Program-made: the position numbers and the translations under genes
NCBI RefSeq assembly: GCF_001636845.1
Contig: NZ_LITT01000023.1
Span: 248,001 to 312,000 of the forward strand
Source: Clostridium ljungdahlii
GTDB taxonomy: Bacteria; Bacillota; Clostridia; Clostridiales; Clostridiaceae
Reading direction: 5' to 3'
DNA: 64,000 nucleotides
Notes under the pieces: model-generated
Database searches by the model: none
Seen by the model: the letters and a program-made list of their open reading frames with translations, nothing else
What the model was told of the DNA's origin: nothing
In this document: piece by piece, positions 1-64,000 of the stretch
How the letters are laid out: each line of letters starts with the position of its first letter
How positions within the stretch are numbered: position 1 is the first letter of the stretch

Positions 1-2
1 AT

Positions 3-356
3 AAAGATGGTTCTGTAATTGGTGGTGTTATGAAAATTACCTTCTTGTTTGGGCTATTTGGAAGAAATATGACCAGTGCTTCAGCCATACTTTCCATAAT
101 TTTTGTATCCTTTTTAGTTGGAGCTGTAATGGCAGCTATACCTAGTGGAGGTATGATTGGTGAGATGCTTATATTAAGCGTGTACGGACTTCCAACGGAG
201 CTGCTTCCTATAATTGCCGTTATAAGTGTAATAATAGATGCACCGGCTACTGTGCTTAACTCTACAGGAAATACAGTAGCTAGTATGGTAATATCCAGGC
301 TTGTAGAGGGAAAGTTAACATTTGAAAAAAAGTATGGCATAATGGAAGATAAGTAA
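3..356 (+). CDS. Dicarboxylate/amino acid:cation symporter, C-terminal part (DAACS family)
   Basis: Only the last ~117 codons are present; the reading frame is open to the window edge, so the start lies outside. The family moves C4-dicarboxylates or acidic amino acids into the cell with Na+ or H+. The visible part holds the late membrane segments, with a small-residue-rich helix (AAIPSGG) and the segment VIIDAPATVLNSTGNTVAS, which corresponds to the conserved D-x(n)-N substrate/cation-binding region of this family. It ends in a charged cytoplasmic tail. No clear terminator follows; the next feature is a MITE-like repeat starting about 25-70 bases downstream. The exact substrate cannot be told from this fragment. 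Confidence 0.85.
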   Translation, partial: KDGSVIGGVMKITFLFGLFGRNMTSASAILSIIFVSFLVGAVMAAIPSGGMIGEMLILSVYGLPTELLPIIAVISVIIDAPATVLNSTGNTVASMVISRLVEGKLTFEKKYGIMEDK

Positions 357-379
357 GATGGTATAACTTATCTTTTGCA

Positions 380-715
380 CATAAGAAATTTTGACTTAAT
401 ATAAAAATATTGCATCACAATATTTTTGAGAGGACAGAGGACAATTGACAGAGGACAGTGAAGGAGGATTTTTCTCCGCTGCACTACGAAAAATCTTTAA
501 TTAAATTTTTAATGACTCATTTCGCTAAAGTGAAATATTGCTGACTTATATAAATTTGAAGCTTGTTTTGCATTAGCAAAACAAGCCTAAAAAAATAAAT
601 AAGTTTTCTGACATAAGGAAGAAAACTTACCTTCACTGTCCTATGTCCTATGTCAATTGTCCTCTAAAAAATGTTTCGCAAAGTTTTTAAACTATGAAAG
701 TTGACTTAATTATAG
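380..715. mobile_element. MITE-like element, copy 1 (core 429-665)
   Basis: The 237-bp core is bounded by ~36-bp imperfect terminal inverted repeats starting AGAGGACA and ending AGTGAAGG. The interior holds smaller palindromes and no credible ORF. A second copy lies at 41490-41825. The interiors of the two copies run in the same direction, but the outer flanks (about 40-50 bp each side) are exchanged and reverse-complemented, so one core is flipped relative to its flanks. No transposase is encoded, so any mobility would need an enzyme in trans. This element fills the 357-738 gap. Confidence 0.75.
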
Positions 716-738
716 AGATAATAAGGGGGAGGCATTTT

Positions 739-984
739 ATGAAGTATAAAATTGGACACGAAATTCAATTTACTCAGAGCTTTTGGCTGCCAGTAGAAGG
801 TGGTAAAAAGCTGAAGGTATTAAAAGGAGATAAAGCTGTAGTAGTTAAAAAAATAGATGATAATTCAGGAGAAATACTGTATATGACAGGGGAGGCTTCT
901 GGAAAAAGTCAGATTATAAATATTCAAGTGGATGATCAAATAGATGGGGATTATATAGCAAAACAGATAATGGAAGGGCTTTAA
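739..984 (+). CDS. Small conserved-looking hypothetical protein (81 aa)
   Basis: No family recognised. The start at 739 is chosen because AAGGGGGAGG lies just upstream at proper spacing; the open frame extends to 694 but without a ribosome site. The 81-residue product is soluble and mixed alpha/beta in appearance, with a basic stretch (KKLKVLKGDKAVVVKK) followed by an acidic C-terminal half. There is no signal peptide or membrane segment. It stands alone, between a MITE-like repeat and its own terminator at 997-1036. The strong ribosome site and terminator argue that it is a real gene; its function is unknown. Confidence 0.6.
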   Translation: MKYKIGHEIQFTQSFWLPVEGGKKLKVLKGDKAVVVKKIDDNSGEILYMTGEASGKSQIINIQVDDQIDGDYIAKQIMEGL

Positions 985-996
985 TTGTGAGAAATA

Positions 997-1036
997 AAAA
1001 ACTACTTCAAAATAGAATGTTGAAGTAGTTTTTTTG
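997..1036 (+). terminator. Intrinsic terminator after the 81-aa gene
   Basis: Arms AAACTACTTCAA and TTGAAGTAGTTT enclose a short loop and are followed by a T run. Confidence 0.85.
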
Positions 1037-1058
1037 TAGAAGCTAGTGTAAAATCATG

Positions 1059-1087
1059 TTGACTTTGGTAAATATATAACTTATACT
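1059..1087 (+). promoter_or_regulatory. SigA-type promoter of the cobalamin riboswitch transcript
   Basis: TTGACT (-35, 1059-1064) and TATACT (-10, 1082-1087) are separated by exactly 17 bases. The predicted start near 1094 is just 5' of the riboswitch. Confidence 0.65.
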
Positions 1088-1097
1088 TAACATAAAA

Positions 1098-1275
1098 GTA
1101 ACAAAAATGGTAGTTAAAAGGAAAAGTGTAAGAAGCGCTGCAGCCCACCGTTACTGTATGGAGGATAAAACCCTAGCTATGTCACTGGAATTATATCTGG
1201 CAAGACAGGGGAGTAAAATGAATCTGAGCCAGGAAGCCTTTCTGATATGATGTTAATTCTTTCGGAGGGGAAGAT
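1098..1275 (+). promoter_or_regulatory. Cobalamin riboswitch
   Basis: The core reads GGAAAAGTG ... GCTGCAGCCC ... CGTTACTGT ... GTCACTGG ... GAGCCAGGAAGCC, matching the order of conserved blocks in B12 riboswitches (the B12 box being the GAGCCAGGA-type segment at ~1225-1240). It is followed by two hairpins, at 1327-1352 and 1386-1415. The next gene is a frameshifted chemotaxis receptor starting about 320 bases further on, not a B12 gene. Either the receptor is cobalamin-controlled or the original target gene has been lost. Confidence 0.8.
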
Positions 1276-1326
1276 ATTGATATTTTAAGCTGTTTATAAT
1301 TAAAAGTAAACGGTTATATTGATATG

Positions 1327-1352
1327 AGAGAACCCTAGCGGTTCTTTTTTAG
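1327..1352 (+). terminator. Riboswitch-linked intrinsic terminator
   Basis: AGAACC/GGTTCT stem followed by TTTTTT, directly 3' of the cobalamin aptamer. This is the likely expression platform. Confidence 0.7.
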
Positions 1353-1385
1353 TTTATTAGTCATATATAAATTATGCTATATAGG

Positions 1386-1415
1386 AGGCCTTTGAAAGAA
1401 GGCCATTTTTATTAT
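1386..1415 (+). terminator. Second hairpin with T-rich tail
   Basis: GGCCTT and AAGGCC pair around a 6-base loop, followed by ATTTTTATT. It may be a back-up terminator between the riboswitch leader and the chemotaxis gene. Confidence 0.5.
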
Positions 1416-1592
1416 ATTAGATAGGATTTTATCTCATAAACGTAGAAAAAAGTATCAAAATGAAATAAAATTTGTATCAATTTGATATTTATTTCAAGGA
1501 AATATTTAAAAAAGTATGGAATAAAAATTGCTTTATATAAATACACAGAAAAAATTCAATAATTAACTATGTTAAAAAGGGGACAGATGACA

Positions 1593-3322
1593 ATGAATAT
1601 TTTTAAAGATATGAAAGTAAAAACTAAGTTAGTGGGTACATTTTTATGTATTATTATATTAATAGGCATAATAGCAGGCGTAGGACTAAAAAATTTAAGC
1701 AATACGACTTTAAGCTGTGATAATATGTATAATAGTAATTTGATATCTGTTGATCTAATACATAGTGTAAAAGAAAATTTATTAAATATAGGTTTGGATA
1801 TGTCTGAATTAATAAATGAAAAAGATAAAGGTAAAGCATCTCGTCTTATAGATAGTATTCATAAATATCAAGAAAATGACAATAAGTTACTATATGAATA
1901 TAACAATACGGACGGCGGTTCAGATGACTGGCTTGAGGGAGAAGAGCAAGTATATAACAAATTTATAAATCAATTAAATGGATATAGAAAAAGTAGGGAA
2001 AAAGTAATAAGTTTAATCCAAGATGGAAGAAAAGAAGAGGCATTGTCACTATACTCAAACACTTTAGAAGAATTGAATTCGGTGTTTGTATCTTTAAATA
2101 AAATTATACAGCTTAACTCAAATGGTGCAAAACAGGATAATATAATAAATCAGCAAATTTATAGAAAAAACTTTGCTTTAATTATGGGTTTAAGTATAGT
2201 AGCATTAATATTTGCAGGTATTTTAAGTAGTATAATTACAAGACAAATAGAGAGTTCTTTAACAGAAATAAATAATTTTGCTAAAAGATTATCAAATTGT
2301 GATTTTACTAGCAATATTGACAGTAACAGTAAGGATGAATTTGGACAAACTCTAGCATCTTTAAATAAAGCCCAATTTCATATGAAGCAGGTTATACAGG
2401 CTATTATGGAAAATTGTTCAGATGTAAGCAGTTTAAGTGAGGAAGTTTATTCTTCAGTTGAAGAAATAGACGCTAAAATGCAAAATATAAATGCTTCAGT
2501 TGATGAAATTTCTAGTGGAATAGAAGAGACAAGTTCTATAAGTCAGCAAATATATTCTTCAGAAGAAGAAATTGATGTAGGTATAAAGGAGCTTACGAAA
2601 AAAACATATGAAGAAAATGAAAATTCTTCAAAAATTAGAAATAGGGCTGTTGAGGCACAGGTGAAAGTTGAAGATTCTATAGAAACAATACAAAAATTAT
2701 TTATGGAAAAACAGAAAAAATATTGATAGCTATTGAAAATGGAAAAGTAGTAGAAGAAATTAATCAAATGACAAATGTTATAGCAAGTATAGCAGATCAA
2801 ACAAATTTATTGGCTTTAAATGCTGCCATAGAAGCAGCTAGAGCAGGCGAAAATGGTAAGGGGTTTGCAGTTGTGGCTGAGGAAGTTAGAAAGCTTGCTA
2901 GCCAATCATCTGAAACAGTTAAAAGTATACATAGCAGTGTTACAAAAGTACAGGAAGCTTTTATAAATATATCAAGCAGTGGTAAAGAAATATTAAACTT
3001 TATAAATGATAATGTAAATGGGCAGTTAAATACTTTTTCTAAAATATTGGGCCAATTTAGGAATGATTCCGAGTATATTAATGTTATGTCTAATGATATT
3101 GCAGCTATGGCAGGACCAATTAATACTGCTGCTAATGAAGTAAATAAAGCAACACAAAATATGGCAGTGTTATCACAAAAATCTAATAAATATTCTAGCG
3201 AAATTCAAATTAGTGTAGAGGATTCTACAAAAGCTGTAGATGAAATAACAAAAATAACACAAAATCAAGCACACTCATCACAGAAACTTAATGAAGTAAT
3301 TCAAAAGTTTAAGATATCTTAA
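1593..3322 (+). pseudogene. Methyl-accepting chemotaxis protein, one-base frameshift
   Basis: Two frames together make one complete receptor of about 576 aa. The first (1593-2726) holds TM1, a four-helix-bundle sensor, TM2 (~190-215), HAMP and the first signalling helix. The second (to 3322) holds the signalling hairpin tip with [21 protein letters not shown] and the C-terminal helix. The break is at a run of six A (2715-2720); seven A would restore the frame (…[17 protein letters not shown]…), exactly as in the intact paralogue at 49111. A stop lies four bases after the run. The start at 1593 follows AAGGGG. The cause could be sequencing error, a real mutation, phase variation or transcriptional slippage. 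It would sense extracellular ligands and signal to CheA/CheW. Confidence 0.85.
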
Positions 3323-3379
3323 GTAAAGGAATATCTCATACTGAGAAAAGAAAGTCGAGCCTTTAACCAATTCTATCAG

Positions 3380-3591
3380 TAATTATTGTAAAATATTCCT
3401 ACGCCTAAGTTTATTTTTTAGTTATAAACTCTAAGTTTTCGGACTTTCTATATTGAAATTTTAAATTATACATAAAATGTAATGACAAAATTGAAAGCAC
3501 TTTTAAAAACTTTAGGCTTGTCAAAAGTTTTATGGTGATGAAATTTGTCATTACATGATACTGTATAAGTAAACTTTCTACTTAGAAACCC
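3380..3591. repeat. Partial copies of the long intergenic hairpin family (L1)
   Basis: 3380-3434 matches the outer end of the type-B hairpins (GTAAAATATTCCTACGC…AAGTTTATTTTTTAG). 3446-3591 is a shortened type-A hairpin whose outer arms (ATGTAATGACAAA / TTTGTCATTACAT) pair. The central stem and conserved loop seen in the full copies are missing. It lies between two convergent genes and probably serves as a two-way terminator. Confidence 0.65.
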
Positions 3592-3595
3592 TATA

Positions 3596-4875
3596 TTAAT
3601 CACATCTTAAAGTTTTATAAGTAATAGTAGTAGGCTCACTGCAGCATACTTCTATATCTTCTTTGCTTATTTTGGTGTTTAATTTCACGGGATATCCCCA
3701 TAATTCATAAATGCATTTTAAAGTAGCTTCCATATAATTTGAATTTAATTCTCTCCCATCGTAAATATGTTTTAATACGAGGGTATTGTCTTTTTTTAAA
3801 ATATCATCAACAACAATATTGGGAATGGAACCCATACCACAATTATTGCATATGGTATTTCTGATTTCAATCCAGCCCTTTTCATCAGGAATTTCTTTTA
3901 TTACATAGTCACTGCGTCGTTTTGCATATTCAAATAAATTTAGTTCATAACACAGCTCTTTTGTTAAATATCTTCGAATAAAAGATGCATCTCTTTCCAG
4001 TGCTCTTACTTCAAATATTTTATTTTGTCCGTACATTTTATCTAAGTTTTCAAATATTTTAAAACCCATATAATAGGGGTTAATTCCTCCCATAATAGGT
4101 GTAATTATATCATTATGTCTTTTAATGAATTCAATGTGAAGTGAAGGCGAAAGGTCGAGCCTATTTAAGGTTTTATAGTGCCAGTAACTTGCCCAACCTT
4201 CATTCATAATCTTTGTTTCAACCTGAGGTATAAAATATGCAGTTTCTTTTTTTACTACATATAAAACATTCTTTTGCCATTCTTCTAGTTGACTGTGATT
4301 TATAATAAAACCTATTAAGTCTTCTTTTGATTCTTCCTCTGTTTTTTTGCACCTATGGTTCTGGTTGTTTGAAATCTTATGGAATGAGCGGCATTTAAAA
4401 TTTTTTCTACTCCTTCATACCCGATGCTTGGGTCATTTATATATTCTCTTATCATATCTGCGTCATTTTTAAACATTTCAAGAGTATAGGATGCTTTAGT
4501 ACCCTCTTTAAACAACCTGTTATTTTTAAAGAAATCATTATGCCCGTATACATGAGCCATTGTTAGAATTTGCAGTAGCAGTGTATTGTCCTTCATCAAA
4601 TAAGCAAGACAGGGATTTGAGTTTATTACCATTTCATAAGGAAGTCCTGTAAGATTATATTTGTAAAGTGATTTTGTCCTGTCATAGGATTTGCCAAAAC
4701 TCCAGTGAGGGTATCTAGCAGGCATTCCCAGATAGGCTTCGTATCCTATCATGTCTGTATAACTTACAATTTCAAATTCTTGAGGATAAAAATCAAGTCC
4801 TGATTTTTTAGATGTATCTTCTATAATGTCACACCATTTTTCTAAATCTGTACCTGTATATTCCAGAAAAATCAC
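3596..4875 (-). pseudogene. spoVR: SpoVR family sporulation protein, one-base frameshift
   Basis: Two frames (4875-4315 and 4207-3596) are joined by readable sequence in the shifted frame, giving a near full-length SpoVR of ~425 aa. The N-terminal part has the hallmark YPHWSFGK, YNLTGLPYEMVINSNPC and AHVYGHNDFF motifs; the C-terminal part has the MNEGWASYWH motif and a basic tail. The break is at seven A (T run 4342-4348); eight A would restore GAKKTEEESKEDLIGF. The GTG start overlaps the yhbH stop (GTGA), indicating translational coupling. SpoVR acts in spore cortex formation alongside PrkA and YhbH. Sequencing error or a true mutation are both possible. Confidence 0.85.
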
Positions 4876-6074
4876 CTTCCTTCTAGTTCTTTTTTCAATA
4901 TTTTTTTAAGGGATATCCATAAGTCTTGCTTCTCATTAATAGTTACAGTGGAAAAGTTATTTTTATCTATTCCTCGACGGAAAATATTTTTTATATTACT
5001 TCCAAAATAACTGGGTATGATTTCTGCATAGCTAAAAAGATTGCAGACTTCACATAAATCTTTGGCAGCTTTTAAAGCACGCTCGTTATCTTCATCCCAA
5101 TTGTCACCGTCACTTACATAAAATGTATATACATTCCAGTAAGCAGGATTATAATTTTCTTCAATTACCTCAAGAGCTTTATTTAATCCGCTGGATATAT
5201 AGGTTCCACCAGATTCTACCTTATGGAAAAATTCATTTTCAGTAACAACTTTTGCTTTAGTGGAGTGAGAAATAAACTTAATTTCAACATTATTGTATTT
5301 AGCCTTTACAAATTGATACAAAATAAAGAAGAAGGATCTAGCTAAGAATTTTCTAGTGCTATCCATGGAACCTGATGTATCCATTACGCATATGACAGCA
5401 GCATTTAATTCACGCTTTTTTTTCTCTTTTATCCTGAAGTATCTTAAATCTTCCTGTCTGAAAGGAAATCTTGAGTCTATATCTTTAGAAATAATTTTAT
5501 TTTGAAATAGTGGGTCTTGGCTGGCTTCCCTAAGGGCTCTTTTAGAGTTTTGCTGTCTTTTTAGCTTTTCTATAACAGTTCTTTTCTTAGCAAGCCTTGG
5601 GTTTATTCCATTTCTTTGATATCCTGCTTTTTTTAAGAATTTTTTAGACAGTAGTTCTGAAAATTTTTTTTTGTCCATCAAAGGTAGCTCCATATCTTCA
5701 AGAAGGTAATTCATAAGTTCCTCTAGGGTAATTTCCGTTTCGTACATATCTTCCCCTTCTTCGTTACCTGCACCACCTTTGCCTTTGCCTCCATTTTTCT
5801 CTAGGACTCTTCCAATTTTATCTCCTCTTTTTTGAGATCCATCTCCACTTCCAACTTGGGGACTGTTGTCTCCATATATAAAGTGGTATTCTTTAATGCC
5901 CTTTATGGGAATTTTAATTTTCTTATCTTTACTCTGACCTATAATACTTTCTTCTGATATTATATCTGCAAGATTATCCTTTATGGATTTCTCTACTAAT
6001 TGTTTGTGGCGACTTCTATCTTCTAAGGATCTATCATGGTGATCCCTTGGATCAAATTCTCTAAAAATAGCCAT
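4872..6074 (-). CDS. yhbH: YhbH family sporulation protein (DUF444)
   Basis: 400-aa soluble protein of the DUF444 family, the constant partner of PrkA and SpoVR in spore formers. The N-terminus ([16 protein letters not shown]) and a Gly/Lys-rich low-complexity stretch near 95-110 are typical. The C-terminal half has a VWA-like fold with the metal-site motif [12 protein letters not shown] and later [12 protein letters not shown]. The start at 6074 is chosen because GGAAGG sits 8 bases upstream and the protein then begins as its family does; the longer frame to 6107 has no ribosome site. It follows prkA by 4 bases and overlaps spoVR by 4. Confidence 0.93.
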
Positions 6075-6078
6075 AATA

Positions 6079-8001
6079 TCAATCCTTCCATAGGTTGTTG
6101 GCAGCATATTTTAAAATAACGTCACAGCAGTGGTCACAATATCCATCTGCCTTCATTTCCTCAACCATGGAATTATATTTTTCGTTTTGTTCCTTGCCCC
6201 TTACTTTTGATTTAGTTATAACTCTGGATAGTTCTTTTACAGATGCAGTGAGTTTTTTCTCAATAGCTTCTTTAAGAGGTTCGTAGGAAGTATAGCTGAT
6301 TTTTCCTCCATTTCTTATAACGTAGAACATATATGAAGTTACATCTGTTCTAAATCCTTTTGCAGAATTTTCAGAGATGCCAATATGTTCTTCTATAGAT
6401 CTCATGAAAGTCTCATCTGGTTCTAATTCTTCTCCAGTAGATTGATCTTTAATTTTATTTTTATTTACATAAGCTTCTGCATGATCTAGGTAATTGTCAA
6501 AAAGACTTTCGGCCTGTTCTTTAAAACTGTGAATAAAAGCTCTGGTTATTTCTTTTTCCAATACTTTGTTGTATTCTTTTCTAATGGTATCTTTTATAAA
6601 AGTTAAATATCTTTGTTTATCATCTTCAGCTATATCCAAATCTTTAACTGCTTTTGTTAAACTTTCTATTACGCTAAGAGGATTTATACAGTTGTACTCT
6701 GAGTTTGAAAGAGCACTATCTAAGGCTTTTACTATAAACCTAGTGGAAATGCCTGTCATTCCTTCTCTAGAACCTGCTTCCTCTTTTAATTCTGAAAAGT
6801 CAATTTTTTTAGTTGTGCCTTTTTCAACTATATCTTCTCCATTATAAATTTTTAATTTTGTCATAGGGTCTACCTTGTTGGAAGGTGAAAGTCTGGATAG
6901 AATTGCGAACATTGCTGCTATTTCTATGGTGTGGGGTGCTATATGTGCATTAAATTGGCTCTTGCCAAGTATTTTTTTATATATCTTAATTTCCTCATTT
7001 AATTCCATGCAGTAAGGAACTTCAATTTTTACTATTCTATCTAGTATTGCTTCGTTAGTATGGTCAGATTTAAACTTGTTCCATTCAGATTCATTGGAAT
7101 GTGCTAGAATAATTCCATCAAAATAGATCATTGAACCCTTACCTGGAGACGGAACTGATTTTTCCTGGGTAGCTGTAATTATTGTGTGAAGATATTCCAC
7201 ATCATTTTTAAAAACTTCAATAAATTCTACAAGCCCTCTATTACCTACATTGAAAGCACCATTTAGCGAGAATATTCTAGGATCATCTTCAGGGTACATA
7301 TCCATCTTTGATATATCGATAGAACCTGTGAGTACGGATGTATCTTGGTTATTAGGATCAACTGGAGGTACTACTCCAATGCCTTTTCTTGATCGTATGG
7401 AAAAGTCAGTAGTAGTTACAGGAAATTTTTCATATTCGCCGCCGTAATCATGTTTTAACCTATATTTACAAACAGGGCATAAATCGCCTTCAATTTCTAC
7501 ACCGAGTGCCTTTTCAAAACTTCCTTTTAAATGTTTTGGTATAAGGTGCAGAGGCTCTTCTCTCATAGGGCATCCTTCAAGAGCATAAATAGGTTCTGAG
7601 GTTTCAAGGGCTTTTTTAATTGATTCTACTAGAGATGATTTACCAGCTCCTACAGGACCTACTAGATAAAGTACCTGTCTTGATTCTTCTCCCATCATTG
7701 CTGCAGAGTGGAAATAGTTTACTAATTTCATTATGACTTTGTCAATTCCAAAAAAGTCATCTTTGAAAAAGTTATATCTTCTAATTGGTTCATTTCCATA
7801 TAATTTTTTTATTCTTGGATTTTCTTCAGGTTTTAACACTTCATAACCTTTATTCATTATAATATCATACATTCTTCTATGAGATAATTTTACGATTTTA
7901 GGGTTCTTTTTTACAATTTCTAAGTACTCTAGAAAAGTCCCTTTAAATTCATGCTTTTTTCTTATTTCCCTGTCTTTTTCAATTATATCCTTAAAGTTCA
8001 T
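6079..8001 (-). CDS. prkA: PrkA AAA+ serine protein kinase
   Basis: 640-aa member of the PrkA family, full length. It has an N-terminal AAA+ domain with Walker [10 protein letters not shown] (~115-123) and a [13 protein letters not shown] region, a Cys-containing segment (CPVCKYRL) near 175, and the C-terminal PrkA domain ending in [12 protein letters not shown]. In Bacillus the protein acts in sporulation and has been described both as a kinase and as an ATP-dependent protease. It heads the prkA-yhbH-spoVR operon. AAGGAGAGGAG precedes the ATG. The 213 bases upstream hold a small dispersed repeat (8095-8132); no confident sporulation-sigma promoter could be assigned. Confidence 0.95.
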
Positions 8002-8094
8002 ATTCTCCTCTCCTTTTTATTATATCTATTAAATACTACGCAGCATGGGTATTTATTATGTATAATAATTGATAGCACTTGTGATTTCAATCAA

Positions 8095-8132
8095 GTGATT
8101 CTTGGACTCAGGTGGAATTTGTCTAAGAGGAT
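8095..8132 (+). repeat. ~35-bp dispersed repeat, copy 1
   Basis: GACTCAGGTGGAATTTG with flanking GTGATTCTTG and AAGAGGAT recurs inverted at 31828-31865 with few changes. Both copies are intergenic or at a gene end. Function is unknown. Confidence 0.6.
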
Positions 8133-8167
8133 AGAAGCCTGTTTCTAAGGATTAAGAGAAAGGTAAA

Positions 8168-8212
8168 GGGAAAACACGACAGCAGTAACAGGTTCTGCTG
8201 AAGTATTTTCCC
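8168..8212 (-). terminator. Terminator of the efflux operon (after marR)
   Basis: GGGAAAA…CAGCAG pairs with CTGCTG…TTTTCCC and leads into a T-containing tail on the minus strand, immediately after the MarR stop. Confidence 0.6.
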
Positions 8213-8214
8213 TA

Positions 8215-8706
8215 TTATTTAATATCTTCTAATAGTGATTTATAATGTTCTAATGCATGAATAAATTGATCTACTGATTTGCTATCCATATTTCTTATAG
8301 TATCGGATATACAGTTGGAAATTAAAGTTTGCCGTATGTCTAATATATTATTGCTTTTCTTAAATTCTTCAGATATAGATAGTTTTACAATTCTCCTGTT
8401 GTTTTCAGGTATCTCTCGGGTTACAACGCCTTGATTTACCAGACGGTCTATTATACCAGATACAGTGCTCTTTGCAAGCATTAAATGATGGCTTAATTCA
8501 TTTAATGTCATGCCAGGTCTTTTATACAGATGAACTACAACTGCCAGTTGAGGTGCCGTAAACCCGTATTGTGCTGCAATCTTTCTGAATTTATGACCAA
8601 TAATTTTATGGATACTTTTAAAAAGATTAATTATTTTATCAGATTGCTCTAATATTAAGTCATCATTTTGTGGCGGCAAGTTCTTTTGTGTTGGTATTGT
8701 GCTCAT
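8215..8706 (-). CDS. MarR family transcriptional regulator
   Basis: 163-aa winged-helix regulator. The DNA-binding core reads YGFTAPQLAVVVHLYKRPGMTLNELSHHLMLAKSTVSGIIDRLVNQGVVTREIPENNRR (given here only by position, residues ~45-105), with the typical wing and recognition helix, and flanking dimerisation helices. It overlaps the preceding efflux pump gene by 44 bases, so it is the last gene of that operon. Its likely operator is the perfect inverted repeat at 11938-11963 that overlaps the operon's transcription start. AAAGGAG almost touches the ATG at 8706, so a start slightly further in is possible. It probably senses a small toxic compound and derepresses the pump. Confidence 0.9.
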   Translation of the reverse strand: MSTIPTQKNLPPQNDDLILEQSDKIINLFKSIHKIIGHKFRKIAAQYGFTAPQLAVVVHLYKRPGMTLNELSHHLMLAKSTVSGIIDRLVNQGVVTREIPENNRRIVKLSISEEFKKSNNILDIRQTLISNCISDTIRNMDSKSVDQFIHALEHYKSLLEDIK

Positions 8707-10240
8707 CTCCTTTCTCTGTTTTTTTACTTTTCATCATTAAAGTTAGGACTATAGTGACAATTACTATAATAGAAGTAATAGCAACTGCATAAGCCATAGC
8801 ATCTATGGTAGCCTGTCCTTGAAGCAATTTACTTAACGTAGATAATGCAGAGGCTTTAGCTGTGCCCTTGGGTAGGCCTTCTTGCATATATGATTTCGTA
8901 AGTATATTTATTGTGTCGTTAGCGGGTTTATTGTAAACATTTATTTGTTCAGATAGTTTTAAATAATTGTAGTTAGTTTTGCTTTGTATTATAGCGGACA
9001 TTATTGTTACGCTGAGGGAACTTGCTATTTGTCGTATAGTACTGGAGAGAGCAGATGCTTTTCCAATTAAGTTTTGTGGTACTACATTCATTCCTGCAGT
9101 ATTAATTGGCATCATGGTAAATCCTAGCCCAATTGACCTTATACATAGAATAAAAGTTATCATTTCTCTACTGGAATTCATATTTATTAAAACTGAAAGA
9201 TGATAGGAACTTAAGGCTAGTATTATAAGTCCGGGTATAACTAAGGGCTTGGCACCAACTTTATCAAACAAGTTACCGCTTACAGGCATTAGTATTCCAA
9301 CTACAAGTGCAGCAGGCAGCATGATTAAACCTGTTTCCATTGCTGTATATCCTCTTATATTTTGAAGGAATAAGGGTAGCACGTATACTCCACCCATAAG
9401 TGCCATGGTTAAGACGCAAATTATTATTTGACATACACTAAAATCAAATAATTTAAATACAGTGAGGTCTAAAAGTGGCTCCGGGTGGGTAAGTTCATTT
9501 ACTACAAATAGTATAAGACTTAGGCATCCTAAAGTCAAAAGCAGCGGGTATTGTACTTTACTCCAGTCAATTGAAGTCCATTCTCCAAGTACATATAAAA
9601 TGCTTACTACTCCAATTGTAGAGGATAAAAACCCTATTACATCAAAGGACTTAAGTGTAATTTTTTTAGAATCCTTTAGTAAAATTCCAGCTAAAATTAC
9701 ACCTAGTATACCTATGGGAACATTGATATTGAAAATAAGTCTCCAGTTCATATTTTCAATAATATATCCACCTAAAGTAGGTCCTATGGAAGGTGCTGCC
9801 ATTGAAGCTATACCCCAAATTCCAAGGGCTAGGCCTATTTTATCTCTAGGAAATATTTCATATATTATGGACATACCTACGGGCATTATCATGCCACCGC
9901 CTAAAGCTTGTATAATACGAAATACTATCATAGATGTATTGTTCCAGGCAAATCCACACAGCATGGAACCCAAGGTGAACATGGTAAGTGCAAACATATA
10001 TATTTTTTTAGATCCGAAAACTTCCTGAAGATATCCCGTAAGAGGTATAATTGCACCAAGAGCTAGGGTATATGATGTCAGTATCCATTTTGAATCATCC
10101 ATTGATACCCCAAAGACTGCCATCATTTTTGGAATAGCGATATTAACTATACTACTGTCAAGTATGGACATAAAAGTTCCTATTACTACAACAATTAATG
10201 CTAGCCAGCTGTATATAGATTCATTGTTGTTTTCTTCCAT
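8663..10240 (-). CDS. DHA2 family drug efflux MFS transporter (EmrB/QacA type)
   Basis: 525-aa integral membrane protein with the 14-segment layout of the DHA2 family. Motif C-like MSIIYEIFPRDKIGLALGIW and ASMAAPSIGPTLGGYI are present, and the N-terminal helix carries the D1 motif region LDSSIVNIAIP. It exports hydrophobic compounds using the proton gradient. Just upstream are two adaptor proteins of the HlyD type, an arrangement usual for EmrAB-like systems, and just downstream is a MarR regulator in overlapping frame. GGGGTGATATA precedes the ATG. The substrate cannot be predicted. Confidence 0.93.
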   Translation of the reverse strand: MEENNNESIYSWLALIVVVIGTFMSILDSSIVNIAIPKMMAVFGVSMDDSKWILTSYTLALGAIIPLTGYLQEVFGSKKIYMFALTMFTLGSMLCGFAWNNTSMIVFRIIQALGGGMIMPVGMSIIYEIFPRDKIGLALGIWGIASMAAPSIGPTLGGYIIENMNWRLIFNINVPIGILGVILAGILLKDSKKITLKSFDVIGFLSSTIGVVSILYVLGEWTSIDWSKVQYPLLLTLGCLSLILFVVNELTHPEPLLDLTVFKLFDFSVCQIIICVLTMALMGGVYVLPLFLQNIRGYTAMETGLIMLPAALVVGILMPVSGNLFDKVGAKPLVIPGLIILALSSYHLSVLINMNSSREMITFILCIRSIGLGFTMMPINTAGMNVVPQNLIGKASALSSTIRQIASSLSVTIMSAIIQSKTNYNYLKLSEQINVYNKPANDTINILTKSYMQEGLPKGTAKASALSTLSKLLQGQATIDAMAYAVAITSIIVIVTIVLTLMMKSKKTEKGDEHNTNTKELAATK

Positions 10241-10252
10241 TATATCACCCCA

Positions 10253-10906
10253 CTACTTTATGTGAATTTTAACAACGGCATTGGTACCTGGAAGTATTTT
10301 GCTGTTAAATTTGTCTAGAGAAATTTTTATAGGTATTCTCTGAACTACTTTTGTAAATGTACCACTGGTAGTAGTTGGTATAATAGATAGTGCAGATTGG
10401 GCTGCTTCTCCTACAGATTTTACTTTACCTGTAAACTTTTGAGACCCGTACTCATCTATAGTAATGTTAACTGGCTGTCCAACTCTTATTTTCCCAAGTT
10501 TTGTTTCTTCTATGTCAGCAGTTATATAAAGTTTATTTGGATCTATTAAAGTAGCTAAAGTTTGACCAGGAGACCAAATTTCACCGATGGTTCCCTGTTT
10601 TTTAATAATTATGCCATTTATAGGCGATCTTATTAAAGATTGATCTACTTTTGAATCAGGTAGGTCTGACATTTCTTGACGGGCTAATATTTGATTTTTA
10701 ATAACAGAATCTCCTTCATCTACATTGAGTTCTAGCAATTTACCACTGATTTGTGGAGTTACATTGACCAGGTCTGCATCTACTTTTGCATCGTCTGTTG
10801 AAACATAGTAGGTGTTTTCATACCAATAATAAAATCCTATACTACTGAGTGCGGCTGCAATTACTACTAATATTCCTATAATCAATATTTTTCGTTTTTG
10901 TTTCAT
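10253..10906 (-). CDS. EmrA/HlyD-type efflux adaptor, short form
   Basis: 217-aa protein with one N-terminal membrane anchor (ILIIGILVVIAAALSSIGFYYW) split here by its residue range 6-30, followed by a lipoyl/barrel-sandwich half (TPQISGKLLELNVDEGD… and SPINGIIIKKQG…) and a beta-barrel domain (VGQPVNITIDEYG). The long coiled-coil hairpin of Gram-negative EmrA, which spans the periplasm, is absent, as expected for a cell with no outer membrane. The gene ends 12 bases before the MFS pump start and shares its operon. Confidence 0.88.
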   Translation of the reverse strand: MKQKRKILIIGILVVIAAALSSIGFYYWYENTYYVSTDDAKVDADLVNVTPQISGKLLELNVDEGDSVIKNQILARQEMSDLPDSKVDQSLIRSPINGIIIKKQGTIGEIWSPGQTLATLIDPNKLYITADIEETKLGKIRVGQPVNITIDEYGSQKFTGKVKSVGEAAQSALSIIPTTTSGTFTKVVQRIPIKISLDKFNSKILPGTNAVVKIHIK

Positions 10907-10926
10907 ATTTGAAATACCTTCTTTCT

Positions 10927-11895
10927 CTATTTTTCAAGTCCAATCTCAGCAAACATACCGGGTTTTAGCTGTGAATCTTTATCTGTTAGGCTTACCTTAA
11001 CTAAAATATCTCTGCTTTCAGAATTTAAATTAGAATTTATAACGGCTATTCTACCCTTAAATTGTTTGTCTGGTATTTCAGATACTTTTACAGCTACTTC
11101 TTGTCCCTCTTTAATTTGACTTACGATATCTAAAGGTGCATAGGCATTTACATAAAGGTTGTTGGAATTTATTATAGAGAGAAGTGTTGTACCAGGTGAT
11201 ACTGTATCTCCTACATTGACACTTCTGGTATTTACTATTCCAGAAATAGGTGCGGTAATAGTGGCATTGCTTAGGGATGTCTGTGCAGTTTTTAAAGCTG
11301 CTTGAGCTTGGCTTACCTGTGCTTTGAAAACATCTATAGATGATTTTGTGGGGCCGTTTTGTAGCATAGCGAGTTGCTCTTGGGCAGTTTTATACTGTGA
11401 ATCTGCCATAGCAAGCTGCTGATTGGCTGAATCCAGTTCCTGTTGAGTTGCTGCTCCTGCACTTACTAAAGCCTGTACACGGTCATAGTTCTTTTTTACT
11501 GTTTCATAACTTTGAGAAGCGCTGCTTACAGAGGACTGAGCTTCAGCGACTTGTTCAGGACGAGTACTGTTTTGGGCATTAGTTAAATTTGCATTTGCTG
11601 TATTTAAAGCTGCCTGGGCTTGATCAACTTGTCCTTGAAGATCTTTTGTATCTAGTTTAATAAGTACGTCGCCTTCATTTGTTTTTGAGCCCAAGTCAAC
11701 TGATATCTCAGAAACTTTTGCTGAGACTTTTGAAGTTATATTTGCTTGTTCATTTGTTGAAATTTTTCCTCCCATTAAAAATTGATCACTGGTATTTTGA
11801 TTGATGTTTTTAATATTTTTACTCGTAGTGTTTGTAGAACCGCAGCCTGTCAAAAATATTGCTGCAGCCAGGCTAAATAAAATAGCTTTTTTCAT
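10927..11895 (-). CDS. HlyD/RND-type efflux adaptor lipoprotein
   Basis: 322-aa protein with a lipoprotein signal peptide ending in the lipobox LTGC (Cys ~20). It has a biotinyl-lipoyl-like N-part, a long Ala/Gln-rich coiled coil (residues ~85-200, with repeated QAQAAL and SQAQAAL patterns), the second lipoyl half (TITAPISGIVNTRSVNVGD) and a C-terminal beta-barrel. The start at 11895 follows AAAGGAGG by six bases. It is first in the operon, before the EmrA-like and EmrB-like genes. Having two adaptors in one operon, one lipid-anchored with a coiled coil and one short, is unusual. Confidence 0.9.
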   Translation of the reverse strand: MKKAILFSLAAAIFLTGCGSTNTTSKNIKNINQNTSDQFLMGGKISTNEQANITSKVSAKVSEISVDLGSKTNEGDVLIKLDTKDLQGQVDQAQAALNTANANLTNAQNSTRPEQVAEAQSSVSSASQSYETVKKNYDRVQALVSAGAATQQELDSANQQLAMADSQYKTAQEQLAMLQNGPTKSSIDVFKAQVSQAQAALKTAQTSLSNATITAPISGIVNTRSVNVGDTVSPGTTLLSIINSNNLYVNAYAPLDIVSQIKEGQEVAVKVSEIPDKQFKGRIAVINSNLNSESRDILVKVSLTDKDSQLKPGMFAEIGLEK

Positions 11896-11936
11896 GTACA
11901 ACCTCCTTTAATGATTTAACTAAGTATTATTTGTAT

Positions 11937-11964
11937 AAAAACTGTTCGTATATTAACAGTTTTT
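11937..11964 (-). promoter_or_regulatory. MarR-type operator of the efflux operon
   Basis: Perfect inverted repeat with 9-base arms AAAACTGTT and AACAGTTTT around an 8-base spacer. It sits directly downstream of the -10 box, over the predicted transcription start. The operon encodes a MarR protein, so autoregulation is the natural inference. Confidence 0.75.
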
Positions 11965-11993
11965 ATTATATACCTGTTTATTTTCATTTTCAA
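11965..11993 (-). promoter_or_regulatory. SigA promoter of the efflux operon
   Basis: On the minus strand TTGAAA (11993-11988) and a consensus TATAAT (11970-11965) are separated by 17 bases, with the inverted-repeat operator immediately downstream. Confidence 0.8.
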
Positions 11994-12043
11994 GAATATT
12001 ATTCCATGTATTAAGTACAACTTTATTGAATGAATATCAATAC

Positions 12044-12075
12044 CAAGTATCAAAAAATACATTTTTTGATACTTG
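12044..12075. repeat. 14-bp-arm palindrome upstream of carAB
   Basis: CAAGTATCAAAAAA and its complement TTTTTTGATACTTG flank a short centre. Its right arm touches the -35 box of the carAB promoter, so it could be an operator as well as a hairpin. Confidence 0.6.
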
Positions 12076-12101
12076 ACATAAGGTCATATTTTAATTAAAA
12101 T
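12073..12101 (+). promoter_or_regulatory. SigA promoter of carAB
   Basis: Consensus TTGACA (12073-12078), 17-base spacer, TAAAAT (12096-12101). It precedes the PyrR-type leader. Confidence 0.75.
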
Positions 12102-12131
12102 AAAGCTTAGAATTTAAGTGAAAAATACACT

Positions 12132-12277
12132 TTAAATTGGTCCTGTGAGGCCAGAAAGAGGTATGTTATGGGTAAGCTTTTTTATATCCTAAAAAAAATG
12201 AATAGTTTTGTATTTGAATATAGAAACTTTGGCAATGGAAAAATTATTTTTTAAAATTATTTTTCTATTGCTTTTTT
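12132..12277 (+). promoter_or_regulatory. PyrR-type attenuator leader of carAB
   Basis: GGTCCTGTGAGGCC (12139-12152) fits the PyrR RNA-binding loop consensus (ARUCCNGNGAGGYU). It is followed at 12231-12277 by a terminator hairpin (GGCAATGGAAAAAT paired with ATTTTTCTATTGC, then TTTTTT) just before carA. In other Firmicutes, PyrR plus uridine nucleotides favours termination, so carAB is probably repressed when pyrimidines are plentiful. pyrR itself is not in this window. Confidence 0.75.
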
Positions 12278-12331
12278 GTTTTTTAAGATGGATAAGTGTA
12301 TTTTTACTTGTAAAAATGCAGGAGGTATATT

Positions 12332-13381
12332 ATGAAAGCAAAACTTATATTGGAAAATGGAAGTATCTTTGAAGGGGAAGCCTTTGGGTATCTAAAAGAT
12401 ACTATGGGCGAAGTGGTATTTAATACTGGGATGACAGGGTACCAGGAGATACTCACAGATCCTTCTTATTATGGACAGATAGTGACTATGACTTATCCCC
12501 TTATAGGAAATTATGGAATTAACTTAGAAGATATGGAATCATCCAGTCCAAAAGTAAAAGGGTTTATTGTAAGAGAAGTATGTGGTTATTCAAGCAATTT
12601 TAGGTCTGAATTAGAACTGTCTGATTATCTTAGAACAAATAAAATTTTGGGACTTTCAGGGATTGATACTAGAGCACTTACAAAAATGCTTAGAACAAGT
12701 GGTACTATGAAGGGAATTATAACTATAGAAAACTTGGATTTTGCAGCTGTAAAAGATAAAATTAAGTCTTTTTCCAATAAAAATGCAGTACCTGAGGTAA
12801 GTACAAAGGAAAAATATGCTATAGGTGAAGGCAAAAGAAATATCGCTATTATGGATTTCGGAATAAAAAAAACTATGGTAAAAGCATTTGTAGATAGAGG
12901 ATGCAAGGTAACTGTATTTCCTTCAAATACTAAAGCAGAAGAGGTACTTCAAATTGATCCAGATTTGATATTCTTATCAAATGGACCGGGAGATCCAGAT
13001 GATCTTACCTGTGAAATTGAAAATATAAAAAAGCTTATAGGCAAAAAACCTATTACAGGAATATGTCTTGGACATCAGCTTTTGGCATTAGCCCTCGGGG
13101 GGAGCACAGCTAAACTCAAATTTGGTCACAGAGGATGCAACCATCCTGTAAAAGATCTTGTAAGCGGTAAAGTGCATATAACTTCTCAAAATCATGGCTA
13201 TTATGTGAATAGACTGCCTGAAGATATGGAAATAACTCATGTAAGTTTAAACGATGGAACTATAGAAGGAATGAAGCATAAAAGTCTTCCTATATTCTCA
13301 ATACAATTTCATCCAGAAGCATGTCCGGGACCGGAAGACAACAACTATATATTTGATGAATTTATGAAATACGCACTTTAA
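12332..13381 (+). CDS. carA: Carbamoyl-phosphate synthase small subunit
   Basis: 349-aa glutamine amidotransferase subunit, full length. The N-terminal CarA domain begins KLILENGSIFEGEAFG; the C-terminal class I GATase domain has the nucleophile in GICLGHQLLALALGG (Cys245) and the His/Glu pair in SIQFHPEACPGPED. It releases ammonia from glutamine and passes it to CarB, making carbamoyl phosphate for pyrimidine and arginine synthesis. AGGAGG lies before the ATG. carB follows 44 bases later. The PyrR-type leader points to pyrimidine control rather than arginine control. Confidence 0.97.
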   Translation: MKAKLILENGSIFEGEAFGYLKDTMGEVVFNTGMTGYQEILTDPSYYGQIVTMTYPLIGNYGINLEDMESSSPKVKGFIVREVCGYSSNFRSELELSDYLRTNKILGLSGIDTRALTKMLRTSGTMKGIITIENLDFAAVKDKIKSFSNKNAVPEVSTKEKYAIGEGKRNIAIMDFGIKKTMVKAFVDRGCKVTVFPSNTKAEEVLQIDPDLIFLSNGPGDPDDLTCEIENIKKLIGKKPITGICLGHQLLALALGGSTAKLKFGHRGCNHPVKDLVSGKVHITSQNHGYYVNRLPEDMEITHVSLNDGTIEGMKHKSLPIFSIQFHPEACPGPEDNNYIFDEFMKYAL

Positions 13382-13425
13382 AATAGTTGAGAATTGTGAA
13401 TTGAATAGAAAGGAGATAGGTTTTT

Positions 13426-16400
13426 ATGCCTTTAAATAAAAATATTAAAAAAGTATTGGTAATAGGATCTGGCCCTATAATTATAGGTCAGGCAGCAGAG
13501 TTTGATTATTCTGGAACTCAAGCTTGTGAATCTCTTAGAGAAGAAGGGTTAGAAGTTGTACTTATAAATAGTAATCCAGCAACCATAATGACGGATAGGG
13601 AAGTTGCTGATAAAGTTTATATTGAACCTCTTACAGTCGAATTTGTAGAAAAAGTTATAAAAAAAGAAAGACCTGACAGTCTTTTAGCAGGTATGGGTGG
13701 ACAGACTGCATTAAATTTGACAGTGGAACTGTATGAAAAGAAAATACTTGAAAAATATAATGTGAATATAATAGGTACCTCTATAGAAGCTATAAAAAAA
13801 GGTGAAGATAGAGAACTTTTTAGAGATACTATGAATAAAATAAATCAGCCTGTTGTAGAAAGTGAAATAATAACGGATATGGAAAGTGGCAAAAAGTTTG
13901 CAAACAGAATAGGCTATCCTGTTATAGTAAGGCCTGCTTATACATTAGGGGGAACAGGCGGCGGAATAGCTGAAAATGAAGAACAGCTGGAAACCATACT
14001 GGAATCAGGACTAGAACTTAGTTCCATAGGTCAAGTACTTCTTGAAAGAAGTATAAAAGGTTGGAAGGAAATCGAATATGAGGTTATGAGAGACAGCTTT
14101 GGAAACTGTATAACTGTATGCAATATGGAAAATGTAGATCCTGTTGGAATTCATACAGGAGACAGTATAGTAGTAGCTCCTAGCCAGACATTATCTGATA
14201 AGGAATATCAAATGCTTAGAACTGCTTCTATCGATATAATAAATGAAGTTGGAATAGAAGGCGGATGTAATGTTCAGCTGGCACTTAATCCAAAATCCTT
14301 TGAATATGCAGTTATAGAAATAAACCCAAGGGTAAGCCGTTCTTCGGCTTTGGCATCAAAGGCTACAGGATACCCTATTGCAAAGGTTGCAGCTAAAATA
14401 GCTCTAGGATATAGACTAGATGAAATAAAAAATGCAGTTACTAAAAAAACTTATGCTTGTTTTGAACCATCTCTTGACTATGTAGTAGTAAAAATACCTA
14501 AGTGGCCTTTTGACAAATTTCACAATGCGGATAGGGAACTTGGTACAAAAATGATGGCTACAGGTGAAATAATGGCAATAGGCAGTAACTTTGAAGCTGC
14601 ATTTTTAAAAGGTGTGAGATCTCTTGAGATAGGGACCTATTCTTTAGAATATAAAAAATTTAAAGACTTCAACATGAAAGAACTTAAAGAAAGAATAGCA
14701 TATCCTGATGATGAAAGAATATTTGCAATGTCAGAAATGATTAGAAGAAAATATAGAATTGAAAAATTAGCAGAAATTACAGGAATAGATATATTCTTTA
14801 TAAAGAAATTTCAGTGGATAATAGATGAAGAAGAAAAACTAAAGTCCAGTGACATTTCCAATATGGATAAAGAGTGGCTAACCCTGCTTAAGAAAAAGGG
14901 ATTTTCAGATAAGGGCATAGCAGATATGCTTCGAGTATCTCCGGAAGAAGTATATAAGCTTAGAAATATATGGAGTATAACCCCGGCTTATAAAATGGTA
15001 GATACTTGTGGGGGAGAATTTGAAGCCTTATCACCTTATTATTATTCTACCTATGAGCAGTATGATGAAGTTGAGGTTTCAGATAATAAGAAAGTTATTG
15101 TAATAGGCTCGGGACCTATTAGGATAGGTCAGGGAATAGAATTTGACTATGCTTCTGTTCATTGTATAAAGACTCTTAGAAAGTTGAATATAGAAACTAT
15201 TATAGTAAACAACAACCCTGAAACTGTAAGTACAGATTTTGATATTTCAGACAAATTGTATTTTGAACCTATAACGGAAGAAGATGTGCTAAGCATAATA
15301 GACAAGGAAAAACCTTATGGAGTAATACTTCAATTTGGTGGAGAAACTGCCATAAAGTTAGCAGAATTTTTAAAGGAAAAAAATATAGTTACTTTAGGCA
15401 CAACGGCAGATCAGATAGATGAGGCAGAAGACAGAGAAAAATTTGATGACCTTTTGGAAAGACTAAATATAAGTAGGCCTAAGGGAAAAGGTGTTTGGTC
15501 TGTAGAAGAAGGATTGGAAGAAGCGAGAAGATTAGAATTCCCTGTACTTGTAAGACCATCCTATGTACTTGGTGGTCAAGGCATGGAAATAACTTATGAT
15601 GAAAAAGAACTTACTTACTATTTATCCATGGCTTTTAAGAAAGATAGGAAAAATCCTATATTAATAGATAAATATTTGATGGGAAGAGAAATAGAAGTAG
15701 ACGCAATTTGTGATGGACAGGATGTACTCATACCTGGAATTATGGAGCATCTCGAAAGGGCTGGTATACACTCTGGTGACAGTATAACTATGTATCCAAG
15801 CCAGAATATAAGCGATGAAATGAAGAAAAAAATATTAGATTATACAGTAAAGCTTGCAACTGGAATAGGAATAAAAGGTATGATTAACATTCAGTTTATA
15901 GAGTATAAGGGAAATCTGTATGTAATAGAAGTAAACCCAAGGGCTTCAAGGACAGTCCCTTATATAAGCAAAGTGAGCGGTGTACCTATAGTTGATATTG
16001 CAACTAGGGTAACTCTAGGTGAAAAGCTAAAGGATATTGGGTATGGAGTTGGAATTTCAAAAGAGCCAAATATAGTGGCAGTTAAGGTACCTGTATTTTC
16101 TACACAGAAGCTTCCAAATGTGGAAGTGTCACTTGGACCTGAAATGAGGTCAACTGGAGAAGTGCTGGGTGTTTCAAATACTCTTACGGGAGCACTTTAT
16201 AAAGGATTTTTAGCTGCAGGAATGTTTTCTAATATGAAAAATGGAGTAATGCTTGCTACTATAGGAGATCATGACAAACAAGAATTTTTACCTATAGCTA
16301 AAGAGATTTACAAGATGGGAATAAAATTTATGGCTACTCGAAATACGGCAAAACTTTTAAGAGATAACGGAATTGATGTTAAAGAAGTTAGAAAAATGAA

Positions 16401-16632
16401 CGAAGAAAATCCTAATATAATAGATGTTATAAAAAATGAAGAGGTGGATTTAGTCATAAATACACCAACTAAAGGAAATGATTCTAGAAGAGATGGATTT
16501 CATATAAGAAGGACAGCTGTAGAGAGAAACATTCAAGTAATAACCTCTTTAGATACATTTAGGGCTATGGCCTATGTTAAATCAGAAGATGTAGATAGCG
16601 ATGAATTAGATGTATTTTCAGAATATAAGTAA
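13426..16632 (+). CDS. carB: Carbamoyl-phosphate synthase large subunit
   Basis: 1068-aa, standard length. Two homologous halves each carry a pre-ATP-grasp and an ATP-grasp domain: the first with [21 protein letters not shown] and [12 protein letters not shown], the second (from ~555) with [20 protein letters not shown] and [12 protein letters not shown]. The C-terminal ~130 residues form the MGS-like allosteric domain ([20 protein letters not shown]…), where nucleotides and ornithine act in other species. The protein makes carbamoyl phosphate from bicarbonate, ammonia and two ATP. It is co-transcribed with carA, with AGAAAGGAGA before its ATG. Confidence 0.97.
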
Positions 16633-16659
16633 AAATATAGTAATGAAAGGTTTGTAATT

Positions 16660-17829
16660 ATGAATGATATAAAGGAACTTACAGAAAAGTATTACCCTGA
16701 AATAGTTGAACTGAGAAGACATTTTCATAAATATCCAGAATTAAGCAAAAAAGAATTTGAAACTCAAAAGAAAATCATTGAAGTGCTTAGTAAATTGGAC
16801 TTGGATATTAGAAAAGCTGCTGGTACAGGAGTTATTGCTGAATTAAAAGGTGAAAAACCAGGTAAAATTATAGCAATTCGAGCAGATATGGATGCACTCG
16901 CTATAGAAGACGAATGTGGAAAGCCTTATCAATCACAAAATAAGGGTGCATGTCATGCTTGTGGCCATGATGGACATATTGCTATGCTTTTGGGAGTTAT
17001 AAAAGTACTTAGTAATCTTCGTCATAAGATAAAGGGAACTGTAAGATTTATATTTCAACCTAGTGAAGAAGAAGTAGCTGATGGATCAGGGGCAGCGGCG
17101 ATTATAGCAGATGGCGGACTAAAAGGTGTAGATGCCATTATAGGAGCACATTTATGGCAGCCTGTCAGCTTTGGAACAGTAGGAATATCTGCTGGTCCGA
17201 TGATGGCAGCAAGCGATGAATTTTCAATAATCATTCAAGGAAAAGCAGGGCATGCTTCTATGCCTCATCAGACTATAGATTCCATATTAACTGCGTCACA
17301 AATAGTAGTAGCATTAAACACAATTGTTGGAAGAGATGTAGATCCAATGAAACAAGCTGTTGTGTCGGTTGGAGTGTTTAATTCAGGACATGTTTACAAT
17401 TCTGTAGCAGGAAGAGCTGAACTAAAGGGAACAATAAGGACTCTTGATGAAAATGTACGAGAGAAAGTATTTGGACATATAAAAAAGATTGTAGAAGATG
17501 TGTGTGATATGGCAGGTGCGAAATGTGAAATTGAGAGAGATAGGTGTACTTATGTGCTGGCAAATGATCCTAAGGTTACTAGTATTGTTCTAGAAGCTGG
17601 TAGGGAAATGGTAGGACATAGAGCTCATGCCATAAAGCCTTTTATGAGCAGTGAAGATTTTTCTTACTATTTGCAAAAGATTCCCGGATGCTTTATCTTT
17701 GTAGGTGTAGGTAATCCTGAAAAAGGTATTATATACCCTCAACATCATCCTAAGTATGATATAGACGAGAGAGCCATGGCATATGGAGTAGAAGTCATGA
17801 GCAATGCTGCATTGAAATTACTAAATTAG
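16660..17829 (+). CDS. M20 family metallo-amidohydrolase (hippurate/N-acyl amino acid hydrolase type)
   Basis: 389-aa cytosolic M20D peptidase-family protein. It has the expected metal-site blocks HFHKYPELS, AIRADMDAL, HACGHDGHIAML and FQPSEEEVADGSGA, plus a dimerisation domain (~185-290) and a C-terminal HHPKYDIDE. Relatives remove acyl groups from N-acyl amino acids, hippurate or indole-acetyl amino acids, or act on N-acetyl-diaminopimelate. It starts 27 bases after carB, so it may be co-transcribed with carAB; an acyl-amino-acid hydrolase role in arginine or lysine metabolism is possible but unproved. The last base of its stop codon is the first base of a REP palindrome. Confidence 0.9.
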   Translation: MNDIKELTEKYYPEIVELRRHFHKYPELSKKEFETQKKIIEVLSKLDLDIRKAAGTGVIAELKGEKPGKIIAIRADMDALAIEDECGKPYQSQNKGACHACGHDGHIAMLLGVIKVLSNLRHKIKGTVRFIFQPSEEEVADGSGAAAIIADGGLKGVDAIIGAHLWQPVSFGTVGISAGPMMAASDEFSIIIQGKAGHASMPHQTIDSILTASQIVVALNTIVGRDVDPMKQAVVSVGVFNSGHVYNSVAGRAELKGTIRTLDENVREKVFGHIKKIVEDVCDMAGAKCEIERDRCTYVLANDPKVTSIVLEAGREMVGHRAHAIKPFMSSEDFSYYLQKIPGCFIFVGVGNPEKGIIYPQHHPKYDIDERAMAYGVEVMSNAALKLLN

Positions 17830-17880
17830 GTGCCAGGCACCATGATGGAACATAAATGTCCCACTATGGTGCCTGGCACC
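17829..17880. repeat. REP palindrome a (isolated copy)
   Basis: GGTGCCAGGCACC at one end and GGTGCCTGGCACC at the other enclose ~26 bases including TGGAACATAAATGTCCCA. It is the same family as the REP units flanking the Y1 transposase at 62412, 44 kb away. It abuts the stop codon of the M20 gene. Confidence 0.8.
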
Positions 17881-17892
17881 TATAGTATTTAT

Positions 17893-18143
17893 AGAGTTTC
17901 TAAGTAGAAAGTTTACTTATAACAGCCATATACTAACAAATTTTATTACACTAAAAACTTTTAATAAGTCTAAAGCTTGGTATTTTGAAAACCTAAAGGT
18001 ACTTAGATAAACTCGTACCTCAAACACATCAAAGTACCTAAGGTTTTCTAAAATACCAAGCTAAGACTTATTTATAAAAGTTTTTAAATGTAATTTCAAT
18101 TTTGTTAGTATATTTTATGTATAAGGTAAAATTTCAATTAGAA
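17893..18143 (+). repeat. Long intergenic hairpin L2a (type A, full)
   Basis: About 250-bp imperfect palindrome after the M20 gene. The inner stem AGGTACTT-A-GAT / ATC-A-AAGTACCT carries the apical loop ACTCGTACCTCA at 18011-18022, on the strand of the upstream gene. Middle arms include AGTCTAAAGCTTGGTATTTT and AAAATACCAAGCTAAGACTT; outer arms include AAACTTTTAATAAG and ATAAAAGTTTTTAAAT. No ORF is plausible. Confidence 0.8.
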
Positions 18144-18273
18144 TATCTTATATAATATTATTTGCAAAAATAAACATATGTGTAAAATCTCTATGGAGTT
18201 TATATATGAAAAGTTCATTTATACTAATTTATATACTGACAAATTTAACTTAGAAAACCTATCTAGATTCTAT

Positions 18274-18522
18274 AACTTAAAAATCAACTTATACGCAGGC
18301 ATATTTTTACAATAATGAAGCTCTTTTAAATATTTTGCATATAAGTCTTAGAAAAAAATTTTTAAAAAATCTAGAACTTTTGAATTGTTTGAGGTACGAG
18401 TTTTCAAAAGTTCTCAGTATTTTTTTGAAATTTTTTCTTAGTCTTATCAAAATATTTAACGAGCTGAAGGTTGTAAAAAATATCCGGAGTATAAGTGATT
18501 TTTCGTTTATAAATCCTATAGG
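18274..18522 (-). repeat. Long intergenic hairpin L2b (type B, full)
   Basis: Second palindrome in the 17830-18527 gap, placed just after the stop of the minus-strand histidine kinase. On that strand the stem GAACTTTTGAA/TTCAAAAGTTC carries loop ACTCGTACCTCA (18401-18390). Outer ends show CTTATACGC…TTTTTACAATA and TTGTAAAAAATATCC…GTATAAG. Confidence 0.8.
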
Positions 18523-18527
18523 GATCT

Positions 18528-19742
18528 TTAACTCACCGGAAATATAACTTTAAAAGTAGATCCTTTACCTACAGTACTTGATACATCTATAGTTCCATTA
18601 TGTTCCTCCACTATGCATTTTGCAATGGAAAGTCCAAGCCCAAAATTACCCTGCCTATTTGATCTAGATTTATCAACTTTGTAAAATCTCTCAAAGATTT
18701 TATTTAGATGTTCTGGAGCTATGCCTTCCCCTGTGTCAGACACTATTATTTCAACTTTATTTTTTACCTTTTCTAAAGTTACTTTGATGGAGCCACCTTC
18801 AGGGGTATGTTTTATTGCATTGTCAATTAAGATAGTTATAAGTTGGTTGATCCTTCCCTCATTCCCTAAAAAAATTACATCCGGATGAATATCTGATAAA
18901 ATGGATATTTTATGTTTTGTGGCAACTGGTTCAAGAGGAACTACGGATTTAGTTACAGCGCTGCTTATGTCAAAAGAAGAAGTATCAAATCCGTTTTTAT
19001 GAGAATCTGATCTAGCAAGAAATAAGAGGTCTCCTATGAGTTTAGTCATTCGTGTAGTTTCAACCTTAATATTTTTAAGCCATTTATCCTGGCTTTCTAC
19101 AGTTTCATCTTTATTGTCTAGTACTATATCCAAATTAGTGGTTATAACTGCAAGGGGAGTTCGAAGTTCATGTGATGCATCTGCAGTAAAAGCTTTTTGT
19201 TTTTTCCAAGCATTTATAATAGGTTTTAAAGATATATTGGCAAGGAATAAGCTTATTATAAATACAAAAACGAGGCTTATTATATAAATTGTTACAGATA
19301 TAGTAATTAACCGACGCAGTACTTCATCATCGAAGGACTTATCTTGAAAAACCACAATAAATCCGTAGCTTTTAGGAACTTTAATATATCTTAAAATATA
19401 ATTTTCATATGTTGCAGTACCATTTGGCTTATTTTTTTTCAATATTTGTTCTAGTAGTTCTTTATAGTTTTTTTCAGACAATGGGGAATTAGGAGATATC
19501 TCTTCAATTTGATTTTTAAAATTTATTTTTATAAAAAAACTTTCAGAAGCAGTCATGTTTTTGTCGTGAGGCCTGGAGGGGGGGATATTTTCCATTTCAG
19601 CTGTTTTACTCATACGTATATAGGCAGAATGTTTAAAACTTGTGCTCATAAGTATATATATGCCTGAAAATATCGTTATTAATACCAAACTTGTAAGTAT
19701 TAAATTGATTAAAATAAGTTGCATTTTTAATTTACGAAACAT
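18528..19742 (-). CDS. Sensor histidine kinase
   Basis: 404-aa membrane kinase. TM1 is at ~8-32, an extracellular sensor region of ~110 residues follows, TM2 is at ~145-170, then HisKA with the phospho-acceptor in ASHELRTPLAV, and HATPase_c with DNAIKHTPEGGS (N box), VSDTGEGI (G1) and GLGLSIAKCIVEEHNGTI (G2). The linker after TM2 is short and no HAMP domain is obvious. It starts 4 bases after the paired response regulator, so the two form an operon. The facing glycosyl-transfer cluster could be its target, but the sequence does not prove it. A long hairpin follows its stop. Confidence 0.93.
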   Translation of the reverse strand: MFRKLKMQLILINLILTSLVLITIFSGIYILMSTSFKHSAYIRMSKTAEMENIPPSRPHDKNMTASESFFIKINFKNQIEEISPNSPLSEKNYKELLEQILKKNKPNGTATYENYILRYIKVPKSYGFIVVFQDKSFDDEVLRRLITISVTIYIISLVFVFIISLFLANISLKPIINAWKKQKAFTADASHELRTPLAVITTNLDIVLDNKDETVESQDKWLKNIKVETTRMTKLIGDLLFLARSDSHKNGFDTSSFDISSAVTKSVVPLEPVATKHKISILSDIHPDVIFLGNEGRINQLITILIDNAIKHTPEGGSIKVTLEKVKNKVEIIVSDTGEGIAPEHLNKIFERFYKVDKSRSNRQGNFGLGLSIAKCIVEEHNGTIDVSSTVGKGSTFKVIFPVS

Positions 19743-19745
19743 AAT

Positions 19746-20423
19746 TTAAACCTCTTTTAAGCAGTAGCCTATGCCTCTTATAGTTTCAATGACTACATTA
19801 CATTTTAATTCCCTTAATTTCTTCCTCAAATAGGAAAAATAAACTTCAATATTGTTATTCATCTCTATGTCGGAATCAAGTCCCCATACTCTATCTAGTA
19901 TCTGATCTTTAGTTAGAACTTGATTTTTATTACGCGCTAAAAGTTCTAGAAGTTGGGACTCTTTTGTAGTAAGTTTAGTTTTGTTACCATTGCATTGAAT
20001 TTCTCCCCTCAGTGGATCGAAAATTAGAGAGGACAGCTTGATGCTTCCATGTTGGATAAAATCTGTATGCCTTCTGCTGAGAGCCCTTATTCTAGCTAGC
20101 AGCTCCTCTTTAGAGAATGGCTTCACAAGATAGTCATCTGCTCCATTGTCAAGTCCTTCTACTCTATTTTCAATGGAATCCATGGCTGTAAGCATAAGTA
20201 CAGGGGTTTCAATACCCTTTTTTCTTATAAATTTTAAAATATCAAGTCCATTCTTTTCGGGAAGCATTCTGTCAAGTATTATCAAATCATATATTTCTGA
20301 TTCTGCCATTTCTTCGCCGGTGATTCCGTCGTAAGCTGCATCTACAACATAATTGTTTTTCTTTAAGATATAGACTAAGGCATCCGAAAGCATGACTTCG
20401 TCTTCCACTAAAAGTAATCTCAT
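19746..20423 (-). CDS. OmpR family response regulator
   Basis: 225-aa, full length. The receiver domain has the acidic pair in LLVEDEV, the phospho-acceptor Asp in DLIILDRMLPEKNG and the KPF motif in DYLVKPFSKEEL. The C-terminal winged-helix effector includes LTTKESQLLELLARNKNQV and ends in IETIRGIGYCLKEV. The gene is directly upstream of its kinase and divergent from the GT2-GtrA-GT39 cluster. The 319-base gap between them contains a large hairpin repeat. Confidence 0.95.
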   Translation of the reverse strand: MRLLLVEDEVMLSDALVYILKKNNYVVDAAYDGITGEEMAESEIYDLIILDRMLPEKNGLDILKFIRKKGIETPVLMLTAMDSIENRVEGLDNGADDYLVKPFSKEELLARIRALSRRHTDFIQHGSIKLSSLIFDPLRGEIQCNGNKTKLTTKESQLLELLARNKNQVLTKDQILDRVWGLDSDIEMNNNIEVYFSYLRKKLRELKCNVVIETIRGIGYCLKEV

Positions 20424-20568
20424 AATAAAAATTCCCTCCTTATATCTAATTATTATACTATAAATTATATGATTTTAAATTTAATTTACATTTATTATTA
20501 TTCTTTTAAGTTTCTTTTAAGGTTGAAACCTCAAAATAATAACTAAGCTAGATCGATAAAGTTTCTAA

Positions 20569-20729
20569 GGTATTTGAAAGAAAATAACAAGTCAAAGATG
20601 CGGCGGATATTTTTTATCAGACAAGGGGGTAGGTTCCGCAGATAGTGAATCCTATTTAAGGGTTCTACCGACGCAGTATGATAAAAAATAGGCTAGCATA
20701 CTGACTGGTTATTTCTTTGAAAATGCCTA
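20569..20729. repeat. Hairpin repeat H, full copy
   Basis: Outer arms GTATTTGAAAGAAAATAAC and GGTTATTTCTTTGAAAATGC pair; nested arms include ATTTTTTATCA and TGATAAAAAAT, with a further inner GGTAGG…CTACC stem. A shorter copy with the central ~100 bases missing lies at 21683-21742. It occupies most of the gap between the response regulator and the GT2 gene. Confidence 0.75.
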
Positions 20730-20751
20730 ACATTAAATTGAGGTGAATAAC

Positions 20752-21702
20752 ATGAATGAAAATCTAATGTATTCTATAGTAGTACCACTGTATAATGAGG
20801 AGCTAGTGATAGATGAAAGCTATAGAAGACTTAAAAAAGTTATGGACTCTACTTTAGAGAGTTATGAAATTATATTTATAAATGATGGAAGTAGTGATAA
20901 GACTAGGGAAAAGACGGAAAAGATATGTAATGAGGATAAGAACATAAGACTTATTAATTTTTCGAGAAATTTTGGTCATCAATGTGCTATAACTGCGGGA
21001 ATGGAAAACTCCATAGGGCAGGCTGTAGTTGTAATAGATGCAGATCTTCAAGACCCTCCAGAAGTTATTTTAGATATGATTAAGAAGTGGAAGGAAGGCT
21101 ATGATGTCGTCTATGGAAAAAGAGCTAAGAGGGAAGGAGAATCATTTTTCAAGAGATTTACAGCAAGGTCATTTTATAGACTATTAAAGAGTATGACTAG
21201 CATTGATATTCCTGTAGACACTGGAGATTTTAGACTTATAGATAGGAAAGTGTGCAATGCATTGAATTCACTACCGGAAAAAAACAGATATGTGAGAGGG
21301 CTTGTAAGTTGGGTTGGGTACAAACAGACCTTTGTGGAATTTGTAAGGCATGAAAGATTTGCAGGGGATAGTAAATATCCACTTAAAAAAATGCTGAAAC
21401 TAGCCTTTGATGGTATAACTTCATTTTCTTATAAGCCGCTTATGCTTGCTGGGTATTTAGGAGGACTGTCACTTTTTATTGGATTTGTTTCAATCATAGT
21501 TGAGTTTACAAAATGTATATTACAGAAAACAAGTATGGTAAATTTTGGGCTTGTAATATCAATTAATTTGATAATGTTTGGGACAATATTAAGCTGCATG
21601 GGTATAATAGGCCAGTATATTGGGAGAATTTTCGACGAAAGTAAGGGAAGACCTAATTATGTTATTGAAAATATAGTAAATAAGGCATTTGAAAGAAAAT
21701 AA
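20752..21702 (+). CDS. GT2 family glycosyltransferase (undecaprenyl/polyisoprenyl-phosphate type)
   Basis: 316-aa, DPM1/GtrB-like. The catalytic GT-A domain begins YSIVVPLYNEELVIDES and contains FINDGSSDKT and the metal-binding DADLQDPPE. Two C-terminal membrane helices (~230-255 and ~265-295) follow. Such enzymes charge a polyprenyl phosphate with a sugar, which a GtrA flippase exports and a GT39-type enzyme uses; those genes follow directly. The ATG at 20752 has GAGG eight bases upstream. The last six codons (KAFERK) lie inside hairpin repeat H copy 2, so the repeat supplies the C-terminus. Confidence 0.92.
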   Translation: MNENLMYSIVVPLYNEELVIDESYRRLKKVMDSTLESYEIIFINDGSSDKTREKTEKICNEDKNIRLINFSRNFGHQCAITAGMENSIGQAVVVIDADLQDPPEVILDMIKKWKEGYDVVYGKRAKREGESFFKRFTARSFYRLLKSMTSIDIPVDTGDFRLIDRKVCNALNSLPEKNRYVRGLVSWVGYKQTFVEFVRHERFAGDSKYPLKKMLKLAFDGITSFSYKPLMLAGYLGGLSLFIGFVSIIVEFTKCILQKTSMVNFGLVISINLIMFGTILSCMGIIGQYIGRIFDESKGRPNYVIENIVNKAFERK

Positions 21703-21742
21703 CAAGTCAAGGATGCGGCGGATATTTCTTTGAAAATGCCTA
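21683..21742 (+). repeat. Hairpin repeat H, internally deleted copy
   Basis: About 60 bp nearly identical to the two ends of the 20569-20729 element. It starts within the GT2 gene, contains its stop codon, and ends 10 bases before the GtrA ribosome site. Confidence 0.8.
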
Positions 21743-21764
21743 ATAGAAAGGAATGAATATAAAT

Positions 21765-22184
21765 ATGGATCAATTAATTAAAACTATGAATTTTATTTTC
21801 AATGGTAAACTAAAACTACTAAGTCGTTTTTCTGCCACTGGTGTCATAAATACAATAATAGATTTTGCTGTATTTACTCTTTGTCAAAGTGTATTTGGAC
21901 TGCATTATACAATAAGTCAGGTTATAGGTTATAGTTTTGGAGTTGTAAATAGCTTCATATTTAATAAAAAGTGGACTTTTGAATACAAAAGTTCTGGGAA
22001 AAAGGTGGTTCGAGAGTTATCTCAATTTGCAATGGTAAATTTGATTTCACTTGTTGCAACACTTGTATGTATGAAATTTTTAGTAAGTGATTTTAATTTA
22101 AACGTATATTTATCAAAAATAATTGTAACACTTATAGCTCAGGTAATAAATTTTTTATTATATAAAATATGGGTATTCAATTAA
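21765..22184 (+). CDS. GtrA family membrane protein
   Basis: 139-aa with four membrane helices, matching GtrA/DPMS_TMD in length. The N-terminal segment RFSATGVINTIIDFAVFTL and the middle NKKWTFEY motif are typical. GtrA proteins are thought to flip polyprenyl-phosphate-linked sugars across the membrane. The exact start is uncertain: AAAGGA touches an in-frame ATG at 21753 and lies 12 bases before the ATG at 21765, which is preferred. The gene sits between the GT2 synthase and the GT39 transferase. Confidence 0.88.
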   Translation: MDQLIKTMNFIFNGKLKLLSRFSATGVINTIIDFAVFTLCQSVFGLHYTISQVIGYSFGVVNSFIFNKKWTFEYKSSGKKVVRELSQFAMVNLISLVATLVCMKFLVSDFNLNVYLSKIIVTLIAQVINFLLYKIWVFN

Positions 22185-22195
22185 GGGGGAAATTT

Positions 22196-24376
22196 ATGAG
22201 GAAATTCAAATTTACAAAAGAAAGATTTGCACTATGTATAATTTTGGCCATATCTGTAATATTGAATTTTGCAAATTTAACTATAGAGGGATACGGAAAT
22301 GGATATTATGCTGCAGGTGTAAAGAGTATGCTCATGAATTTTAAAAATTTCTTTTTCGTATCATTTGACCCAGCAGGATTTGTATCTATTGATAAGCCAC
22401 CTTTAGGTTTCTGGATACAGACTATATCAGCCAAAATATTTGGATTTAGTGGATGGAGTATATTATTTCCCGAGGCTCTTGCCGGAGTAATTTCAGTTGG
22501 AGTTTTATATTATATAGTAAAAAGATCTTTTGGAGAGATAGCAGGACTTATATCAGCTCTATGCCTTGCAATAACACCAGTTTTTGTAGCAACCAGCAGA
22601 AATAATACTATAGACAATCTATTAATTGTGATATTACTTTTTGCCTGCTTATTTTTATCCAGAGCTGCTGAAGAAGGCAAGCTTAAATATCTAATAATAA
22701 GTTTGGCTCTTGTAGGATTAGGGTTTAATATAAAAATGCTTCAGGCATATATGATAGCTCCTGCTCTATATATAACTTATTTGATTTCTTCAGCTGTACC
22801 TGTAAAACAGAGGATAAAACATTTAATTATAAGTACACTTATTCTTGGAGTAATATCTTTATCCTGGGCAGCAGCAGTGGACTTGGTTCCATCGCAAAAC
22901 AGACCTTTTGTAGGGAGTAGTACAAATAACACCGTTACTGAACTTATATTTGGACATAATGGATTGGAAAGACTAAGTAGTACTAATGGTGGTATGGGTG
23001 GAGGACCATCAGGAAGGGTAGGAAAATCTCAATCTAAAGAATTTAAAAATAGTTTAGGCAAAAACCAGTCAAATTCACAAAGTGGAAACAGTAATGCTCC
23101 TAGTGGAATGACACATCTACAAAATTCAGGAAATTCCAATGGCTGGAGATTTGGAAGTTCTACTCAAGGTCCACAAGGAGGTCCGGGAGGTCAGAACGAA
23201 GGCAATTCCAAAAATCAAGTAGGAGGACCTAGTGGAAATGGACTTTCAGGAAGCTTTGGAGGACAAACAACAGCAGGTATTACCAGATTATTTTCTAAAA
23301 ATGTTCTGTCAGATCAGATAGTTTGGTTTTTACCTCTAGCTATATTTGGATTTATTGCAGCTGCAATAATAGAAAAACTTAAATTCCCATTTAATAATAG
23401 GAAAAAGCTAGATTTGGTATTATGGATATTATGACTGGTACCTGAATTCATATATTTCAGCTACACAAAAGGATTGTTCCATCCATATTATTTAACAATG
23501 CTAGCACCTCCCATTGCAGCTTTATGTGGAATAGGACTTACTTCCGCGTGGAAGCTATATAAGGAAGGCAGCATAAGATCATTGATAATGCCTGCAGCAT
23601 TTATTGCAGAAGGATTAGTACATCTTTTGATGTTATCTTATTTTACTACTACTATATCCACTACTATAAAATCTATAATTATAGCAGCTATCATATTGTG
23701 TTTTGGATCTGCTGCACTGCTTATAATATATAGAATATGTAAGAAAGGAAATTTGGATCAGGGTAATAATGAAAGGTTTGCTAAGATATTTACAACACTT
23801 GCCCTTGTAGGAATTTTGGTAACACCTGCTATCGGTTCTGCTGCTGCTATAACCCACAGCTTAAGTTCTTTGCCTGCTGCAGGATTGGAGCTCCTGTCAA
23901 ATAGTAAATCAGGAAATTCCATGATGATGGGTGGGCAAAACAACAGTAAGAATTCACAGCTTATAAAATTCCTTGAAAGTCATACTTCAAATGAAAAATA
24001 TGCTCTTGTAGTTTCCAGTTCTGCTTCTGCTGAAGACATAATAATTGAAAGCGGCAAAAGCATAATGGCCCTTGGAGGTTTCTCAGGATCTGATAAGATA
24101 CTTTCCTTAAGTGAATTTAAACAAATGGTTAAAAAGGGTGAGGTAAGATATGTACTTACGGGAGGTATGGGAGCAAGAGATTCCCAGGATATAATGAATT
24201 GGATCCAGAAAAATGGAAAAGCTGTTTCAACTACTGAATGGAAAGATACTGCTAATTCTCAAGCTCAAAAAAGTGTAAATTCTAATAATAAAAAAGACAA
24301 TAGTAGTTTCCAGCATCAGGGAATGGGTGGCATGAACAATGAAACGCTGTATGATTTAAAAGGCACTGTAAAATAG
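22196..24376 (+). pseudogene. GT39/ArnT-like membrane glycosyltransferase with in-frame TGA
   Basis: One continuous frame of ~726 codons is interrupted only by TGA at 23432-23434. The first half has the catalytic loop region (YGNGYYAAGVKSML, DKPPLGFWIQ) and about eight membrane helices; the second half resumes with FIYFSYTKGLFHPYYLTMLAP, the family's usual continuation. The TGA stands where a Trp (TGG) would fit. Residues ~265-370 form a Gly/Ser/Asn/Gln-rich insertion. The enzyme would move a sugar from a polyprenyl carrier to a surface acceptor. The start at 22196 follows GGGGGAA. Readthrough, a point mutation or a sequence error are possible; no Sec insertion element was recognised. Confidence 0.85.
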
Positions 24377-24381
24377 ATGTA

Positions 24382-24629
24382 GAGTTTCTTGATTGAAAGT
24401 AACCTTATACAAAGCATGTAATGACAAATTTTAGCACTATAAAAACTTTTGACAAGTCTAAAGCGAGGTATTTTGAAAATCTAAGAATCTTAGATAAACT
24501 CGTACCTCAAACAATATCTAAGCTCCTAAGATTTTCTAAAATACCTCGCTAAGACTTATGGAAAAGTTTTTAAAAGTGCTTTCAATTTTGTCATTACATT
24601 TTATGTATAAGTTTAAATTTCAATTGGAA
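24382..24629 (+). repeat. Long intergenic hairpin L3a (type A, full)
   Basis: Begins 6 bases after the GT39 stop. Outer arms ATGTAATGACAAA / TTTTGTCATTACAT, middle AGCGAGGTATTTTGAAAATC / GATTTTCTAAAATACCTCGC, inner CTTAGAT / ATCTAAG, with loop ACTCGTACCTCA at 24498-24509 on the coding strand. Confidence 0.82.
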
Positions 24630-24644
24630 ATTATACATAAGTTT

Positions 24645-24893
24645 TCTAATTTAAAAATTATCTTATGCGTAGAAATATTTTTACAATAATGAAGCACTTT
24701 TAGATATTTTGTGTATAAGTCTTAGCAAAAAAATTTTAAAAAATCTAGAACTTTTGAATTGTTTGAGGCACGAGTTTTCAAAAGTTCTCAGTATTTTTTT
24801 AATTTTTTTGCTTAGTCTTATCAAAATATCTAACGTGCTGAATGTTGTAAAAATATTCGAAGCATAAAGCAATTTTTTACTTAGAAACTCTAT
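24645..24893 (-). repeat. Long intergenic hairpin L3b (type B, full)
   Basis: Tail-to-tail with L3a. On the minus strand the stem GAACTTTTGAA/TTCAAAAGTTC carries loop ACTCGTGCCTCA (24775-24764), one base different from the other copies. It is the only full copy whose loop strand does not match the gene just upstream. Confidence 0.8.
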
Positions 24894-24895
24894 AG

Positions 24896-24923
24896 TTGAT
24901 TCTTTTTATGATAATGTTATAAT
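24896..24923 (+). promoter_or_regulatory. SigA promoter of the hemA riboswitch leader
   Basis: TTGATT (24896-24901), 16-base spacer and consensus TATAAT (24918-24923). Confidence 0.7.
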
Positions 24924-24974
24924 TAAGGTGAAAATTAATGTTGTAAAATAAAATTTAATAAATAATAGTATAGG

Positions 24975-25155
24975 TTTAATTGCATTTAATTAAAAGGGAA
25001 TCAGGTGGAAATCCTGAACTATCTTGTAGCTGTATTAGGTGAATTTAAGTAAGACAAGCCACTTGTAAATAGGGAAGGCATACTTAAATGATGAAGCTTA
25101 AGTCAGAAGACCTGCCTATATAATAGGCCATTAACTCTACAAGTGATAGGGGGCA
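24975..25155 (+). promoter_or_regulatory. Cobalamin riboswitch upstream of hemA
   Basis: Conserved blocks appear in order: GGGAATCAGGTGGAAATCC, TGTAGCTGTATTAGGTGAA, GCCACTTG, GGGAAGGC and the B12 box AGTCAGAAGACCTGCC. A strong terminator follows at 25200-25229. Cobalamin binding should stop transcription into hemA-hemL, the first steps of the tetrapyrrole path that leads to B12. Confidence 0.92.
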
Positions 25156-25199
25156 TTGTAATAAATAAAGTATTTATTACTTATGTTTTATGTGTAAAG

Positions 25200-25229
25200 A
25201 CCTTTTAACACTTAGTTAAAAGGTTTTTT
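25200..25229 (+). terminator. Riboswitch expression-platform terminator
   Basis: ACCTTTTAAC pairs perfectly with GTTAAAAGGT around a 5-base loop, followed by TTTTTT. Confidence 0.9.
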
Positions 25230-25280
25230 AGGTATATAGTGAAGTTATATTAATATAGTTGTAATATTGGAGTTGATAAA

Positions 25281-26477
25281 ATGATACAACTTATAGGGGT
25301 AAAAAGTGAATGTGATATTGAAGTAAGGCAGAAGTTCTCTATTGTATCGTCAAAATTAGAAAATAAATTGAAAAATGTTTATAAAATTACAGCAAACGTT
25401 TTAATTTTGAGTACTTGTAACAGAACAGAAATATATGTGGATTCTGATACACAAGGGGAAGAACTAATAAATGCTGTATTTGATGCTTTAGATTGGAGCA
25501 GGAAACTTATTACATATACCTTCTATGCAAAGAATGAAGATGCTATCAAGCATTTAATGGAAGTAAGTTGTGGTTTCCATTCTAAAATTTTGGGAGAAGA
25601 TCAAATTTTAGGACAAATTAAGACTGCATATAATATGGCATTGAAAGTTAAAACTATAAAAGGACAGCTTCAGAGGCTATTTCAGAATGCAATAACCTGT
25701 GGTAAGAAGTTTAAGCATGACTGTGAAATATATAAAATACCTGTATCGGTACCATCAATAGCTGTTAAAGAGGCAGAAAAGAGAAAAATAAAAAAGTATA
25801 TGATAATTGGATTTGGAGAAATAGGAAGACTTGTCCTCAAATATTTAGCTGCCTTGAATACCGAAATAGTATATATTGTAGTACGTGATTTGAACAAAGT
25901 TAAAGATTTATATGAAAATTGTAACTGGATTAAGTTCATAACTTTTAAAGAAAGAAAAGCTTATTATAGTAATGTGGATTGTATTATAAGTTGTACTTCT
26001 GCACCTCATGCTGTAATTTATAAAGAAGAACTTCCTAAAAGGGAATTTCTCATATTTGATCTTGCAGTACCTAAAGATATAGATGCAGGTGTATTAACTC
26101 TTCCGGGTGTAAAAGTATATGACATAGATAATATAAGCAGTATTGATGAAAATAATAAGATTATGCGAAAAGAAAAGATGGAAAAGTACAGGTATATTAT
26201 CCAAGAGTATATAGATGAATTTATAAAATGGCAGTCTTTAGATGAGCTTTCACCGGAAATACAGAAGATGAAAAGTTTCGGAAGTGAAATATGTGAAAAG
26301 AGGATAGAGACTTTTAAAAATAAAAGGTATACCAAGGATAATGAAGTACTCGTACAAACTATGATACAGAGTACAGCCAAAGTGTATATAAACAGGGCTA
26401 TAGATGTATTAAAAGAAGCAAAACTTCAAGGAAAAGAAGATGAATATTTAAAGCTTATAAATAAAATATTCTGTTAA
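25281..26477 (+). CDS. hemA: Glutamyl-tRNA reductase
   Basis: 398-aa, usual length. The catalytic domain holds STCNRTE with nucleophile Cys46 and GEDQILGQIK; the NADPH-binding domain begins near residue 170 (MIIGFGEIGRLVLKYLAAL); the C-terminal dimerisation helix follows. It reduces glutamyl-tRNA to glutamate-1-semialdehyde, the first committed step of tetrapyrrole synthesis, and passes it to HemL, whose gene follows 28 bases later. The cobalamin riboswitch upstream ties the pathway to B12. hemBCD, which often lie between these two genes in clostridia, are not in the window. Confidence 0.96.
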   Translation: MIQLIGVKSECDIEVRQKFSIVSSKLENKLKNVYKITANVLILSTCNRTEIYVDSDTQGEELINAVFDALDWSRKLITYTFYAKNEDAIKHLMEVSCGFHSKILGEDQILGQIKTAYNMALKVKTIKGQLQRLFQNAITCGKKFKHDCEIYKIPVSVPSIAVKEAEKRKIKKYMIIGFGEIGRLVLKYLAALNTEIVYIVVRDLNKVKDLYENCNWIKFITFKERKAYYSNVDCIISCTSAPHAVIYKEELPKREFLIFDLAVPKDIDAGVLTLPGVKVYDIDNISSIDENNKIMRKEKMEKYRYIIQEYIDEFIKWQSLDELSPEIQKMKSFGSEICEKRIETFKNKRYTKDNEVLVQTMIQSTAKVYINRAIDVLKEAKLQGKEDEYLKLINKIFC

Positions 26478-26505
26478 TGATGAAGAAATGGAGATGTAAA
26501 ACTTA

Positions 26506-27780
26506 ATGAGAAATGATGATATATTTAATGAATCCAAATCATACATGCCAGGAGGAGTAAATAGTCCTGTTAGAGCATTTAAAGATGTGCCTTTGAATCC
26601 ACCTGTTATAAAGAAGGGAAAAGGAGCTTATATCTATGATGAGGATGGTAACAAATACATAGATTTTGTATGCTCCTGGGGGCCTATGATTTTAGGACAC
26701 TGTGATGATGATGTGGTAAAGGCTATAAAGGATACAAGCGAGAATGCTATATCTTTTGGTGCTACTACAGAGCTTGAATTGGAGCTTGCAAAATATGTAT
26801 GTACCACTTTAGATAATGTAGAAATGCTTAGAATGGTAAATTCAGGAACAGAAGCAACTATGAGTGCAGTAAAGCTTGCTAGAGGATATACTGGAAGAAA
26901 TAAAATAATAAAATTTGCAGGCTGCTATCATGGCCATTTTGATGATTTTTTAGTAGAAGCAGGTTCTGGAGTCATGACAGAAGGAATTCCAGGAAGTGCT
27001 GGAGTTCCTGGGGACAGTGTAAAAAATACTTTAATAGCTAGGTATAATGATCTCTCTAACGTGGAGAAGATTTTTGAGAAGCATGGTAAAGACATTGCAG
27101 CAATTATAGTAGAACCAGTAGCAGGAAACATGGGCGTAATTCCTGGAGATGCCAATTTCTTAAAAGGACTTCGCAGTATTTGTGATAAAAATGGAAGCTT
27201 GCTTATTTTTGATGAAGTAATGAGTGGATTTAGGGTAGCCTATAAAGGAGCCCAGAGCATTTATGGAATAAAACCGGATATAACTACTTTTGCAAAAATT
27301 ATAGGTGGAGGTCTTCCTTGTGGGGCTTATGGGGGAAGAAAAGAAATAATGGAAAAACTTTCACCAATGGGACCTGTCTATCAGGCAGGAACAATGTCCG
27401 GAAATCCTCTTGTAATGGCTGCAGGAATTGCAACTTTAAAGAAAATGCACGACAATCCTGAATACTATGCACATCTTGAAAAATTGGGTGCAAAATTGGA
27501 ACAGGGTATAAAGGACATAGCAAAAAAGAAAGGCATAAATGTTGTAGTAAATAGGTGCGGAGCAATGTTTGCTATATTCTTTACTAAAGATTCAAAAGTT
27601 AGAAATTATGAAGATGCTAAAAAATGTGATACTGCTCTTTTTGCAAAATATTTTCAGCATATGATAAGTAAAGGCATATATATTGCACCTTCTCAATTTG
27701 AAGCTATATTTTTAAATGTGAAGCATACTGAAGAAGATATTGATAAATTCTTAGAGGCATTCAGCACATTTGAAGCCTAG
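26506..27780 (+). CDS. hemL: Glutamate-1-semialdehyde 2,1-aminomutase
   Basis: 424-aa PLP-dependent class III aminotransferase, full length. It has the N-terminal signature [12 protein letters not shown], the PLP phosphate-binding [16 protein letters not shown], the cofactor-Asp region [12 protein letters not shown], and Lys264 in [12 protein letters not shown] as the Schiff-base lysine. It turns glutamate-1-semialdehyde into 5-aminolevulinate. It is translated after hemA in the same transcript and followed at once by a long intergenic hairpin. Confidence 0.97.
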
Positions 27781-27785
27781 AGTGT

Positions 27786-28033
27786 AGAGTTTCTAAGCAA
27801 AAAATAAACTTATGCTCCGAATATTTTTACAAACACAAATACGTTAAATATTTTGATAAGTCTAACCAAAAAATTTTGAAAACCTAAAACCTTTTGAAAA
27901 CTCGTACCTCAGACAATTCAAAAGGTCTAAGTTTTTCTAAAATTTTTTACTAAGACTTATATGCGAAATATTTAAATGTGTTTGTTTATTGTAAAATATT
28001 TCTACGCATAAGTTTATTTTTAAGTTAGAAACT
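27786..28033 (+). repeat. Long intergenic hairpin L4 (type B, full)
   Basis: Directly after the hemL stop. Inner stem ACCTTTTGAA/TTCAAAAGGT with loop ACTCGTACCTCA at 27900-27911 on the coding strand; middle arms GATAAGTCTAACCAAAAAAT and ATTTTTTACTAAGACTTAT; outer ends AAACTTATGCTCCGAATATT and AATATTTCTACGCATAAGTT. Confidence 0.82.
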
Positions 28034-28049
28034 AAACTTTACAGCTTGA

Positions 28050-28215
28050 AAATTAAGACAAATTTGCACATATCAATAGATTATTAGTAACTCAATTTTT
28101 GTTTTTACCTCATTGCCACTTTTGAAAGGACCAATTCTTAGGTATAATGTTTTTATCAATTTTAGTGTCATGAAATTTGTCAGCATATTTTGGTATGACT
28201 TGAAATTTCTACTTA
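28050..28215. repeat. Partial type-A end of the long hairpin family
   Basis: ATGAAATTTGTCAGCATA and the trailing TTTCTACTTAGAA match the outer right part of type-A copies. The conserved loop is absent. It fills the rest of the gap between convergent hemL and galU. Confidence 0.5.
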
Positions 28216-28223
28216 GAACTTTC

Positions 28224-29093
28224 CTACAGAGCAGTTTTAATTGTGGATAAGTATTCTAAAAGCTCACCTTTTAAGGCATTATTTTTCAGTGCATAGTGTA
28301 TATTTGCCTGAAGAAAACCAAATTTATCTCCTGCATCATATCTTTGACCTTCAAAACAATATCCATATATTGCTTCAGTTTTTACAAGCTCTTTTAGGGC
28401 ATCTGTTAGCTGTATTTCTCCTTTTTTATCTGGCTTGGTCTTTTCAAGCATTTCAAATATTTTTGGGGTTATAATATATCTTCCTAGAATAGCAATGTTT
28501 GAAGGAGTTTTCTGGGCTGTTGGTTTTTCTACCATATCTTTGACTTTAAAAATTCCCTTTTCAACTTCAATGCCACTTATAATACCGTATTTTGATATAG
28601 CTTCTTCCTTTACAGGTTGAACACCTAAAATAGAAGTATTATAGTTATTATAGCAATCTATAAGTTGCTTGAGACAGGGTGTTTTGCTGTCAACTATATC
28701 ATCACCTAACATAACTGCAAAAGGTTCATCTTCTACAAAATTTTTAGCAAGACTTATAGCATGACCTAATCCCTTAGGTTCCTTTTGTCTTGTATAATAT
28801 ATATTTACCATGTTGGATATATTTTGAACTAACTTTAATAAAGTGGTTTTATTATCCTTTTTAAGTTGATCTTCAAGCTCTACGGACCTGTCAAAATGAT
28901 CCTCAATAGATTTCTTGTTTTTGCCAGTTATTATTAATATTTCTTCAATTCCAGAAGATACAGCTTCTTCAACTATATATTGAATTGTTGGTTTATCTAC
29001 TATAGGCAGCATTTCTTTAGGTTGAGCTTTTGTAGCAGGAAGAAATCTTGTACCTAGTCCTGCAGCAGGAATTATTGCTTTTTTAATTTTCAT
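28224..29093 (-). CDS. galU: UTP-glucose-1-phosphate uridylyltransferase
   Basis: 289-aa nucleotidyltransferase, typical GalU length. The N-terminal signature is IIPAAGLGTRFLPATKAQPK; other blocks are MLPIVDKPTIQYIVEEAV, PFAVMLGDDIVD and VEKPTAQKTPSNIAILGRYI. It makes UDP-glucose for surface polysaccharide and glycolipid synthesis. Its start overlaps the end of the upstream membrane glycosyltransferase gene by 11 bases, so the two are co-translated and probably serve the same glycan path. Confidence 0.96.
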   Translation of the reverse strand: MKIKKAIIPAAGLGTRFLPATKAQPKEMLPIVDKPTIQYIVEEAVSSGIEEILIITGKNKKSIEDHFDRSVELEDQLKKDNKTTLLKLVQNISNMVNIYYTRQKEPKGLGHAISLAKNFVEDEPFAVMLGDDIVDSKTPCLKQLIDCYNNYNTSILGVQPVKEEAISKYGIISGIEVEKGIFKVKDMVEKPTAQKTPSNIAILGRYIITPKIFEMLEKTKPDKKGEIQLTDALKELVKTEAIYGYCFEGQRYDAGDKFGFLQANIHYALKNNALKGELLEYLSTIKTAL

Positions 29094-30729
29094 GATTTAC
29101 ACGTCCTTCCATCTTCAACATTAAATCTATTAATATTTTCATAAGATATATAAACAAAATTATATTCAGAAAAGAAATACCGCCTGTTATTAAACTGTGA
29201 GAATCTGAACTCATTCCTCTTGAACCACTAAACAAAATATAATAAATATTAGTGTAAACTGTTATAGTATATCCTACTGCTAGGGTTAATAGTCTTTTAT
29301 CTTTTAGGTATATAAAGCTTATAACTGATAAGGCAGCAGCTGGAAACAAGTATCTTTCATGCATTCCTGTGGAAAATGTGAAAACACCTGAAATTTGAAC
29401 GAGTGCTGCAGCAAAGACAAACATCCTGTTTTTATTCTTTGCATATAAGTACCAGCAAGATAAAGTAATTGCAGTAATTGCAATCATTCCCCAAATCTGA
29501 TAGTTAAATATAAAAAACACTTCTGAATTCTTTTTGTAATTTGCTCCAATTAAATTAAAAAAGTTAAATCCATTTACAGAAGCATAAGGGTACTCTGATA
29601 TGGTTTTTGAATATAATTTAAATATCCACAGGGCATTTTGGTTGTAGGAAAAAGGTAGTATTATAACTAAAGCTGTGATGATACCAGAAACTATTGACTT
29701 TACAAATGTTTTTGGATTTCGTTCCCGTACTAGTTCAAATAATAGTACCGGCAAAAATATAATTCCCTGAGGTTTCATAAGCACTGCGCAGGTAAAAGCT
29801 ATAGATGACAGGATTGTCTTTCCTTCCGATAACAAAAACAGTGACAGTACTATTATTAGTGTAAAGAAAGAATCTACTTGTCCCCAAAGCGCAGAGTCTA
29901 TAAAAGTAACTGGGTTAAAGATGTAAAATGCACTAAGGAGAATACTAAACTCTAGTGATAAATACTTTTTGGCTATTTTATATATAAAGTAAGCTGTAAC
30001 TACATCAGCTATAATTGATGGAAGCTTTAAAAGTAAGGTGTAATATGGATTAATTGAACTTATACTTGCAATCTTACCAATTAAAAATAGTACATACATA
30101 TATAAAGGTGGATAGTCACCAGATCTTGCATTTGTATAAAATTGAGAAAAGTTATTTGCTGCAGTTGATGCCCAATCTCTAAATAAATTTATATCGCCGC
30201 CATAGCCTTCCATAACTGTAGATAATGAAATTCTTAAAAATAATCCTATACACAATAATGAAAAAATCAGTATTTTTGTATTGTTTTTATTTATTTTTAA
30301 ATTTTTACGAGTTATAAAGTAGAAAGCTCCAGCACATAAAATTAAAAATGCTATTAAATATAAGGTTAAAAAAGGAGCATATTTGCTTTTTGTAGATGAA
30401 AAGCCTCCTCTCATATCTCCACCAGGCATTTGATGCGTATCATTTTCAGACCTCTTATTGCTAGCTCTGCCAAAATTCATATTACTATTTGGACGTTTTT
30501 GAATGTCCTTTTTTTGACCGTATCTGCTTCCATTTGAAAATTTAGCATCATTTTCTGGACCAGTCATATTTCTGTAAGTTTTATTATCACTAAATTTCTG
30601 TACGTTGGTTTTGGATGTAATATTATTTGATTTGTAATTTTTTATACTGTAAATACAAAGAAATACGGATAGTAATATTAGAAAAATAAGACCTATCTTA
30701 AATAAATTCTTTTTTAGAAACATTGCCAT
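29083..30729 (-). CDS. Membrane glycosyltransferase (GT39/DUF2029-like, mannosyltransferase type)
   Basis: 548-aa polytopic protein. One helix at ~10-30 is followed by a Ser/Asn/Lys-rich external stretch (~35-115). About ten more helices follow, with a first long loop carrying YGGDINLFRDWA and DYPPLYMYV, where GT-C enzymes have catalytic acidic residues, and later RYLFPAAALS. It would transfer a sugar from a polyprenyl-phosphate donor on the outer side of the membrane. It is transcribed with galU. The low-complexity insertion recalls the one in the GT39 gene at 22196. GAGGGGAG precedes the ATG. Confidence 0.82.
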   Translation of the reverse strand: MAMFLKKNLFKIGLIFLILLSVFLCIYSIKNYKSNNITSKTNVQKFSDNKTYRNMTGPENDAKFSNGSRYGQKKDIQKRPNSNMNFGRASNKRSENDTHQMPGGDMRGGFSSTKSKYAPFLTLYLIAFLILCAGAFYFITRKNLKINKNNTKILIFSLLCIGLFLRISLSTVMEGYGGDINLFRDWASTAANNFSQFYTNARSGDYPPLYMYVLFLIGKIASISSINPYYTLLLKLPSIIADVVTAYFIYKIAKKYLSLEFSILLSAFYIFNPVTFIDSALWGQVDSFFTLIIVLSLFLLSEGKTILSSIAFTCAVLMKPQGIIFLPVLLFELVRERNPKTFVKSIVSGIITALVIILPFSYNQNALWIFKLYSKTISEYPYASVNGFNFFNLIGANYKKNSEVFFIFNYQIWGMIAITAITLSCWYLYAKNKNRMFVFAAALVQISGVFTFSTGMHERYLFPAAALSVISFIYLKDKRLLTLAVGYTITVYTNIYYILFSGSRGMSSDSHSLITGGISFLNIILFIYLMKILIDLMLKMEGRVNHEN

Positions 30730-30885
30730 TATTTTACTCCCCTCTCTTAGAAGTTAAATATATTCTGGCTCATGAAACTTAAAATAGGCTTAAAAAAATA
30801 TAAATTTTGTGAATAAAATTCTCAAAGTAATGTAGAATATAAGGATTTATTGGAAGGGTGCGAGTCCCCTTACATCAGATTTAAA

Positions 30886-31788
30886 TTAAGAAATTTTCCA
30901 CTTTATAATGATACTTAGTTTGTTGTCTTTAAAATTAGCAGTAATGCTGTGTCCCATCTGTTCAACTAAAGCTTTTGTTATGGCAAGACCCAATCCAGTG
31001 TTTTTGCCTGTTCTCGTCCGATCTCCTGTAAAAAATCTTTCAAATAGGTGATCTATATCGTCTGGTTTTAAGTTATTAGCGTTATTTGCAAATGTAGTTA
31101 CAATGCAATTTCCATCTTTTTTTAGAGATACGGAAATAAACTTGTCACCGTGTTTTAAAGCATTTTGGATGAGATTTGAAAATACACGTCTTATTGCATT
31201 TTCATCTCCTATAATTCCAGGTGCGCTTTCATCAATTTCAATTAAAGGTTCAACTCCCTTGCTTGTAAAATCGTTGTAAAAAGATGCTATTAGTTCACAG
31301 AGTATATTTGAAAGTGAGATAGATTCTAATTCAAAAGCATATTCATTAGCTTCAAGTCTTGATAGGTCAAAAAAACCTGCTATAAGCATTTTTAAAGATT
31401 TTGCACGGTTTAGTATGATGTCCATATATTCATTTTTTTCATCCTTTGATAGGTTATCACTTTTTATAAGTTGAATATATCCTATAATGGAGGTAAGAGG
31501 AGTACGCAGGTCATGGGAAATATTTGCTATAGCTTGCCTGAGTTCCATATCCATATGTTTGTACTTTACTTCTGTCTGCTGCTTTTTGTCTATATTTCTA
31601 TTTATTTCCCGGGCTAAATTTCGAAGACTGCGGTTTTGAAAGGACAATGTAACTTTTTGATTTGTATCTATGTCGTTTATTTTTTTCAAGTTTCCAGTTA
31701 TATGTTTGATTTCACTTCTTGTAAGAAAAAGCAGGGTGATACTTATACCTGCTAAAATTCCTAATAAAATTATGATAAACAAGTACAT
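30886..31788 (-). CDS. Sensor histidine kinase
   Basis: 300-aa kinase with a single N-terminal helix (~3-25) and almost no extracellular part, followed by a coiled linker, HisKA (NISHDLRTPLTSIIGYIQ) and HATPase_c (NLIQNALKHGDKF, GKNTGLGLAITKALVEQMGH). Kinases with such small sensors, next to an ABC transporter, usually detect cell-envelope antibiotics through the transporter. The start at 31788 is chosen for AAAGGG eight bases upstream. It is the last gene of a minus-strand cluster: response regulator, ATPase, permease, kinase. Confidence 0.92.
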   Translation of the reverse strand: MYLFIIILLGILAGISITLLFLTRSEIKHITGNLKKINDIDTNQKVTLSFQNRSLRNLAREINRNIDKKQQTEVKYKHMDMELRQAIANISHDLRTPLTSIIGYIQLIKSDNLSKDEKNEYMDIILNRAKSLKMLIAGFFDLSRLEANEYAFELESISLSNILCELIASFYNDFTSKGVEPLIEIDESAPGIIGDENAIRRVFSNLIQNALKHGDKFISVSLKKDGNCIVTTFANNANNLKPDDIDHLFERFFTGDRTRTGKNTGLGLAITKALVEQMGHSITANFKDNKLSIIIKWKIS

Positions 31789-31827
31789 AAATATCACCCT
31801 TTCAACTTATTTTATACGATAGTTCTC

Positions 31828-31865
31828 ATCCTCTTAAGCAAATTCCACCTGAGTCTAAGGATCAC
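31828..31865 (-). repeat. ~35-bp dispersed repeat, copy 2
   Basis: Reverse complement of the 8095-8132 repeat; it includes the stop codon of the ABC permease. Confidence 0.6.
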
Positions 31866-32602
31866 TTTATTTCCATCTTTCTAAATATTATAATACCTAT
31901 TATAGTAAAAATAATAGTATATGCAAATCCCAGTCCTGCAGAGTGGAGCATTTGCAGTGAAGTTAAGTTTGGATTTTTTATTGGAGTTAGTGCACTTATG
32001 TTAGTAGTAATTAAAAGGTTGTAAATTCCATAAAATTTATTGGATACAAGTGCACAAAGCAATTTTATAAAATTGCCCATTAAAGCAAATATAGCTGCAT
32101 AAGTATAGGCAAATGCATATTGATTTTTTAAAATAAAGCTGAGGAATACACCAAAACTAATTGCAGCTATATAAAGCGGTATGGCGCATAAAATCCTTAA
32201 TGATAAGTTTATTAAAATTGCAGGGCTTAAATTTCCGGGTTTAAGAAATAAAAAGGTGCTTCCTACAAAAAAAATTAATACCAATAAGCAGGTTATAAAA
32301 GACATAATTATAGGAATAATTACTTTTGAAATATATAGTTTTTTTCTTGATAAGCCTGAAACCATTACATTTCTTAAGGTTTTATCCTTTAATTCTTCTG
32401 TGACATCAATATACATCATAACTAGAAAAACTACTGCAGGAAGGCAGCTCATAGCCATATACATAGATTCCAAAGCTGTGACCCTAGGGCCTGCAAATAG
32501 TGCATTTGCGATCATTGATAGTAAAGCTAAGACTAATATGGTAATTTTATAAAAAGGTCTATTTAAACCTTTGTAAAGTTCAGCTTTTATATAATTAAGC
32601 AT
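31862..32602 (-). CDS. ABC transporter permease (ABC-2 / lantibiotic-immunity type)
   Basis: 246-aa protein with six membrane helices: a cytoplasmic N-terminus (MLNYIKAELYKGLNRPFYK), then paired helices spread to the C-terminus. This is the usual layout of SpaE/MutE/BcrB-like permeases. The start at 32602 follows GGAGG by eight bases and overlaps the ATPase stop by 8 bases, so they are coupled. With the ATPase it should form an exporter that gives self-protection or resistance to bacitracin- or lantibiotic-like peptides. No peptide biosynthesis gene lies nearby. Confidence 0.85.
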   Translation of the reverse strand: MLNYIKAELYKGLNRPFYKITILVLALLSMIANALFAGPRVTALESMYMAMSCLPAVVFLVMMYIDVTEELKDKTLRNVMVSGLSRKKLYISKVIIPIIMSFITCLLVLIFFVGSTFLFLKPGNLSPAILINLSLRILCAIPLYIAAISFGVFLSFILKNQYAFAYTYAAIFALMGNFIKLLCALVSNKFYGIYNLLITTNISALTPIKNPNLTSLQMLHSAGLGFAYTIIFTIIGIIIFRKMEIK

Positions 32603-33518
32603 TGATGCCACCTCCAATTAAATCCATGAAATAATTTTCTAGATTTGCAGATGTCTTACTTATGGAATATACTTTAATGCCATTTTTTATAAAAGCTTCA
32701 CTTACCATTTCAGGCTTATCCAGGTATTTAAAAATCTTAATTTCGTTCTCAGGAAGCACTTGATAGGAAGTACAGTTTAAATTCTTTTCAAGTATAAGAG
32801 AAGCATGAGCTGCATCGTCTACTTTTACCGACAAATATTCTCTGCATTTTTCCTCTAAGTCATTTGCGGAAATTTGTTCTATGAGTTTCCCATTATCTAT
32901 AAAGCCATAAGTGGTGGCAAGCTGAGAAAGTTCCCCTAAAATGTGGCTCGAAATTAATATAGTTGTATTTTTTTCTCTATTTAATTTTTTTAATATATCT
33001 CTGAACATCACTATACCAACAGGATCAAGACCATTTATAGGTTCGTCTAAAATTAAAAAATCTGGACTTGCAATTAAAGCTAGGGCCAGGCCAAGACGCT
33101 GCTTCATGCCAAGAGAATAATGTTTGAATTTTTTATTACCTGCATCTGAAAGGCCTACTGTATTAAGCATTTTATCCACACAGTCTTTTTCAGGAATTCC
33201 TTTTTGGATTCTATAGTATTCAAGATTTTTTTTGCCTGAGAGATAAGGAAAAAAGCTGGGTGTTTCTATTATGCACCCTGTTCTCATTCGCTCTTTGTTT
33301 AATTCGTCTTTACTGGTTTTTGAAAATAATTCTATTTCACCGTTATCTTGCAAAGAAAGACCTGTTATTATTCTCATAAGGGTTGTCTTGCCAGCGCCAT
33401 TTCTGCCTACAAGACCGTATATGTCACCTTTACTTATTTTAATATTTACATTATCAAGTGCCTTGTGGTTTTTGTATTTTTTAGTAAGATTTTTTGTATG
33501 AAGCACTAAATTATTCAT
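32595..33518 (-). CDS. ABC transporter ATP-binding protein (BcrA type)
   Basis: 307-aa ATPase. It contains Walker A GRNGAGKTTLMRIITG, signature YSLGMKQRLGLALAL, Walker B PDFLILDEPINGLDP and the switch His in LISSHILGEL. A C-terminal extension of ~95 residues is typical of the BcrA/drug-resistance subfamily. It partners the downstream permease, and both are flanked by the response regulator and kinase that probably control them. A stem-loop at 33537-33570 separates it from the regulator gene. Confidence 0.93.
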   Translation of the reverse strand: MNNLVLHTKNLTKKYKNHKALDNVNIKISKGDIYGLVGRNGAGKTTLMRIITGLSLQDNGEIELFSKTSKDELNKERMRTGCIIETPSFFPYLSGKKNLEYYRIQKGIPEKDCVDKMLNTVGLSDAGNKKFKHYSLGMKQRLGLALALIASPDFLILDEPINGLDPVGIVMFRDILKKLNREKNTTILISSHILGELSQLATTYGFIDNGKLIEQISANDLEEKCREYLSVKVDDAAHASLILEKNLNCTSYQVLPENEIKIFKYLDKPEMVSEAFIKNGIKVYSISKTSANLENYFMDLIGGGINA

Positions 33519-33536
33519 GATATCAACCTCCGTTTT

Positions 33537-33570
33537 CTTGTTGATTTTATATTAAAACAAAATCAGCAAG
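33537..33570 (-). promoter_or_regulatory. Inverted repeat between regulator and ABC genes
   Basis: CTTGTTGATTTT and AAAATCAGCAAG (one mismatch) flank a 10-base A/T spacer, upstream of the ATPase ribosome site. It could be a response-regulator operator or a partial terminator that sets the regulator/transporter ratio. Confidence 0.5.
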
Positions 33571-33604
33571 ATACACTAAAGAAAAACTTAAGAAATCATT
33601 AAGT

Positions 33605-34300
33605 TTAATCTTTCATCTTAAAACCTATTCCCCAAACGGTATGTATGTATTCTGTGTCCGGATCAATATTGGCCATTTTAGAGCGAAGGTTGCTCATATG
33701 CACATTTATGGTGTTATCATCGCTTATAAATTTATCTTTCCATACATGTTCAAATAAATTAGTTTTTGTAAATACTTTTTTAGGGTAAGACATTAGAAGT
33801 TCTAATATACAAAATTCCCTTATAGTTAATATCACCTCCTGAGAATTTATAAAAACTTTGTGATTTTCCCGATCTAAGGTCATATTCTTATAGGTTAATA
33901 TGTTTTGTTTTTCATTTGAGTTTGAAAATATCATATATCTTCTAAGTTGGGAACAAACTCTTGCCAGCACTTCTTCTACATCGAAAGGTTTTGATATGAA
34001 ATCATCTGCGCCTAGTTTTAAGACTTCAATTTTTGTTTCTTGAGCTGTTTTTGCAGATATTACAATGACAGGCATAGTTTTAACCTTTCGTATTTTTTCT
34101 ATAAGCTTTTCGCCTGTAATGCCAGGAAGCATCAAGTCAAGTAAAACTAGCTGAAAGTCATATTTTTCAATGCACATTTCAGCTTCAGTACCTGAAAATG
34201 CCCCACGTACATTATAATTGTTTTTTTCTAGTATTCTGCATAATAACTTATTTATATCTGTATCATCTTCTACTACTAAAATGTCTATATTTTTGTTCAT
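33605..34300 (-). CDS. OmpR family response regulator
   Basis: 231-aa. The receiver has VVEDDTDINKLLCRIL, phospho-acceptor LVLLDLMLPGITGE and DDFISKPFDVEEV. The winged-helix effector has LTIREFCILELLMSYPKKV and ends HTVWGIGFKMKD. It is the first gene of the minus-strand cluster with the ABC transporter and kinase, and by analogy activates the transporter operon when envelope-active compounds are sensed. GGAGGAATAACT precedes the ATG. Confidence 0.94.
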   Translation of the reverse strand: MNKNIDILVVEDDTDINKLLCRILEKNNYNVRGAFSGTEAEMCIEKYDFQLVLLDLMLPGITGEKLIEKIRKVKTMPVIVISAKTAQETKIEVLKLGADDFISKPFDVEEVLARVCSQLRRYMIFSNSNEKQNILTYKNMTLDRENHKVFINSQEVILTIREFCILELLMSYPKKVFTKTNLFEHVWKDKFISDDNTINVHMSNLRSKMANIDPDTEYIHTVWGIGFKMKD

Positions 34301-34358
34301 AGTTATTCCTCCAGAGTTTTTGAGTTAAGACAATTATAACATTTTTAGATAGGATGTA

Positions 34359-34387
34359 TTGACATAATAAATGGTCACGGCTATAAT
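34359..34387 (+). promoter_or_regulatory. SigA promoter of the met operon
   Basis: Consensus TTGACA (34359-34364), 17-base spacer and consensus TATAAT (34382-34387). Confidence 0.88.
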
Positions 34388-34411
34388 TAAAAGCATAAAT
34401 TAAATATAAAT

Positions 34412-34522
34412 CTTGAACTTATCAAGAGTGATTGAGGGAACGGGCCCTATGAAATCCAGCAACCAGTACATTATGTGTATAATGGTGCTAAATCCTGCAG
34501 CGAAAGCTGAAAGATGAGAGAA
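34412..34522 (+). promoter_or_regulatory. SAM-I (S-box) riboswitch
   Basis: The S-box blocks are present in order: CTTATCAAGAGTG, GAGGGAACGGGCCCTATGAA, CCAGCAACC, GGTGCTAAATCCTGCAGC and GAAAGATGAGAG. A terminator follows at 34537-34569. Binding of S-adenosylmethionine should stop transcription into the methionine transporter genes. Confidence 0.95.
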
Positions 34523-34536
34523 ATTTTGAGTTAACC

Positions 34537-34569
34537 AAGTCTGAGATTTTTCTCGGGCTTTTATTTTTT
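34537..34569 (+). terminator. S-box terminator
   Basis: AAGTCTGAGA pairs with TCTCGGGCTT (with G-T pairs), followed by TTATTTTTT. Confidence 0.85.
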
Positions 34570-34599
34570 CTTAAAATTGATATGGGAGGTTAAAGAATA

Positions 34600-35556
34600 T
34601 TGATAGATATTAATAATGTAGGCAAAAGTTTTAACAATAAAAGTGTGCTGAAAAGTATAAATCTTCATATACAAGAAGGTGAAATATTTGGAATAGTTGG
34701 TCACAGCGGTGCTGGAAAATCTACACTTTTAAGATGTTTGAATGGTCTTGAAAGCTATGACACAGGAAGCATAAAGGTAATGGGTAAAGAAGTAAAGGAC
34801 TTAAAAGGTAAAGAAATAAGGACTTTTAGAAAAAACTTGGGAATGATATTTCAAAATTTTAATTTATTAAACAGAAAAAATGTATATGATAATATCTCAC
34901 TTCCACTTGAAGTCTGGGGATTAGAAAAAAGTAAAATAAAAACAAGGGTAAAGGAATTGTTAAATTTAGTAGGCCTTAGCGATAAAGCAAAGAGCATGCC
35001 ATCTGAATTAAGTGGTGGGCAAAAACAAAGAGTAGCTATTGCAAGAGCCTTGGCACTAAATCCAAGTATACTCCTTTGTGACGAAGCTACATCTGCCCTT
35101 GACCCAAATACTACCAAGTCAATACTTGAGCTTTTGAGAAAAATAAACAATGAATTTAAAATAACAATAGTAGTGGTAACCCATCAAATGGAAGTTATAA
35201 AAGAAATATGCAGTAAAATCGCCATTATTGATGAAGGTGAAATCAAAACTTCTGGAAATGTAGAAGAAATATTTTTAAAACCAGGGAAAAATCTAAAGAA
35301 GCTGCTTGGAAATGATAGTTTACTTCCAGATGAAGGTATAAACATAAGAATATTCTTTCCTAAGGAAATAAGCCAGGACAATTTAATAACCTCTATGGCT
35401 ATAGATTTGAATATAAAATTTTCTATAGTATGGGGAAAACTTGAAAGATTCCGCAGTGATGTTTTAGGAAGCTTGGTTATAAATGTAAATGATAAAGACA
35501 AGGAAGGTATATGCAATTATCTTTCTTCAAAAAATGTTAACTGGGAGGTAGAGTAA
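34600..35556 (+). CDS. metN: Methionine ABC transporter ATP-binding protein
   Basis: 318-aa ATPase with Walker A GHSGAGKSTLLRCLNGLE, signature LSGGQKQRVAIARAL, Walker B ILLCDEATSALDP and the H-loop VTHQME. The C-terminal ~75 residues form the NIL domain that binds methionine and inhibits transport in MetN. The start is TTG at 34600, ten bases after GGGAGG. Control by an S-box riboswitch supports methionine uptake. metI follows 2 bases later. Confidence 0.95.
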   Translation: MIDINNVGKSFNNKSVLKSINLHIQEGEIFGIVGHSGAGKSTLLRCLNGLESYDTGSIKVMGKEVKDLKGKEIRTFRKNLGMIFQNFNLLNRKNVYDNISLPLEVWGLEKSKIKTRVKELLNLVGLSDKAKSMPSELSGGQKQRVAIARALALNPSILLCDEATSALDPNTTKSILELLRKINNEFKITIVVVTHQMEVIKEICSKIAIIDEGEIKTSGNVEEIFLKPGKNLKKLLGNDSLLPDEGINIRIFFPKEISQDNLITSMAIDLNIKFSIVWGKLERFRSDVLGSLVINVNDKDKEGICNYLSSKNVNWEVE

Positions 35557-35558
35557 AC

Positions 35559-36215
35559 ATGGGATTTAGTGAAACATTTCAGGAAATACTACTTCCTGCT
35601 ATTGGACAAACGTTTTATATGGTTATAGTTTCTACAATACTTGCAGTAATTATAGGATTCATACCTGCTATTTTGCTAGTTGTAACTGAACCTGGTGGAT
35701 TAAAGCCTAATAAAGTAGTCTACAAGATATTGGATGCAGTAGTAAATTTATTGAGATCATTTCCTTTTATAATACTTATGATAGCAATCTTTCCTTTTAC
35801 AAAGCTTATTGTCGGAAAAACCATAGGTACTACAGCAGCAATAGTTCCTATTACAATAGCAGCTGCACCTTTTGCATCGAGAGTAATTGAATCTTCACTT
35901 AAAGAGATAGATCCGGGAATAATAGAAGCTGCAAAATCTTTTGGCGCAAGTAATATGCAGATAATATTTAAAGTTATGATTAAAGAAGCACTTCCATCTA
36001 TAGTGCTTGGTATAACACTTACTGTAATAAGTGTAGTTGGATGCTCAGCTATGGCAGGTACAGTAGGCGGAGGTGGACTTGGAGATGTGGCAGTAAAGTA
36101 TGGATATTACAGATTTCAGACTGACATAATGGTATACACTGTAATAATACTAATAATTTTTGTACAGGCACTTCAAACTATAGGAAATCTTATATATAAA
36201 AAGCTTAACAAATGA
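35559..36215 (+). CDS. metI: Methionine ABC transporter permease
   Basis: 218-aa permease with five membrane helices and the EAA-type loop EAAKSFGASNMQIIFKVMIKEALP reduced here to its range ~125-148. It forms the membrane channel of the MetNIQ importer. The usual third gene, metQ for the substrate-binding lipoprotein, does not follow; the next 456 bases are non-coding and the next gene is a GntR regulator. The binding protein must be encoded elsewhere. Confidence 0.95.
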   Translation: MGFSETFQEILLPAIGQTFYMVIVSTILAVIIGFIPAILLVVTEPGGLKPNKVVYKILDAVVNLLRSFPFIILMIAIFPFTKLIVGKTIGTTAAIVPITIAAAPFASRVIESSLKEIDPGIIEAAKSFGASNMQIIFKVMIKEALPSIVLGITLTVISVVGCSAMAGTVGGGGLGDVAVKYGYYRFQTDIMVYTVIILIIFVQALQTIGNLIYKKLNK

Positions 36216-36289
36216 TTATTTGTTTGGTAAAGTAATTATTGTAACGGACTAGGAGTAATTGTAGACTAAAATGTTTTTAAAAAGTTCAA

Positions 36290-36400
36290 AGTTTAAATAT
36301 CAAAGTTCAAATAATGATGATTTCTTTCGTACCTCAGAAAATCTATAATTTTAATATTTCCGACGTTAGGAGGAAAAGTATCATTATCTGTTATTTATTC
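36290..36400 (+). repeat. Degenerate trace of the long hairpin family
   Basis: CGTACCTCA at 36328-36336 matches the conserved apical loop of the L family, and weak complementary arms (ATAATGATGATTTC / AAGTATCATTATC) surround it. Position, after metI and on its strand, also fits the family. Confidence 0.35.
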
Positions 36401-36430
36401 TTTGTTATTTGTTCTTTAGTAATAAATTAA

Positions 36431-36485
36431 AAAGGTTATTGTGTAATGAACAAGAATGTATTATACAATAGCTTTTATTTTTTTG
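36431..36485 (+). terminator. Intrinsic terminator after metNI
   Basis: AAAGGTTATTGTGTAAT pairs with ATTATACAATAGCTTT, then TTATTTTTTT. Confidence 0.75.
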
Positions 36486-36612
36486 TATATGATTTGTTTA
36501 GTTGAGCTTTGCTTCAATGGTGCTGCATTTTAGATTTTCTATAGTGTTAGCATAGGAAAATCATCTATAACTTTCAACTCTTAATTCTCCACAAAAAAAT
36601 GTAAAAAAACTA

Positions 36613-36657
36613 TTGCACATGTTTTCTATTTGTTATATATTATATATAACAAATAGA
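36613..36657 (+). promoter_or_regulatory. Promoter and palindromic operator of the GntR gene
   Basis: TTGCAC (-35, 36613-36618), 17-base spacer and TATATT (-10, 36636-36641). A perfect 33-bp palindrome at 36625-36657 (arms TCTATTTGTTATATAT) covers the -10 and start region. This suits autorepression by the YtrA-type regulator encoded 15 bases downstream. Confidence 0.8.
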
Positions 36658-36671
36658 AAAGGAGGGACGCC

Positions 36672-37058
36672 ATGTTAGTACAAATAGATTTTGAATCGGA
36701 AATGCCTATATATGAACAGCTTAGGAGGCAGATAATAGAAGGAATAGCTTCTGGTAATCTGAAATTAGGAGAGAGCCTTCCTTCTGTAAGACAACTGGCA
36801 GAAGATATTGGAATAAATCTTCATACAGTAAACAAAGCATATAATGCGTTAAAAGCAGATGGTTACTTGAATGTAGATAGGAGGACAGGGGCTGTAGTAA
36901 GTGGAACATTTCCTGAAAGTACGGAGGAGTTCGACAAAAAACTCAAGGAAGAATTTACTTACTTGATATGTGAAGCTCATTTAAGGGGAAAAAAAATAGA
37001 GGATATTTTGAATCTGTGTTCTGATATATTTAAAAAATGTATTAAAATAGATGAATGA
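36672..37058 (+). CDS. GntR family regulator, YtrA subfamily
   Basis: 128-aa. The GntR winged-helix domain (IYEQLRRQIIEGIASGNLKL… and LPSVRQLAEDIGINLHTV…) is followed by a short helical tail of ~50 residues, typical of YtrA-type regulators that lack a ligand domain. The gene has its own promoter with an overlapping palindrome, and is followed 25 bases later by a membrane-protein gene that it probably controls. AAGGAGG lies 8 bases before the ATG. Confidence 0.92.
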   Translation: MLVQIDFESEMPIYEQLRRQIIEGIASGNLKLGESLPSVRQLAEDIGINLHTVNKAYNALKADGYLNVDRRTGAVVSGTFPESTEEFDKKLKEEFTYLICEAHLRGKKIEDILNLCSDIFKKCIKIDE

Positions 37059-37083
37059 GTTATTATAAGGTGGGTGAAGTTAA

Positions 37084-38220
37084 ATGAAAGATAATTTGTT
37101 TATGTGTATATATTTATTTTTTATTTTTGTAATAATACTTGTAATTAATATGTTAACTCCTAAATTTACGAGAAAGGAGATTGTCTTTGGGGTGAGAATT
37201 CCTGAAGATAAGATTGATTCAGATGAAATTAAGTATATAGAAGCAAAATTTGTAAAGAATAATTTAATTATAGGAATTCCCTTTATTATTTTATTTAGTG
37301 TGTTAAATTATAGTTTTTTAAATGTAGGTATGATTTTGTTTACTACTTTTGCATTTACATTTATAATTTTTCTAATATATCTTATATCAAACAGGGCTAT
37401 GAAAAATCTTAAATTACAAAAGTCATGGTTTCAAGGCAAAAAACAGGTTGTAACTGTAGACACTAGTTTTTCTAGAAGCAAAAGCAATATGCTTGTGTCA
37501 GCTTGGTTTTTCTTAATACCTGCAGCTATTATTATAGTAAATATAATTTTAGGCTATATGAATTATGACTCTCTACCTTATAAAGTCCCTACACACTGGG
37601 ATTTTTCCGGTAATGTAACAGGATATCAATTTAAATCCAGGTTTCTAATTTGGGAAATGCCAATTACTCAGATTTTTACTACTTTTATGTTTTTTATAAT
37701 CTACAAGGGAATAGGATGGTCAAAACAGCAGATTAGTTCTATAGATCCAGAAGCATCCATAAAGAAAAATAGTATATTTAGAAGAAGTTGGTCCATGTAT
37801 ATGGTTATCTTTGCTGTAATGACCAATCTTTTACTAACCGTTGCTACTGTTCAGAGATTTAGAGTATTTAATGTGAGTAATACTTTTTCGAATATTATAA
37901 TATTAGCTTTTGCATTAGTTACAATTTTAAGCAGTATAGTTTTAGCTTTTAAGATTGGACAGGGAGGAAGTAATATAAAGTTTAAAAATGATGGTGAAGA
38001 AAAAGGCAAACCTGATTTTGGAGATAAAGACGATGATAAATGCTGGGTACTGGGCAATACTATATATTATAATAAGAATGATCCATCCTTATTTGTGGAA
38101 AAAAGGTTTGGCATAGGCTGGACGATAAATGCAGGCAGACCACTTGGAATGGCCGTGTATATAGGAATTATTGTGATTATAATTGTAACTATAGCTTTTG
38201 CCGTATCTAGTGGAAAGTAA
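37084..38220 (+). CDS. DUF1648/DUF5808 membrane protein
   Basis: 378-aa polytopic protein. It has an N-terminal helix, an FGVRIPEDKIDSDEIKYIE segment, a DUF1648 block (YDSLPYKVPTHWDFSGNVTG) and a C-terminal DUF5808 block (YYNKNDPSLFVEKRFGIGWT) before a last helix. About nine helices in all. DUF1648 occurs in SdpI-like immunity and resistance proteins, and genes of this sort are often paired with YtrA-type GntR regulators, as here. A role in envelope stress or peptide resistance is inferred only from this pairing. Confidence 0.8.
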   Translation: MKDNLFMCIYLFFIFVIILVINMLTPKFTRKEIVFGVRIPEDKIDSDEIKYIEAKFVKNNLIIGIPFIILFSVLNYSFLNVGMILFTTFAFTFIIFLIYLISNRAMKNLKLQKSWFQGKKQVVTVDTSFSRSKSNMLVSAWFFLIPAAIIIVNIILGYMNYDSLPYKVPTHWDFSGNVTGYQFKSRFLIWEMPITQIFTTFMFFIIYKGIGWSKQQISSIDPEASIKKNSIFRRSWSMYMVIFAVMTNLLLTVATVQRFRVFNVSNTFSNIIILAFALVTILSSIVLAFKIGQGGSNIKFKNDGEEKGKPDFGDKDDDKCWVLGNTIYYNKNDPSLFVEKRFGIGWTINAGRPLGMAVYIGIIVIIIVTIAFAVSSGK

Positions 38221-38237
38221 CAATTAGCTTTATAGGA

Positions 38238-38488
38238 ATTCTAAGTAAAAAGCCTTATACTTCGGATATTTTTTACAACCACAAGCTCGGTTAAATATTT
38301 TGATAAGTCTAAGTAAAAAATTTAAAAAAAATACTGAGAACTTTTGAAAACTCGTACCTCATACAATTCAAAAGTTCTAAGTTTTTTATAGATTTTCCAC
38401 TAAGACTTATATACAAAGTTTTTAAATGTACTTGTTTATTGTAAAAATATGCCTGCGTATAAGTTGTTTTTTAAGTTAGATAATCTAT
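38238..38488 (+). repeat. Long intergenic hairpin L5 (type B, full)
   Basis: Starts ~17 bases after the DUF1648 gene. Inner stem GAACTTTTGAA/TTCAAAAGTTC with loop ACTCGTACCTCA at 38350-38361 on the coding strand; outer arms CTTATACTTCGGATATTTTT and AAAAATATGCCTGCGTATAAG. Confidence 0.82.
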
Positions 38489-38494
38489 AGAGGA

Positions 38495-38735
38495 GAGATT
38501 TTAATTGAAAATTATTATTATATACTTTGGAATAAGTTGACTTTAAAACTAGAAATTACTTAAAGTTTCACATTTACAAGTTGATGTGTTAAAATATTTT
38601 ATATAAGTGTATTATAAATGAATTTCAGTATGGTAGGCTAATTGAAGCTCTATACAAGCATTTTAAATGTGAAACTGAAATTTGTCACTACATACTTTGT
38701 ATAAGTTAACTTTCAATTTGGGGAATCTATAATTA
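38495..38735. repeat. Diverged type-A relative of the long hairpin family
   Basis: Ends match type A (TTTGTCACTACATACTTTGTATAAGTTAACTTTCAA at ~38678-38720) but the centre differs; CACATTT…AAATGTG arms are still complementary. The conserved loop is missing. It fills the gap up to the aminotransferase gene. Confidence 0.5.
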
Positions 38736-38762
38736 CCAATTGAAGAAAAGGGGGCAATTTCT

Positions 38763-39947
38763 ATGATATCCAATAAAATGAAAGAGCATGTATCTAAAAG
38801 TTCTATAATAAGAGCTATGTTTGAAGAAGGAAAGAGACTAGCTTCAATTTATGGGGAAGAAAATGTATTTGACTTTAGTTTGGGAAATCCAAATGTAGAA
38901 CCACCTGAGGCTATAAAAAAGGCTGTAAATGAAATAATGTCTGAGGAATCTCCAAATATGGTTCATGGTTATATGAGCAATTCAGGTTATGAGGATGTAA
39001 GGGCTAAAATTGCAGAAAACATAAATAAAAAATACAATTTGAAGCTTACTGAAAATAATTTGGTAATGACCTGTGGTGCAGCAGGGGGACTTAATATAAT
39101 TTTCAAAACTCTTTTGAATCCAGGAGATGAAGTTATTACATTTTCACCCTTCTTTGGGGAGTATGAGAATTATGTAGATAATTTTGGAGGGAAGCTTGTA
39201 ATAGTACCTTCAAATACAGAAACTTTTGAGCCAGATTTAAATGCATTGGAGCAATCTATAAATGCTAAAACAAAGGCAATAATCATAAATTCACCAAATA
39301 ATCCTACAGGAATAATTTATTCGGAAAAGCTTATTAAAGATTTATCACAGCTTTTGGACAAGAAACAGGAACAACTTAGTACCAGTATATACTTAATTTC
39401 AGATGAACCCTACAGAGAAATAGCTTATGATGGAGTAAAGGTTCCATACATATTGAATTATTATAGAAATTCTATTGTAGGCTATTCTTATAGCAAATCC
39501 CTTTCGCTTCCGGGTGAAAGAATAGGATATGTAGTTTGCAGTAGTGATATGGATGATTTTGAAGATGTGATGCCTGCCCTTAATGTGGCAAATAGAATTT
39601 TAGGTTTTGTAAATGCACCGTCATTATTTCAAAGAGTAATTGCAAAATGTTTGGATTCAAGCGTAGATATGAATATATATAAGAAGAATAGGGATTTACT
39701 ATACAATCATCTTGTTAAAATAGGATTTTCTTGTGTTAAGCCTGAAGGTGCCTTTTATTTATTCCCTAAGTCATTAATTGCTGATGACGTTGAATTTGCA
39801 AAGGAAGCAAAGAAATTTAACCTACTAATAGTTCCAGGTTCATCCTTTAAATGTCCTGGTTACTTTAGACTTTCTTATTGTATTTCTTATGATAAAATAG
39901 AGAAATCTTTAGACAGTTTTGATAAACTTGCAAAGAAGTACCTTTAA
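38763..39947 (+). CDS. PLP-dependent class I/II aminotransferase
   Basis: 394-aa fold-type I enzyme, near the usual length for AspC-like aminotransferases. It has the N-terminal FDFSLGNPNVEPP, INSPNNPTGIIYS, ISDEPYREIAYDG, the Schiff-base lysine in SYSKSLSLPGERIGYVV, and a C-terminal substrate-Arg region GYFRLSYCIS. It swaps amino groups between an amino acid and a 2-oxo acid; the substrate cannot be named. It is monocistronic, flanked by members of the long hairpin family. GGGGGC lies upstream of the ATG. Confidence 0.92.
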   Translation: MISNKMKEHVSKSSIIRAMFEEGKRLASIYGEENVFDFSLGNPNVEPPEAIKKAVNEIMSEESPNMVHGYMSNSGYEDVRAKIAENINKKYNLKLTENNLVMTCGAAGGLNIIFKTLLNPGDEVITFSPFFGEYENYVDNFGGKLVIVPSNTETFEPDLNALEQSINAKTKAIIINSPNNPTGIIYSEKLIKDLSQLLDKKQEQLSTSIYLISDEPYREIAYDGVKVPYILNYYRNSIVGYSYSKSLSLPGERIGYVVCSSDMDDFEDVMPALNVANRILGFVNAPSLFQRVIAKCLDSSVDMNIYKKNRDLLYNHLVKIGFSCVKPEGAFYLFPKSLIADDVEFAKEAKKFNLLIVPGSSFKCPGYFRLSYCISYDKIEKSLDSFDKLAKKYL

Positions 39948-39956
39948 ATATAGCTC

Positions 39957-40022
39957 CTAAATAAAAATAAACTTATGCTGTGAATAATACTCCTACGCAT
40001 AAGCTTATTTTTTAGTTAAAAG
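39957..40022. repeat. Short type-B hairpin (outer arms only)
   Basis: AATAAACTTATGCTGTGAAT and CTACGCATAAGCTTATTTTT pair, matching the outer ends of type-B copies with the whole centre deleted. It serves as a likely terminator after the aminotransferase. From 40023 to 40231 no feature was recognised. Confidence 0.6.
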
Positions 40023-40231
40023 CTATATGTAAATCGTTAATTCTAGAACTTAGTCCTTCTAAATTGCTAATTGGGTTTTAAATTTTACCATTTATATTAT
40101 AGATCATAAAGTTTAAAGTTAAATCTATAATTACTTAAAATTGCTTATTATAAATCTCGGATGGATTTATAACTTTAGCATTTAAATCAAGTTGGCAATT
40201 TGGATAAGTTTAATTGTAGAGTTAACTATCT

Positions 40232-40498
40232 ATAAGGTATCCTAGTTTGAAATTTGAACTTATACCCGAAAATAATGCTGACAAAATTGAAGCACACTTA
40301 AAAACTTTTTTTATAAGTCTTAGTGAGGTATTTTAGAAAATCTTAGAAGCTTATATATGTCTGAGGTACGAGTTTATATAAGCTTCTTTAGATTTTCAAA
40401 ATACCGAACTTTAGACTTATAAAAAGTTTTTAGTATGATGAAATTTGTCAGCATATGAACTGGTATATGTCAACTTTCAATCTAGAAATTCTAATATG
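40232..40498 (-). repeat. Long intergenic hairpin L7 (type A, full)
   Basis: Abuts and slightly overlaps the stop of the minus-strand SleB gene. On that strand the inner stem AGAAGCTTATATA/TATATAAGCTTCT carries loop ACTCGTACCTCA (40383-40372). The middle arms AGTGAGGTATTTTAGAAAAT and ATTTTCAAAATACC pair, as do AAAAACTTTTTTATAAGTC and GACTTATAAAAAGTTTTT. Confidence 0.82.
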
Positions 40499-41252
40499 TG
40501 AATACCAGTTTCCCAACTCTTAAAGCAATAGGCTTTGACCAGAGCCAACTATTTGTAGTGGAATCATCAAAATAATAAATAGCCCCTTTTGTTGGATCAG
40601 AACCATATAATGCTTCTAAAGTAGCCTTTCTAGAACTATCAGAAGCAGGTTTGTTTATCCATCCATTTAATACTGGAGTAAATTGATAATATCCATTGGA
40701 TACTTGGTATATTACACCTTTTAGTGTAGATGGAAACTGAGGACTTTGAACTCTATTTATAACTGAAGCAGCTACGGCTACTTTAGCTGTATAAGGTTCG
40801 CTTTCTGCTTCAGCAGTTACAAGTCTTGCGAGCAAGTCTACCTCACTATCTGTACAGGAAATTATATATTTTGGAGATGTTGTCCCATTAAAAACATAAC
40901 CTGCAGGAATATTTAGTACTTGTCCAGGGTAGATATAACTGCTTACATTACTATTGGCAGCAATTAAAGTGTTAACAGATATGCCAAATTTTTTTGCTAT
41001 CAAGTAAAGTGTGTCGGAGGCTTGTACAGTATAGGTCTTTGAATTAACATATAGAGCCTGACCTGGATATATGCTATTTCCACTCAAACCATTATCATTA
41101 GTAATTGTAGTTGCATTTGTTTTAAATAATACCCCTATTTTAAATAGGGAGTCACCAGGTTTTACAGTGTAACTAGCTGCATGTACTTGGGTAAAAGATA
41201 ATGCACACAGAAATGCGGCAAATAACATTGTCCTGATTTTTTTAAAATTCAT
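40491..41252 (-). CDS. LysM-SleB family cell wall hydrolase
   Basis: 253-aa secreted protein. It has a signal peptide (~1-25, cut after VHA), two LysM domains (YTVKPGDSLFKIGVLFKTN and YTVQASDTLYLIAKKFGIS regions) and a C-terminal SleB/CwlJ hydrolase domain beginning TDSEVDLLARLVTAEAESEP with the catalytic Glu, then AVAASVINRVQSPQFP. Such enzymes open spore-cortex or vegetative peptidoglycan. A c-di-AMP riboswitch directly upstream links expression to turgor and wall homeostasis, as for other wall hydrolases, so a vegetative role is at least as likely as a germination role. Confidence 0.93.
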   Translation of the reverse strand: MNFKKIRTMLFAAFLCALSFTQVHAASYTVKPGDSLFKIGVLFKTNATTITNDNGLSGNSIYPGQALYVNSKTYTVQASDTLYLIAKKFGISVNTLIAANSNVSSYIYPGQVLNIPAGYVFNGTTSPKYIISCTDSEVDLLARLVTAEAESEPYTAKVAVAASVINRVQSPQFPSTLKGVIYQVSNGYYQFTPVLNGWINKPASDSSRKATLEALYGSDPTKGAIYYFDDSTTNSWLWSKPIALRVGKLVFTY

Positions 41253-41267
41253 AAATATAGATCCCCC

Positions 41268-41392
41268 TTAATTTTGCCTGCGAGGTTAGTTGACGGGTTC
41301 GGGATTGGGATACCCCTACTTTTTAGTAAAAAAGATTCACCCCAAAAAAATAATTATCCCCCACATCTCATTCCTGAGATTTAGGCTTGTCT
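41268..41392 (-). promoter_or_regulatory. c-di-AMP (ydaO/yuaA) riboswitch
   Basis: On the minus strand the conserved segments read GGGGTGAATC, AGTAGGGGTATCCCAATC and CCGAACCCGTCAACTAACCT then CGCAGGC, matching the ydaO-yuaA aptamer. The aptamer ends ~20 bases before the LysM-SleB gene. In this class c-di-AMP binding usually lowers expression. No separate terminator was obvious between aptamer and gene, so control may be at translation. Confidence 0.92.
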
Positions 41393-41489
41393 ATGTTTGC
41401 TATTCTAACAGTATTTCCAGAGTATATCCATATTAAATAGATGGGAATATTGACATAAATTTTCAATTTTCCACTATCAATTGTCAACT

Positions 41490-41825
41490 TCTTTGAAACA
41501 TAACTCAACTTTCGCAGTTTAAAAATATTACGTCGCAATATTTTTGAGAGGACAGAGGACAATTGACAGAGGACAGTGAAGGATGATTTTTCTCCGCTGC
41601 ACTACGAAAAATCTTTAATTAAATTTTTAATGACTTATTTCGCTAAAGCGAAATATTGTTGGCTTATATAAATTTGAAGCTTTTTTGCATTATTAAAACA
41701 AGTCTAAAAAATAAATTAGTTTTCTGACATAAGGAAGAAAACTTACCTTCACTGTCCTCTGTCCTCTAAAGAATGCTTCGCAAAATTTTTATATTAAGTC
41801 AAAATTTTATATGTGCCAAAGTTGA
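41490..41825. mobile_element. MITE-like element, copy 2 (core 41547-41767)
   Basis: Same ~36-bp terminal inverted repeats and interior as copy 1 at 380-715, with the core about 16 bases shorter. Its left flank (TCAACTTTCGCAGTTTAAAAA) is the reverse complement of copy 1's right flank, and its right flank (TTTTTATATTAAGTCAAAAT) is the reverse complement of copy 1's left flank. It fills most of the gap before the DUF116 gene. Confidence 0.78.
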
Positions 41826-41903
41826 TAATATAACTTCTCGTTGATAAAATTGATAATATAGTTATATAATAAAAATTCAAATATGATTAAATAGGAGAAT
41901 ATT

Positions 41904-43067
41904 ATGGAAAATTGTATAACCTATTTTCTTAGAGATAAATCTAAAAATTCAAATGAATACTACAAGCGTATATCAAATTTCTCAAATGAAGTCATGGAAA
42001 AAATTGAAATCGAAGCAAATAACATAATCGAAGATTTTATAAATTTTATTAAGAATAATAGCATAGAAGAACTTAGGAGTAGAGAAGAATATGAACTTGA
42101 ATTCTTAATCATTGGAGTTTTATGGAGAACCTATATAGCACAAGCTTTAAAGGCTGATAGACTGTCCTTGAATGTTTTAAAATTTCTATTTAATTTGAGA
42201 ACAAAATCAAAATTTTTAAGGAGAAGTGCCGACAATTTAAGGGGAAGGCTTGCCTGTAAATATCTTTTAAAGAAAGAAGCAGAGCCTTCTTCTGTGTCTT
42301 ATGATGAAAGTAACTTTGAAAAATTACTACTTTGGCTGACTGCTTCAGGGGAATTCAAGTATGAATGCAGGAGAATGAACACATGGCTGCTGTTTTTAAA
42401 AAATAGCAGTGAAGAATATATTATAAAAGTAAACAAGTGTGCCTTTAAAATATCACTGTGGTTTGAAAAAAGATCTATGGAGGTACTTGGAGTATATACT
42501 CCAAATGTACAGAAATTTTTAAACACCAACTATAGGTACTATGGAATAAGAGAGGATAATGTTTTATGTGGTAGGAAGGAAGTTGAGTACCATCTAAATA
42601 TGGTGGGAGCAGAGATATTAAGCAAGGCATTTAGAAAGTTATTTGTTAAGACAAAGGAAAGAAAAGTACTTCTTCCTGCTTGCATTTGCTTAAAACCGGA
42701 AGGGGTATGCAAGAGAAAAAAGGCCAAAGATGGTTTCTTGTGTGGAAATTGTTCTAAAAGCTGCAGGGTAAATGGGTTTACGAAACTGGGCAAATCCCAT
42801 AACTTTCAGGTTCTAATTGTTCCCCACGAAACTGATGCCTTTTCAAATGCAAAAAATATTAAATATGGAGATGTGGGTGTTGTAGGCGTGGCTTGCGTAC
42901 TCAACCTAATAGAAGGTGGGCTAAAGGCTAGAAACTTAAACCTTGTCCCACAATGTGTTATCCTTGATTATTGCGGATGCAAAAGTCATTGGGATAGCAA
43001 TGGAATACAGACGGATGTCAACTGCAAAAAGTTATTTGAAATTTTGCAAATTGCCGAAAACATGTGA
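41904..43067 (+). CDS. DUF116 family protein with cysteine-rich C-terminus
   Basis: 387-aa. The N-terminal ~225 residues are helical and charged, with no recognised domain. The C-terminal ~150 form a DUF116-like domain with many cysteines: CICLKPEGVC, LCGNCSKSC and CVILDYCGCKSHW, suggesting a metal or Fe-S site, and a Gly-rich VGVVGVACVLNLIEGG. Function is unknown; some relatives lie near lipoate-related genes, but none is here. AGGAG lies upstream of the ATG. Its downstream region carries an MFS relic. Confidence 0.75.
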   Translation: MENCITYFLRDKSKNSNEYYKRISNFSNEVMEKIEIEANNIIEDFINFIKNNSIEELRSREEYELEFLIIGVLWRTYIAQALKADRLSLNVLKFLFNLRTKSKFLRRSADNLRGRLACKYLLKKEAEPSSVSYDESNFEKLLLWLTASGEFKYECRRMNTWLLFLKNSSEEYIIKVNKCAFKISLWFEKRSMEVLGVYTPNVQKFLNTNYRYYGIREDNVLCGRKEVEYHLNMVGAEILSKAFRKLFVKTKERKVLLPACICLKPEGVCKRKKAKDGFLCGNCSKSCRVNGFTKLGKSHNFQVLIVPHETDAFSNAKNIKYGDVGVVGVACVLNLIEGGLKARNLNLVPQCVILDYCGCKSHWDSNGIQTDVNCKKLFEILQIAENM

Positions 43068-43086
43068 TGTTCCTTATATAAAGCTA

Positions 43087-43262
43087 TCAGGCTCTGCTGC
43101 TTTTAGATTTTTTATTAATAGCATTATTTGCTATAAATAAAGATAAAATTAGGGCAATAACAAGAACGAAAGTTTCAATTGTAAAAGCGTGCTTTACTCC
43201 GAATACTAAACTTAAAGCTTGACTCCTTGCATCAGATGGATTGCCTGCAGCAAATAAGTTAA
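43087..43262 (-). pseudogene. C-terminal relic of an MFS transporter
   Basis: The minus strand reads ~58 codons in one frame, from NLFAAGNPSDARSQALSLVF through GVKHAFTIETFVLVIALILS to a stop at 43087. This is the cytoplasmic loop and last membrane helix of a DHA2-like drug exporter. No start or upstream part exists. It is a deletion remnant. Confidence 0.6.
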
Positions 43263-43325
43263 TTTCTAAGTTAGAAAGCTTATAATTTAATTTTACAAAT
43301 ATAAAACTTAATAATATTAATATAT

Positions 43326-43388
43326 AAATAAATCAATATTAATATATTTAATATTAATATTGATTTATTTAATCTATGGTAGTATATT
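43326..43388 (+). promoter_or_regulatory. Inverted-repeat operator and promoter of the DUF2089 cluster
   Basis: Two 18-base arms AAATAAATCAATATTAAT and its complement surround a 9-base spacer (43326-43370). A promoter follows and overlaps: TTGATT (43360-43365), 17-base spacer, TATATT (43383-43388). The first gene encodes a DNA-binding-type protein, so autoregulation is likely. Confidence 0.72.
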
Positions 43389-43415
43389 ATAGACATGGAA
43401 AAGGAGAGTGGTAAT

Positions 43416-43778
43416 TTGACATATAAAATTATTAGCAAATGTCCTGTTTGTTCTTCTAAACTTTTAATTTCAAAGATAAAATGTCCTAAATGTAATACCG
43501 TAATTGAAAATGATTTTGAAATGTCAAAGTTTGAATATCTTACAGACAGCCAACTGAAATTTATAGAAGTTTTCTTAAAAAACAGAGGGAACATAAAGGA
43601 TGTGGAAAAAGAACTTGGAATATCCTACCCTACTGTGAGGGCAAAACTAGATGAGGTCATAACAGCACTTGGATATAATGTTACAAAAACCAACACTGTG
43701 GATAAAAAGAAAGTAGTAGATATGCTTGATAAAGGTGAAATAACTGCAGATCAGGCTATTAAAATGTTGAATGAATAA
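43416..43778 (+). CDS. DUF2089 zinc-ribbon/HTH regulator
   Basis: 120-aa. A zinc ribbon with CPVCSSKLL and CPKCNTVI is followed by a helix-turn-helix region (IKDVEKELGISYPTVRAKLD) and a C-terminal SHOCT-like helix pair (VVDMLDKGEITADQAIKMLN). The TTG at 43416 is taken as start because AAGGAG sits 9 bases upstream, and an ATG at 43395 would lie at the predicted transcription start. It probably regulates its own operon, with two small proteins and a broken MFS gene downstream. Confidence 0.85.
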   Translation: MTYKIISKCPVCSSKLLISKIKCPKCNTVIENDFEMSKFEYLTDSQLKFIEVFLKNRGNIKDVEKELGISYPTVRAKLDEVITALGYNVTKTNTVDKKKVVDMLDKGEITADQAIKMLNE

Positions 43779-43803
43779 ATATATTGAAAAGGAGAAATAA
43801 AAA

Positions 43804-44193
43804 ATGAATGAGGAAATATCAAAGATTTTGAAGATGGTGGAAGAAGGAAAAATTACCTCTGACAAAGCTCAGGAACTTATTGAAGCGCTAAACGATAAAA
43901 ATACTTCTCTGGACGTTTGCAGCAATGCTTCAAGTGATGCTGATATTATAAATAAAATGCTTAAAATAAAAGTTATTTCTCATGATGGAGATAATGTAAA
44001 TGTGAATTTACCTATTAGATTTGTAAAAACCATGCTTAAAACTATAGGAAAAATTCCTATACCAGAAAGTGCAAAATGTATGGAAAATTTGGATTTGAGT
44101 GTTATTGCAGATGCAATAAACAATGGACTTTCAGGAAAGATAGTAGATGTAAAAAGTGCAAATGGTGACATAGTGGAAGTTAGCATAGAGTAA
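43804..44193 (+). CDS. SHOCT-like domain protein of the DUF2089 cluster
   Basis: 129-aa. An N-terminal SHOCT-like helix pair (ISKILKMVEEGKITSDKAQE) closely resembles the C-terminus of the DUF2089 protein just upstream. A domain of ~80 residues follows, ending GKIVDVKSANGDIVEVSIE, the same pattern as the next gene's C-terminus. Related arrangements of DUF2089, a SHOCT-like protein and small partners occur in other clostridia, but I do not know a proven function. AAGGAG precedes the ATG. Confidence 0.75.
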   Translation: MNEEISKILKMVEEGKITSDKAQELIEALNDKNTSLDVCSNASSDADIINKMLKIKVISHDGDNVNVNLPIRFVKTMLKTIGKIPIPESAKCMENLDLSVIADAINNGLSGKIVDVKSANGDIVEVSIE

Positions 44194-44205
44194 AGGAGAA
44201 AACTT

Positions 44206-44457
44206 ATGAGAGTTCACATCAAGTCAGGTAAAATTAGATTTGTAATACCATGTCCTATAGCACTTGTAAAGTTTGGACTTTCTATTGCAGGATCTTCCTT
44301 TATACAAAAGTATATTCCTGAGAAAGATAAAAGATATGTAAATATGATTGATTTTAAGAAACTTTCAAAATGTATGGATATTTTAAAAGAATACAGAGGA
44401 TTAAAACTTGTTGAGGTAAAATCCAAAGATGGCAGCTATGTTGCCATAATTGTATAA
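44206..44457 (+). CDS. Small protein, paralogue of the preceding gene's C-terminal domain
   Basis: 83-aa, no named family. Its ending GLKLVEVKSKDGSYVAIIV lines up with the ending of the previous protein (GKIVDVKSANGDIVEVSIE), and IPCPIALVKFGLSIAG lines up with LPIRFVKTMLKTIG. The two therefore share a small alpha/beta domain. It starts 13 bases after the previous stop with AAAGGAG, so it belongs to the same operon. Confidence 0.7.
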   Translation: MRVHIKSGKIRFVIPCPIALVKFGLSIAGSSFIQKYIPEKDKRYVNMIDFKKLSKCMDILKEYRGLKLVEVKSKDGSYVAIIV

Positions 44458-44507
44458 AGAAAATTCATAATATTTTAAATATTATATTAATTAAGTAGGC
44501 GATAGAA

Positions 44508-45006
44508 ATGAAAAATAATAAAAATTTACTATTTTATATGTTAGGAAGGTTTATGTCTTATATTGGTACAGGAATACAACAAGTAGCAATACCGCTGTAT
44601 ATATTGGACATAACTCATTCTGGAATTATGATGGGTATATTCCTTACATCCAGCTTCAGTAAAATATTTTGGAGGACACGACTTGAAATTATTTGTAATT
44701 TTGGGCATTGTAACATTTTTAATAGGGTTATCTAATTCAGGAATCAATACTCCTATGAGTGTAAATTTACAAAAGATGGTTCCAAATGAAATGCGTTCAA
44801 GGTTTTTTGCAATATTAGGTATATTCTGTCAGGGGGCTATCCCTTTAGGGGCAATTATATATGGCTTTGTTTTAGATAAATTTCCTTACTATTATATACT
44901 TTTTACCATAGTACTAACATTTTCTCTTGTAACTGCAATTTTTATGATAAAGGCAGTTCCAGAAGCTTATGAACCTGAGACACCAAAAAATCTTGAGAAA
45001 GCATGA
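44508..45006 (+). pseudogene. MFS transporter with large internal deletion and frameshift
   Basis: The first ~55 codons match an MFS N-terminus (LLFYMLGRFMSYIGTGIQQV, first two helices). The frame then changes near 44660 and resumes at the last quarter of such a transporter (ILGIVTFLIGLSNSGINTPM … YYYILFTIVLTFSLVTAIFM). About 250 codons are missing. It ends the DUF2089 operon and cannot make a working transporter. Confidence 0.85.
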
Positions 45007-45078
45007 TAGAAATGATGTAGCAGAATTGAATATTTTTAATACTATATAGTATACAAACTTTTAATTCGTAGTTGAAGC

Positions 45079-45112
45079 CCTTTGTTTTTATGCTACATAA
45101 AAACAAAGGAGG
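45079..45112 (+). promoter_or_regulatory. Hairpin that overlaps the ribosome binding site of the kinase-like gene
   Basis: Perfect 14-base arms CCTTTGTTTTTATG and CATAAAAACAAAGG with a 3-base loop. The right arm contains the first part of the AAAGGAGG ribosome site (45105-45112). In RNA this would hide the site until the stem opens. Confidence 0.7.
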
Positions 45113-45119
45113 TGTTATT

Positions 45120-45671
45120 TTGAAAAAAGAATATTCTCATTCTAAATTCCATGATATTGAATTAAAAGATTGTAAATATTTAGGACAAGGCCACAGCGGC
45201 AGAGTTTATCTTATGCCAAATGGAAAAGTCCTTAAAATATTTAAAAGCTCAACTAGCTGCAAAGCTGAATTTGATATATTAAAATCCGTAGAAGGAAGTC
45301 CACATTTTCCCAAGGCTTATAAATTGGGAGATCATTATATGATAAGAGAATATGTAGGTGGAATAAATGTGTATGATTATATAAAGAAATATGGATTGAA
45401 CAGATCCTTTGTACTAAAGGTAGTAGATTTAGTTGATCATATGAAAAAACTAGGATTTACAAAATTAGAAGTTAGATTTCCACACCTATTTGTTCAAGAA
45501 GATGGTACGCTCATGATGATAGACCCGAGAAAAAGTTATGAAGAATATATACCCTATCCTAAGTCCTTTTCTAGGAAACTAAAAAAGATGGGACTTCTAG
45601 GCAAGTTTATACAGATATTGGAAGAAGAAGGAAAAGGTTTGAAATGGATAAAATATATTAAAGATAAGTAG
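45120..45671 (+). CDS. Protein-kinase-like protein (atypical)
   Basis: 183-aa. The N-lobe is recognisable, with Gly loop YLGQGHSGRVYL, a Lys in VLKIFKSS and a hinge-like YMIREYVGG. The C-lobe is short: the usual HxD catalytic motif is not seen (RFPHLFVQEDGTLMMIDPRK takes its place, with the DFG-like Asp in MIDP). It could be a Bud32/RIO-like small kinase, or a pseudokinase. The TTG start at 45120 follows AAAGGAGG by 7 bases. A perfect hairpin covers that ribosome site. It has its own terminator. Confidence 0.7.
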   Translation: MKKEYSHSKFHDIELKDCKYLGQGHSGRVYLMPNGKVLKIFKSSTSCKAEFDILKSVEGSPHFPKAYKLGDHYMIREYVGGINVYDYIKKYGLNRSFVLKVVDLVDHMKKLGFTKLEVRFPHLFVQEDGTLMMIDPRKSYEEYIPYPKSFSRKLKKMGLLGKFIQILEEEGKGLKWIKYIKDK

Positions 45672-45682
45672 AAAATGAGAGA

Positions 45683-45720
45683 GATTGCAGTTAAAATTGA
45701 TTAACTGCAATCCTTTATAT
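45683..45720 (+). terminator. Intrinsic terminator
   Basis: GATTGCAGTTAA pairs with TTAACTGCAATC, followed by CTTTATATTT. Confidence 0.75.
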
Positions 45721-45832
45721 TTAAAATGATTTTTTATAATGTATTTTAAATAAATATGAATAAAATTTTGTATTAATTTAAAATAAATTGTTTTTAAAAT
45801 GAATGATTTATTGTAATAATATGCATTTTATA

Positions 45833-45861
45833 TTGAAAGTAGGAATTTTATAAGGTATAAT
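45833..45861 (+). promoter_or_regulatory. SigA promoter of the permease pair
   Basis: TTGAAA (45833-45838), 17-base spacer and consensus TATAAT (45856-45861). The transcript would begin near 45868, close to a stem-loop. Confidence 0.8.
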
Positions 45862-45879
45862 GAATAATGTATAAATTAT

Positions 45880-45929
45880 GCAAGGGCATGTAGGTTTGAG
45901 TAATTACACCAACTGCATGCCCTTTTGCA
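45880..45929 (+). promoter_or_regulatory. Leader stem-loop upstream of amino-acid permease 1
   Basis: GCAAGGGCATG pairs with CATGCCCTTTTGC around a 25-base loop, about 12 bases from the predicted transcript start and 75 bases before the gene. It does not match a riboswitch class I know and ends in only four T, so it may be an attenuator or an mRNA-stability element. Confidence 0.5.
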
Positions 45930-46003
45930 ATATGGCATATTTTTATGTATTTCATAAAAATAAATGAAATTTATACTTTAAACATTAATAAGGGGGGCAT
46001 TTT

Positions 46004-47407
46004 ATGAACATTTTTAAGAAAAAGTCGCTTGAACAACTTAAAGATAGTGTAAGAAAAACAGGGTTAAAGAAGAATCTTAAAGCAACAGATATAGCGGCTT
46101 TGGGAATTGGGGCTGTTGTTGGAGTAGGAATTTTTGTAGCAACTGGTGAGGGAGCTCATGCAGCTGGTCCAGGAATCATACTTTCATTTTTCTTATGTGG
46201 AATAGTAGCTTGTCTTTGTGGCTTATGTTATTGTGAGCTTGCTACCATGTTTCCGGTAGCAGGAAGTACCTATTCTTATGCTTATATAGCATTTGGAGAA
46301 TTTGTGGCAATGGTTATTGGATGGTGTTTAACTGCTGAATATTTAGTTGCAGTTAGTGCAGTTGCGTCTGGGTGGTCTGGAACTTTTAGAGGTATTTTGC
46401 AAAATGCAGGGGTTACACTGCCTCATGCCATTAGTGCATCTCCAGCTAAGGGCGGAATAATAGATTTGCCAGCTGTTTTTATAATACTAGTATTAGCTTG
46501 TCTTTTGTACTATGGAATGCAGGAAAGTGCAAAAGTTAATAATATTATCGTTGGTGTGAAAGTATTTGTAATACTCTTATTTATTTTCCTTGGAGTATCT
46601 CATATAAAGCCATCTAATTATGTACCTTTTATGCCTTTTGGATGGAAAGGGGTTTTTACGGGGGCAAGTACAGTGTTTTTCTCATATATAGGATTTGATT
46701 CTATTTCAACTGCAGCAGAGGAAGCTAGAAACCCTAAAAAAGATGTATCACGCGGAATTATAATGTGTCTTATAGTAGTTAGTATACTTTATATTTCCGT
46801 TGCAGTTGTACTTACTGGAATGGTTCCATTTAATAAAATAGTTTCAGAAAATGCTGTACCTGCTGCACTTGCAAGGGTTGGCATTAACTGGGGATCGGCA
46901 CTTGTAGGCGTTGGAGCTATTCTTGGAATGATTTCCACTATGATAGCTATGCTTTATGGTCAGATTAGAATATTTATGGTTATGTCTAGAGATGGATTAC
47001 TTCCTAAAGCATTTTCAAAAATTCACAGCGTACATAAAACTCCGTATATTTCTACCATATTGACAGGTATTATAGCTGCTATAATAGCTGGACTATTACC
47101 TCTTGATATTATTGTAGAGTTTTTGAGTATAGGTACATTGCTGAGTTTTGTAGTGGTATCAATAGGCGTTATTTATTTGAGAAAGGCAATGCCTGATATA
47201 GAAAGAAAGTTTAAATGTCCAGGAGTGCCTTTTACACCTGTAATAACTGTATTGTGCTGTCTTGTACTTTTGGCATCAATGCGTGCAATAACCTGGATAG
47301 GATTTTGTGTATGGCTTGCTATAGGTATAGTATTTTACTTTACTTATGGAAGAACTCATAGTGTTGTTCAAAATGAAAATTTGGACGAGAGTTCCCACAG
47401 CGCATAA
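46004..47407 (+). CDS. APC family amino-acid permease 1
   Basis: 467-aa transporter with 12 membrane helices, of the cationic/neutral amino-acid (CAT/YfnA-like) branch. The first helix carries the substrate-binding GIGAVVGVGIFVATGEGA; a helix-6-type segment FFSYIGFDSISTAAEEARNP is also typical. It probably imports amino acids with protons. A nearly identical gene follows 56 bases after its stop, a tandem duplication. It has its own SigA promoter and leader stem-loop. Confidence 0.93.
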   Translation: MNIFKKKSLEQLKDSVRKTGLKKNLKATDIAALGIGAVVGVGIFVATGEGAHAAGPGIILSFFLCGIVACLCGLCYCELATMFPVAGSTYSYAYIAFGEFVAMVIGWCLTAEYLVAVSAVASGWSGTFRGILQNAGVTLPHAISASPAKGGIIDLPAVFIILVLACLLYYGMQESAKVNNIIVGVKVFVILLFIFLGVSHIKPSNYVPFMPFGWKGVFTGASTVFFSYIGFDSISTAAEEARNPKKDVSRGIIMCLIVVSILYISVAVVLTGMVPFNKIVSENAVPAALARVGINWGSALVGVGAILGMISTMIAMLYGQIRIFMVMSRDGLLPKAFSKIHSVHKTPYISTILTGIIAAIIAGLLPLDIIVEFLSIGTLLSFVVVSIGVIYLRKAMPDIERKFKCPGVPFTPVITVLCCLVLLASMRAITWIGFCVWLAIGIVFYFTYGRTHSVVQNENLDESSHSA

Positions 47408-47463
47408 TTAAAAATTAATACCTATTTACATTGCATTTTAAATGCACAAGGATGTGGAAATTT

Positions 47464-48873
47464 ATGAATATCTTAAAAAAGAAACCTATTGATCAATTGA
47501 TGGATAGTGTAAAAAAAACAGATTTAAAGAGAAATCTTAAGGCGAGAGATATAGCAGCACTTGGAATTGGGGCTGTTGTAGGAGTTGGAATTTTTGTAGC
47601 AACCGGAGAGGGAGCCCATGCAGCCGGACCTGCGATTATAGTCTCATTTATTTTAGCTGGTATAGTGGCTTGCCTATGCGGTCTGTGCTACTGTGAACTT
47701 GTAACTATGTTTCCAGTAGCAGGAAGTACCTATTCTTATGCTTATATAGCATTCGGAGAATTTGTTGCAATGATTATTGGATGGTGTTTAACTGCTGAAT
47801 ATTCAGTTGCAGCTAGTGCAGTTGCATCTGGATGGTCTGGAACTTTTAGGGGTATTTTGCAATCTGTGGGAATTACACTTCCCCAGGCAATTAGTGCATC
47901 TCCATCTAAAGGTGGGATAATAGATTTGCCGGCTGTTCTTATAATATTAATTTTAACAGCGCTTCTATGTTATGGAATGAGTGAAAGCGCAAAAGTAAAT
48001 GATATTATTGTTGGTGTGAAAATATTTATAATACTTCTTTTTATTATTTTAGGAGTATCACATATACATATAGCTAATTATAAACCTTTTATGCCTTATA
48101 GTTGGAAAGGCGTTTTTACAGGAGCAAGTACAGTGTTTTTCTCTTTTTTAGGATTTGATGCAATTGCTACATCTGCAGAAGAAGCAGAAGATCCTAAAAA
48201 AGGTGTATCAAGAGGAATTATACTATGTCTTATGGTTGTTTGTTTCCTTTACGTTTCAGTAGCAGCGGTGCTTACGGGAATTGTACCTTATAAAGATATA
48301 ATTTCAGAAAATGCTCTGCCTGCTGCACTTCAAAGAATCCGAATAAACTGGGGATCAGCTCTTGTAGGAGTTGGGGCCATTCTTGGAATGATTTCCACCA
48401 TGATTGCTGTTTTATATGGACAAGTTAGGGTATTTATGGCTATGTCTAGAGATGGATTAATTCCTGAGGCTTTTTGCAAGATACATAGAACCCATAAAAC
48501 TCCATACATTGCTACAATAATAGCAGGTAGTATAGCTGCTGCTATAGCAGGCTTTTTACCTCTTGATATTATTATGGAATTTGTAAGTATAGGTACCTTA
48601 TTAAGCTTTATGCTTGTGTCTGCTGGAGTTATATATCTTAGAAAAGCTATGCCAGAAATTGAAAGAAGATTTAAATGTCCGGGAGTACCCTTTACGCCTA
48701 TAGTAACTATATTGTGTTGTCTGGCTCTTTTAGTATCAATGCGTGCAGTAACCTGGATAGGATTTTGCGTATGGCTTGTTATAGGTATAGTAGTGTACTT
48801 TACTTATGGAAGATTCCACAGCGTTGTTCAAAAAGAGGAACCAAAAGTCTTTCGTCAATTAAATAGTAAGTAA
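47464..48873 (+). CDS. APC family amino-acid permease 2 (tandem paralogue)
   Basis: 469-aa, matching permease 1 throughout, including the shared GIGAVVGVGIFVATGEGA and FPVAGSTYSYAYIAFGEFVA blocks. The differences cluster in the outer loops and a few helix positions (FDAIATSAEEAEDP in place of FDSISTAAEEARNP), suggesting a change in substrate preference. The start at 47464 aligns with the N-terminus of permease 1. It lacks its own promoter and is likely co-transcribed, with a terminator at 48887-48930. Confidence 0.92.
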   Translation: MNILKKKPIDQLMDSVKKTDLKRNLKARDIAALGIGAVVGVGIFVATGEGAHAAGPAIIVSFILAGIVACLCGLCYCELVTMFPVAGSTYSYAYIAFGEFVAMIIGWCLTAEYSVAASAVASGWSGTFRGILQSVGITLPQAISASPSKGGIIDLPAVLIILILTALLCYGMSESAKVNDIIVGVKIFIILLFIILGVSHIHIANYKPFMPYSWKGVFTGASTVFFSFLGFDAIATSAEEAEDPKKGVSRGIILCLMVVCFLYVSVAAVLTGIVPYKDIISENALPAALQRIRINWGSALVGVGAILGMISTMIAVLYGQVRVFMAMSRDGLIPEAFCKIHRTHKTPYIATIIAGSIAAAIAGFLPLDIIMEFVSIGTLLSFMLVSAGVIYLRKAMPEIERRFKCPGVPFTPIVTILCCLALLVSMRAVTWIGFCVWLVIGIVVYFTYGRFHSVVQKEEPKVFRQLNSK

Positions 48874-48886
48874 TTAACAAATTAGA

Positions 48887-48930
48887 AAAGCCTGCGGCTG
48901 CTGTCAAAAGTACCGTAGGCTCTTTTATTT
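48887..48930 (+). terminator. Terminator after the permease pair
   Basis: AGCCTGCGG and CCGTAGGCT pair (one G-T) around a 16-base loop, followed by CTTTTATTT. Confidence 0.7.
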
Positions 48931-49030
48931 GTAAGTTAAATGGTTAAAATTAAGAAGTGTACAATTAACATGAAATAAAGGAAACAAAACAATTACAACT
49001 CCATTATATTAATATAAACTTAATGCAAAA

Positions 49031-49060
49031 ATTTCGATATATTTCGATATATTATGATAT
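49031..49060 (+). repeat. Three 10-bp tandem repeats upstream of the chemotaxis gene
   Basis: ATTTCGATAT occurs twice in a row and is followed by the variant ATTATGATAT, about 50 bases before the MCP start. A consensus-like TATAAT overlaps the last unit, so this may be an activator or repressor site. Confidence 0.45.
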
Positions 49061-49110
49061 AATTAGATAAATAATATCAGTATTCATCATATAAATGGGA
49101 GGATTATTAC

Positions 49111-50823
49111 ATGAAATGGTTTTCAAATATAAAAATTTTGAGAAAATTGCTGACATCATTTATCATCGTATCAGTATTTACAGGAATAGTTGGAATGATC
49201 GCTATTGTCAAGATGGGAAAAGTAAACGGAAACTTAAACAATATATATAATGTAGATTTAAAGGGGACAAACATTCTTCAAGAATTAAAAACAAATTTAA
49301 TGGCCATTAGGGGAGATATGCTTATTATTATTGACCCTAAAAGCAAGAATGACTTAAAAAGCGTAACAAGTGAAATTAGTAGTTTGAAAAATCAAAATAA
49401 TCAGCTTGAATCAAGTTATAAGGCTACTATTGTAAATGCACAAGATAGACAGTTGTTTAGTCAATTTGAGCAATACTTAGTAGATTGGAGAACTTCTCGT
49501 GAAAATGTTATTAATTTGGCTCAAGAAGGAAATTATGAAGCTGCAAAGGAGCAATTCACTGAGTCTGAAACTTATAGAGTGAAAATGATTACAATACTTA
49601 ATAAAGATATGGATTTAAATACGAAAACCGCTGAAACTGATTATGAAGACAGTATTAGTCAGTATAAGTCTTCCTTTAGTATGATGGTTATTGGAATCAT
49701 TATAAGTATGATTTGTTCTATTTTACTTGGATTTATTGTTGCAAAAGATATTAATAAACCAATTTTAAAAATTAAGAAATTTGCAAATGAATTTGCTGAA
49801 TTTGATTTTTCTTCACCTATAGAAATGTCCAGAAAAGATGAATTAGGAGAAGCTGCCTTGGAACTTAACAAAGGTCAAAAGAATATAACTGATTTAATTA
49901 GAACAATTATGTCAAGTTCTGATGAAATGAGCAGTTCTAGTGAAGAATTGTCTGCAACTGCAGAGCAGCTTTCAGCAAAGTCTGAAGATATGGATAACTC
50001 AGTAAAAGTTGTAGTAGGAAATATACAGGAAACAAGTGCGGCATTTGAGGAGATAACTGCATCTGTAGAAGAAGTAGATTCAAGTGTAAATGAATTGTCT
50101 GCAAAAGCTGTAGATGGAAGTGGTAAAGCAAATGAATCCAAAAAAAATGCTGTTGCTGTACAAAGTAAAGGAAAAACAGCTATAGAAACAACACAGGAAT
50201 TATATAAGCAAAAGAGAGAGAATATGATAAAAGCCATTGAAGATGGGAAAGTAGTAGAACAAATAATAGAAATGGCAGATGCTATTGCAGGAATAGCGGA
50301 TCAAACCAATTTACTTGCACTTAATGCAGCCATAGAGGCAGCCAGTGCAGGTGAGCATGGAAAAGGTTTTGCAGTAGTGGCAGAAGAAGTAAGGGAACTT
50401 GCGGAACAATCTGCGGAATCAGTTGCAGGCATTCAAGAGACTATTGTAAAAGTACAGGATGCATTTAAAAATCTTTCTGCAAGTGGCCAGCAGGTATTGG
50501 CATTTATCAATGAAAAGGTAAATCCAGAATTTAAAGCATTTGGTAATATGGGAAAGCAATATTATGATGATTCTGAATTTGTAAGTAAGATGTCGGAAGA
50601 AATAGCTGCTATGTCTGAGCAACTTACTGCTATTATAGGACAGGTAAATGAAACAGCACAAAGTGTAGCATCTAGTGCACAAAGATCTTCAGAAAGTTCA
50701 AATTCAATACAGCAGAGCATTGAGGAAAATGTAAAAGCTGTAAACCAGATAGCTATTACAGCACAAAATCAAGCAGAAATAGCTCAGAGCCTAAACGAAT
50801 TAGTTCAGAAATTTAAAATTTAA
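49111..50823 (+). CDS. Methyl-accepting chemotaxis protein
   Basis: 570-aa, intact. TM1 is at ~12-32, a four-helix-bundle extracellular sensor at ~35-185, TM2 at ~190-212, then HAMP ([20 protein letters not shown]) and the signalling domain with tip [20 protein letters not shown]. It ends NELVQKFKI. It signals through CheW/CheA. It closely parallels the frameshifted receptor at 1593 and shows that gene's correct reading across the break ([19 protein letters not shown]). It is monocistronic, with GGGAGGA before the ATG and a strong terminator after it. Confidence 0.95.
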
Positions 50824-50830
50824 ATGAAAA

Positions 50831-50876
50831 AGGAAGTCAGTTCCACTTGGCGGAAGATGGAACTGACTTCTTTAAT
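50831..50876 (+). terminator. Terminator after the chemotaxis gene
   Basis: AAGTCAGTTCCA and TGGAACTGACTT pair, then CTTTAATT. The rest of the gap to 51152 shows only A/T-rich sequence. Confidence 0.85.
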
Positions 50877-51152
50877 TGTGAGTTAATTTCGTATGTAGGA
50901 AGATATTATTATTCTTTGTAAAAATAATACATAAAAATTAAAAAATTACATAAATTTTCTGCTTAGGCTGTTTCTTTTTAATTTTATAGGTGATATAATT
51001 AGCATAAATGGTATTTTTTCTACTATAATTAAGAATAGTTTCTCATAAAAGTTCATATAGTACAATAATTGTTAATATAATTTATATATACATTTAACAA
51101 AGTTAATGTAATAAAATGTAATTATTAATTATATGGAAACGGGTGGAGATTT

Positions 51153-52091
51153 ATGAAGAATTTTAATGAAGACGATGAAATTAATGAAAATGAGCTAAAA
51201 AATTTAATTATGATGAATTATACTCTAAGCTTGGAAAGAGAAATAGAGAAACTTAAAAATGATGCGAAAAAAAATAATGAGAAATTAAATGAAGGTCAGG
51301 AACTCAATAAAAAAATTTTGCAGTTCATATATGGCTTATTTCATGAACTTAAGACACCTTTGAATGTTATTTTTTCTGCATCACAGGTAATGTCATTGTG
51401 TACGGAATATAAAAACGGAGGTACTTTAGAGAAACAGAGTCAGTATCTTAAAATAATCAAGCAAAATTGTTATAGACTTATGCGTCTTATAAATAACTTA
51501 CAGGATTTAAGCAAATTGGATTCAGGATTTGCCAAATTGGAGCTGCACAACAGAAATATTGTAAGTTTTGTTGAAGATATTACTTTATCTTTAATTCCTT
51601 ATGCTAAAGGGAAAGGCATAAATTTGATTTTTGATACCAATGAAGAAGAGAAGATTATGGCTTTAGATTACAATAAAATAGAGAGAATTATTCTAAATTT
51701 ACTTTCAAATGCAATTAAATTTACACCTGAAAAAGGTACTATATGTATAGGGGTTGAAGACAAAGACGATAATGTATATATAAGTGTCAAAGATACGGGT
51801 ATAGGAATACCTGAGGACAAGTTTAAATTTATATTTGAGAAATTCAAGCAGTGTGATAAATCACCCATAAATGGCAAAGCGGGAAGCGGCATAGGACTTT
51901 ATCTTGTAAAATGTTTTGCTGAGATGCATGGAGGTAAAGTTAGTGTAAAGAGTGCTGTAGGACAGGGAAGTACATTTACTGTAAAGCTTCCTGTTAAAGT
52001 CATAGAAGAAAAATTCAATAAGATGATTTACAGCGAAAATATGGATGAACAGCTCAGCATAGAGTTTTCAGATATATGTCCTAAAATTTAA
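51153..52091 (+). CDS. Soluble sensor histidine kinase
   Basis: 312-aa kinase without membrane segments. An acidic N-terminal coiled coil (~15-60) is followed by HisKA (FIYGLFHELKTPLNVIFSAS) and HATPase_c (NLLSNAIKFTPEKG, VKDTGIGIPEDKF, GSGIGLYLVKCFAEMHGG). No response regulator is adjacent. In clostridia, orphan soluble kinases of this size can feed the Spo0A system, but nothing here proves it. GGGTGGAG precedes the ATG. The thiolation-type gene downstream begins 90 bases later. Confidence 0.88.
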   Translation: MKNFNEDDEINENELKNLIMMNYTLSLEREIEKLKNDAKKNNEKLNEGQELNKKILQFIYGLFHELKTPLNVIFSASQVMSLCTEYKNGGTLEKQSQYLKIIKQNCYRLMRLINNLQDLSKLDSGFAKLELHNRNIVSFVEDITLSLIPYAKGKGINLIFDTNEEEKIMALDYNKIERIILNLLSNAIKFTPEKGTICIGVEDKDDNVYISVKDTGIGIPEDKFKFIFEKFKQCDKSPINGKAGSGIGLYLVKCFAEMHGGKVSVKSAVGQGSTFTVKLPVKVIEEKFNKMIYSENMDEQLSIEFSDICPKI

Positions 52092-52180
52092 CAAGGCAGC
52101 TTTTGATTCCACACTATAGAAATGTTTATTTTACAAATTATAAATGTTATAATTGTTGTGGTAAAAAAGGCGGTGATAGT

Positions 52181-53053
52181 ATGGATGAAATTGCAGGAAC
52201 TGGATGTGACATATTAGTTCCTTTTAATGAAAGAAAGCCCTTAAAAGAGATAGAACATAGTATTACAAAAAGATATAGAAAGCATATATGGTCTAAATTT
52301 GTAAGGGCAATAAGTGAGTTTAAACTGGTAGAAGAAGGAGATAAAGTTGCAGTAGCAGTGTCTGGTGGAAAAGACAGCTTGACTATGGCTAAATTGTTTC
52401 AGGAGCTTCAAAAACATTGGAAAGTAAATTTTGAATTAGAATTTATTGCTATGGACCCAGGATATCATAAAGATATAAAAAAGCTTTTAGTCAGTAATTG
52501 TGAGTATCTAAATATTCCAGTGCACATTTTTGAGTCCGGTATATTTAATGTAGTAGATAATATTGCAAAAGATTATCCTTGTTATATGTGTGCAAAAATG
52601 CGCAGGGGTGCACTGTATTCTAAAGCAAAAGAACTTGGCTGCAATAAGCTTGCACTTGGGCATCACTTTAATGATGTTATAGAAACAACTCTTTTAAATA
52701 TATTCTATTCGGGAAGCTTTAAAACCATGATGCCAAAGCTAAGATCTCAAAATTATGAAGGAATAGAACTTATAAGACCTCTTTATTATGTAGAAGAATC
52801 TTACATTGAACGTTTCATACAATCAAGTGGTATATGGCCTCTCAATTGTGCCTGTATGGTTGCAGCAAAAAGAATAGGAAATAAGCGTTATGAAATTAAG
52901 GATATGATAAAGAAGTTGAAAAAGGATTTTAATAAGGACATAGATAAATTAATTTTCCATGCCACTGAAAATGTAAATATAGATTCTATATTAGGCTGGG
53001 AAAAAGATGGAGAAAAACATTCATTTATAGAATCTTATGAAAGAAATAGTTAA
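52181..53053 (+). CDS. TtcA-like tRNA 2-thiolation PP-loop ATPase
   Basis: 290-aa. The PP-loop SGGKDS is at 61-66. The conserved PCYMCAKMRRGAL (two Cys) and LALGHHFNDVIETTLLN follow, then NCACMVAAKRIGNKRYE. These are the features of TtcA/Tus-type enzymes, which adenylate a tRNA base and replace oxygen with sulphur, often using an Fe-S cluster held by the cysteines. The start at 52181 follows AAGGCGG; an upstream extension to 52103 has no ribosome site. The target nucleotide cannot be set from the sequence. Confidence 0.9.
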   Translation: MDEIAGTGCDILVPFNERKPLKEIEHSITKRYRKHIWSKFVRAISEFKLVEEGDKVAVAVSGGKDSLTMAKLFQELQKHWKVNFELEFIAMDPGYHKDIKKLLVSNCEYLNIPVHIFESGIFNVVDNIAKDYPCYMCAKMRRGALYSKAKELGCNKLALGHHFNDVIETTLLNIFYSGSFKTMMPKLRSQNYEGIELIRPLYYVEESYIERFIQSSGIWPLNCACMVAAKRIGNKRYEIKDMIKKLKKDFNKDIDKLIFHATENVNIDSILGWEKDGEKHSFIESYERNS

Positions 53054-53075
53054 TAACTGAAAGACGAAAATTAAA

Positions 53076-53120
53076 AAAATTGTCAATTGTGAACTGTGCA
53101 TTGTAAATTGTGAATTGATA
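53076..53120 (+). repeat. Short AATTGTGAATTG-type intergenic repeat
   Basis: Runs such as TTGTCAATTGTGAACTG and ATTGTAAATTGTGAATTG. Related pieces occur at 53443-53487, 56148-56180 and 13387-13405. They look like a short intergenic repeat common to A/T-rich clostridial DNA; no function is evident. Confidence 0.45.
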
Positions 53121-53133
53121 AAGGGTGTGTCAA

Positions 53134-53403
53134 ATGCTGAAAATATGGGGAAAGTTAGTTAAGCACAATAAAATAGTAAAAGATGGAGTAGTTGTATTAG
53201 AGGGCGGAGAAAATTATCAGGAAAATTTAAAAAGTTGTATTCTGAAATTGTGCAGGAAATTTGACATTGAAAAGCCTTATTGGCTTCCTGCTAACTTGGA
53301 AGAATATAATAGGAGAAGTAAGACATCTTTCAATTCCGATAATTTTATAGATGAATTTGAATTTGATAAATTTGAAATAGAAGAAATTGACGATGAAAAA
53401 TAA
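53134..53403 (+). CDS. Small hypothetical protein (89 aa)
   Basis: No family recognised with confidence. The protein is soluble, with a basic N-terminal half (KIWGKLVKHNKIVKDG) and a very acidic tail (DEFEFDKFEIEEIDDEK). The ATG at 53134 has AAAGGGTG close upstream; a GTG three codons earlier is less likely. It is 80 bases after the TtcA-like gene and has its own terminator, so it may be a separate unit or the last gene of that operon. Confidence 0.65.
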   Translation: MLKIWGKLVKHNKIVKDGVVVLEGGENYQENLKSCILKLCRKFDIEKPYWLPANLEEYNRRSKTSFNSDNFIDEFEFDKFEIEEIDDEK

Positions 53404-53436
53404 AGAGATCCTATGAAAAGGAACTCTTTATTTTTT
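53402..53436 (+). terminator. Intrinsic terminator
   Basis: AAAGAGATCC and GGAACTCTTT pair around CTATGAAAA-type loop bases, followed by ATTTTTT. Confidence 0.8.
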
Positions 53437-53490
53437 ACATTAAAAATTGCCAATTATGAACTGTGCATCGTGAATTGTGTATTGATTAAG

Positions 53491-53871
53491 CTAGTCGAAA
53501 ATGACAACAAATTTTATAGAATATATATCTGACAGCTCTTTTGTATTTGTCTCTTCATTTCTTATTATTATATAGCTAATTCCTACATTTTCCAATACAC
53601 CAGTACGATCCTGGAGTGTGGATGTACCTAAAAGGTAAGTTACCCTAACTCTTTTACCTATTTGGGTTCTTAAGTAACCTTGAGTGTAGTTTATATCCTG
53701 CTGCACTGGAGAACCTGGAGCCATTTCAAAAGGACTAGGGGATGGCATTGGTGTAGGAGATGGCATTGGCGTTTGACGGATTTCATCATTAGAGTCAAAT
53801 TCAGGCATTTCTGGTTCAGGTCCAGGAGTCATGGGCATAGTCCTAAAGTAATTGGGATAATTTGAAATCAT
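53491..53871 (-). CDS. gerQ: Spore coat protein GerQ
   Basis: 126-aa. A Pro/Met/Ser-rich N-terminal half (TPMPSPTPMPSPSPFEMAPG) is followed by the conserved GerQ domain (QGYLRTQIGKRVRVTYLLG, TGVLENVGISYIIIRNEETN). GerQ is an inner-coat protein needed for CwlJ to be active in germination; its gene here directly follows cwlJ. The ATG at 53871 has GGAGG seven bases upstream. In Bacillus, GerQ is cross-linked by transglutaminase. Confidence 0.93.
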   Translation of the reverse strand: MISNYPNYFRTMPMTPGPEPEMPEFDSNDEIRQTPMPSPTPMPSPSPFEMAPGSPVQQDINYTQGYLRTQIGKRVRVTYLLGTSTLQDRTGVLENVGISYIIIRNEETNTKELSDIYSIKFVVIFD

Positions 53872-53897
53872 TAAAATACCTCCATATTTATTAATAA

Positions 53898-54338
53898 TCA
53901 AGTTTTAGCATATAGTTCCGTTGGATCGTAAAAGCAGTGATTTCCTACTTTTACTTGAAAACTTCCTGTGCCAGTGTAAGGGAAAGTCCACGGACATGGG
54001 GCAAAGGGATTGAAGTACCAGAGAGAGTAGCCTGCAGTAAATAATCTGTTGCCTGCAAGTGCCCAGTCTGCTATGTCATAGTGTATTTCTTCGGGCACTG
54101 TTGACCAGATATTTTGAGGATTGGGAGCGCCCCCTAGTTCAGTACGCATGCAGTCAAATTGTCCTTTTTGATAAAGTACCTTCCTAAGGTCACCTTGACC
54201 CATTCTCTGATATTCCCCATAGGGAACTCTAACTCTATTCATAATGGTAGTTGCTACTGCTTTCATACCATTTTCTCCTTCACCGCCTGCTTCACATTTT
54301 ATAATCCTAGCAAGCAGTTCTCTATATGAAAATGCCAT
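53898..54338 (-). CDS. cwlJ: Spore cortex-lytic hydrolase CwlJ
   Basis: 146-aa SleB/CwlJ family enzyme consisting of the hydrolase domain only, without signal peptide, as expected for CwlJ. The catalytic Glu is in IIKCEAGGEGENGMKAVATT, followed by NRVRVPYGEYQ, FDCMRTELGG and WYFNPFAPCPWT. It degrades cortex peptidoglycan during germination and depends on GerQ, encoded 26 bases downstream. Transcription should be in the mother cell; no clear sporulation promoter was assigned. Confidence 0.95.
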   Translation of the reverse strand: MAFSYRELLARIIKCEAGGEGENGMKAVATTIMNRVRVPYGEYQRMGQGDLRKVLYQKGQFDCMRTELGGAPNPQNIWSTVPEEIHYDIADWALAGNRLFTAGYSLWYFNPFAPCPWTFPYTGTGSFQVKVGNHCFYDPTELYAKT

Positions 54339-54519
54339 GATTTCACCTCGTATATTTTGCTTACAATATTAGTGTATTTAAAAAGGTACTAAAAAGTTAC
54401 CAGTATTTCGGAATAGTAATATATTTACCAAAAAATTTTATATTGTCTATAAAAAAAGCTGCTATTGTTATATAATTAATTTATATATGTTAATAATTAA
54501 TTGAAGGAGAGGTAAACTA

Positions 54520-55575
54520 ATGTTGAAAAAGAGAAGGTTTTTAAGCCCTATATTGACTGCCCTTGTACTATCAGTCACTTTAGGCGCTGCAAATGTACAA
54601 GCTGCTACAGTAAAAAGAACAGATGGTGGGGCTGGAGGAAGAATAGGCACAGCTAATCAAGTAGCTTTAGATTTGTTTAGTAAATCTCAAAATGTAATAT
54701 TGGTAAATGGATACGGATATGCGGATGCAGTAAGTGCTACGCCTTTGGCAAAACAGCTTAATGCCCCAATACTTTTAACTCATGGAGATGCTTTGGAATC
54801 TGAAGTTGCTTCAACTATAAGTAGTTTGGGAGCAACAAAAGTATATATAGTTGGTGGTACGGGAGTTGTATCTACAGATGTAGAGAATACTTTAAAAGAT
54901 AAATATGATGTAGAACGTATAGCTGGTGTTACAGACAGTACTAGAATGGGAACTAATGCAGAAGTTGCCAAAAAAGTTCTTAGCATGAGCAATCAGAAAA
55001 ATGCAGTACTCGTAAATGGACAGGATGGATATGCAGATTCACTTTCAGTAGCTTCAATTGCAGCTCAAAAGGGATATCCTGTATTATTTGCATCTAAAAC
55101 TCAAGTAGCACCTGTAGTTAAAGATGTAATAACTTCCAAAGGATTAACTATACAAGCAGTAGGCGGAAGTGGAGTTTTACCACAAGATGTAGTAGCTTCC
55201 GTAAGTGGAACTAAAGTTACAAGTGATGCAGATTGTGCCAATAGATTTGCTACAAACTTAGCCGTTTTAAATTACTTTGAAAACAATGGTGGTTTGGATT
55301 TTAGCAATATATATGTAGCAGCAGGTGGAGCGGCAGAAGATCAATTTGCAGATGCACTTGTAGCATCAGCTGCAGCAGCAAAAACTGGTTCACCGGTTGT
55401 TTTAACAGGTTTAGGAGCAGGACAGGCACAGGTAATAGATGCTAACAGTTACATATTTGCAAATGCTAAGGATAACTCAAATGTAGTAATAGTTGGTGGA
55501 ACAGATGTTGTTTCCCAGGACATACAAAATACCCTTCAAAGTACTGATGATTTGCAAATCATAGGAATAGAGTAA
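54520..55575 (+). CDS. Secreted CWB2 (cell wall binding repeat 2) protein
   Basis: 351-aa. A signal peptide (~1-28, ending VQAAT) is followed by three CWB2 repeats, each with a KxVxVVGGTGVVS-like end (VYIVGGTGVVSTDVENTL, AVGGSGVLPQDVVASV, VIVGGTDVVSQDIQNTL). CWB2 modules bind secondary cell wall polymers, such as teichoic-acid-like polysaccharide II in C. difficile. There is no added effector domain, so it may be a bare wall-anchored coat protein or a truncated one. GAAGGAGAGG lies before the ATG and a terminator follows at once. Confidence 0.92.
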   Translation: MLKKRRFLSPILTALVLSVTLGAANVQAATVKRTDGGAGGRIGTANQVALDLFSKSQNVILVNGYGYADAVSATPLAKQLNAPILLTHGDALESEVASTISSLGATKVYIVGGTGVVSTDVENTLKDKYDVERIAGVTDSTRMGTNAEVAKKVLSMSNQKNAVLVNGQDGYADSLSVASIAAQKGYPVLFASKTQVAPVVKDVITSKGLTIQAVGGSGVLPQDVVASVSGTKVTSDADCANRFATNLAVLNYFENNGGLDFSNIYVAAGGAAEDQFADALVASAAAAKTGSPVVLTGLGAGQAQVIDANSYIFANAKDNSNVVIVGGTDVVSQDIQNTLQSTDDLQIIGIE

Positions 55576-55600
55576 AAAAGAGCCTTTGGGCTCTTTTTTT
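55574..55600 (+). terminator. Intrinsic terminator
   Basis: AAAAAAGAGCC and GGCTCTTTTTTT pair around TTT. Confidence 0.9.
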
Positions 55601-55646
55601 AGTTAAGAATTAATAGTTAATTCTTTATTTGGTCACTTTAAACTTT

Positions 55647-55994
55647 TTAAGCTGCTACTTCAGAATAGTTTACAACGAATATTTCAACTTTATTTTTCAT
55701 AACTTCTTCAACTATTTTTTCTAATTTCAATGCTATATCATTTTCAATAAAATATTCTCCACATTGTTTACAAATGTTTGCTGGGACTCCTTTAATTATA
55801 ATAATATGTCCATCCAAGTCTACAATATGATTAACTTTGCCTTGAACTAAATTTGACTTACATAAAACACAATTCATATATATTACATCCTTTATTTTTA
55901 TTTTTCTTTGATGCATTCGCATAAGTATATGTCCACGCCATTGTATTTTAGAATTTTTTATAAGTTCTCTTACAATATATATATCAAAATTCAT
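55647..55994 (-). pseudogene. Degenerate toxin-antitoxin: DUF4258 toxin stub fused in frame to a YgiT-type antitoxin
   Basis: One frame of 115 codons. Residues 1-39 match the N-terminal part of DUF4258 (RelE-like) toxins: helix ELIKNSKIQWRGHILMRM, then QRKIKIKDVIY, after which the catalytic half is missing. Residue 40 is the Met of a complete 76-aa YgiT/MqsA-type zinc-finger protein (CVLC … CKQC, residues 55877-55647), with its own AAAGGATG site. Intact pairs have a toxin of ~90 aa followed by this antitoxin. The toxin has thus been deleted in frame, leaving the antitoxin usable alone or as a fusion. An inverted-repeat operator lies upstream at 56037-56090. Confidence 0.8.
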
Positions 55995-56036
55995 TATAAT
56001 ATTCTCCCTTTTAATCTATTAATAATCATATCTTTA

Positions 56037-56090
56037 ATATAGTCATTTTCTCATAAATATAGTCATTTGTATAGTAAATGACTATATTTA
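56037..56090 (-). promoter_or_regulatory. Three-half-site operator upstream of the TA locus
   Basis: Perfect inverted repeat AAATATAGTCATTT / AAATGACTATATTT with a 7-base spacer (56056-56090), plus a further direct half site ATATAGTCATTTT at 56037-56048. Antitoxins often bind such sites in their own promoters. Confidence 0.6.
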
Positions 56091-56522
56091 GTTATATTTG
56101 AGTATAATCTGAAGTTTGAACTTTTTAGAAATTTTTACCCAAAAAAGTTGTGAACTGTGAATTGTAAGTTATGAATTGAAAAAAAGGATTTTTATAGATT
56201 GTGTAGAATAATATATAAGTGCTAGAAGTATAATTAAACGAGATTATTAATTTCCAGACATATAATAGGTATATATTTCCCATATAACCGTAAATTACTA
56301 CGGCATAAAGTATGGAAAAACTAGAAATGATGTTGTATAATTGAATCATATCTTATTAATAGTAATTTATAAATCCTTTATCATAAGGTGTAAACCGTAG
56401 AAATTATGGATTTATTATGATATAATAGAGGATGAATTTGTTACTATTGTTATATAAATATTAAAATTTTATGAAAAATCGCGTAAGATTGCACAAAATT
56501 AGTAGAATGTGTAGTTTATATG

Positions 56523-56531
56523 TGGTATAAT
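56523..56531 (+). promoter_or_regulatory. Extended -10 promoter element upstream of the S-layer-like gene
   Basis: TGGTATAAT (extended -10) at 56523-56531, with no good -35. It predicts a leader of nearly 200 bases. The remaining gap (56091-56522) holds an AATTGTGAATTG-like repeat and otherwise unrecognised A/T-rich DNA. Confidence 0.45.
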
Positions 56532-56733
56532 AAGGTCTGTTTCATAAATGTTGACCAAGCAGTATAAGTGTAAAGGAATGGGATTGTAAAAGAATACATA
56601 CATAATTGTAAAAATTACTTAAATAACACTTAATGGCATGGGAAGACATTTTAAGAAAGTATATATTTAAAATATATATATATATATAAAGAATTTTAAT
56701 TAAAATTCACTTAATCGAGGAGGGTATTACAAT

Positions 56734-59682
56734 ATGAGTAAGAAAAGTACAAAGGCACTTGCAAGTGCTACACTTATGTCCTTAGTATTAACTACAGCTT
56801 TATCAGCAGGTCCTGTTAAAGCAGCACAAGGACAAGTAACAAGAGTAAGTGGCGGTGACAGATATGCAACAGCTGCAAAGGTTGCTACAACAAACTGGAC
56901 AACTTCAGACAATGTTGTATTAGTATCAGGTGAAGGATATGCAGATGCAGTAAGTGCATCAGCATTAGCTAAAAAATTAGGAGCACCTATACTGTTAACT
57001 GCAGGAAATACACTTAGCCAAGATGCACAAACTGCATTAGACACATTAAAGCCAAAGAATGTATATGTTGTTGGAGGAACTGCTTCAATTTCACAGAGCA
57101 TAAGAGCTGGACTTAAATCCAAGTACACTTTAACAGAGTTAGGTGGATCAAACAGATACGAAACTAACGTAGCAGTAGCTAAACAATTAGTTAAATTAGG
57201 AGTTAGTGCTAGTGATGTTATGGTAGTTGGTGGACAAGGATTTGCAGATGCACTTTCCGTAGCACCAGTAGCAGCAGCAAAAGGACAAATCTTATTATTG
57301 GCAAACAATGATAAAGCTTCAACTCAAGGAGCAATTGATTTTGTAAATGACAACAAATCCAAGGTTACAATTGTTGGAACTACAAATGTTATAAGTGATG
57401 CAATAAAGGATGCTTTTGGATCAACAGCTACTAGAGTAAATGGTGGATCAAGCAGATTTGATACTAACTTAGCTGTATTAAAGGCATTCAGCAAAGACTT
57501 AAAGGCTGACAAGTTATATGTAGCAAATGCAAGCGCAGCAGATCCAGATAATCTTTATGCAGATGCATTAGTTGCTTCCGCATTAGCTGGAAAGAACGCT
57601 GCACCATTAGTATTAGTTGACAAAGATGGTACAGATGCAACTAATAATGCTGTAGCTTATATTAAAGGTGAAGCTACAAAGACTACTGATTTACAGCTAG
57701 TAGGAGGAACAGGAGTTGTTCCAGATAGTATAGTTAGTCAAATCAATGACGCTGTTAAGGGTATACAGCCTGTATTTAGTGGTACAGTTACTTCAGTTGA
57801 AACAGTTAAAGATCAGTATGTAAACTCAAAAGCTGATGATGAACAATTACAGTTTACTGTAAATGGTGGAACTAAAGTATCAGTTTCAGATTTAATTAAT
57901 GCAGGATATTCAGTGGAATTTACAGCAAATAAAGATGTATTTGATTCAACAGAATCAGGTACTACTTATTCAAGTAAAGACGGAGTATTGAATAAGAGTA
58001 AACTAAATAGCTTGTTAACTGCTTCTCCTAGTGTAGATACTTTCAAATATTCAGTTAAAGTTACTAAGGACGATCAAGTAATAGCACAAAGTGGAAATGA
58101 AACAATAAATATTATAAATGGTGATCAGACTGCAGATACATTAACTGACATAACTATTAAAGAAGGTGTGACAGGTAGCACGACAAGCAAAATAACAAGT
58201 GGTAAATTTATTAAAGGTGAAACAGCAACTGTTACTAAAGTAAAAGGTGATATAGCAGATGCTTCTGATGTAACAATTACAGGAGACAACCTAAAATATT
58301 ATTCTTCAAATCCATTTGTAGCTTCTGTTGATGAAACTAAAGGTGAAATTACTACACATAACGCAGGAACATTTACATTGACAGTTAAATCAGGAAGTAC
58401 ATCAAAGGATTATAGTTATACTGTAACTAGTGATACTAAGAGAACAGTTACAACTGTTAGTGCAGATAACACATCTATTAAAGTGGGAAAAGCTGCAACA
58501 ACTTCTTTTTACTTAACTACAAAAGATCAATTGGGTGATCCTATAGATATTACTCCTATGAATGGTGCTACTACTCCTTCAAATGATAATGAGCTTCAAG
58601 TTGGAACATATGACAGTGGATCAACTAAAGATGTAGTTAAAGATGGAGATACTATTATAGCTAATGTAACTACTGCAGCACCATCTACAACTGACGATAA
58701 GTCTGATGGAAAAGCTTATGTAACAATTACAGGAGCTTCAAATGCAGGAAGTGGAAGCCTTAAAATTTATAATAAAAATGGTATAATAACAACTTTCTCT
58801 TTGACAACTACAGGAGATACATCCATTAACAATATTAAAGTTGAGGCAGCTGCTACTGATTCAAATTCTAAGGATTTAACTTTAGATTTAGATCCAAAAT
58901 CAGCAGATAATAATAATGATAAATATGTTAAACTTAACGTAAATAAATATTCTTCAAATGGAACTTATTTGGGAAAAGATACAACAGCTACAATAACTAT
59001 TACAACATCTAGCAATAAAAACATATTAGTTCCTGGTACTAATGCATATACTACTACTGTTACACCAGATTCTGATGGCGATTTTGTAGTAGCAATTCCT
59101 TCAGCAACAACATCTGATTATGGTAGTGCTTTGGCATCAGCTAATGTTGCTACATTGCTTGGTAATGATACCGATCCTGATATAGGAACAATAACAGTTA
59201 GTGCAGTAGATGGAGACAATGCAGCTTCTACAACGTTAACTGTCAAAGATTCAACTCCTTCTATTTCAAGTGCTGCTTTAAATAGTGGAGTAGAAATTGA
59301 TAGTGGAAGTAGCTTAGCAATAAAAGATATGATCAAAGCTTCTGATATAAGTGCTAATGTATCAGAGGGTGATGGAAAAATTAGAATAGCTCAAAATGGT
59401 ATTATATTTGTTAAGAGCGATGCTAATGCTAACAATGGCGGAAGTATTAAGGATATAGATGATAATGATATAGCTTATGATGCTGTTAATGATATTACTT
59501 TAGGTAAAATAGTAATTGTAAATAAGAATGGAACAACAGCTTCAACTTATTCTATATCTAATGGATCTACTGGTACTATAACTAAAACTACTAGTGGAAG
59601 CGGAGATAAATATGTAACAGTTGGTATACAAAGAGCACATGATGATACTCCATTTACTACTGTTGATGTTAAAGTAAACTAA
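56734..59682 (+). CDS. Large S-layer-like CWB2 surface protein
   Basis: 982-aa. A signal peptide (~1-31, ending VKAAQ) is followed by three CWB2 repeats (to ~330; each ends in a VVGGTASIS/VVGGTGVV-type motif), then ~650 residues rich in Thr, Ser, Asp and Asn with Ig-like (BIG2-type) units, such as TVSADNTSIKVGKAATTSFY. The protein is very poor in Cys and Lys/Arg-rich patches, like S-layer proteins. The strong GAGGAGGG site, long leader, biased codon choice (GCA, ACA, GGA) and strong terminator suggest high expression. It would be bound to cell-wall polysaccharide through CWB2. Confidence 0.92.
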   Translation: MSKKSTKALASATLMSLVLTTALSAGPVKAAQGQVTRVSGGDRYATAAKVATTNWTTSDNVVLVSGEGYADAVSASALAKKLGAPILLTAGNTLSQDAQTALDTLKPKNVYVVGGTASISQSIRAGLKSKYTLTELGGSNRYETNVAVAKQLVKLGVSASDVMVVGGQGFADALSVAPVAAAKGQILLLANNDKASTQGAIDFVNDNKSKVTIVGTTNVISDAIKDAFGSTATRVNGGSSRFDTNLAVLKAFSKDLKADKLYVANASAADPDNLYADALVASALAGKNAAPLVLVDKDGTDATNNAVAYIKGEATKTTDLQLVGGTGVVPDSIVSQINDAVKGIQPVFSGTVTSVETVKDQYVNSKADDEQLQFTVNGGTKVSVSDLINAGYSVEFTANKDVFDSTESGTTYSSKDGVLNKSKLNSLLTASPSVDTFKYSVKVTKDDQVIAQSGNETINIINGDQTADTLTDITIKEGVTGSTTSKITSGKFIKGETATVTKVKGDIADASDVTITGDNLKYYSSNPFVASVDETKGEITTHNAGTFTLTVKSGSTSKDYSYTVTSDTKRTVTTVSADNTSIKVGKAATTSFYLTTKDQLGDPIDITPMNGATTPSNDNELQVGTYDSGSTKDVVKDGDTIIANVTTAAPSTTDDKSDGKAYVTITGASNAGSGSLKIYNKNGIITTFSLTTTGDTSINNIKVEAAATDSNSKDLTLDLDPKSADNNNDKYVKLNVNKYSSNGTYLGKDTTATITITTSSNKNILVPGTNAYTTTVTPDSDGDFVVAIPSATTSDYGSALASANVATLLGNDTDPDIGTITVSAVDGDNAASTTLTVKDSTPSISSAALNSGVEIDSGSSLAIKDMIKASDISANVSEGDGKIRIAQNGIIFVKSDANANNGGSIKDIDDNDIAYDAVNDITLGKIVIVNKNGTTASTYSISNGSTGTITKTTSGSGDKYVTVGIQRAHDDTPFTTVDVKVN

Positions 59683-59701
59683 TAAATTAATTTAATTTTA
59701 G

Positions 59702-59745
59702 AAAGGGGCTGTTGCACTAGAAATTAGTGCACGGCTCCTTTTTGT
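59702..59745 (+). terminator. Terminator of the S-layer-like gene
   Basis: AGGGGCTGTTGCACTA and TAGTGCACGGCTCCT pair with few mismatches, followed by TTTT. Confidence 0.88.
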
Positions 59746-59811
59746 TAACAAAAAATAAGTATAATATGCGTATAGCAAAAATGGATTGATATAGAAAATT
59801 ATCCATACTAA

Positions 59812-59820
59812 TGGTATAAT
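59812..59820 (+). promoter_or_regulatory. Extended -10 promoter element of the TolC-like pair
   Basis: TGGTATAAT at 59812-59820, the same extended -10 as before the S-layer-like gene, ~45 bases upstream of the first TolC-like gene. Confidence 0.5.
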
Positions 59821-59860
59821 ATTTTCATTGGTAATATAAAATATTTAAGGATGTGGTGGA

Positions 59861-61072
59861 GTGAAAAAGGTAAGTAGTACCATTATAATATTGTTTTTAG
59901 CAGTAGTATTTAATAGTGGTGCAGTATTTGCTAAAAACAATTCTCTAGACATTGATGCTGCATTAGATTCTACTATTAAGAATTCTTATGATTTGAAAAT
60001 GGAGGATTATTCAGTACAATCTGATCAAAATGTATGTGATCAAGCAAAGGATGCTGCAAACGATGCTAATACTAAATTAGTAATGAATCAAAATATGTTG
60101 GACCTTAGATCAAAACCAAATAAAACCCCCGAAGAAGAAGCAATGCTTGCAAATTTTGTGCCATTGACAGATGACCAGATATATCAACTTATAAAGATAA
60201 GAGATGTACAACCTTTAGAGGCTCAGTATGAGCTAACTACAGCACAAAATAACAAGGAGTCTATTGAAAATTCTGTTAAACTAAATTTGTATACACAGTA
60301 TATAAAACTGTTATCCGATCAAGATAGCATAGATACGGAGCAAAAAAATATTAAAAAACTATACGATGTATATACTACTTCAAAACTTAAATTGAATCTT
60401 GGTACGATAACACAATTAGAATGTAAGAAAAATGCTGCATCATATAACAACGAAAATTTAACACTTTCAAAAATTCAGAGATCCATGAATATAGATGAGA
60501 TGAATATAAATAAGACTATGGGACAAGATATAAAAGCAGAATATGTAAGCTTTTCAACTAAATTACCTGATTATACTACTGATAATAGATCAGTAAGTGA
60601 TTATTTGGATTTAGCTTTGAAGAATAGATCAGAAATCTTGAATTGCAGCGAATATGTAAAACTAAAACAAAAATCTTATGACATAGCAAGTGAGAGATAT
60701 CCAGATGAAAGTAATATAAACAATAAACAAGCAAAATATGATTTGGATGCAGCTGAAAATAATCTTGAAATTGAAAAGATTACTATACAAAAAGATGTAA
60801 CTAATGAATATAATACTTTAATAAACAAAAAAAGCAAGATAGATAGTGCTATGCAAAATTATAATATGGCGAAGAAAAATTATGATATAGCAAGTAAAAA
60901 ATATGAAGTTGGTGTTATTAGTAGAATTGATTTTGAAGATAGTGAATTAACTTATAGGAAAGCAGTAGATAATGTTTCATCTCTTAAGAGAGATTATTGG
61001 CTTGAGCAGTTTAAGATGAATTGTGAAGTAAATAAGGGATTTTCAACTTCTACAGGTTTATCATCCTATTAG
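59861..61072 (+). CDS. TolC-like secreted coiled-coil protein 1
   Basis: 403-aa with a signal peptide (~1-24, ending VFAKN). The rest is long amphipathic helices in two repeats, ending in the TolC/OEP hallmark KKNYDIASKKYEVGVISRID followed by FEDSELTYRKAV. Outer-membrane efflux proteins have this pattern, but the cell seems to have one membrane, so the role must differ: perhaps a wall-spanning or S-layer-linked tube or a secretion partner. The GTG start is preceded by AAGGATGTGG. A second, related gene follows 43 bases later. Confidence 0.8.
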   Translation: MKKVSSTIIILFLAVVFNSGAVFAKNNSLDIDAALDSTIKNSYDLKMEDYSVQSDQNVCDQAKDAANDANTKLVMNQNMLDLRSKPNKTPEEEAMLANFVPLTDDQIYQLIKIRDVQPLEAQYELTTAQNNKESIENSVKLNLYTQYIKLLSDQDSIDTEQKNIKKLYDVYTTSKLKLNLGTITQLECKKNAASYNNENLTLSKIQRSMNIDEMNINKTMGQDIKAEYVSFSTKLPDYTTDNRSVSDYLDLALKNRSEILNCSEYVKLKQKSYDIASERYPDESNINNKQAKYDLDAAENNLEIEKITIQKDVTNEYNTLINKKSKIDSAMQNYNMAKKNYDIASKKYEVGVISRIDFEDSELTYRKAVDNVSSLKRDYWLEQFKMNCEVNKGFSTSTGLSSY

Positions 61073-61115
61073 TTTAATGCACAACAATAGAAAATTTATA
61101 AAGGAGAGTTTGTTT

Positions 61116-62252
61116 ATGAAAAAACTAGTTTCATTTGTAATAGGTATAGCAGTTATACTATCTGCATCGAGTGTTACATTTGCAGAAAATGCGGGCACTA
61201 CAACTAATCAACAAAGTGAAGTTTCTGATCCAAATCCAATATCTGTTTCAAGAAATATTAATTTGGAGGATGCATTAAATAACATAGATCAGGTAAATCC
61301 TGATTTACAATTGTTAGATAAAAAAATAGAAGTACTTAATAAGCAATATGAAAATGATAAATCAAAGTCAATTGCACCAGATGATAGTATGGATGATGTT
61401 GACTATCATTTACAAAAAGATTATAACTATAAAGAAAGTCTAAGTAACTTGAACAATACTAAAATGGATAGAGATGAAAAGTTAAAATCCATAAAAAATG
61501 ATTTAAAAAAGCAATACCTCAATGCATTATGTGATCAAGAAGATATTGAAAATACAAAAAAGCTAATTGAAAATTTGGATGATAAAATAAAAAATCAGAA
61601 TTTAAAAATACAATTAGGACAAGCAACTGATAGTAGTCTTGAAACTCTAAAAACTCAAAAGTCAAGTTTGCAGACCTCATTAAATAATTTACAAGTTCAA
61701 CTGCAGTCTGAGCTTTTAAATATAAAACAATATTTAAATTTGGATATGTCTCAAGAAATTATACTTACACCAATTGAAGAAAAGTATGTAAAGTTTGACG
61801 ATACTGGTATAGATACGAGAATTGAAAATGCAATAGATAAAAATCCAGATGTAATAAAGCAGCAAAGCAGTCTAGATTTGTTAAAATCTAAAACTGGTAC
61901 ATATATGTCATATGGTGGAAAATATGCAAACCAAATTAGAGGATTTCAGATAAATATAGAAGAACAGTCTTCTGCGTTAGACCAATTAAAATTAGCAACT
62001 CAAATAAAGTTGGTTCAAGCTTATTATGATTTAAAGAATGCCAATGATTTAGTTAGTCAGGAACAAGTAAATCTTCAAAATGCTGAAGATGATTTTAAAG
62101 CAGCTCAAGCTAAATATAGTGTAGGGGTCATTGATAAGCCTACTGAAGTAGATTCTAGCATTGCACTGAATCAAGAAAAAACTAAACTTAAAAGAGCTAT
62201 AGATAATTGTACAGTAAGTTCGGAAAACCTTAAAAATTTACTGGAAGAATAG
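61116..62252 (+). CDS. TolC-like secreted coiled-coil protein 2
   Basis: 378-aa. A signal peptide (~1-24, ending TFAEN) is followed by coiled-coil helices with the same two-repeat TolC plan, ending AAQAKYSVGVIDKPTEVDSS and a final helix. The start at 61116 follows AAAGGAG; the longer frame to 61077 has no ribosome site. It forms an operon with TolC-like protein 1. The beta-strand segments that build the outer-membrane barrel of TolC are very short or absent here. A REP unit begins nine bases after the stop. Confidence 0.8.
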   Translation: MKKLVSFVIGIAVILSASSVTFAENAGTTTNQQSEVSDPNPISVSRNINLEDALNNIDQVNPDLQLLDKKIEVLNKQYENDKSKSIAPDDSMDDVDYHLQKDYNYKESLSNLNNTKMDRDEKLKSIKNDLKKQYLNALCDQEDIENTKKLIENLDDKIKNQNLKIQLGQATDSSLETLKTQKSSLQTSLNNLQVQLQSELLNIKQYLNLDMSQEIILTPIEEKYVKFDDTGIDTRIENAIDKNPDVIKQQSSLDLLKSKTGTYMSYGGKYANQIRGFQINIEEQSSALDQLKLATQIKLVQAYYDLKNANDLVSQEQVNLQNAEDDFKAAQAKYSVGVIDKPTEVDSSIALNQEKTKLKRAIDNCTVSSENLKNLLEE

Positions 62253-62259
62253 CATAATA

Positions 62260-62347
62260 GGTGCCTGTCACTGAGCGGGACACAAATGTTCCAATACGGT
62301 GCCTGTCACCAAGTGGGATATTTATATCCCACTTGGTGACAGGCACC
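62260..62347. repeat. REP unit b (double) upstream of the Y1 transposase
   Basis: GGTGCCTGTCAC occurs at 62260, GGTGCCTGTCACC at 62298 and its inverse GGTGACAGGCACC at 62335. The segment 62298-62347 is a perfect palindrome with 23-base arms and a 4-base centre. Confidence 0.9.
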
Positions 62348-62411
62348 TATGTTTAAAACACAATAATTTGGTTATAATCACAGAAAAATAATTTATCTGT
62401 GAGGTATAGAA

Positions 62412-62960
62412 ATGCCAAGAAAAAATAGATTATGGCGTGAAGGTTCAATTTTGCATATTACAGTTAGAGGAAACAGAAAGGAAGATATATTTAAAAGCCA
62501 AGAAGATTATTGTGTCTATCTTAGGAATTTACAGCATTCTATAAAATTTTATAACAACGAATTTGAAATATTAAGTTACTGTCTGATGACTAATCACATT
62601 CATCTTCAAATTGAAACAAAAAAGGTTCATATAAAAAAATTAATGGGCAAAATAAATACTTTTTACGCTAAGTATTTTAATAATAAATATGATTATCATG
62701 GACACCTTTTTCAGGGACGGTATGGTTCTCAGATAATAGACAGTGACAGCTATATTTTAGAAGCAAGTAGATACATAAGTTTAAATCCAGTGAGGGCTAA
62801 CATAGTTAAAAAACCAGAAGATTATGAATGGAGCAGTTATCCTATGTTAATAGGTAAAAGAAAAGAAAAACTAATTAATTCGGATAGAATACTTTCTTAT
62901 TTCATTCAGAGCAGAAAGAGAGAACTATATAGAATGTACGTGGAAAGTGCAATAAGGTGA
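62412..62960 (+). CDS. REP-associated tyrosine transposase (RAYT, Y1/IS200-like)
   Basis: 182-aa Y1 transposase-family protein. It has the HUH metal site as HIH (62-64) in LMTNHIHLQIE, the GRYGSQII strand and the catalytic Tyr121 in RYISLNPVRAN. RAYTs cut and join single-stranded DNA at REP hairpins and are thought to spread them. REP units lie at 62260-62347 upstream, 62956-63007 downstream (overlapping its stop codon), 63407-63457 and, far away, 17829-17880. All catalytic residues are present, so it may be active. Confidence 0.93.
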   Translation: MPRKNRLWREGSILHITVRGNRKEDIFKSQEDYCVYLRNLQHSIKFYNNEFEILSYCLMTNHIHLQIETKKVHIKKLMGKINTFYAKYFNNKYDYHGHLFQGRYGSQIIDSDSYILEASRYISLNPVRANIVKKPEDYEWSSYPMLIGKRKEKLINSDRILSYFIQSRKRELYRMYVESAIR

Positions 62961-63007
62961 CAGGCACTTCGGTGGACTATAAATATCCCGTTAGGGTGAC
63001 AGGCACC
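62956..63007. repeat. REP unit c, overlapping the transposase stop
   Basis: GGTGACAGGCAC at 62956 and GGTGACAGGCACC at 62995. The TGA stop of the transposase (62958-62960) is part of the first REP motif. Confidence 0.88.
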
Positions 63008-63105
63008 AGTCAGATAGCTGCATAGACTGCCATATTTTAGAGATTGAAATATAAAATTATAGATGATATAATATAAAAACAGTATCTTTATTGGTGGTGA
63101 AAAAT

Positions 63106-63366
63106 TTGGATAAGGAAACAAATCAGATATTTCAACTTGCTTTGCAAAAATTAGATAACATTGAAAAAAGATTTGACAACGTGGAAAAAAGACTTGACAA
63201 CATGGAAAAAAGACAAGATGAGATATATAATGTAGTAAAAGCAATAGAACACAGCAATAATGTAAGAAAAGCTGAGATAGATAATTTGACTCATAAAGTA
63301 GCACACATAGAAGGGACAGTTAATGGAGTTGGAGAACTAATCCAAAATAGAAGATCAATTAAATAA
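63106..63366 (+). CDS. Small coiled-coil protein with heptad repeats
   Basis: 86-aa. Three successive 7-residue units NIEKRFD / NVEKRLD / NMEKRQD are coded by near-identical 21-base repeats at about 63154-63216, and the whole protein is predicted coiled coil. No membrane segment or signal peptide. The TTG at 63106 has GGTGG eight bases upstream; GTG at 63097 is an alternative. Its neighbours are the transposase and a LysM-CAP gene. Function is unknown; similar short heptad proteins are frequent in clostridia. Confidence 0.65.
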   Translation: MDKETNQIFQLALQKLDNIEKRFDNVEKRLDNMEKRQDEIYNVVKAIEHSNNVRKAEIDNLTHKVAHIEGTVNGVGELIQNRRSIK

Positions 63367-63378
63367 TTATGTGAATTT

Positions 63379-63402
63379 AGGAGGGTGTAACCTCCTTTTT
63401 TG
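63379..63402 (+). terminator. Intrinsic terminator
   Basis: AGGAGG and CCTCCT pair around GTGTAA, followed by TTTTT. Confidence 0.85.
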
Positions 63403-63406
63403 CTTT

Positions 63407-63457
63407 GGTGCCTGTCACCGAGTGGAATATAAATGTTCCAATGCGGTGACAGTCACC
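63407..63457. repeat. REP unit d
   Basis: GGTGCCTGTCACC at 63407 and GGTGACAGTCACC at 63445, with GTGGAATATAAATGTTCCA between. Confidence 0.85.
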
Positions 63458-63464
63458 TTGTTGC

Positions 63465-64000
63465 TTAATAGGACTTTATAAATTGCTGGGTCCAATAGCA
63501 CGTTCCGTTAGAACTTTTAGCGAGACCAACTCCTATTTGATTGAAACTTGGATTTAGAATATTGGCTCTATGTCCTGGAGAGTTCATCCAGGAATTCATT
63601 ACATCCTGAGCGGTTCTTTGCCCCATGGCAATATTTTCACCAGCAGCAGTAAATTTTATACCGAAGTTTTGCATCATAGTAAAAGGTGAACCATAGGTAG
63701 GAGATGTATGATCAAAATATCCTTTGTTAGCCATATCTTGAGATTTGTATCTGGCCACTCTTGATAATTCCCAATTTGCTGTGAATGGTTGCAATCCTGA
63801 ATTTACTCTTGCTTGGTTTACCAGCTGTACAACTTGATTTTCCATTGTTTTTACATCTATATTTGGAATAGATATCTTCTGTCCTGGTATTATCATAGCA
63901 GGATTTGCAATCTGTGGATTGGCAGATATGAGTTCACTTATTCCCACTTGGTTTTTTACTGCAATTTTCCACATGGTATCTCCGGATACTACGGTATAAG
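63465..64000 (-). CDS. LysM-CAP domain protein (YkwD-like), N-terminus outside the window
   Basis: The visible ~178 codons start inside a LysM domain (YTVVSGDTMWKIAVKNQVGI … GQKISIP), so the frame is open beyond 64000. A CAP/SCP domain follows, with VQLVNQARVNSGLQPF, KSQDMANKGYFDHTSPTYG, AGENIAMGQ and PGHRANILNPSFNQIGVGLA, ending TCYWTQQFIKSY. The two His and Glu of the CAP site are present. Such proteins are secreted and wall-bound; spore-former members are often in the coat. The job is unknown. Confidence 0.9.
   Translation of the reverse strand, partial: YTVVSGDTMWKIAVKNQVGISELISANPQIANPAMIIPGQKISIPNIDVKTMENQVVQLVNQARVNSGLQPFTANWELSRVARYKSQDMANKGYFDHTSPTYGSPFTMMQNFGIKFTAAGENIAMGQRTAQDVMNSWMNSPGHRANILNPSFNQIGVGLAKSSNGTCYWTQQFIKSY

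Follow-up and report, generated by a model that had tools for sequence, protein, structure and literature searches.

Long hairpin elements with a conserved apical module behind genes of Clostridium ljungdahlii and its relatives: a candidate MITE-like family

The window analysed here is a stretch of 64,000 nucleotides from Clostridium ljungdahlii. All seven hairpins of the original prediction are present at the positions it gave, each about 255 nt long and carrying the loop AAACTCGTACCTCARACA, and they are accompanied by decayed remnants. Element borders are the span between fuzzy end matches.

17892..18149, plus strand: type A hairpin element, loop 18009-18026 (+), sense to gene 16660-17829
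18264..18518, minus strand: type B hairpin element, loop 18386-18403 (-), sense to gene 18528-19742(-); convergent partner of the type A copy at 17892..18149
24380..24635, plus strand: type A hairpin element, loop 24496-24513 (+); begins 4 bases past the last stop-codon base of gene 23474-24376
24638..24892, minus strand: type B hairpin element, loop 24760-24777 (-), core GTGCC; partner of the copy at 24380..24635, lying immediately upstream of a cobalamin riboswitch and antisense to its neighbours
27785..28036, plus strand: type B hairpin element, loop 27898-27915 (+); directly past the stop of ORF 26506-27780, which we take to be hemL-like
38233..38487, plus strand: type B hairpin element, loop 38348-38365 (+); past the stop of gene 37084-38220
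40217..40493, minus strand: type A hairpin element, loop 40358-40375 (-); low end uncertain, profile match from 40229; its end TAG doubles as the stop codon of ORF 40491-41252(-)
3380..3599, strand given by part: decayed remnants (profile matches, E 6e-5 to 8e-15), namely a B right end at 3380-3434 (+) and an A copy with its centre deleted at 3442-3599 (-)
38661..38735, minus strand: type A left-end remnant (profile match), convergent with the copy at 38233
39974..40031, plus strand: type B right-end remnant (profile match), convergent with the copy at 40217

With up to three mismatches allowed, the loop matched the window seven times against 0.04 expected, and none of 100 shuffles reached seven matches. 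The claim that each copy folds into one long hairpin was borne out by minimum free energies of -67.5 to -94.0 kcal/mol across the seven copies, with z-scores of -7.6 to -14.7 relative to 30 mononucleotide shuffles of each. The single-base core difference noted earlier is a change of GTACC to GTGCC in the copy at 24760, and the loop at 38348 deviates at the R position. As predicted, six of the seven loops have the same orientation as the gene behind whose stop they lie; the loop at 24760 departs from this. Save for one shared stop codon, no ORF of at least 80 aa overlaps the seven elements.

The constant loop of the prediction is near-invariant within the window, but it proved to be a particular version of a broader module composed of AAACTCG, a variable tip and CTCARACA; this tip often forms a tiny hairpin and takes the form of the triloop TAC in the window copies. 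In the family, 31 of 200 genomes have at least four copies of this module, where the control gave at most 1, and in a sample of the phylum 11 of 398 genomes do. Loops with at most one mismatch number 91 in the window's genome (G000), 74 in its sister genome G003, 87 in G005 and 8 in G019, and none was found in ten other genomes of the genus. Among the 80 of 92 matching stretches listed, the exact loop lies in hairpins of C. ragsdalei, C. thailandense, C. magnum, C. rhizosphaerae and one Clostridia MAG, and a match in Proteus has no hairpin. A covariance model built from one type only, with 10 candidates scored per genome, gave matches in G000, G019 and, weakly, G057 among 391 genomes of the class. 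Of viral contigs, none carries the window's loop and six carry one tip pattern. In a survey of 720 kb of G003, in which 300-nt windows were folded and only those at or below -70 kcal/mol were taken, the exact ten-base core was present in 16 of the 20 hairpins with at least 87 pairs around an apical loop; of the four without it, two belong to the family but have an altered or missing loop (379900 and 353900), and two are unrelated (591600 and 577300).

Across 223 copies picked by their loop (at most three mismatches), variability was 0-0.24 bits at 17 of the 18 loop positions and 0.98 at R, while the eight stem pairs beyond the first ranged from 0.33 to 1.81 bits. Orthologous copies gave a parallel picture, with changes at 2 of 162 loop sites, 95 of 1975 stem sites and 275 of 2770 flank sites; 9 of 21 pairs were kept. 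Since the tip sequence stays nearly unchanged while the stems differ freely, it is probably recognised by something.

The placement of the elements at gene 3' ends was upheld, and their preference for the coding strand is real but not absolute, and extends to other species; it is a feature of the AT-rich carriers. Single copies between co-directional genes were sense in 88 cases and antisense in 27 (p 1e-8), a count in which G000 and G003 share sites. The bias is strongest in G142 (11:0) and G003 (12:0); G105 has one sense and two antisense copies, and all six such copies are antisense in four genomes whose GC content is 50-60% and whose gene calls are weak. The idea that the bias is a mere by-product of convergent pairing was considered and rejected because unpaired copies are biased too; the GC-richer genomes lack this bias. 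A function tied to particular genes finds weak support, as only 2 of 27 gene ends in C. thailandense, C. magnum and G019 are clearly those of the same genes as element-bearing ends of the ljungdahlii group (55-82% identity).

Elements lying directly behind stop codons, with A- and T-runs in the B-type arms, might be two-way intrinsic terminators that are repetitive by chance, and by eye some copies do sit within terminator-like stems (L095, L102, L110, L113, L120, L219). We consider this improbable: a position within a flanking stem is not general, and a two-way terminator needs neither a conserved loop nor a strand preference. A scan of two stretches found seven terminator-like sites and none inside an element, but hairpins like these were beyond its reach, because only loops of 3-8 nt and stems with at least three G-C pairs were accepted.

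The predicted covariation was confirmed in 23 aligned type-A-like cores, where 21 of 35 pairs had changed on both sides. Covarying cells numbered 65 against 19.1 in shuffles, a value reached in none of 500; these counts lean towards the assumed structure, because it was the fold of one member sequence and omitted two pairs that were formed in only 4 and 5 of the 23 rows. Among 34 distinct inner stems, 27 had at least seven of eight Watson-Crick pairs, as against 3.9% with arms swapped. RNAalifold returned no pairs on a 40-sequence mixed alignment, a null that we think comes from arms of different types misaligned by one base. The step from paired changes to RNA did not hold up as well. One-sided stem changes led to G-U in 198 distinct cases and to A-C in 209 (386 against 544 cells), with distinct counts of 62 and 56 in type A, 66 and 61 in type B, and 50 and 64 as well as 20 and 28 in C. 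thailandense/C. magnum. An RNA-only inference is weakened because G-U is favoured no more than A-C, and this balance fits arm-to-arm correction of a DNA palindrome.

These data bear on the possibility that the elements are structured RNAs selected by the host, that is, 3' UTR regulatory or stability hairpins whose internal loop AAACUC/UCARACA is bound by a conserved protein or small RNA. The coding-strand bias of unpaired copies, the retention of the module from AT-rich to GC-rich genomes despite different stems, and the covariation itself all speak for such a role, which nevertheless appears rather unlikely. Besides the lack of preference for G-U, it is opposed by type swaps at the same site, inversion of pairs, frequent deletion of hairpin centres, the scarcity of matching gene ends between lineages and the absence of multi-copy arrays from most of the sampled phylum.

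Clustering separated the two outer types proposed earlier (clusters of 30 and 51, plus four odd copies), but A and B are not independent, being usually neighbours in convergent pairs: 17 of 18 close pairs are convergent and combine an A with a B. Some A/B pairs are inverted between sister species, and the types also swap at the same site. A double-stranded DNA site, bound by a protein or used in recombination and with incidental palindromic arms, would account for a centre that is conserved whatever the arms and for pairs that invert. It would not need arm complementarity over 100 bp, and inversion swaps whole hairpins without recombination at the loops, which leaves this the least credible of the readings considered. 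Element ends in the ljungdahlii group are inverted and of the TATAGAGTTTCTAA type, with an end consensus of TATAG. By eye, the ends differ between lineages, and they look unconserved, unlike those of an ordinary MITE. In passing, no autonomous transposase-encoding element sharing these ends was seen.

The original prediction had named a mobile hairpin spread in trans as its second reading, and the multi-copy, patchy and type-swapping behaviour now favours it. In our best reading, held with a probability of roughly 0.5, the elements are a non-coding, MITE-like family of mobile hairpins recognised by their tip module. Each copy is a long imperfect palindrome centred on AAACTCG-tip-CTCARACA; a trans-acting factor may recognise one strand of the module, in the form of RNA or single-stranded DNA, and drive copying. 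Arm complementarity could be maintained for the most part by one arm serving as template for the other when DNA is replicated or repaired, and an inserted copy would end up as a hairpin in the 3' UTR of the upstream gene's mRNA. The elements are short, non-coding and multi-copy with inverted ends, as MITEs are. Insertion alone does not readily account for the strand bias. When copies of G000 and C. ragsdalei were mapped to stretches of G003, a copy was also there in 28 of 40 cases. Comparisons between genomes caught no insertion event: the 10 plus six comparisons listed, which have some sites in common, include no cleanly empty site flanked by evidence of a target duplication. What they revealed instead were internal deletions, often of the hairpin centre, changes from a pair to a single copy, and copies that had fused or been swapped.

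A more specific form of mobility, in which REP-like elements are moved as single-stranded hairpins by an IS200-type (Y1, RAYT) transposase, was also weighed. REP elements are described in PMC3733652 as extragenic palindromes, 20-40 bp in length, that bear a GTAG or CGTC tag and also occur as dimers, the GTAG class being tied to Y1 transposases; the present hairpins are likewise extragenic and form head-to-head pairs. Moreover, the window contains a RAYT-like ORF (62412-62960), and a Y1 gene is present in 14 of 16 carriers. However, a Y1_Tnp match is absent from two high-copy carriers with single-contig genomes, G003 with 74 loops and G019 with 91 module matches, the window elements measure about 255 bp without a conserved tag, and GTAG stands at the place of TATAG in some copies only, which renders this account very improbable. 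An RVT_1 gene is missing in 9 of the 16 carriers, and two single-contig carriers lack both an IS200-type transposase and a reverse transcriptase.

The elements also match no named Rfam family, in line with the original prediction: all seven fall below the gathering score of all 4227 Rfam models. Permissive scans gave sub-threshold matches, the best being MIR1888 (E 6e-4; 30.8 bits, threshold 72); we take these for the accidental resemblance of one long hairpin to another. No description of the module was found in titles and abstract openings of the open-licence PMC literature, a search that does not establish its absence from print. ERIC and Correia/NEMIS are imperfect palindromes or hairpin-forming intergenic repeats that are active as RNA; the present elements are likewise imperfect palindromes, in different hosts, and we know of no loops in ERIC or Correia/NEMIS that are conserved across genera. 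Efa/EFAR of Enterococcus faecalis and Ype of Yersinia are dispersed MITE-like hairpin repeats that are larger than REPs, prefer gene 3' ends and may be co-transcribed and affect mRNA stability (Petrillo 2006, PMC1590033), much as here; each is described there from a single species, whereas the present module spans genera and families with different stems. SPRITE, BOX and RUP of Streptococcus pneumoniae are likewise small structured repeats at dispersed positions, enriched between convergent genes and, for SPRITE, located near gene 3' ends, but they are nearly absent from other streptococci and no widely conserved apical module is described for them in the excerpted source (PMC3049150).

The descriptions of dispersed bacterial hairpins compared here cover single species or genera, whereas here a tip is conserved across genera and families amid turnover, and its sequence offers a concrete pull-down target. 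C. ragsdalei, a gas-fermenting acetogen, has about 90 such hairpins, many directly behind genes, where they could influence expression and engineering. A bolder and rather doubtful extension would see in them phylum-wide, strand-specific mRNA 3'-end hairpins, with an internal AAACUC/UCARACA loop around a tiny tip hairpin and one conserved binding partner, spread from gene to gene by a machinery reading RNA or the transcribed strand, as a bacterial analogue of SINEs.

Insertion into terminator loops is convincing by eye for single copies and not clearly in excess overall. Flank complementarity below the control mean minus 2 sd was counted at two flank offsets, giving 0 and 4 of 29 in G031 (expected 0.8 and 0.9), 2 and 1 of 16 in G142 (0.4 and 0.6), 0 and 1 of 8 in G105 (0.14 each), 0 and 1 of 13 in G019 (0.5 and 0.4), 1 and 0 of 8 in G200 (0 and 0.29), 3 and 0 of 36 in C. 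thailandense (1.4 and 0.8) and 1 and 0 of 10 in C. magnum (0.44 and 0.22). In a separate count, flank complementarity was seen in 16 of 85 in G000 against 14.5% of controls, and in 10 of 33 in C. thailandense and C. magnum against 20%.

Seven hairpins, each about 255 nt long and built around one shared apical loop, lie in the window, as the original prediction had described, and they belong to a real, MITE-like hairpin family without an Rfam entry. Across the 4.36 Mb host genome (G000), the loop sequence CTCGTACCTCA occurs exactly 76 times and its reversed control not once, while ACTCGTACCTCARACA is found 91 times at up to one mismatch. Flanks were retrieved for 76/76 exact sites, and within these 85 loop copies (≤2 mismatches) were scored, a set that leaves out changed-core loops located away from the exact sites. 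At gathering scores, Rfam matched neither the elements of the window nor 12 loci of other tip types; permissive scans returned sub-threshold matches, the best being a miRNA hairpin model (E 6e-4). In the portions of the literature consulted, the nearest described families are dispersed 3'-end hairpin repeats, namely Efa and Ype (PMC1590033), SPRITE/BOX/RUP (PMC3049150), and REP/RAYT (PMC3733652), Efa/EFAR being set beside the window elements by description.

Element types A and B share their ends (TATAGAGTTTCTAA ... TTAGAAACTCTATA), the loop, and a mid-stem site at which CTAA on both arms places A opposite A. Close pairs are convergent and join A with B in 17 of 18 cases at G000 loci, the exception being locus L019, where two loops 182 bp from each other share one orientation. 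In another carrier, G031, 22/22 pairs closer than 600 bp face each other among the matches listed.

The predicted location at gene 3' ends also held, with a bias of the loop towards the coding strand. A sense stop codon lies 95–165 nt to the left of the loop centre in 53/85 G000 copies, compared with an antisense stop equally far to the right in 2/85; the corresponding counts are 27/36 and 1/36 in the sister genome G003, and 28/41 and 1/41 in C. ragsdalei, these three genomes having many sites in common. The same distances gave 14/33 and 0/33 in thailandense/magnum and 4/5 and 0/5 in the carrier G019, and throughout these counts the right side of paired copies is taken up by the partner. At 95–185 nt, seven sets gave 27/40 sense and 4/40 antisense (partly the same copies), and at 80–190 nt the carriers G031, G142, and G105 gave 19/2 (n=29), 6/1 (n=15), and 6/0 (n=7), with 15/32 sense and 3/32 antisense rows for the initial 30 loci from 12 genomes. 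Across 19 genome sets, copies standing alone between co-directional genes were sense in 88 cases vs 27 antisense (G142 11:0, G003 12:0, G000 25:8, thailandense 15:4, G105 1:2), and four genomes of 50–60% GC (G707, G705, G639, and G958) pooled to 0 sense and 6 antisense, with gene calls from our own ORF caller, which is weak for GC-rich genomes. In the same 19 sets, 85 copies lie between convergent genes and, rarely, 12 between divergent ones. The hairpins may also terminate transcription; the terminator scan covered loops of at most 8 nt.

Stem covariation was confirmed. Among 23 aligned cores, 92% of cells are paired, both sides change at 21/35 pairs, and 65 cells are changed on both sides, compared with 19.1 in shuffles (0/500 reach 65). 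The structured-RNA explanation attached to this covariation fared less well. In an RNA kept by selection, G-U intermediates are expected to exceed A-C ones, and no such excess was found among distinct one-sided changes in type A (G-U/A-C 62/56), type B (66/61), or the thailandense/magnum types (50/64 and 20/28); counted in cells, the values are 386 and 544, and Watson-Crick pairing is restored by 245 distinct double changes. RNA selection is weakened by this result but may still act, because unselected copies would dilute a G-U signal. We read the pattern as probable arm-to-arm correction in DNA, combined with neutral decay of the copies.

Orthologous copies in sister species differ at 2/162 loop, 95/1975 stem, and 275/2770 flank sites (loop vs stem, p = 0.03), in a comparison that keeps 9/21 pairs and whose query copies were picked by loop, a bias towards a low loop rate. 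Ten of the 12 dropped pairs, at identity 0.51–0.62, we read as the other type occupying the site, as type-checked for the two window pairs; the remaining two trace to a single G003 site, where the loop is deleted. The tip module is constrained.

The G003 stretches, which for the most part form a single run of 720 kb, carry a counterpart for 28/40 of the G000 and C. ragsdalei copies mapping to them. None of the absences inspected is a clean empty site: some are deletions inside the element, others are changes from a pair to a single copy, or copies that are fused or swapped. The pairs at window 17892–18518 and 24380–24892 stand in reversed order in G003, B first, which recombination between the shared inverted ends could explain. 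Elsewhere (L112 4185–4447 and L031), C. ragsdalei has an A/B pair between genes that we take to be pheS-like and pheT-like, where G000 has a fused single hairpin. A membrane-protein-like ORF lies between two elements in C. ragsdalei (L144 5803–6618) and G003 (L168); G000 (window 28037–28220) lacks this ORF and most of one element.

Variant loops in the carriers G019 and G057 show that the window's loop is one version of a module whose conserved part is AAACTCG + tip + CTCARACA. This pattern has a match in 60/200 genomes of the family, and at least four matches with a reversed control ≤1 in 31/200, own genome counted; most genomes of genus g24 fall outside the latter count because the pattern is close to its own mirror image and gives them a high reversed control. 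A phylum sample gave at least four matches in 11/398 genomes, own genome counted, with reversed controls ≤3. Thirty loci in 12 module-carrying genomes yielded 32 copies (one pair counted twice), mostly long hairpins around one and the same module, with AT-rich or GC-rich stems, and the loci span 27–60% GC. Inner stems have at least 7/8 Watson-Crick pairs in 27/34 distinct cases, which are not phylogenetically independent, vs 3.9% in a swapped-arm control. The conserved tip module is common to different genera and families.

As for mobilising factors, an IS200-type Y1 transposase is present in 14/16 carriers and a reverse transcriptase in 7/16. Both genes are absent from the single-contig carriers G003 (74 loops) and G019 (91 module matches) and thus cannot serve every carrier as its partner today; a partner may since have been lost. 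The window itself contains a Y1 ORF, presumably RAYT-like by length and motif:

62412–62960, + strand, 182-aa ORF matching Y1_Tnp; the closest intact element is over 20 kb away

Rfam also placed four riboswitches in the window, the second lying just downstream of a type B element:

1080–1259, cobalamin riboswitch
24955–25133, cobalamin riboswitch
34416–34520, SAM riboswitch
41260–41397, c-di-AMP riboswitch

Other repeats accompany the elements. Secondary insertions within element arms, ending ...ATCGGATAA (L012 ~3957, L023 ~4060, L144 ~6890–7020), resemble what we take to be right ends of IS605/TnpB-type elements, and a similar hairpin-bearing insertion occupies an identical left-arm position in four C. 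thailandense copies (L080, L123, L124, L129). An inverted repeat, GGTGCCAGGCACC...GGTGCCTGGCACC, lies between stop codon and element at window 17829–17881, and a tip resembling it is present in G003 (670500). Several type A copies are followed by a further repeat, AT-rich and bounded by TATAGAT (TATAGATAGTTAACTCTACAATTAAACTTATCC...; L001 ~4190, window ~40050–40216).
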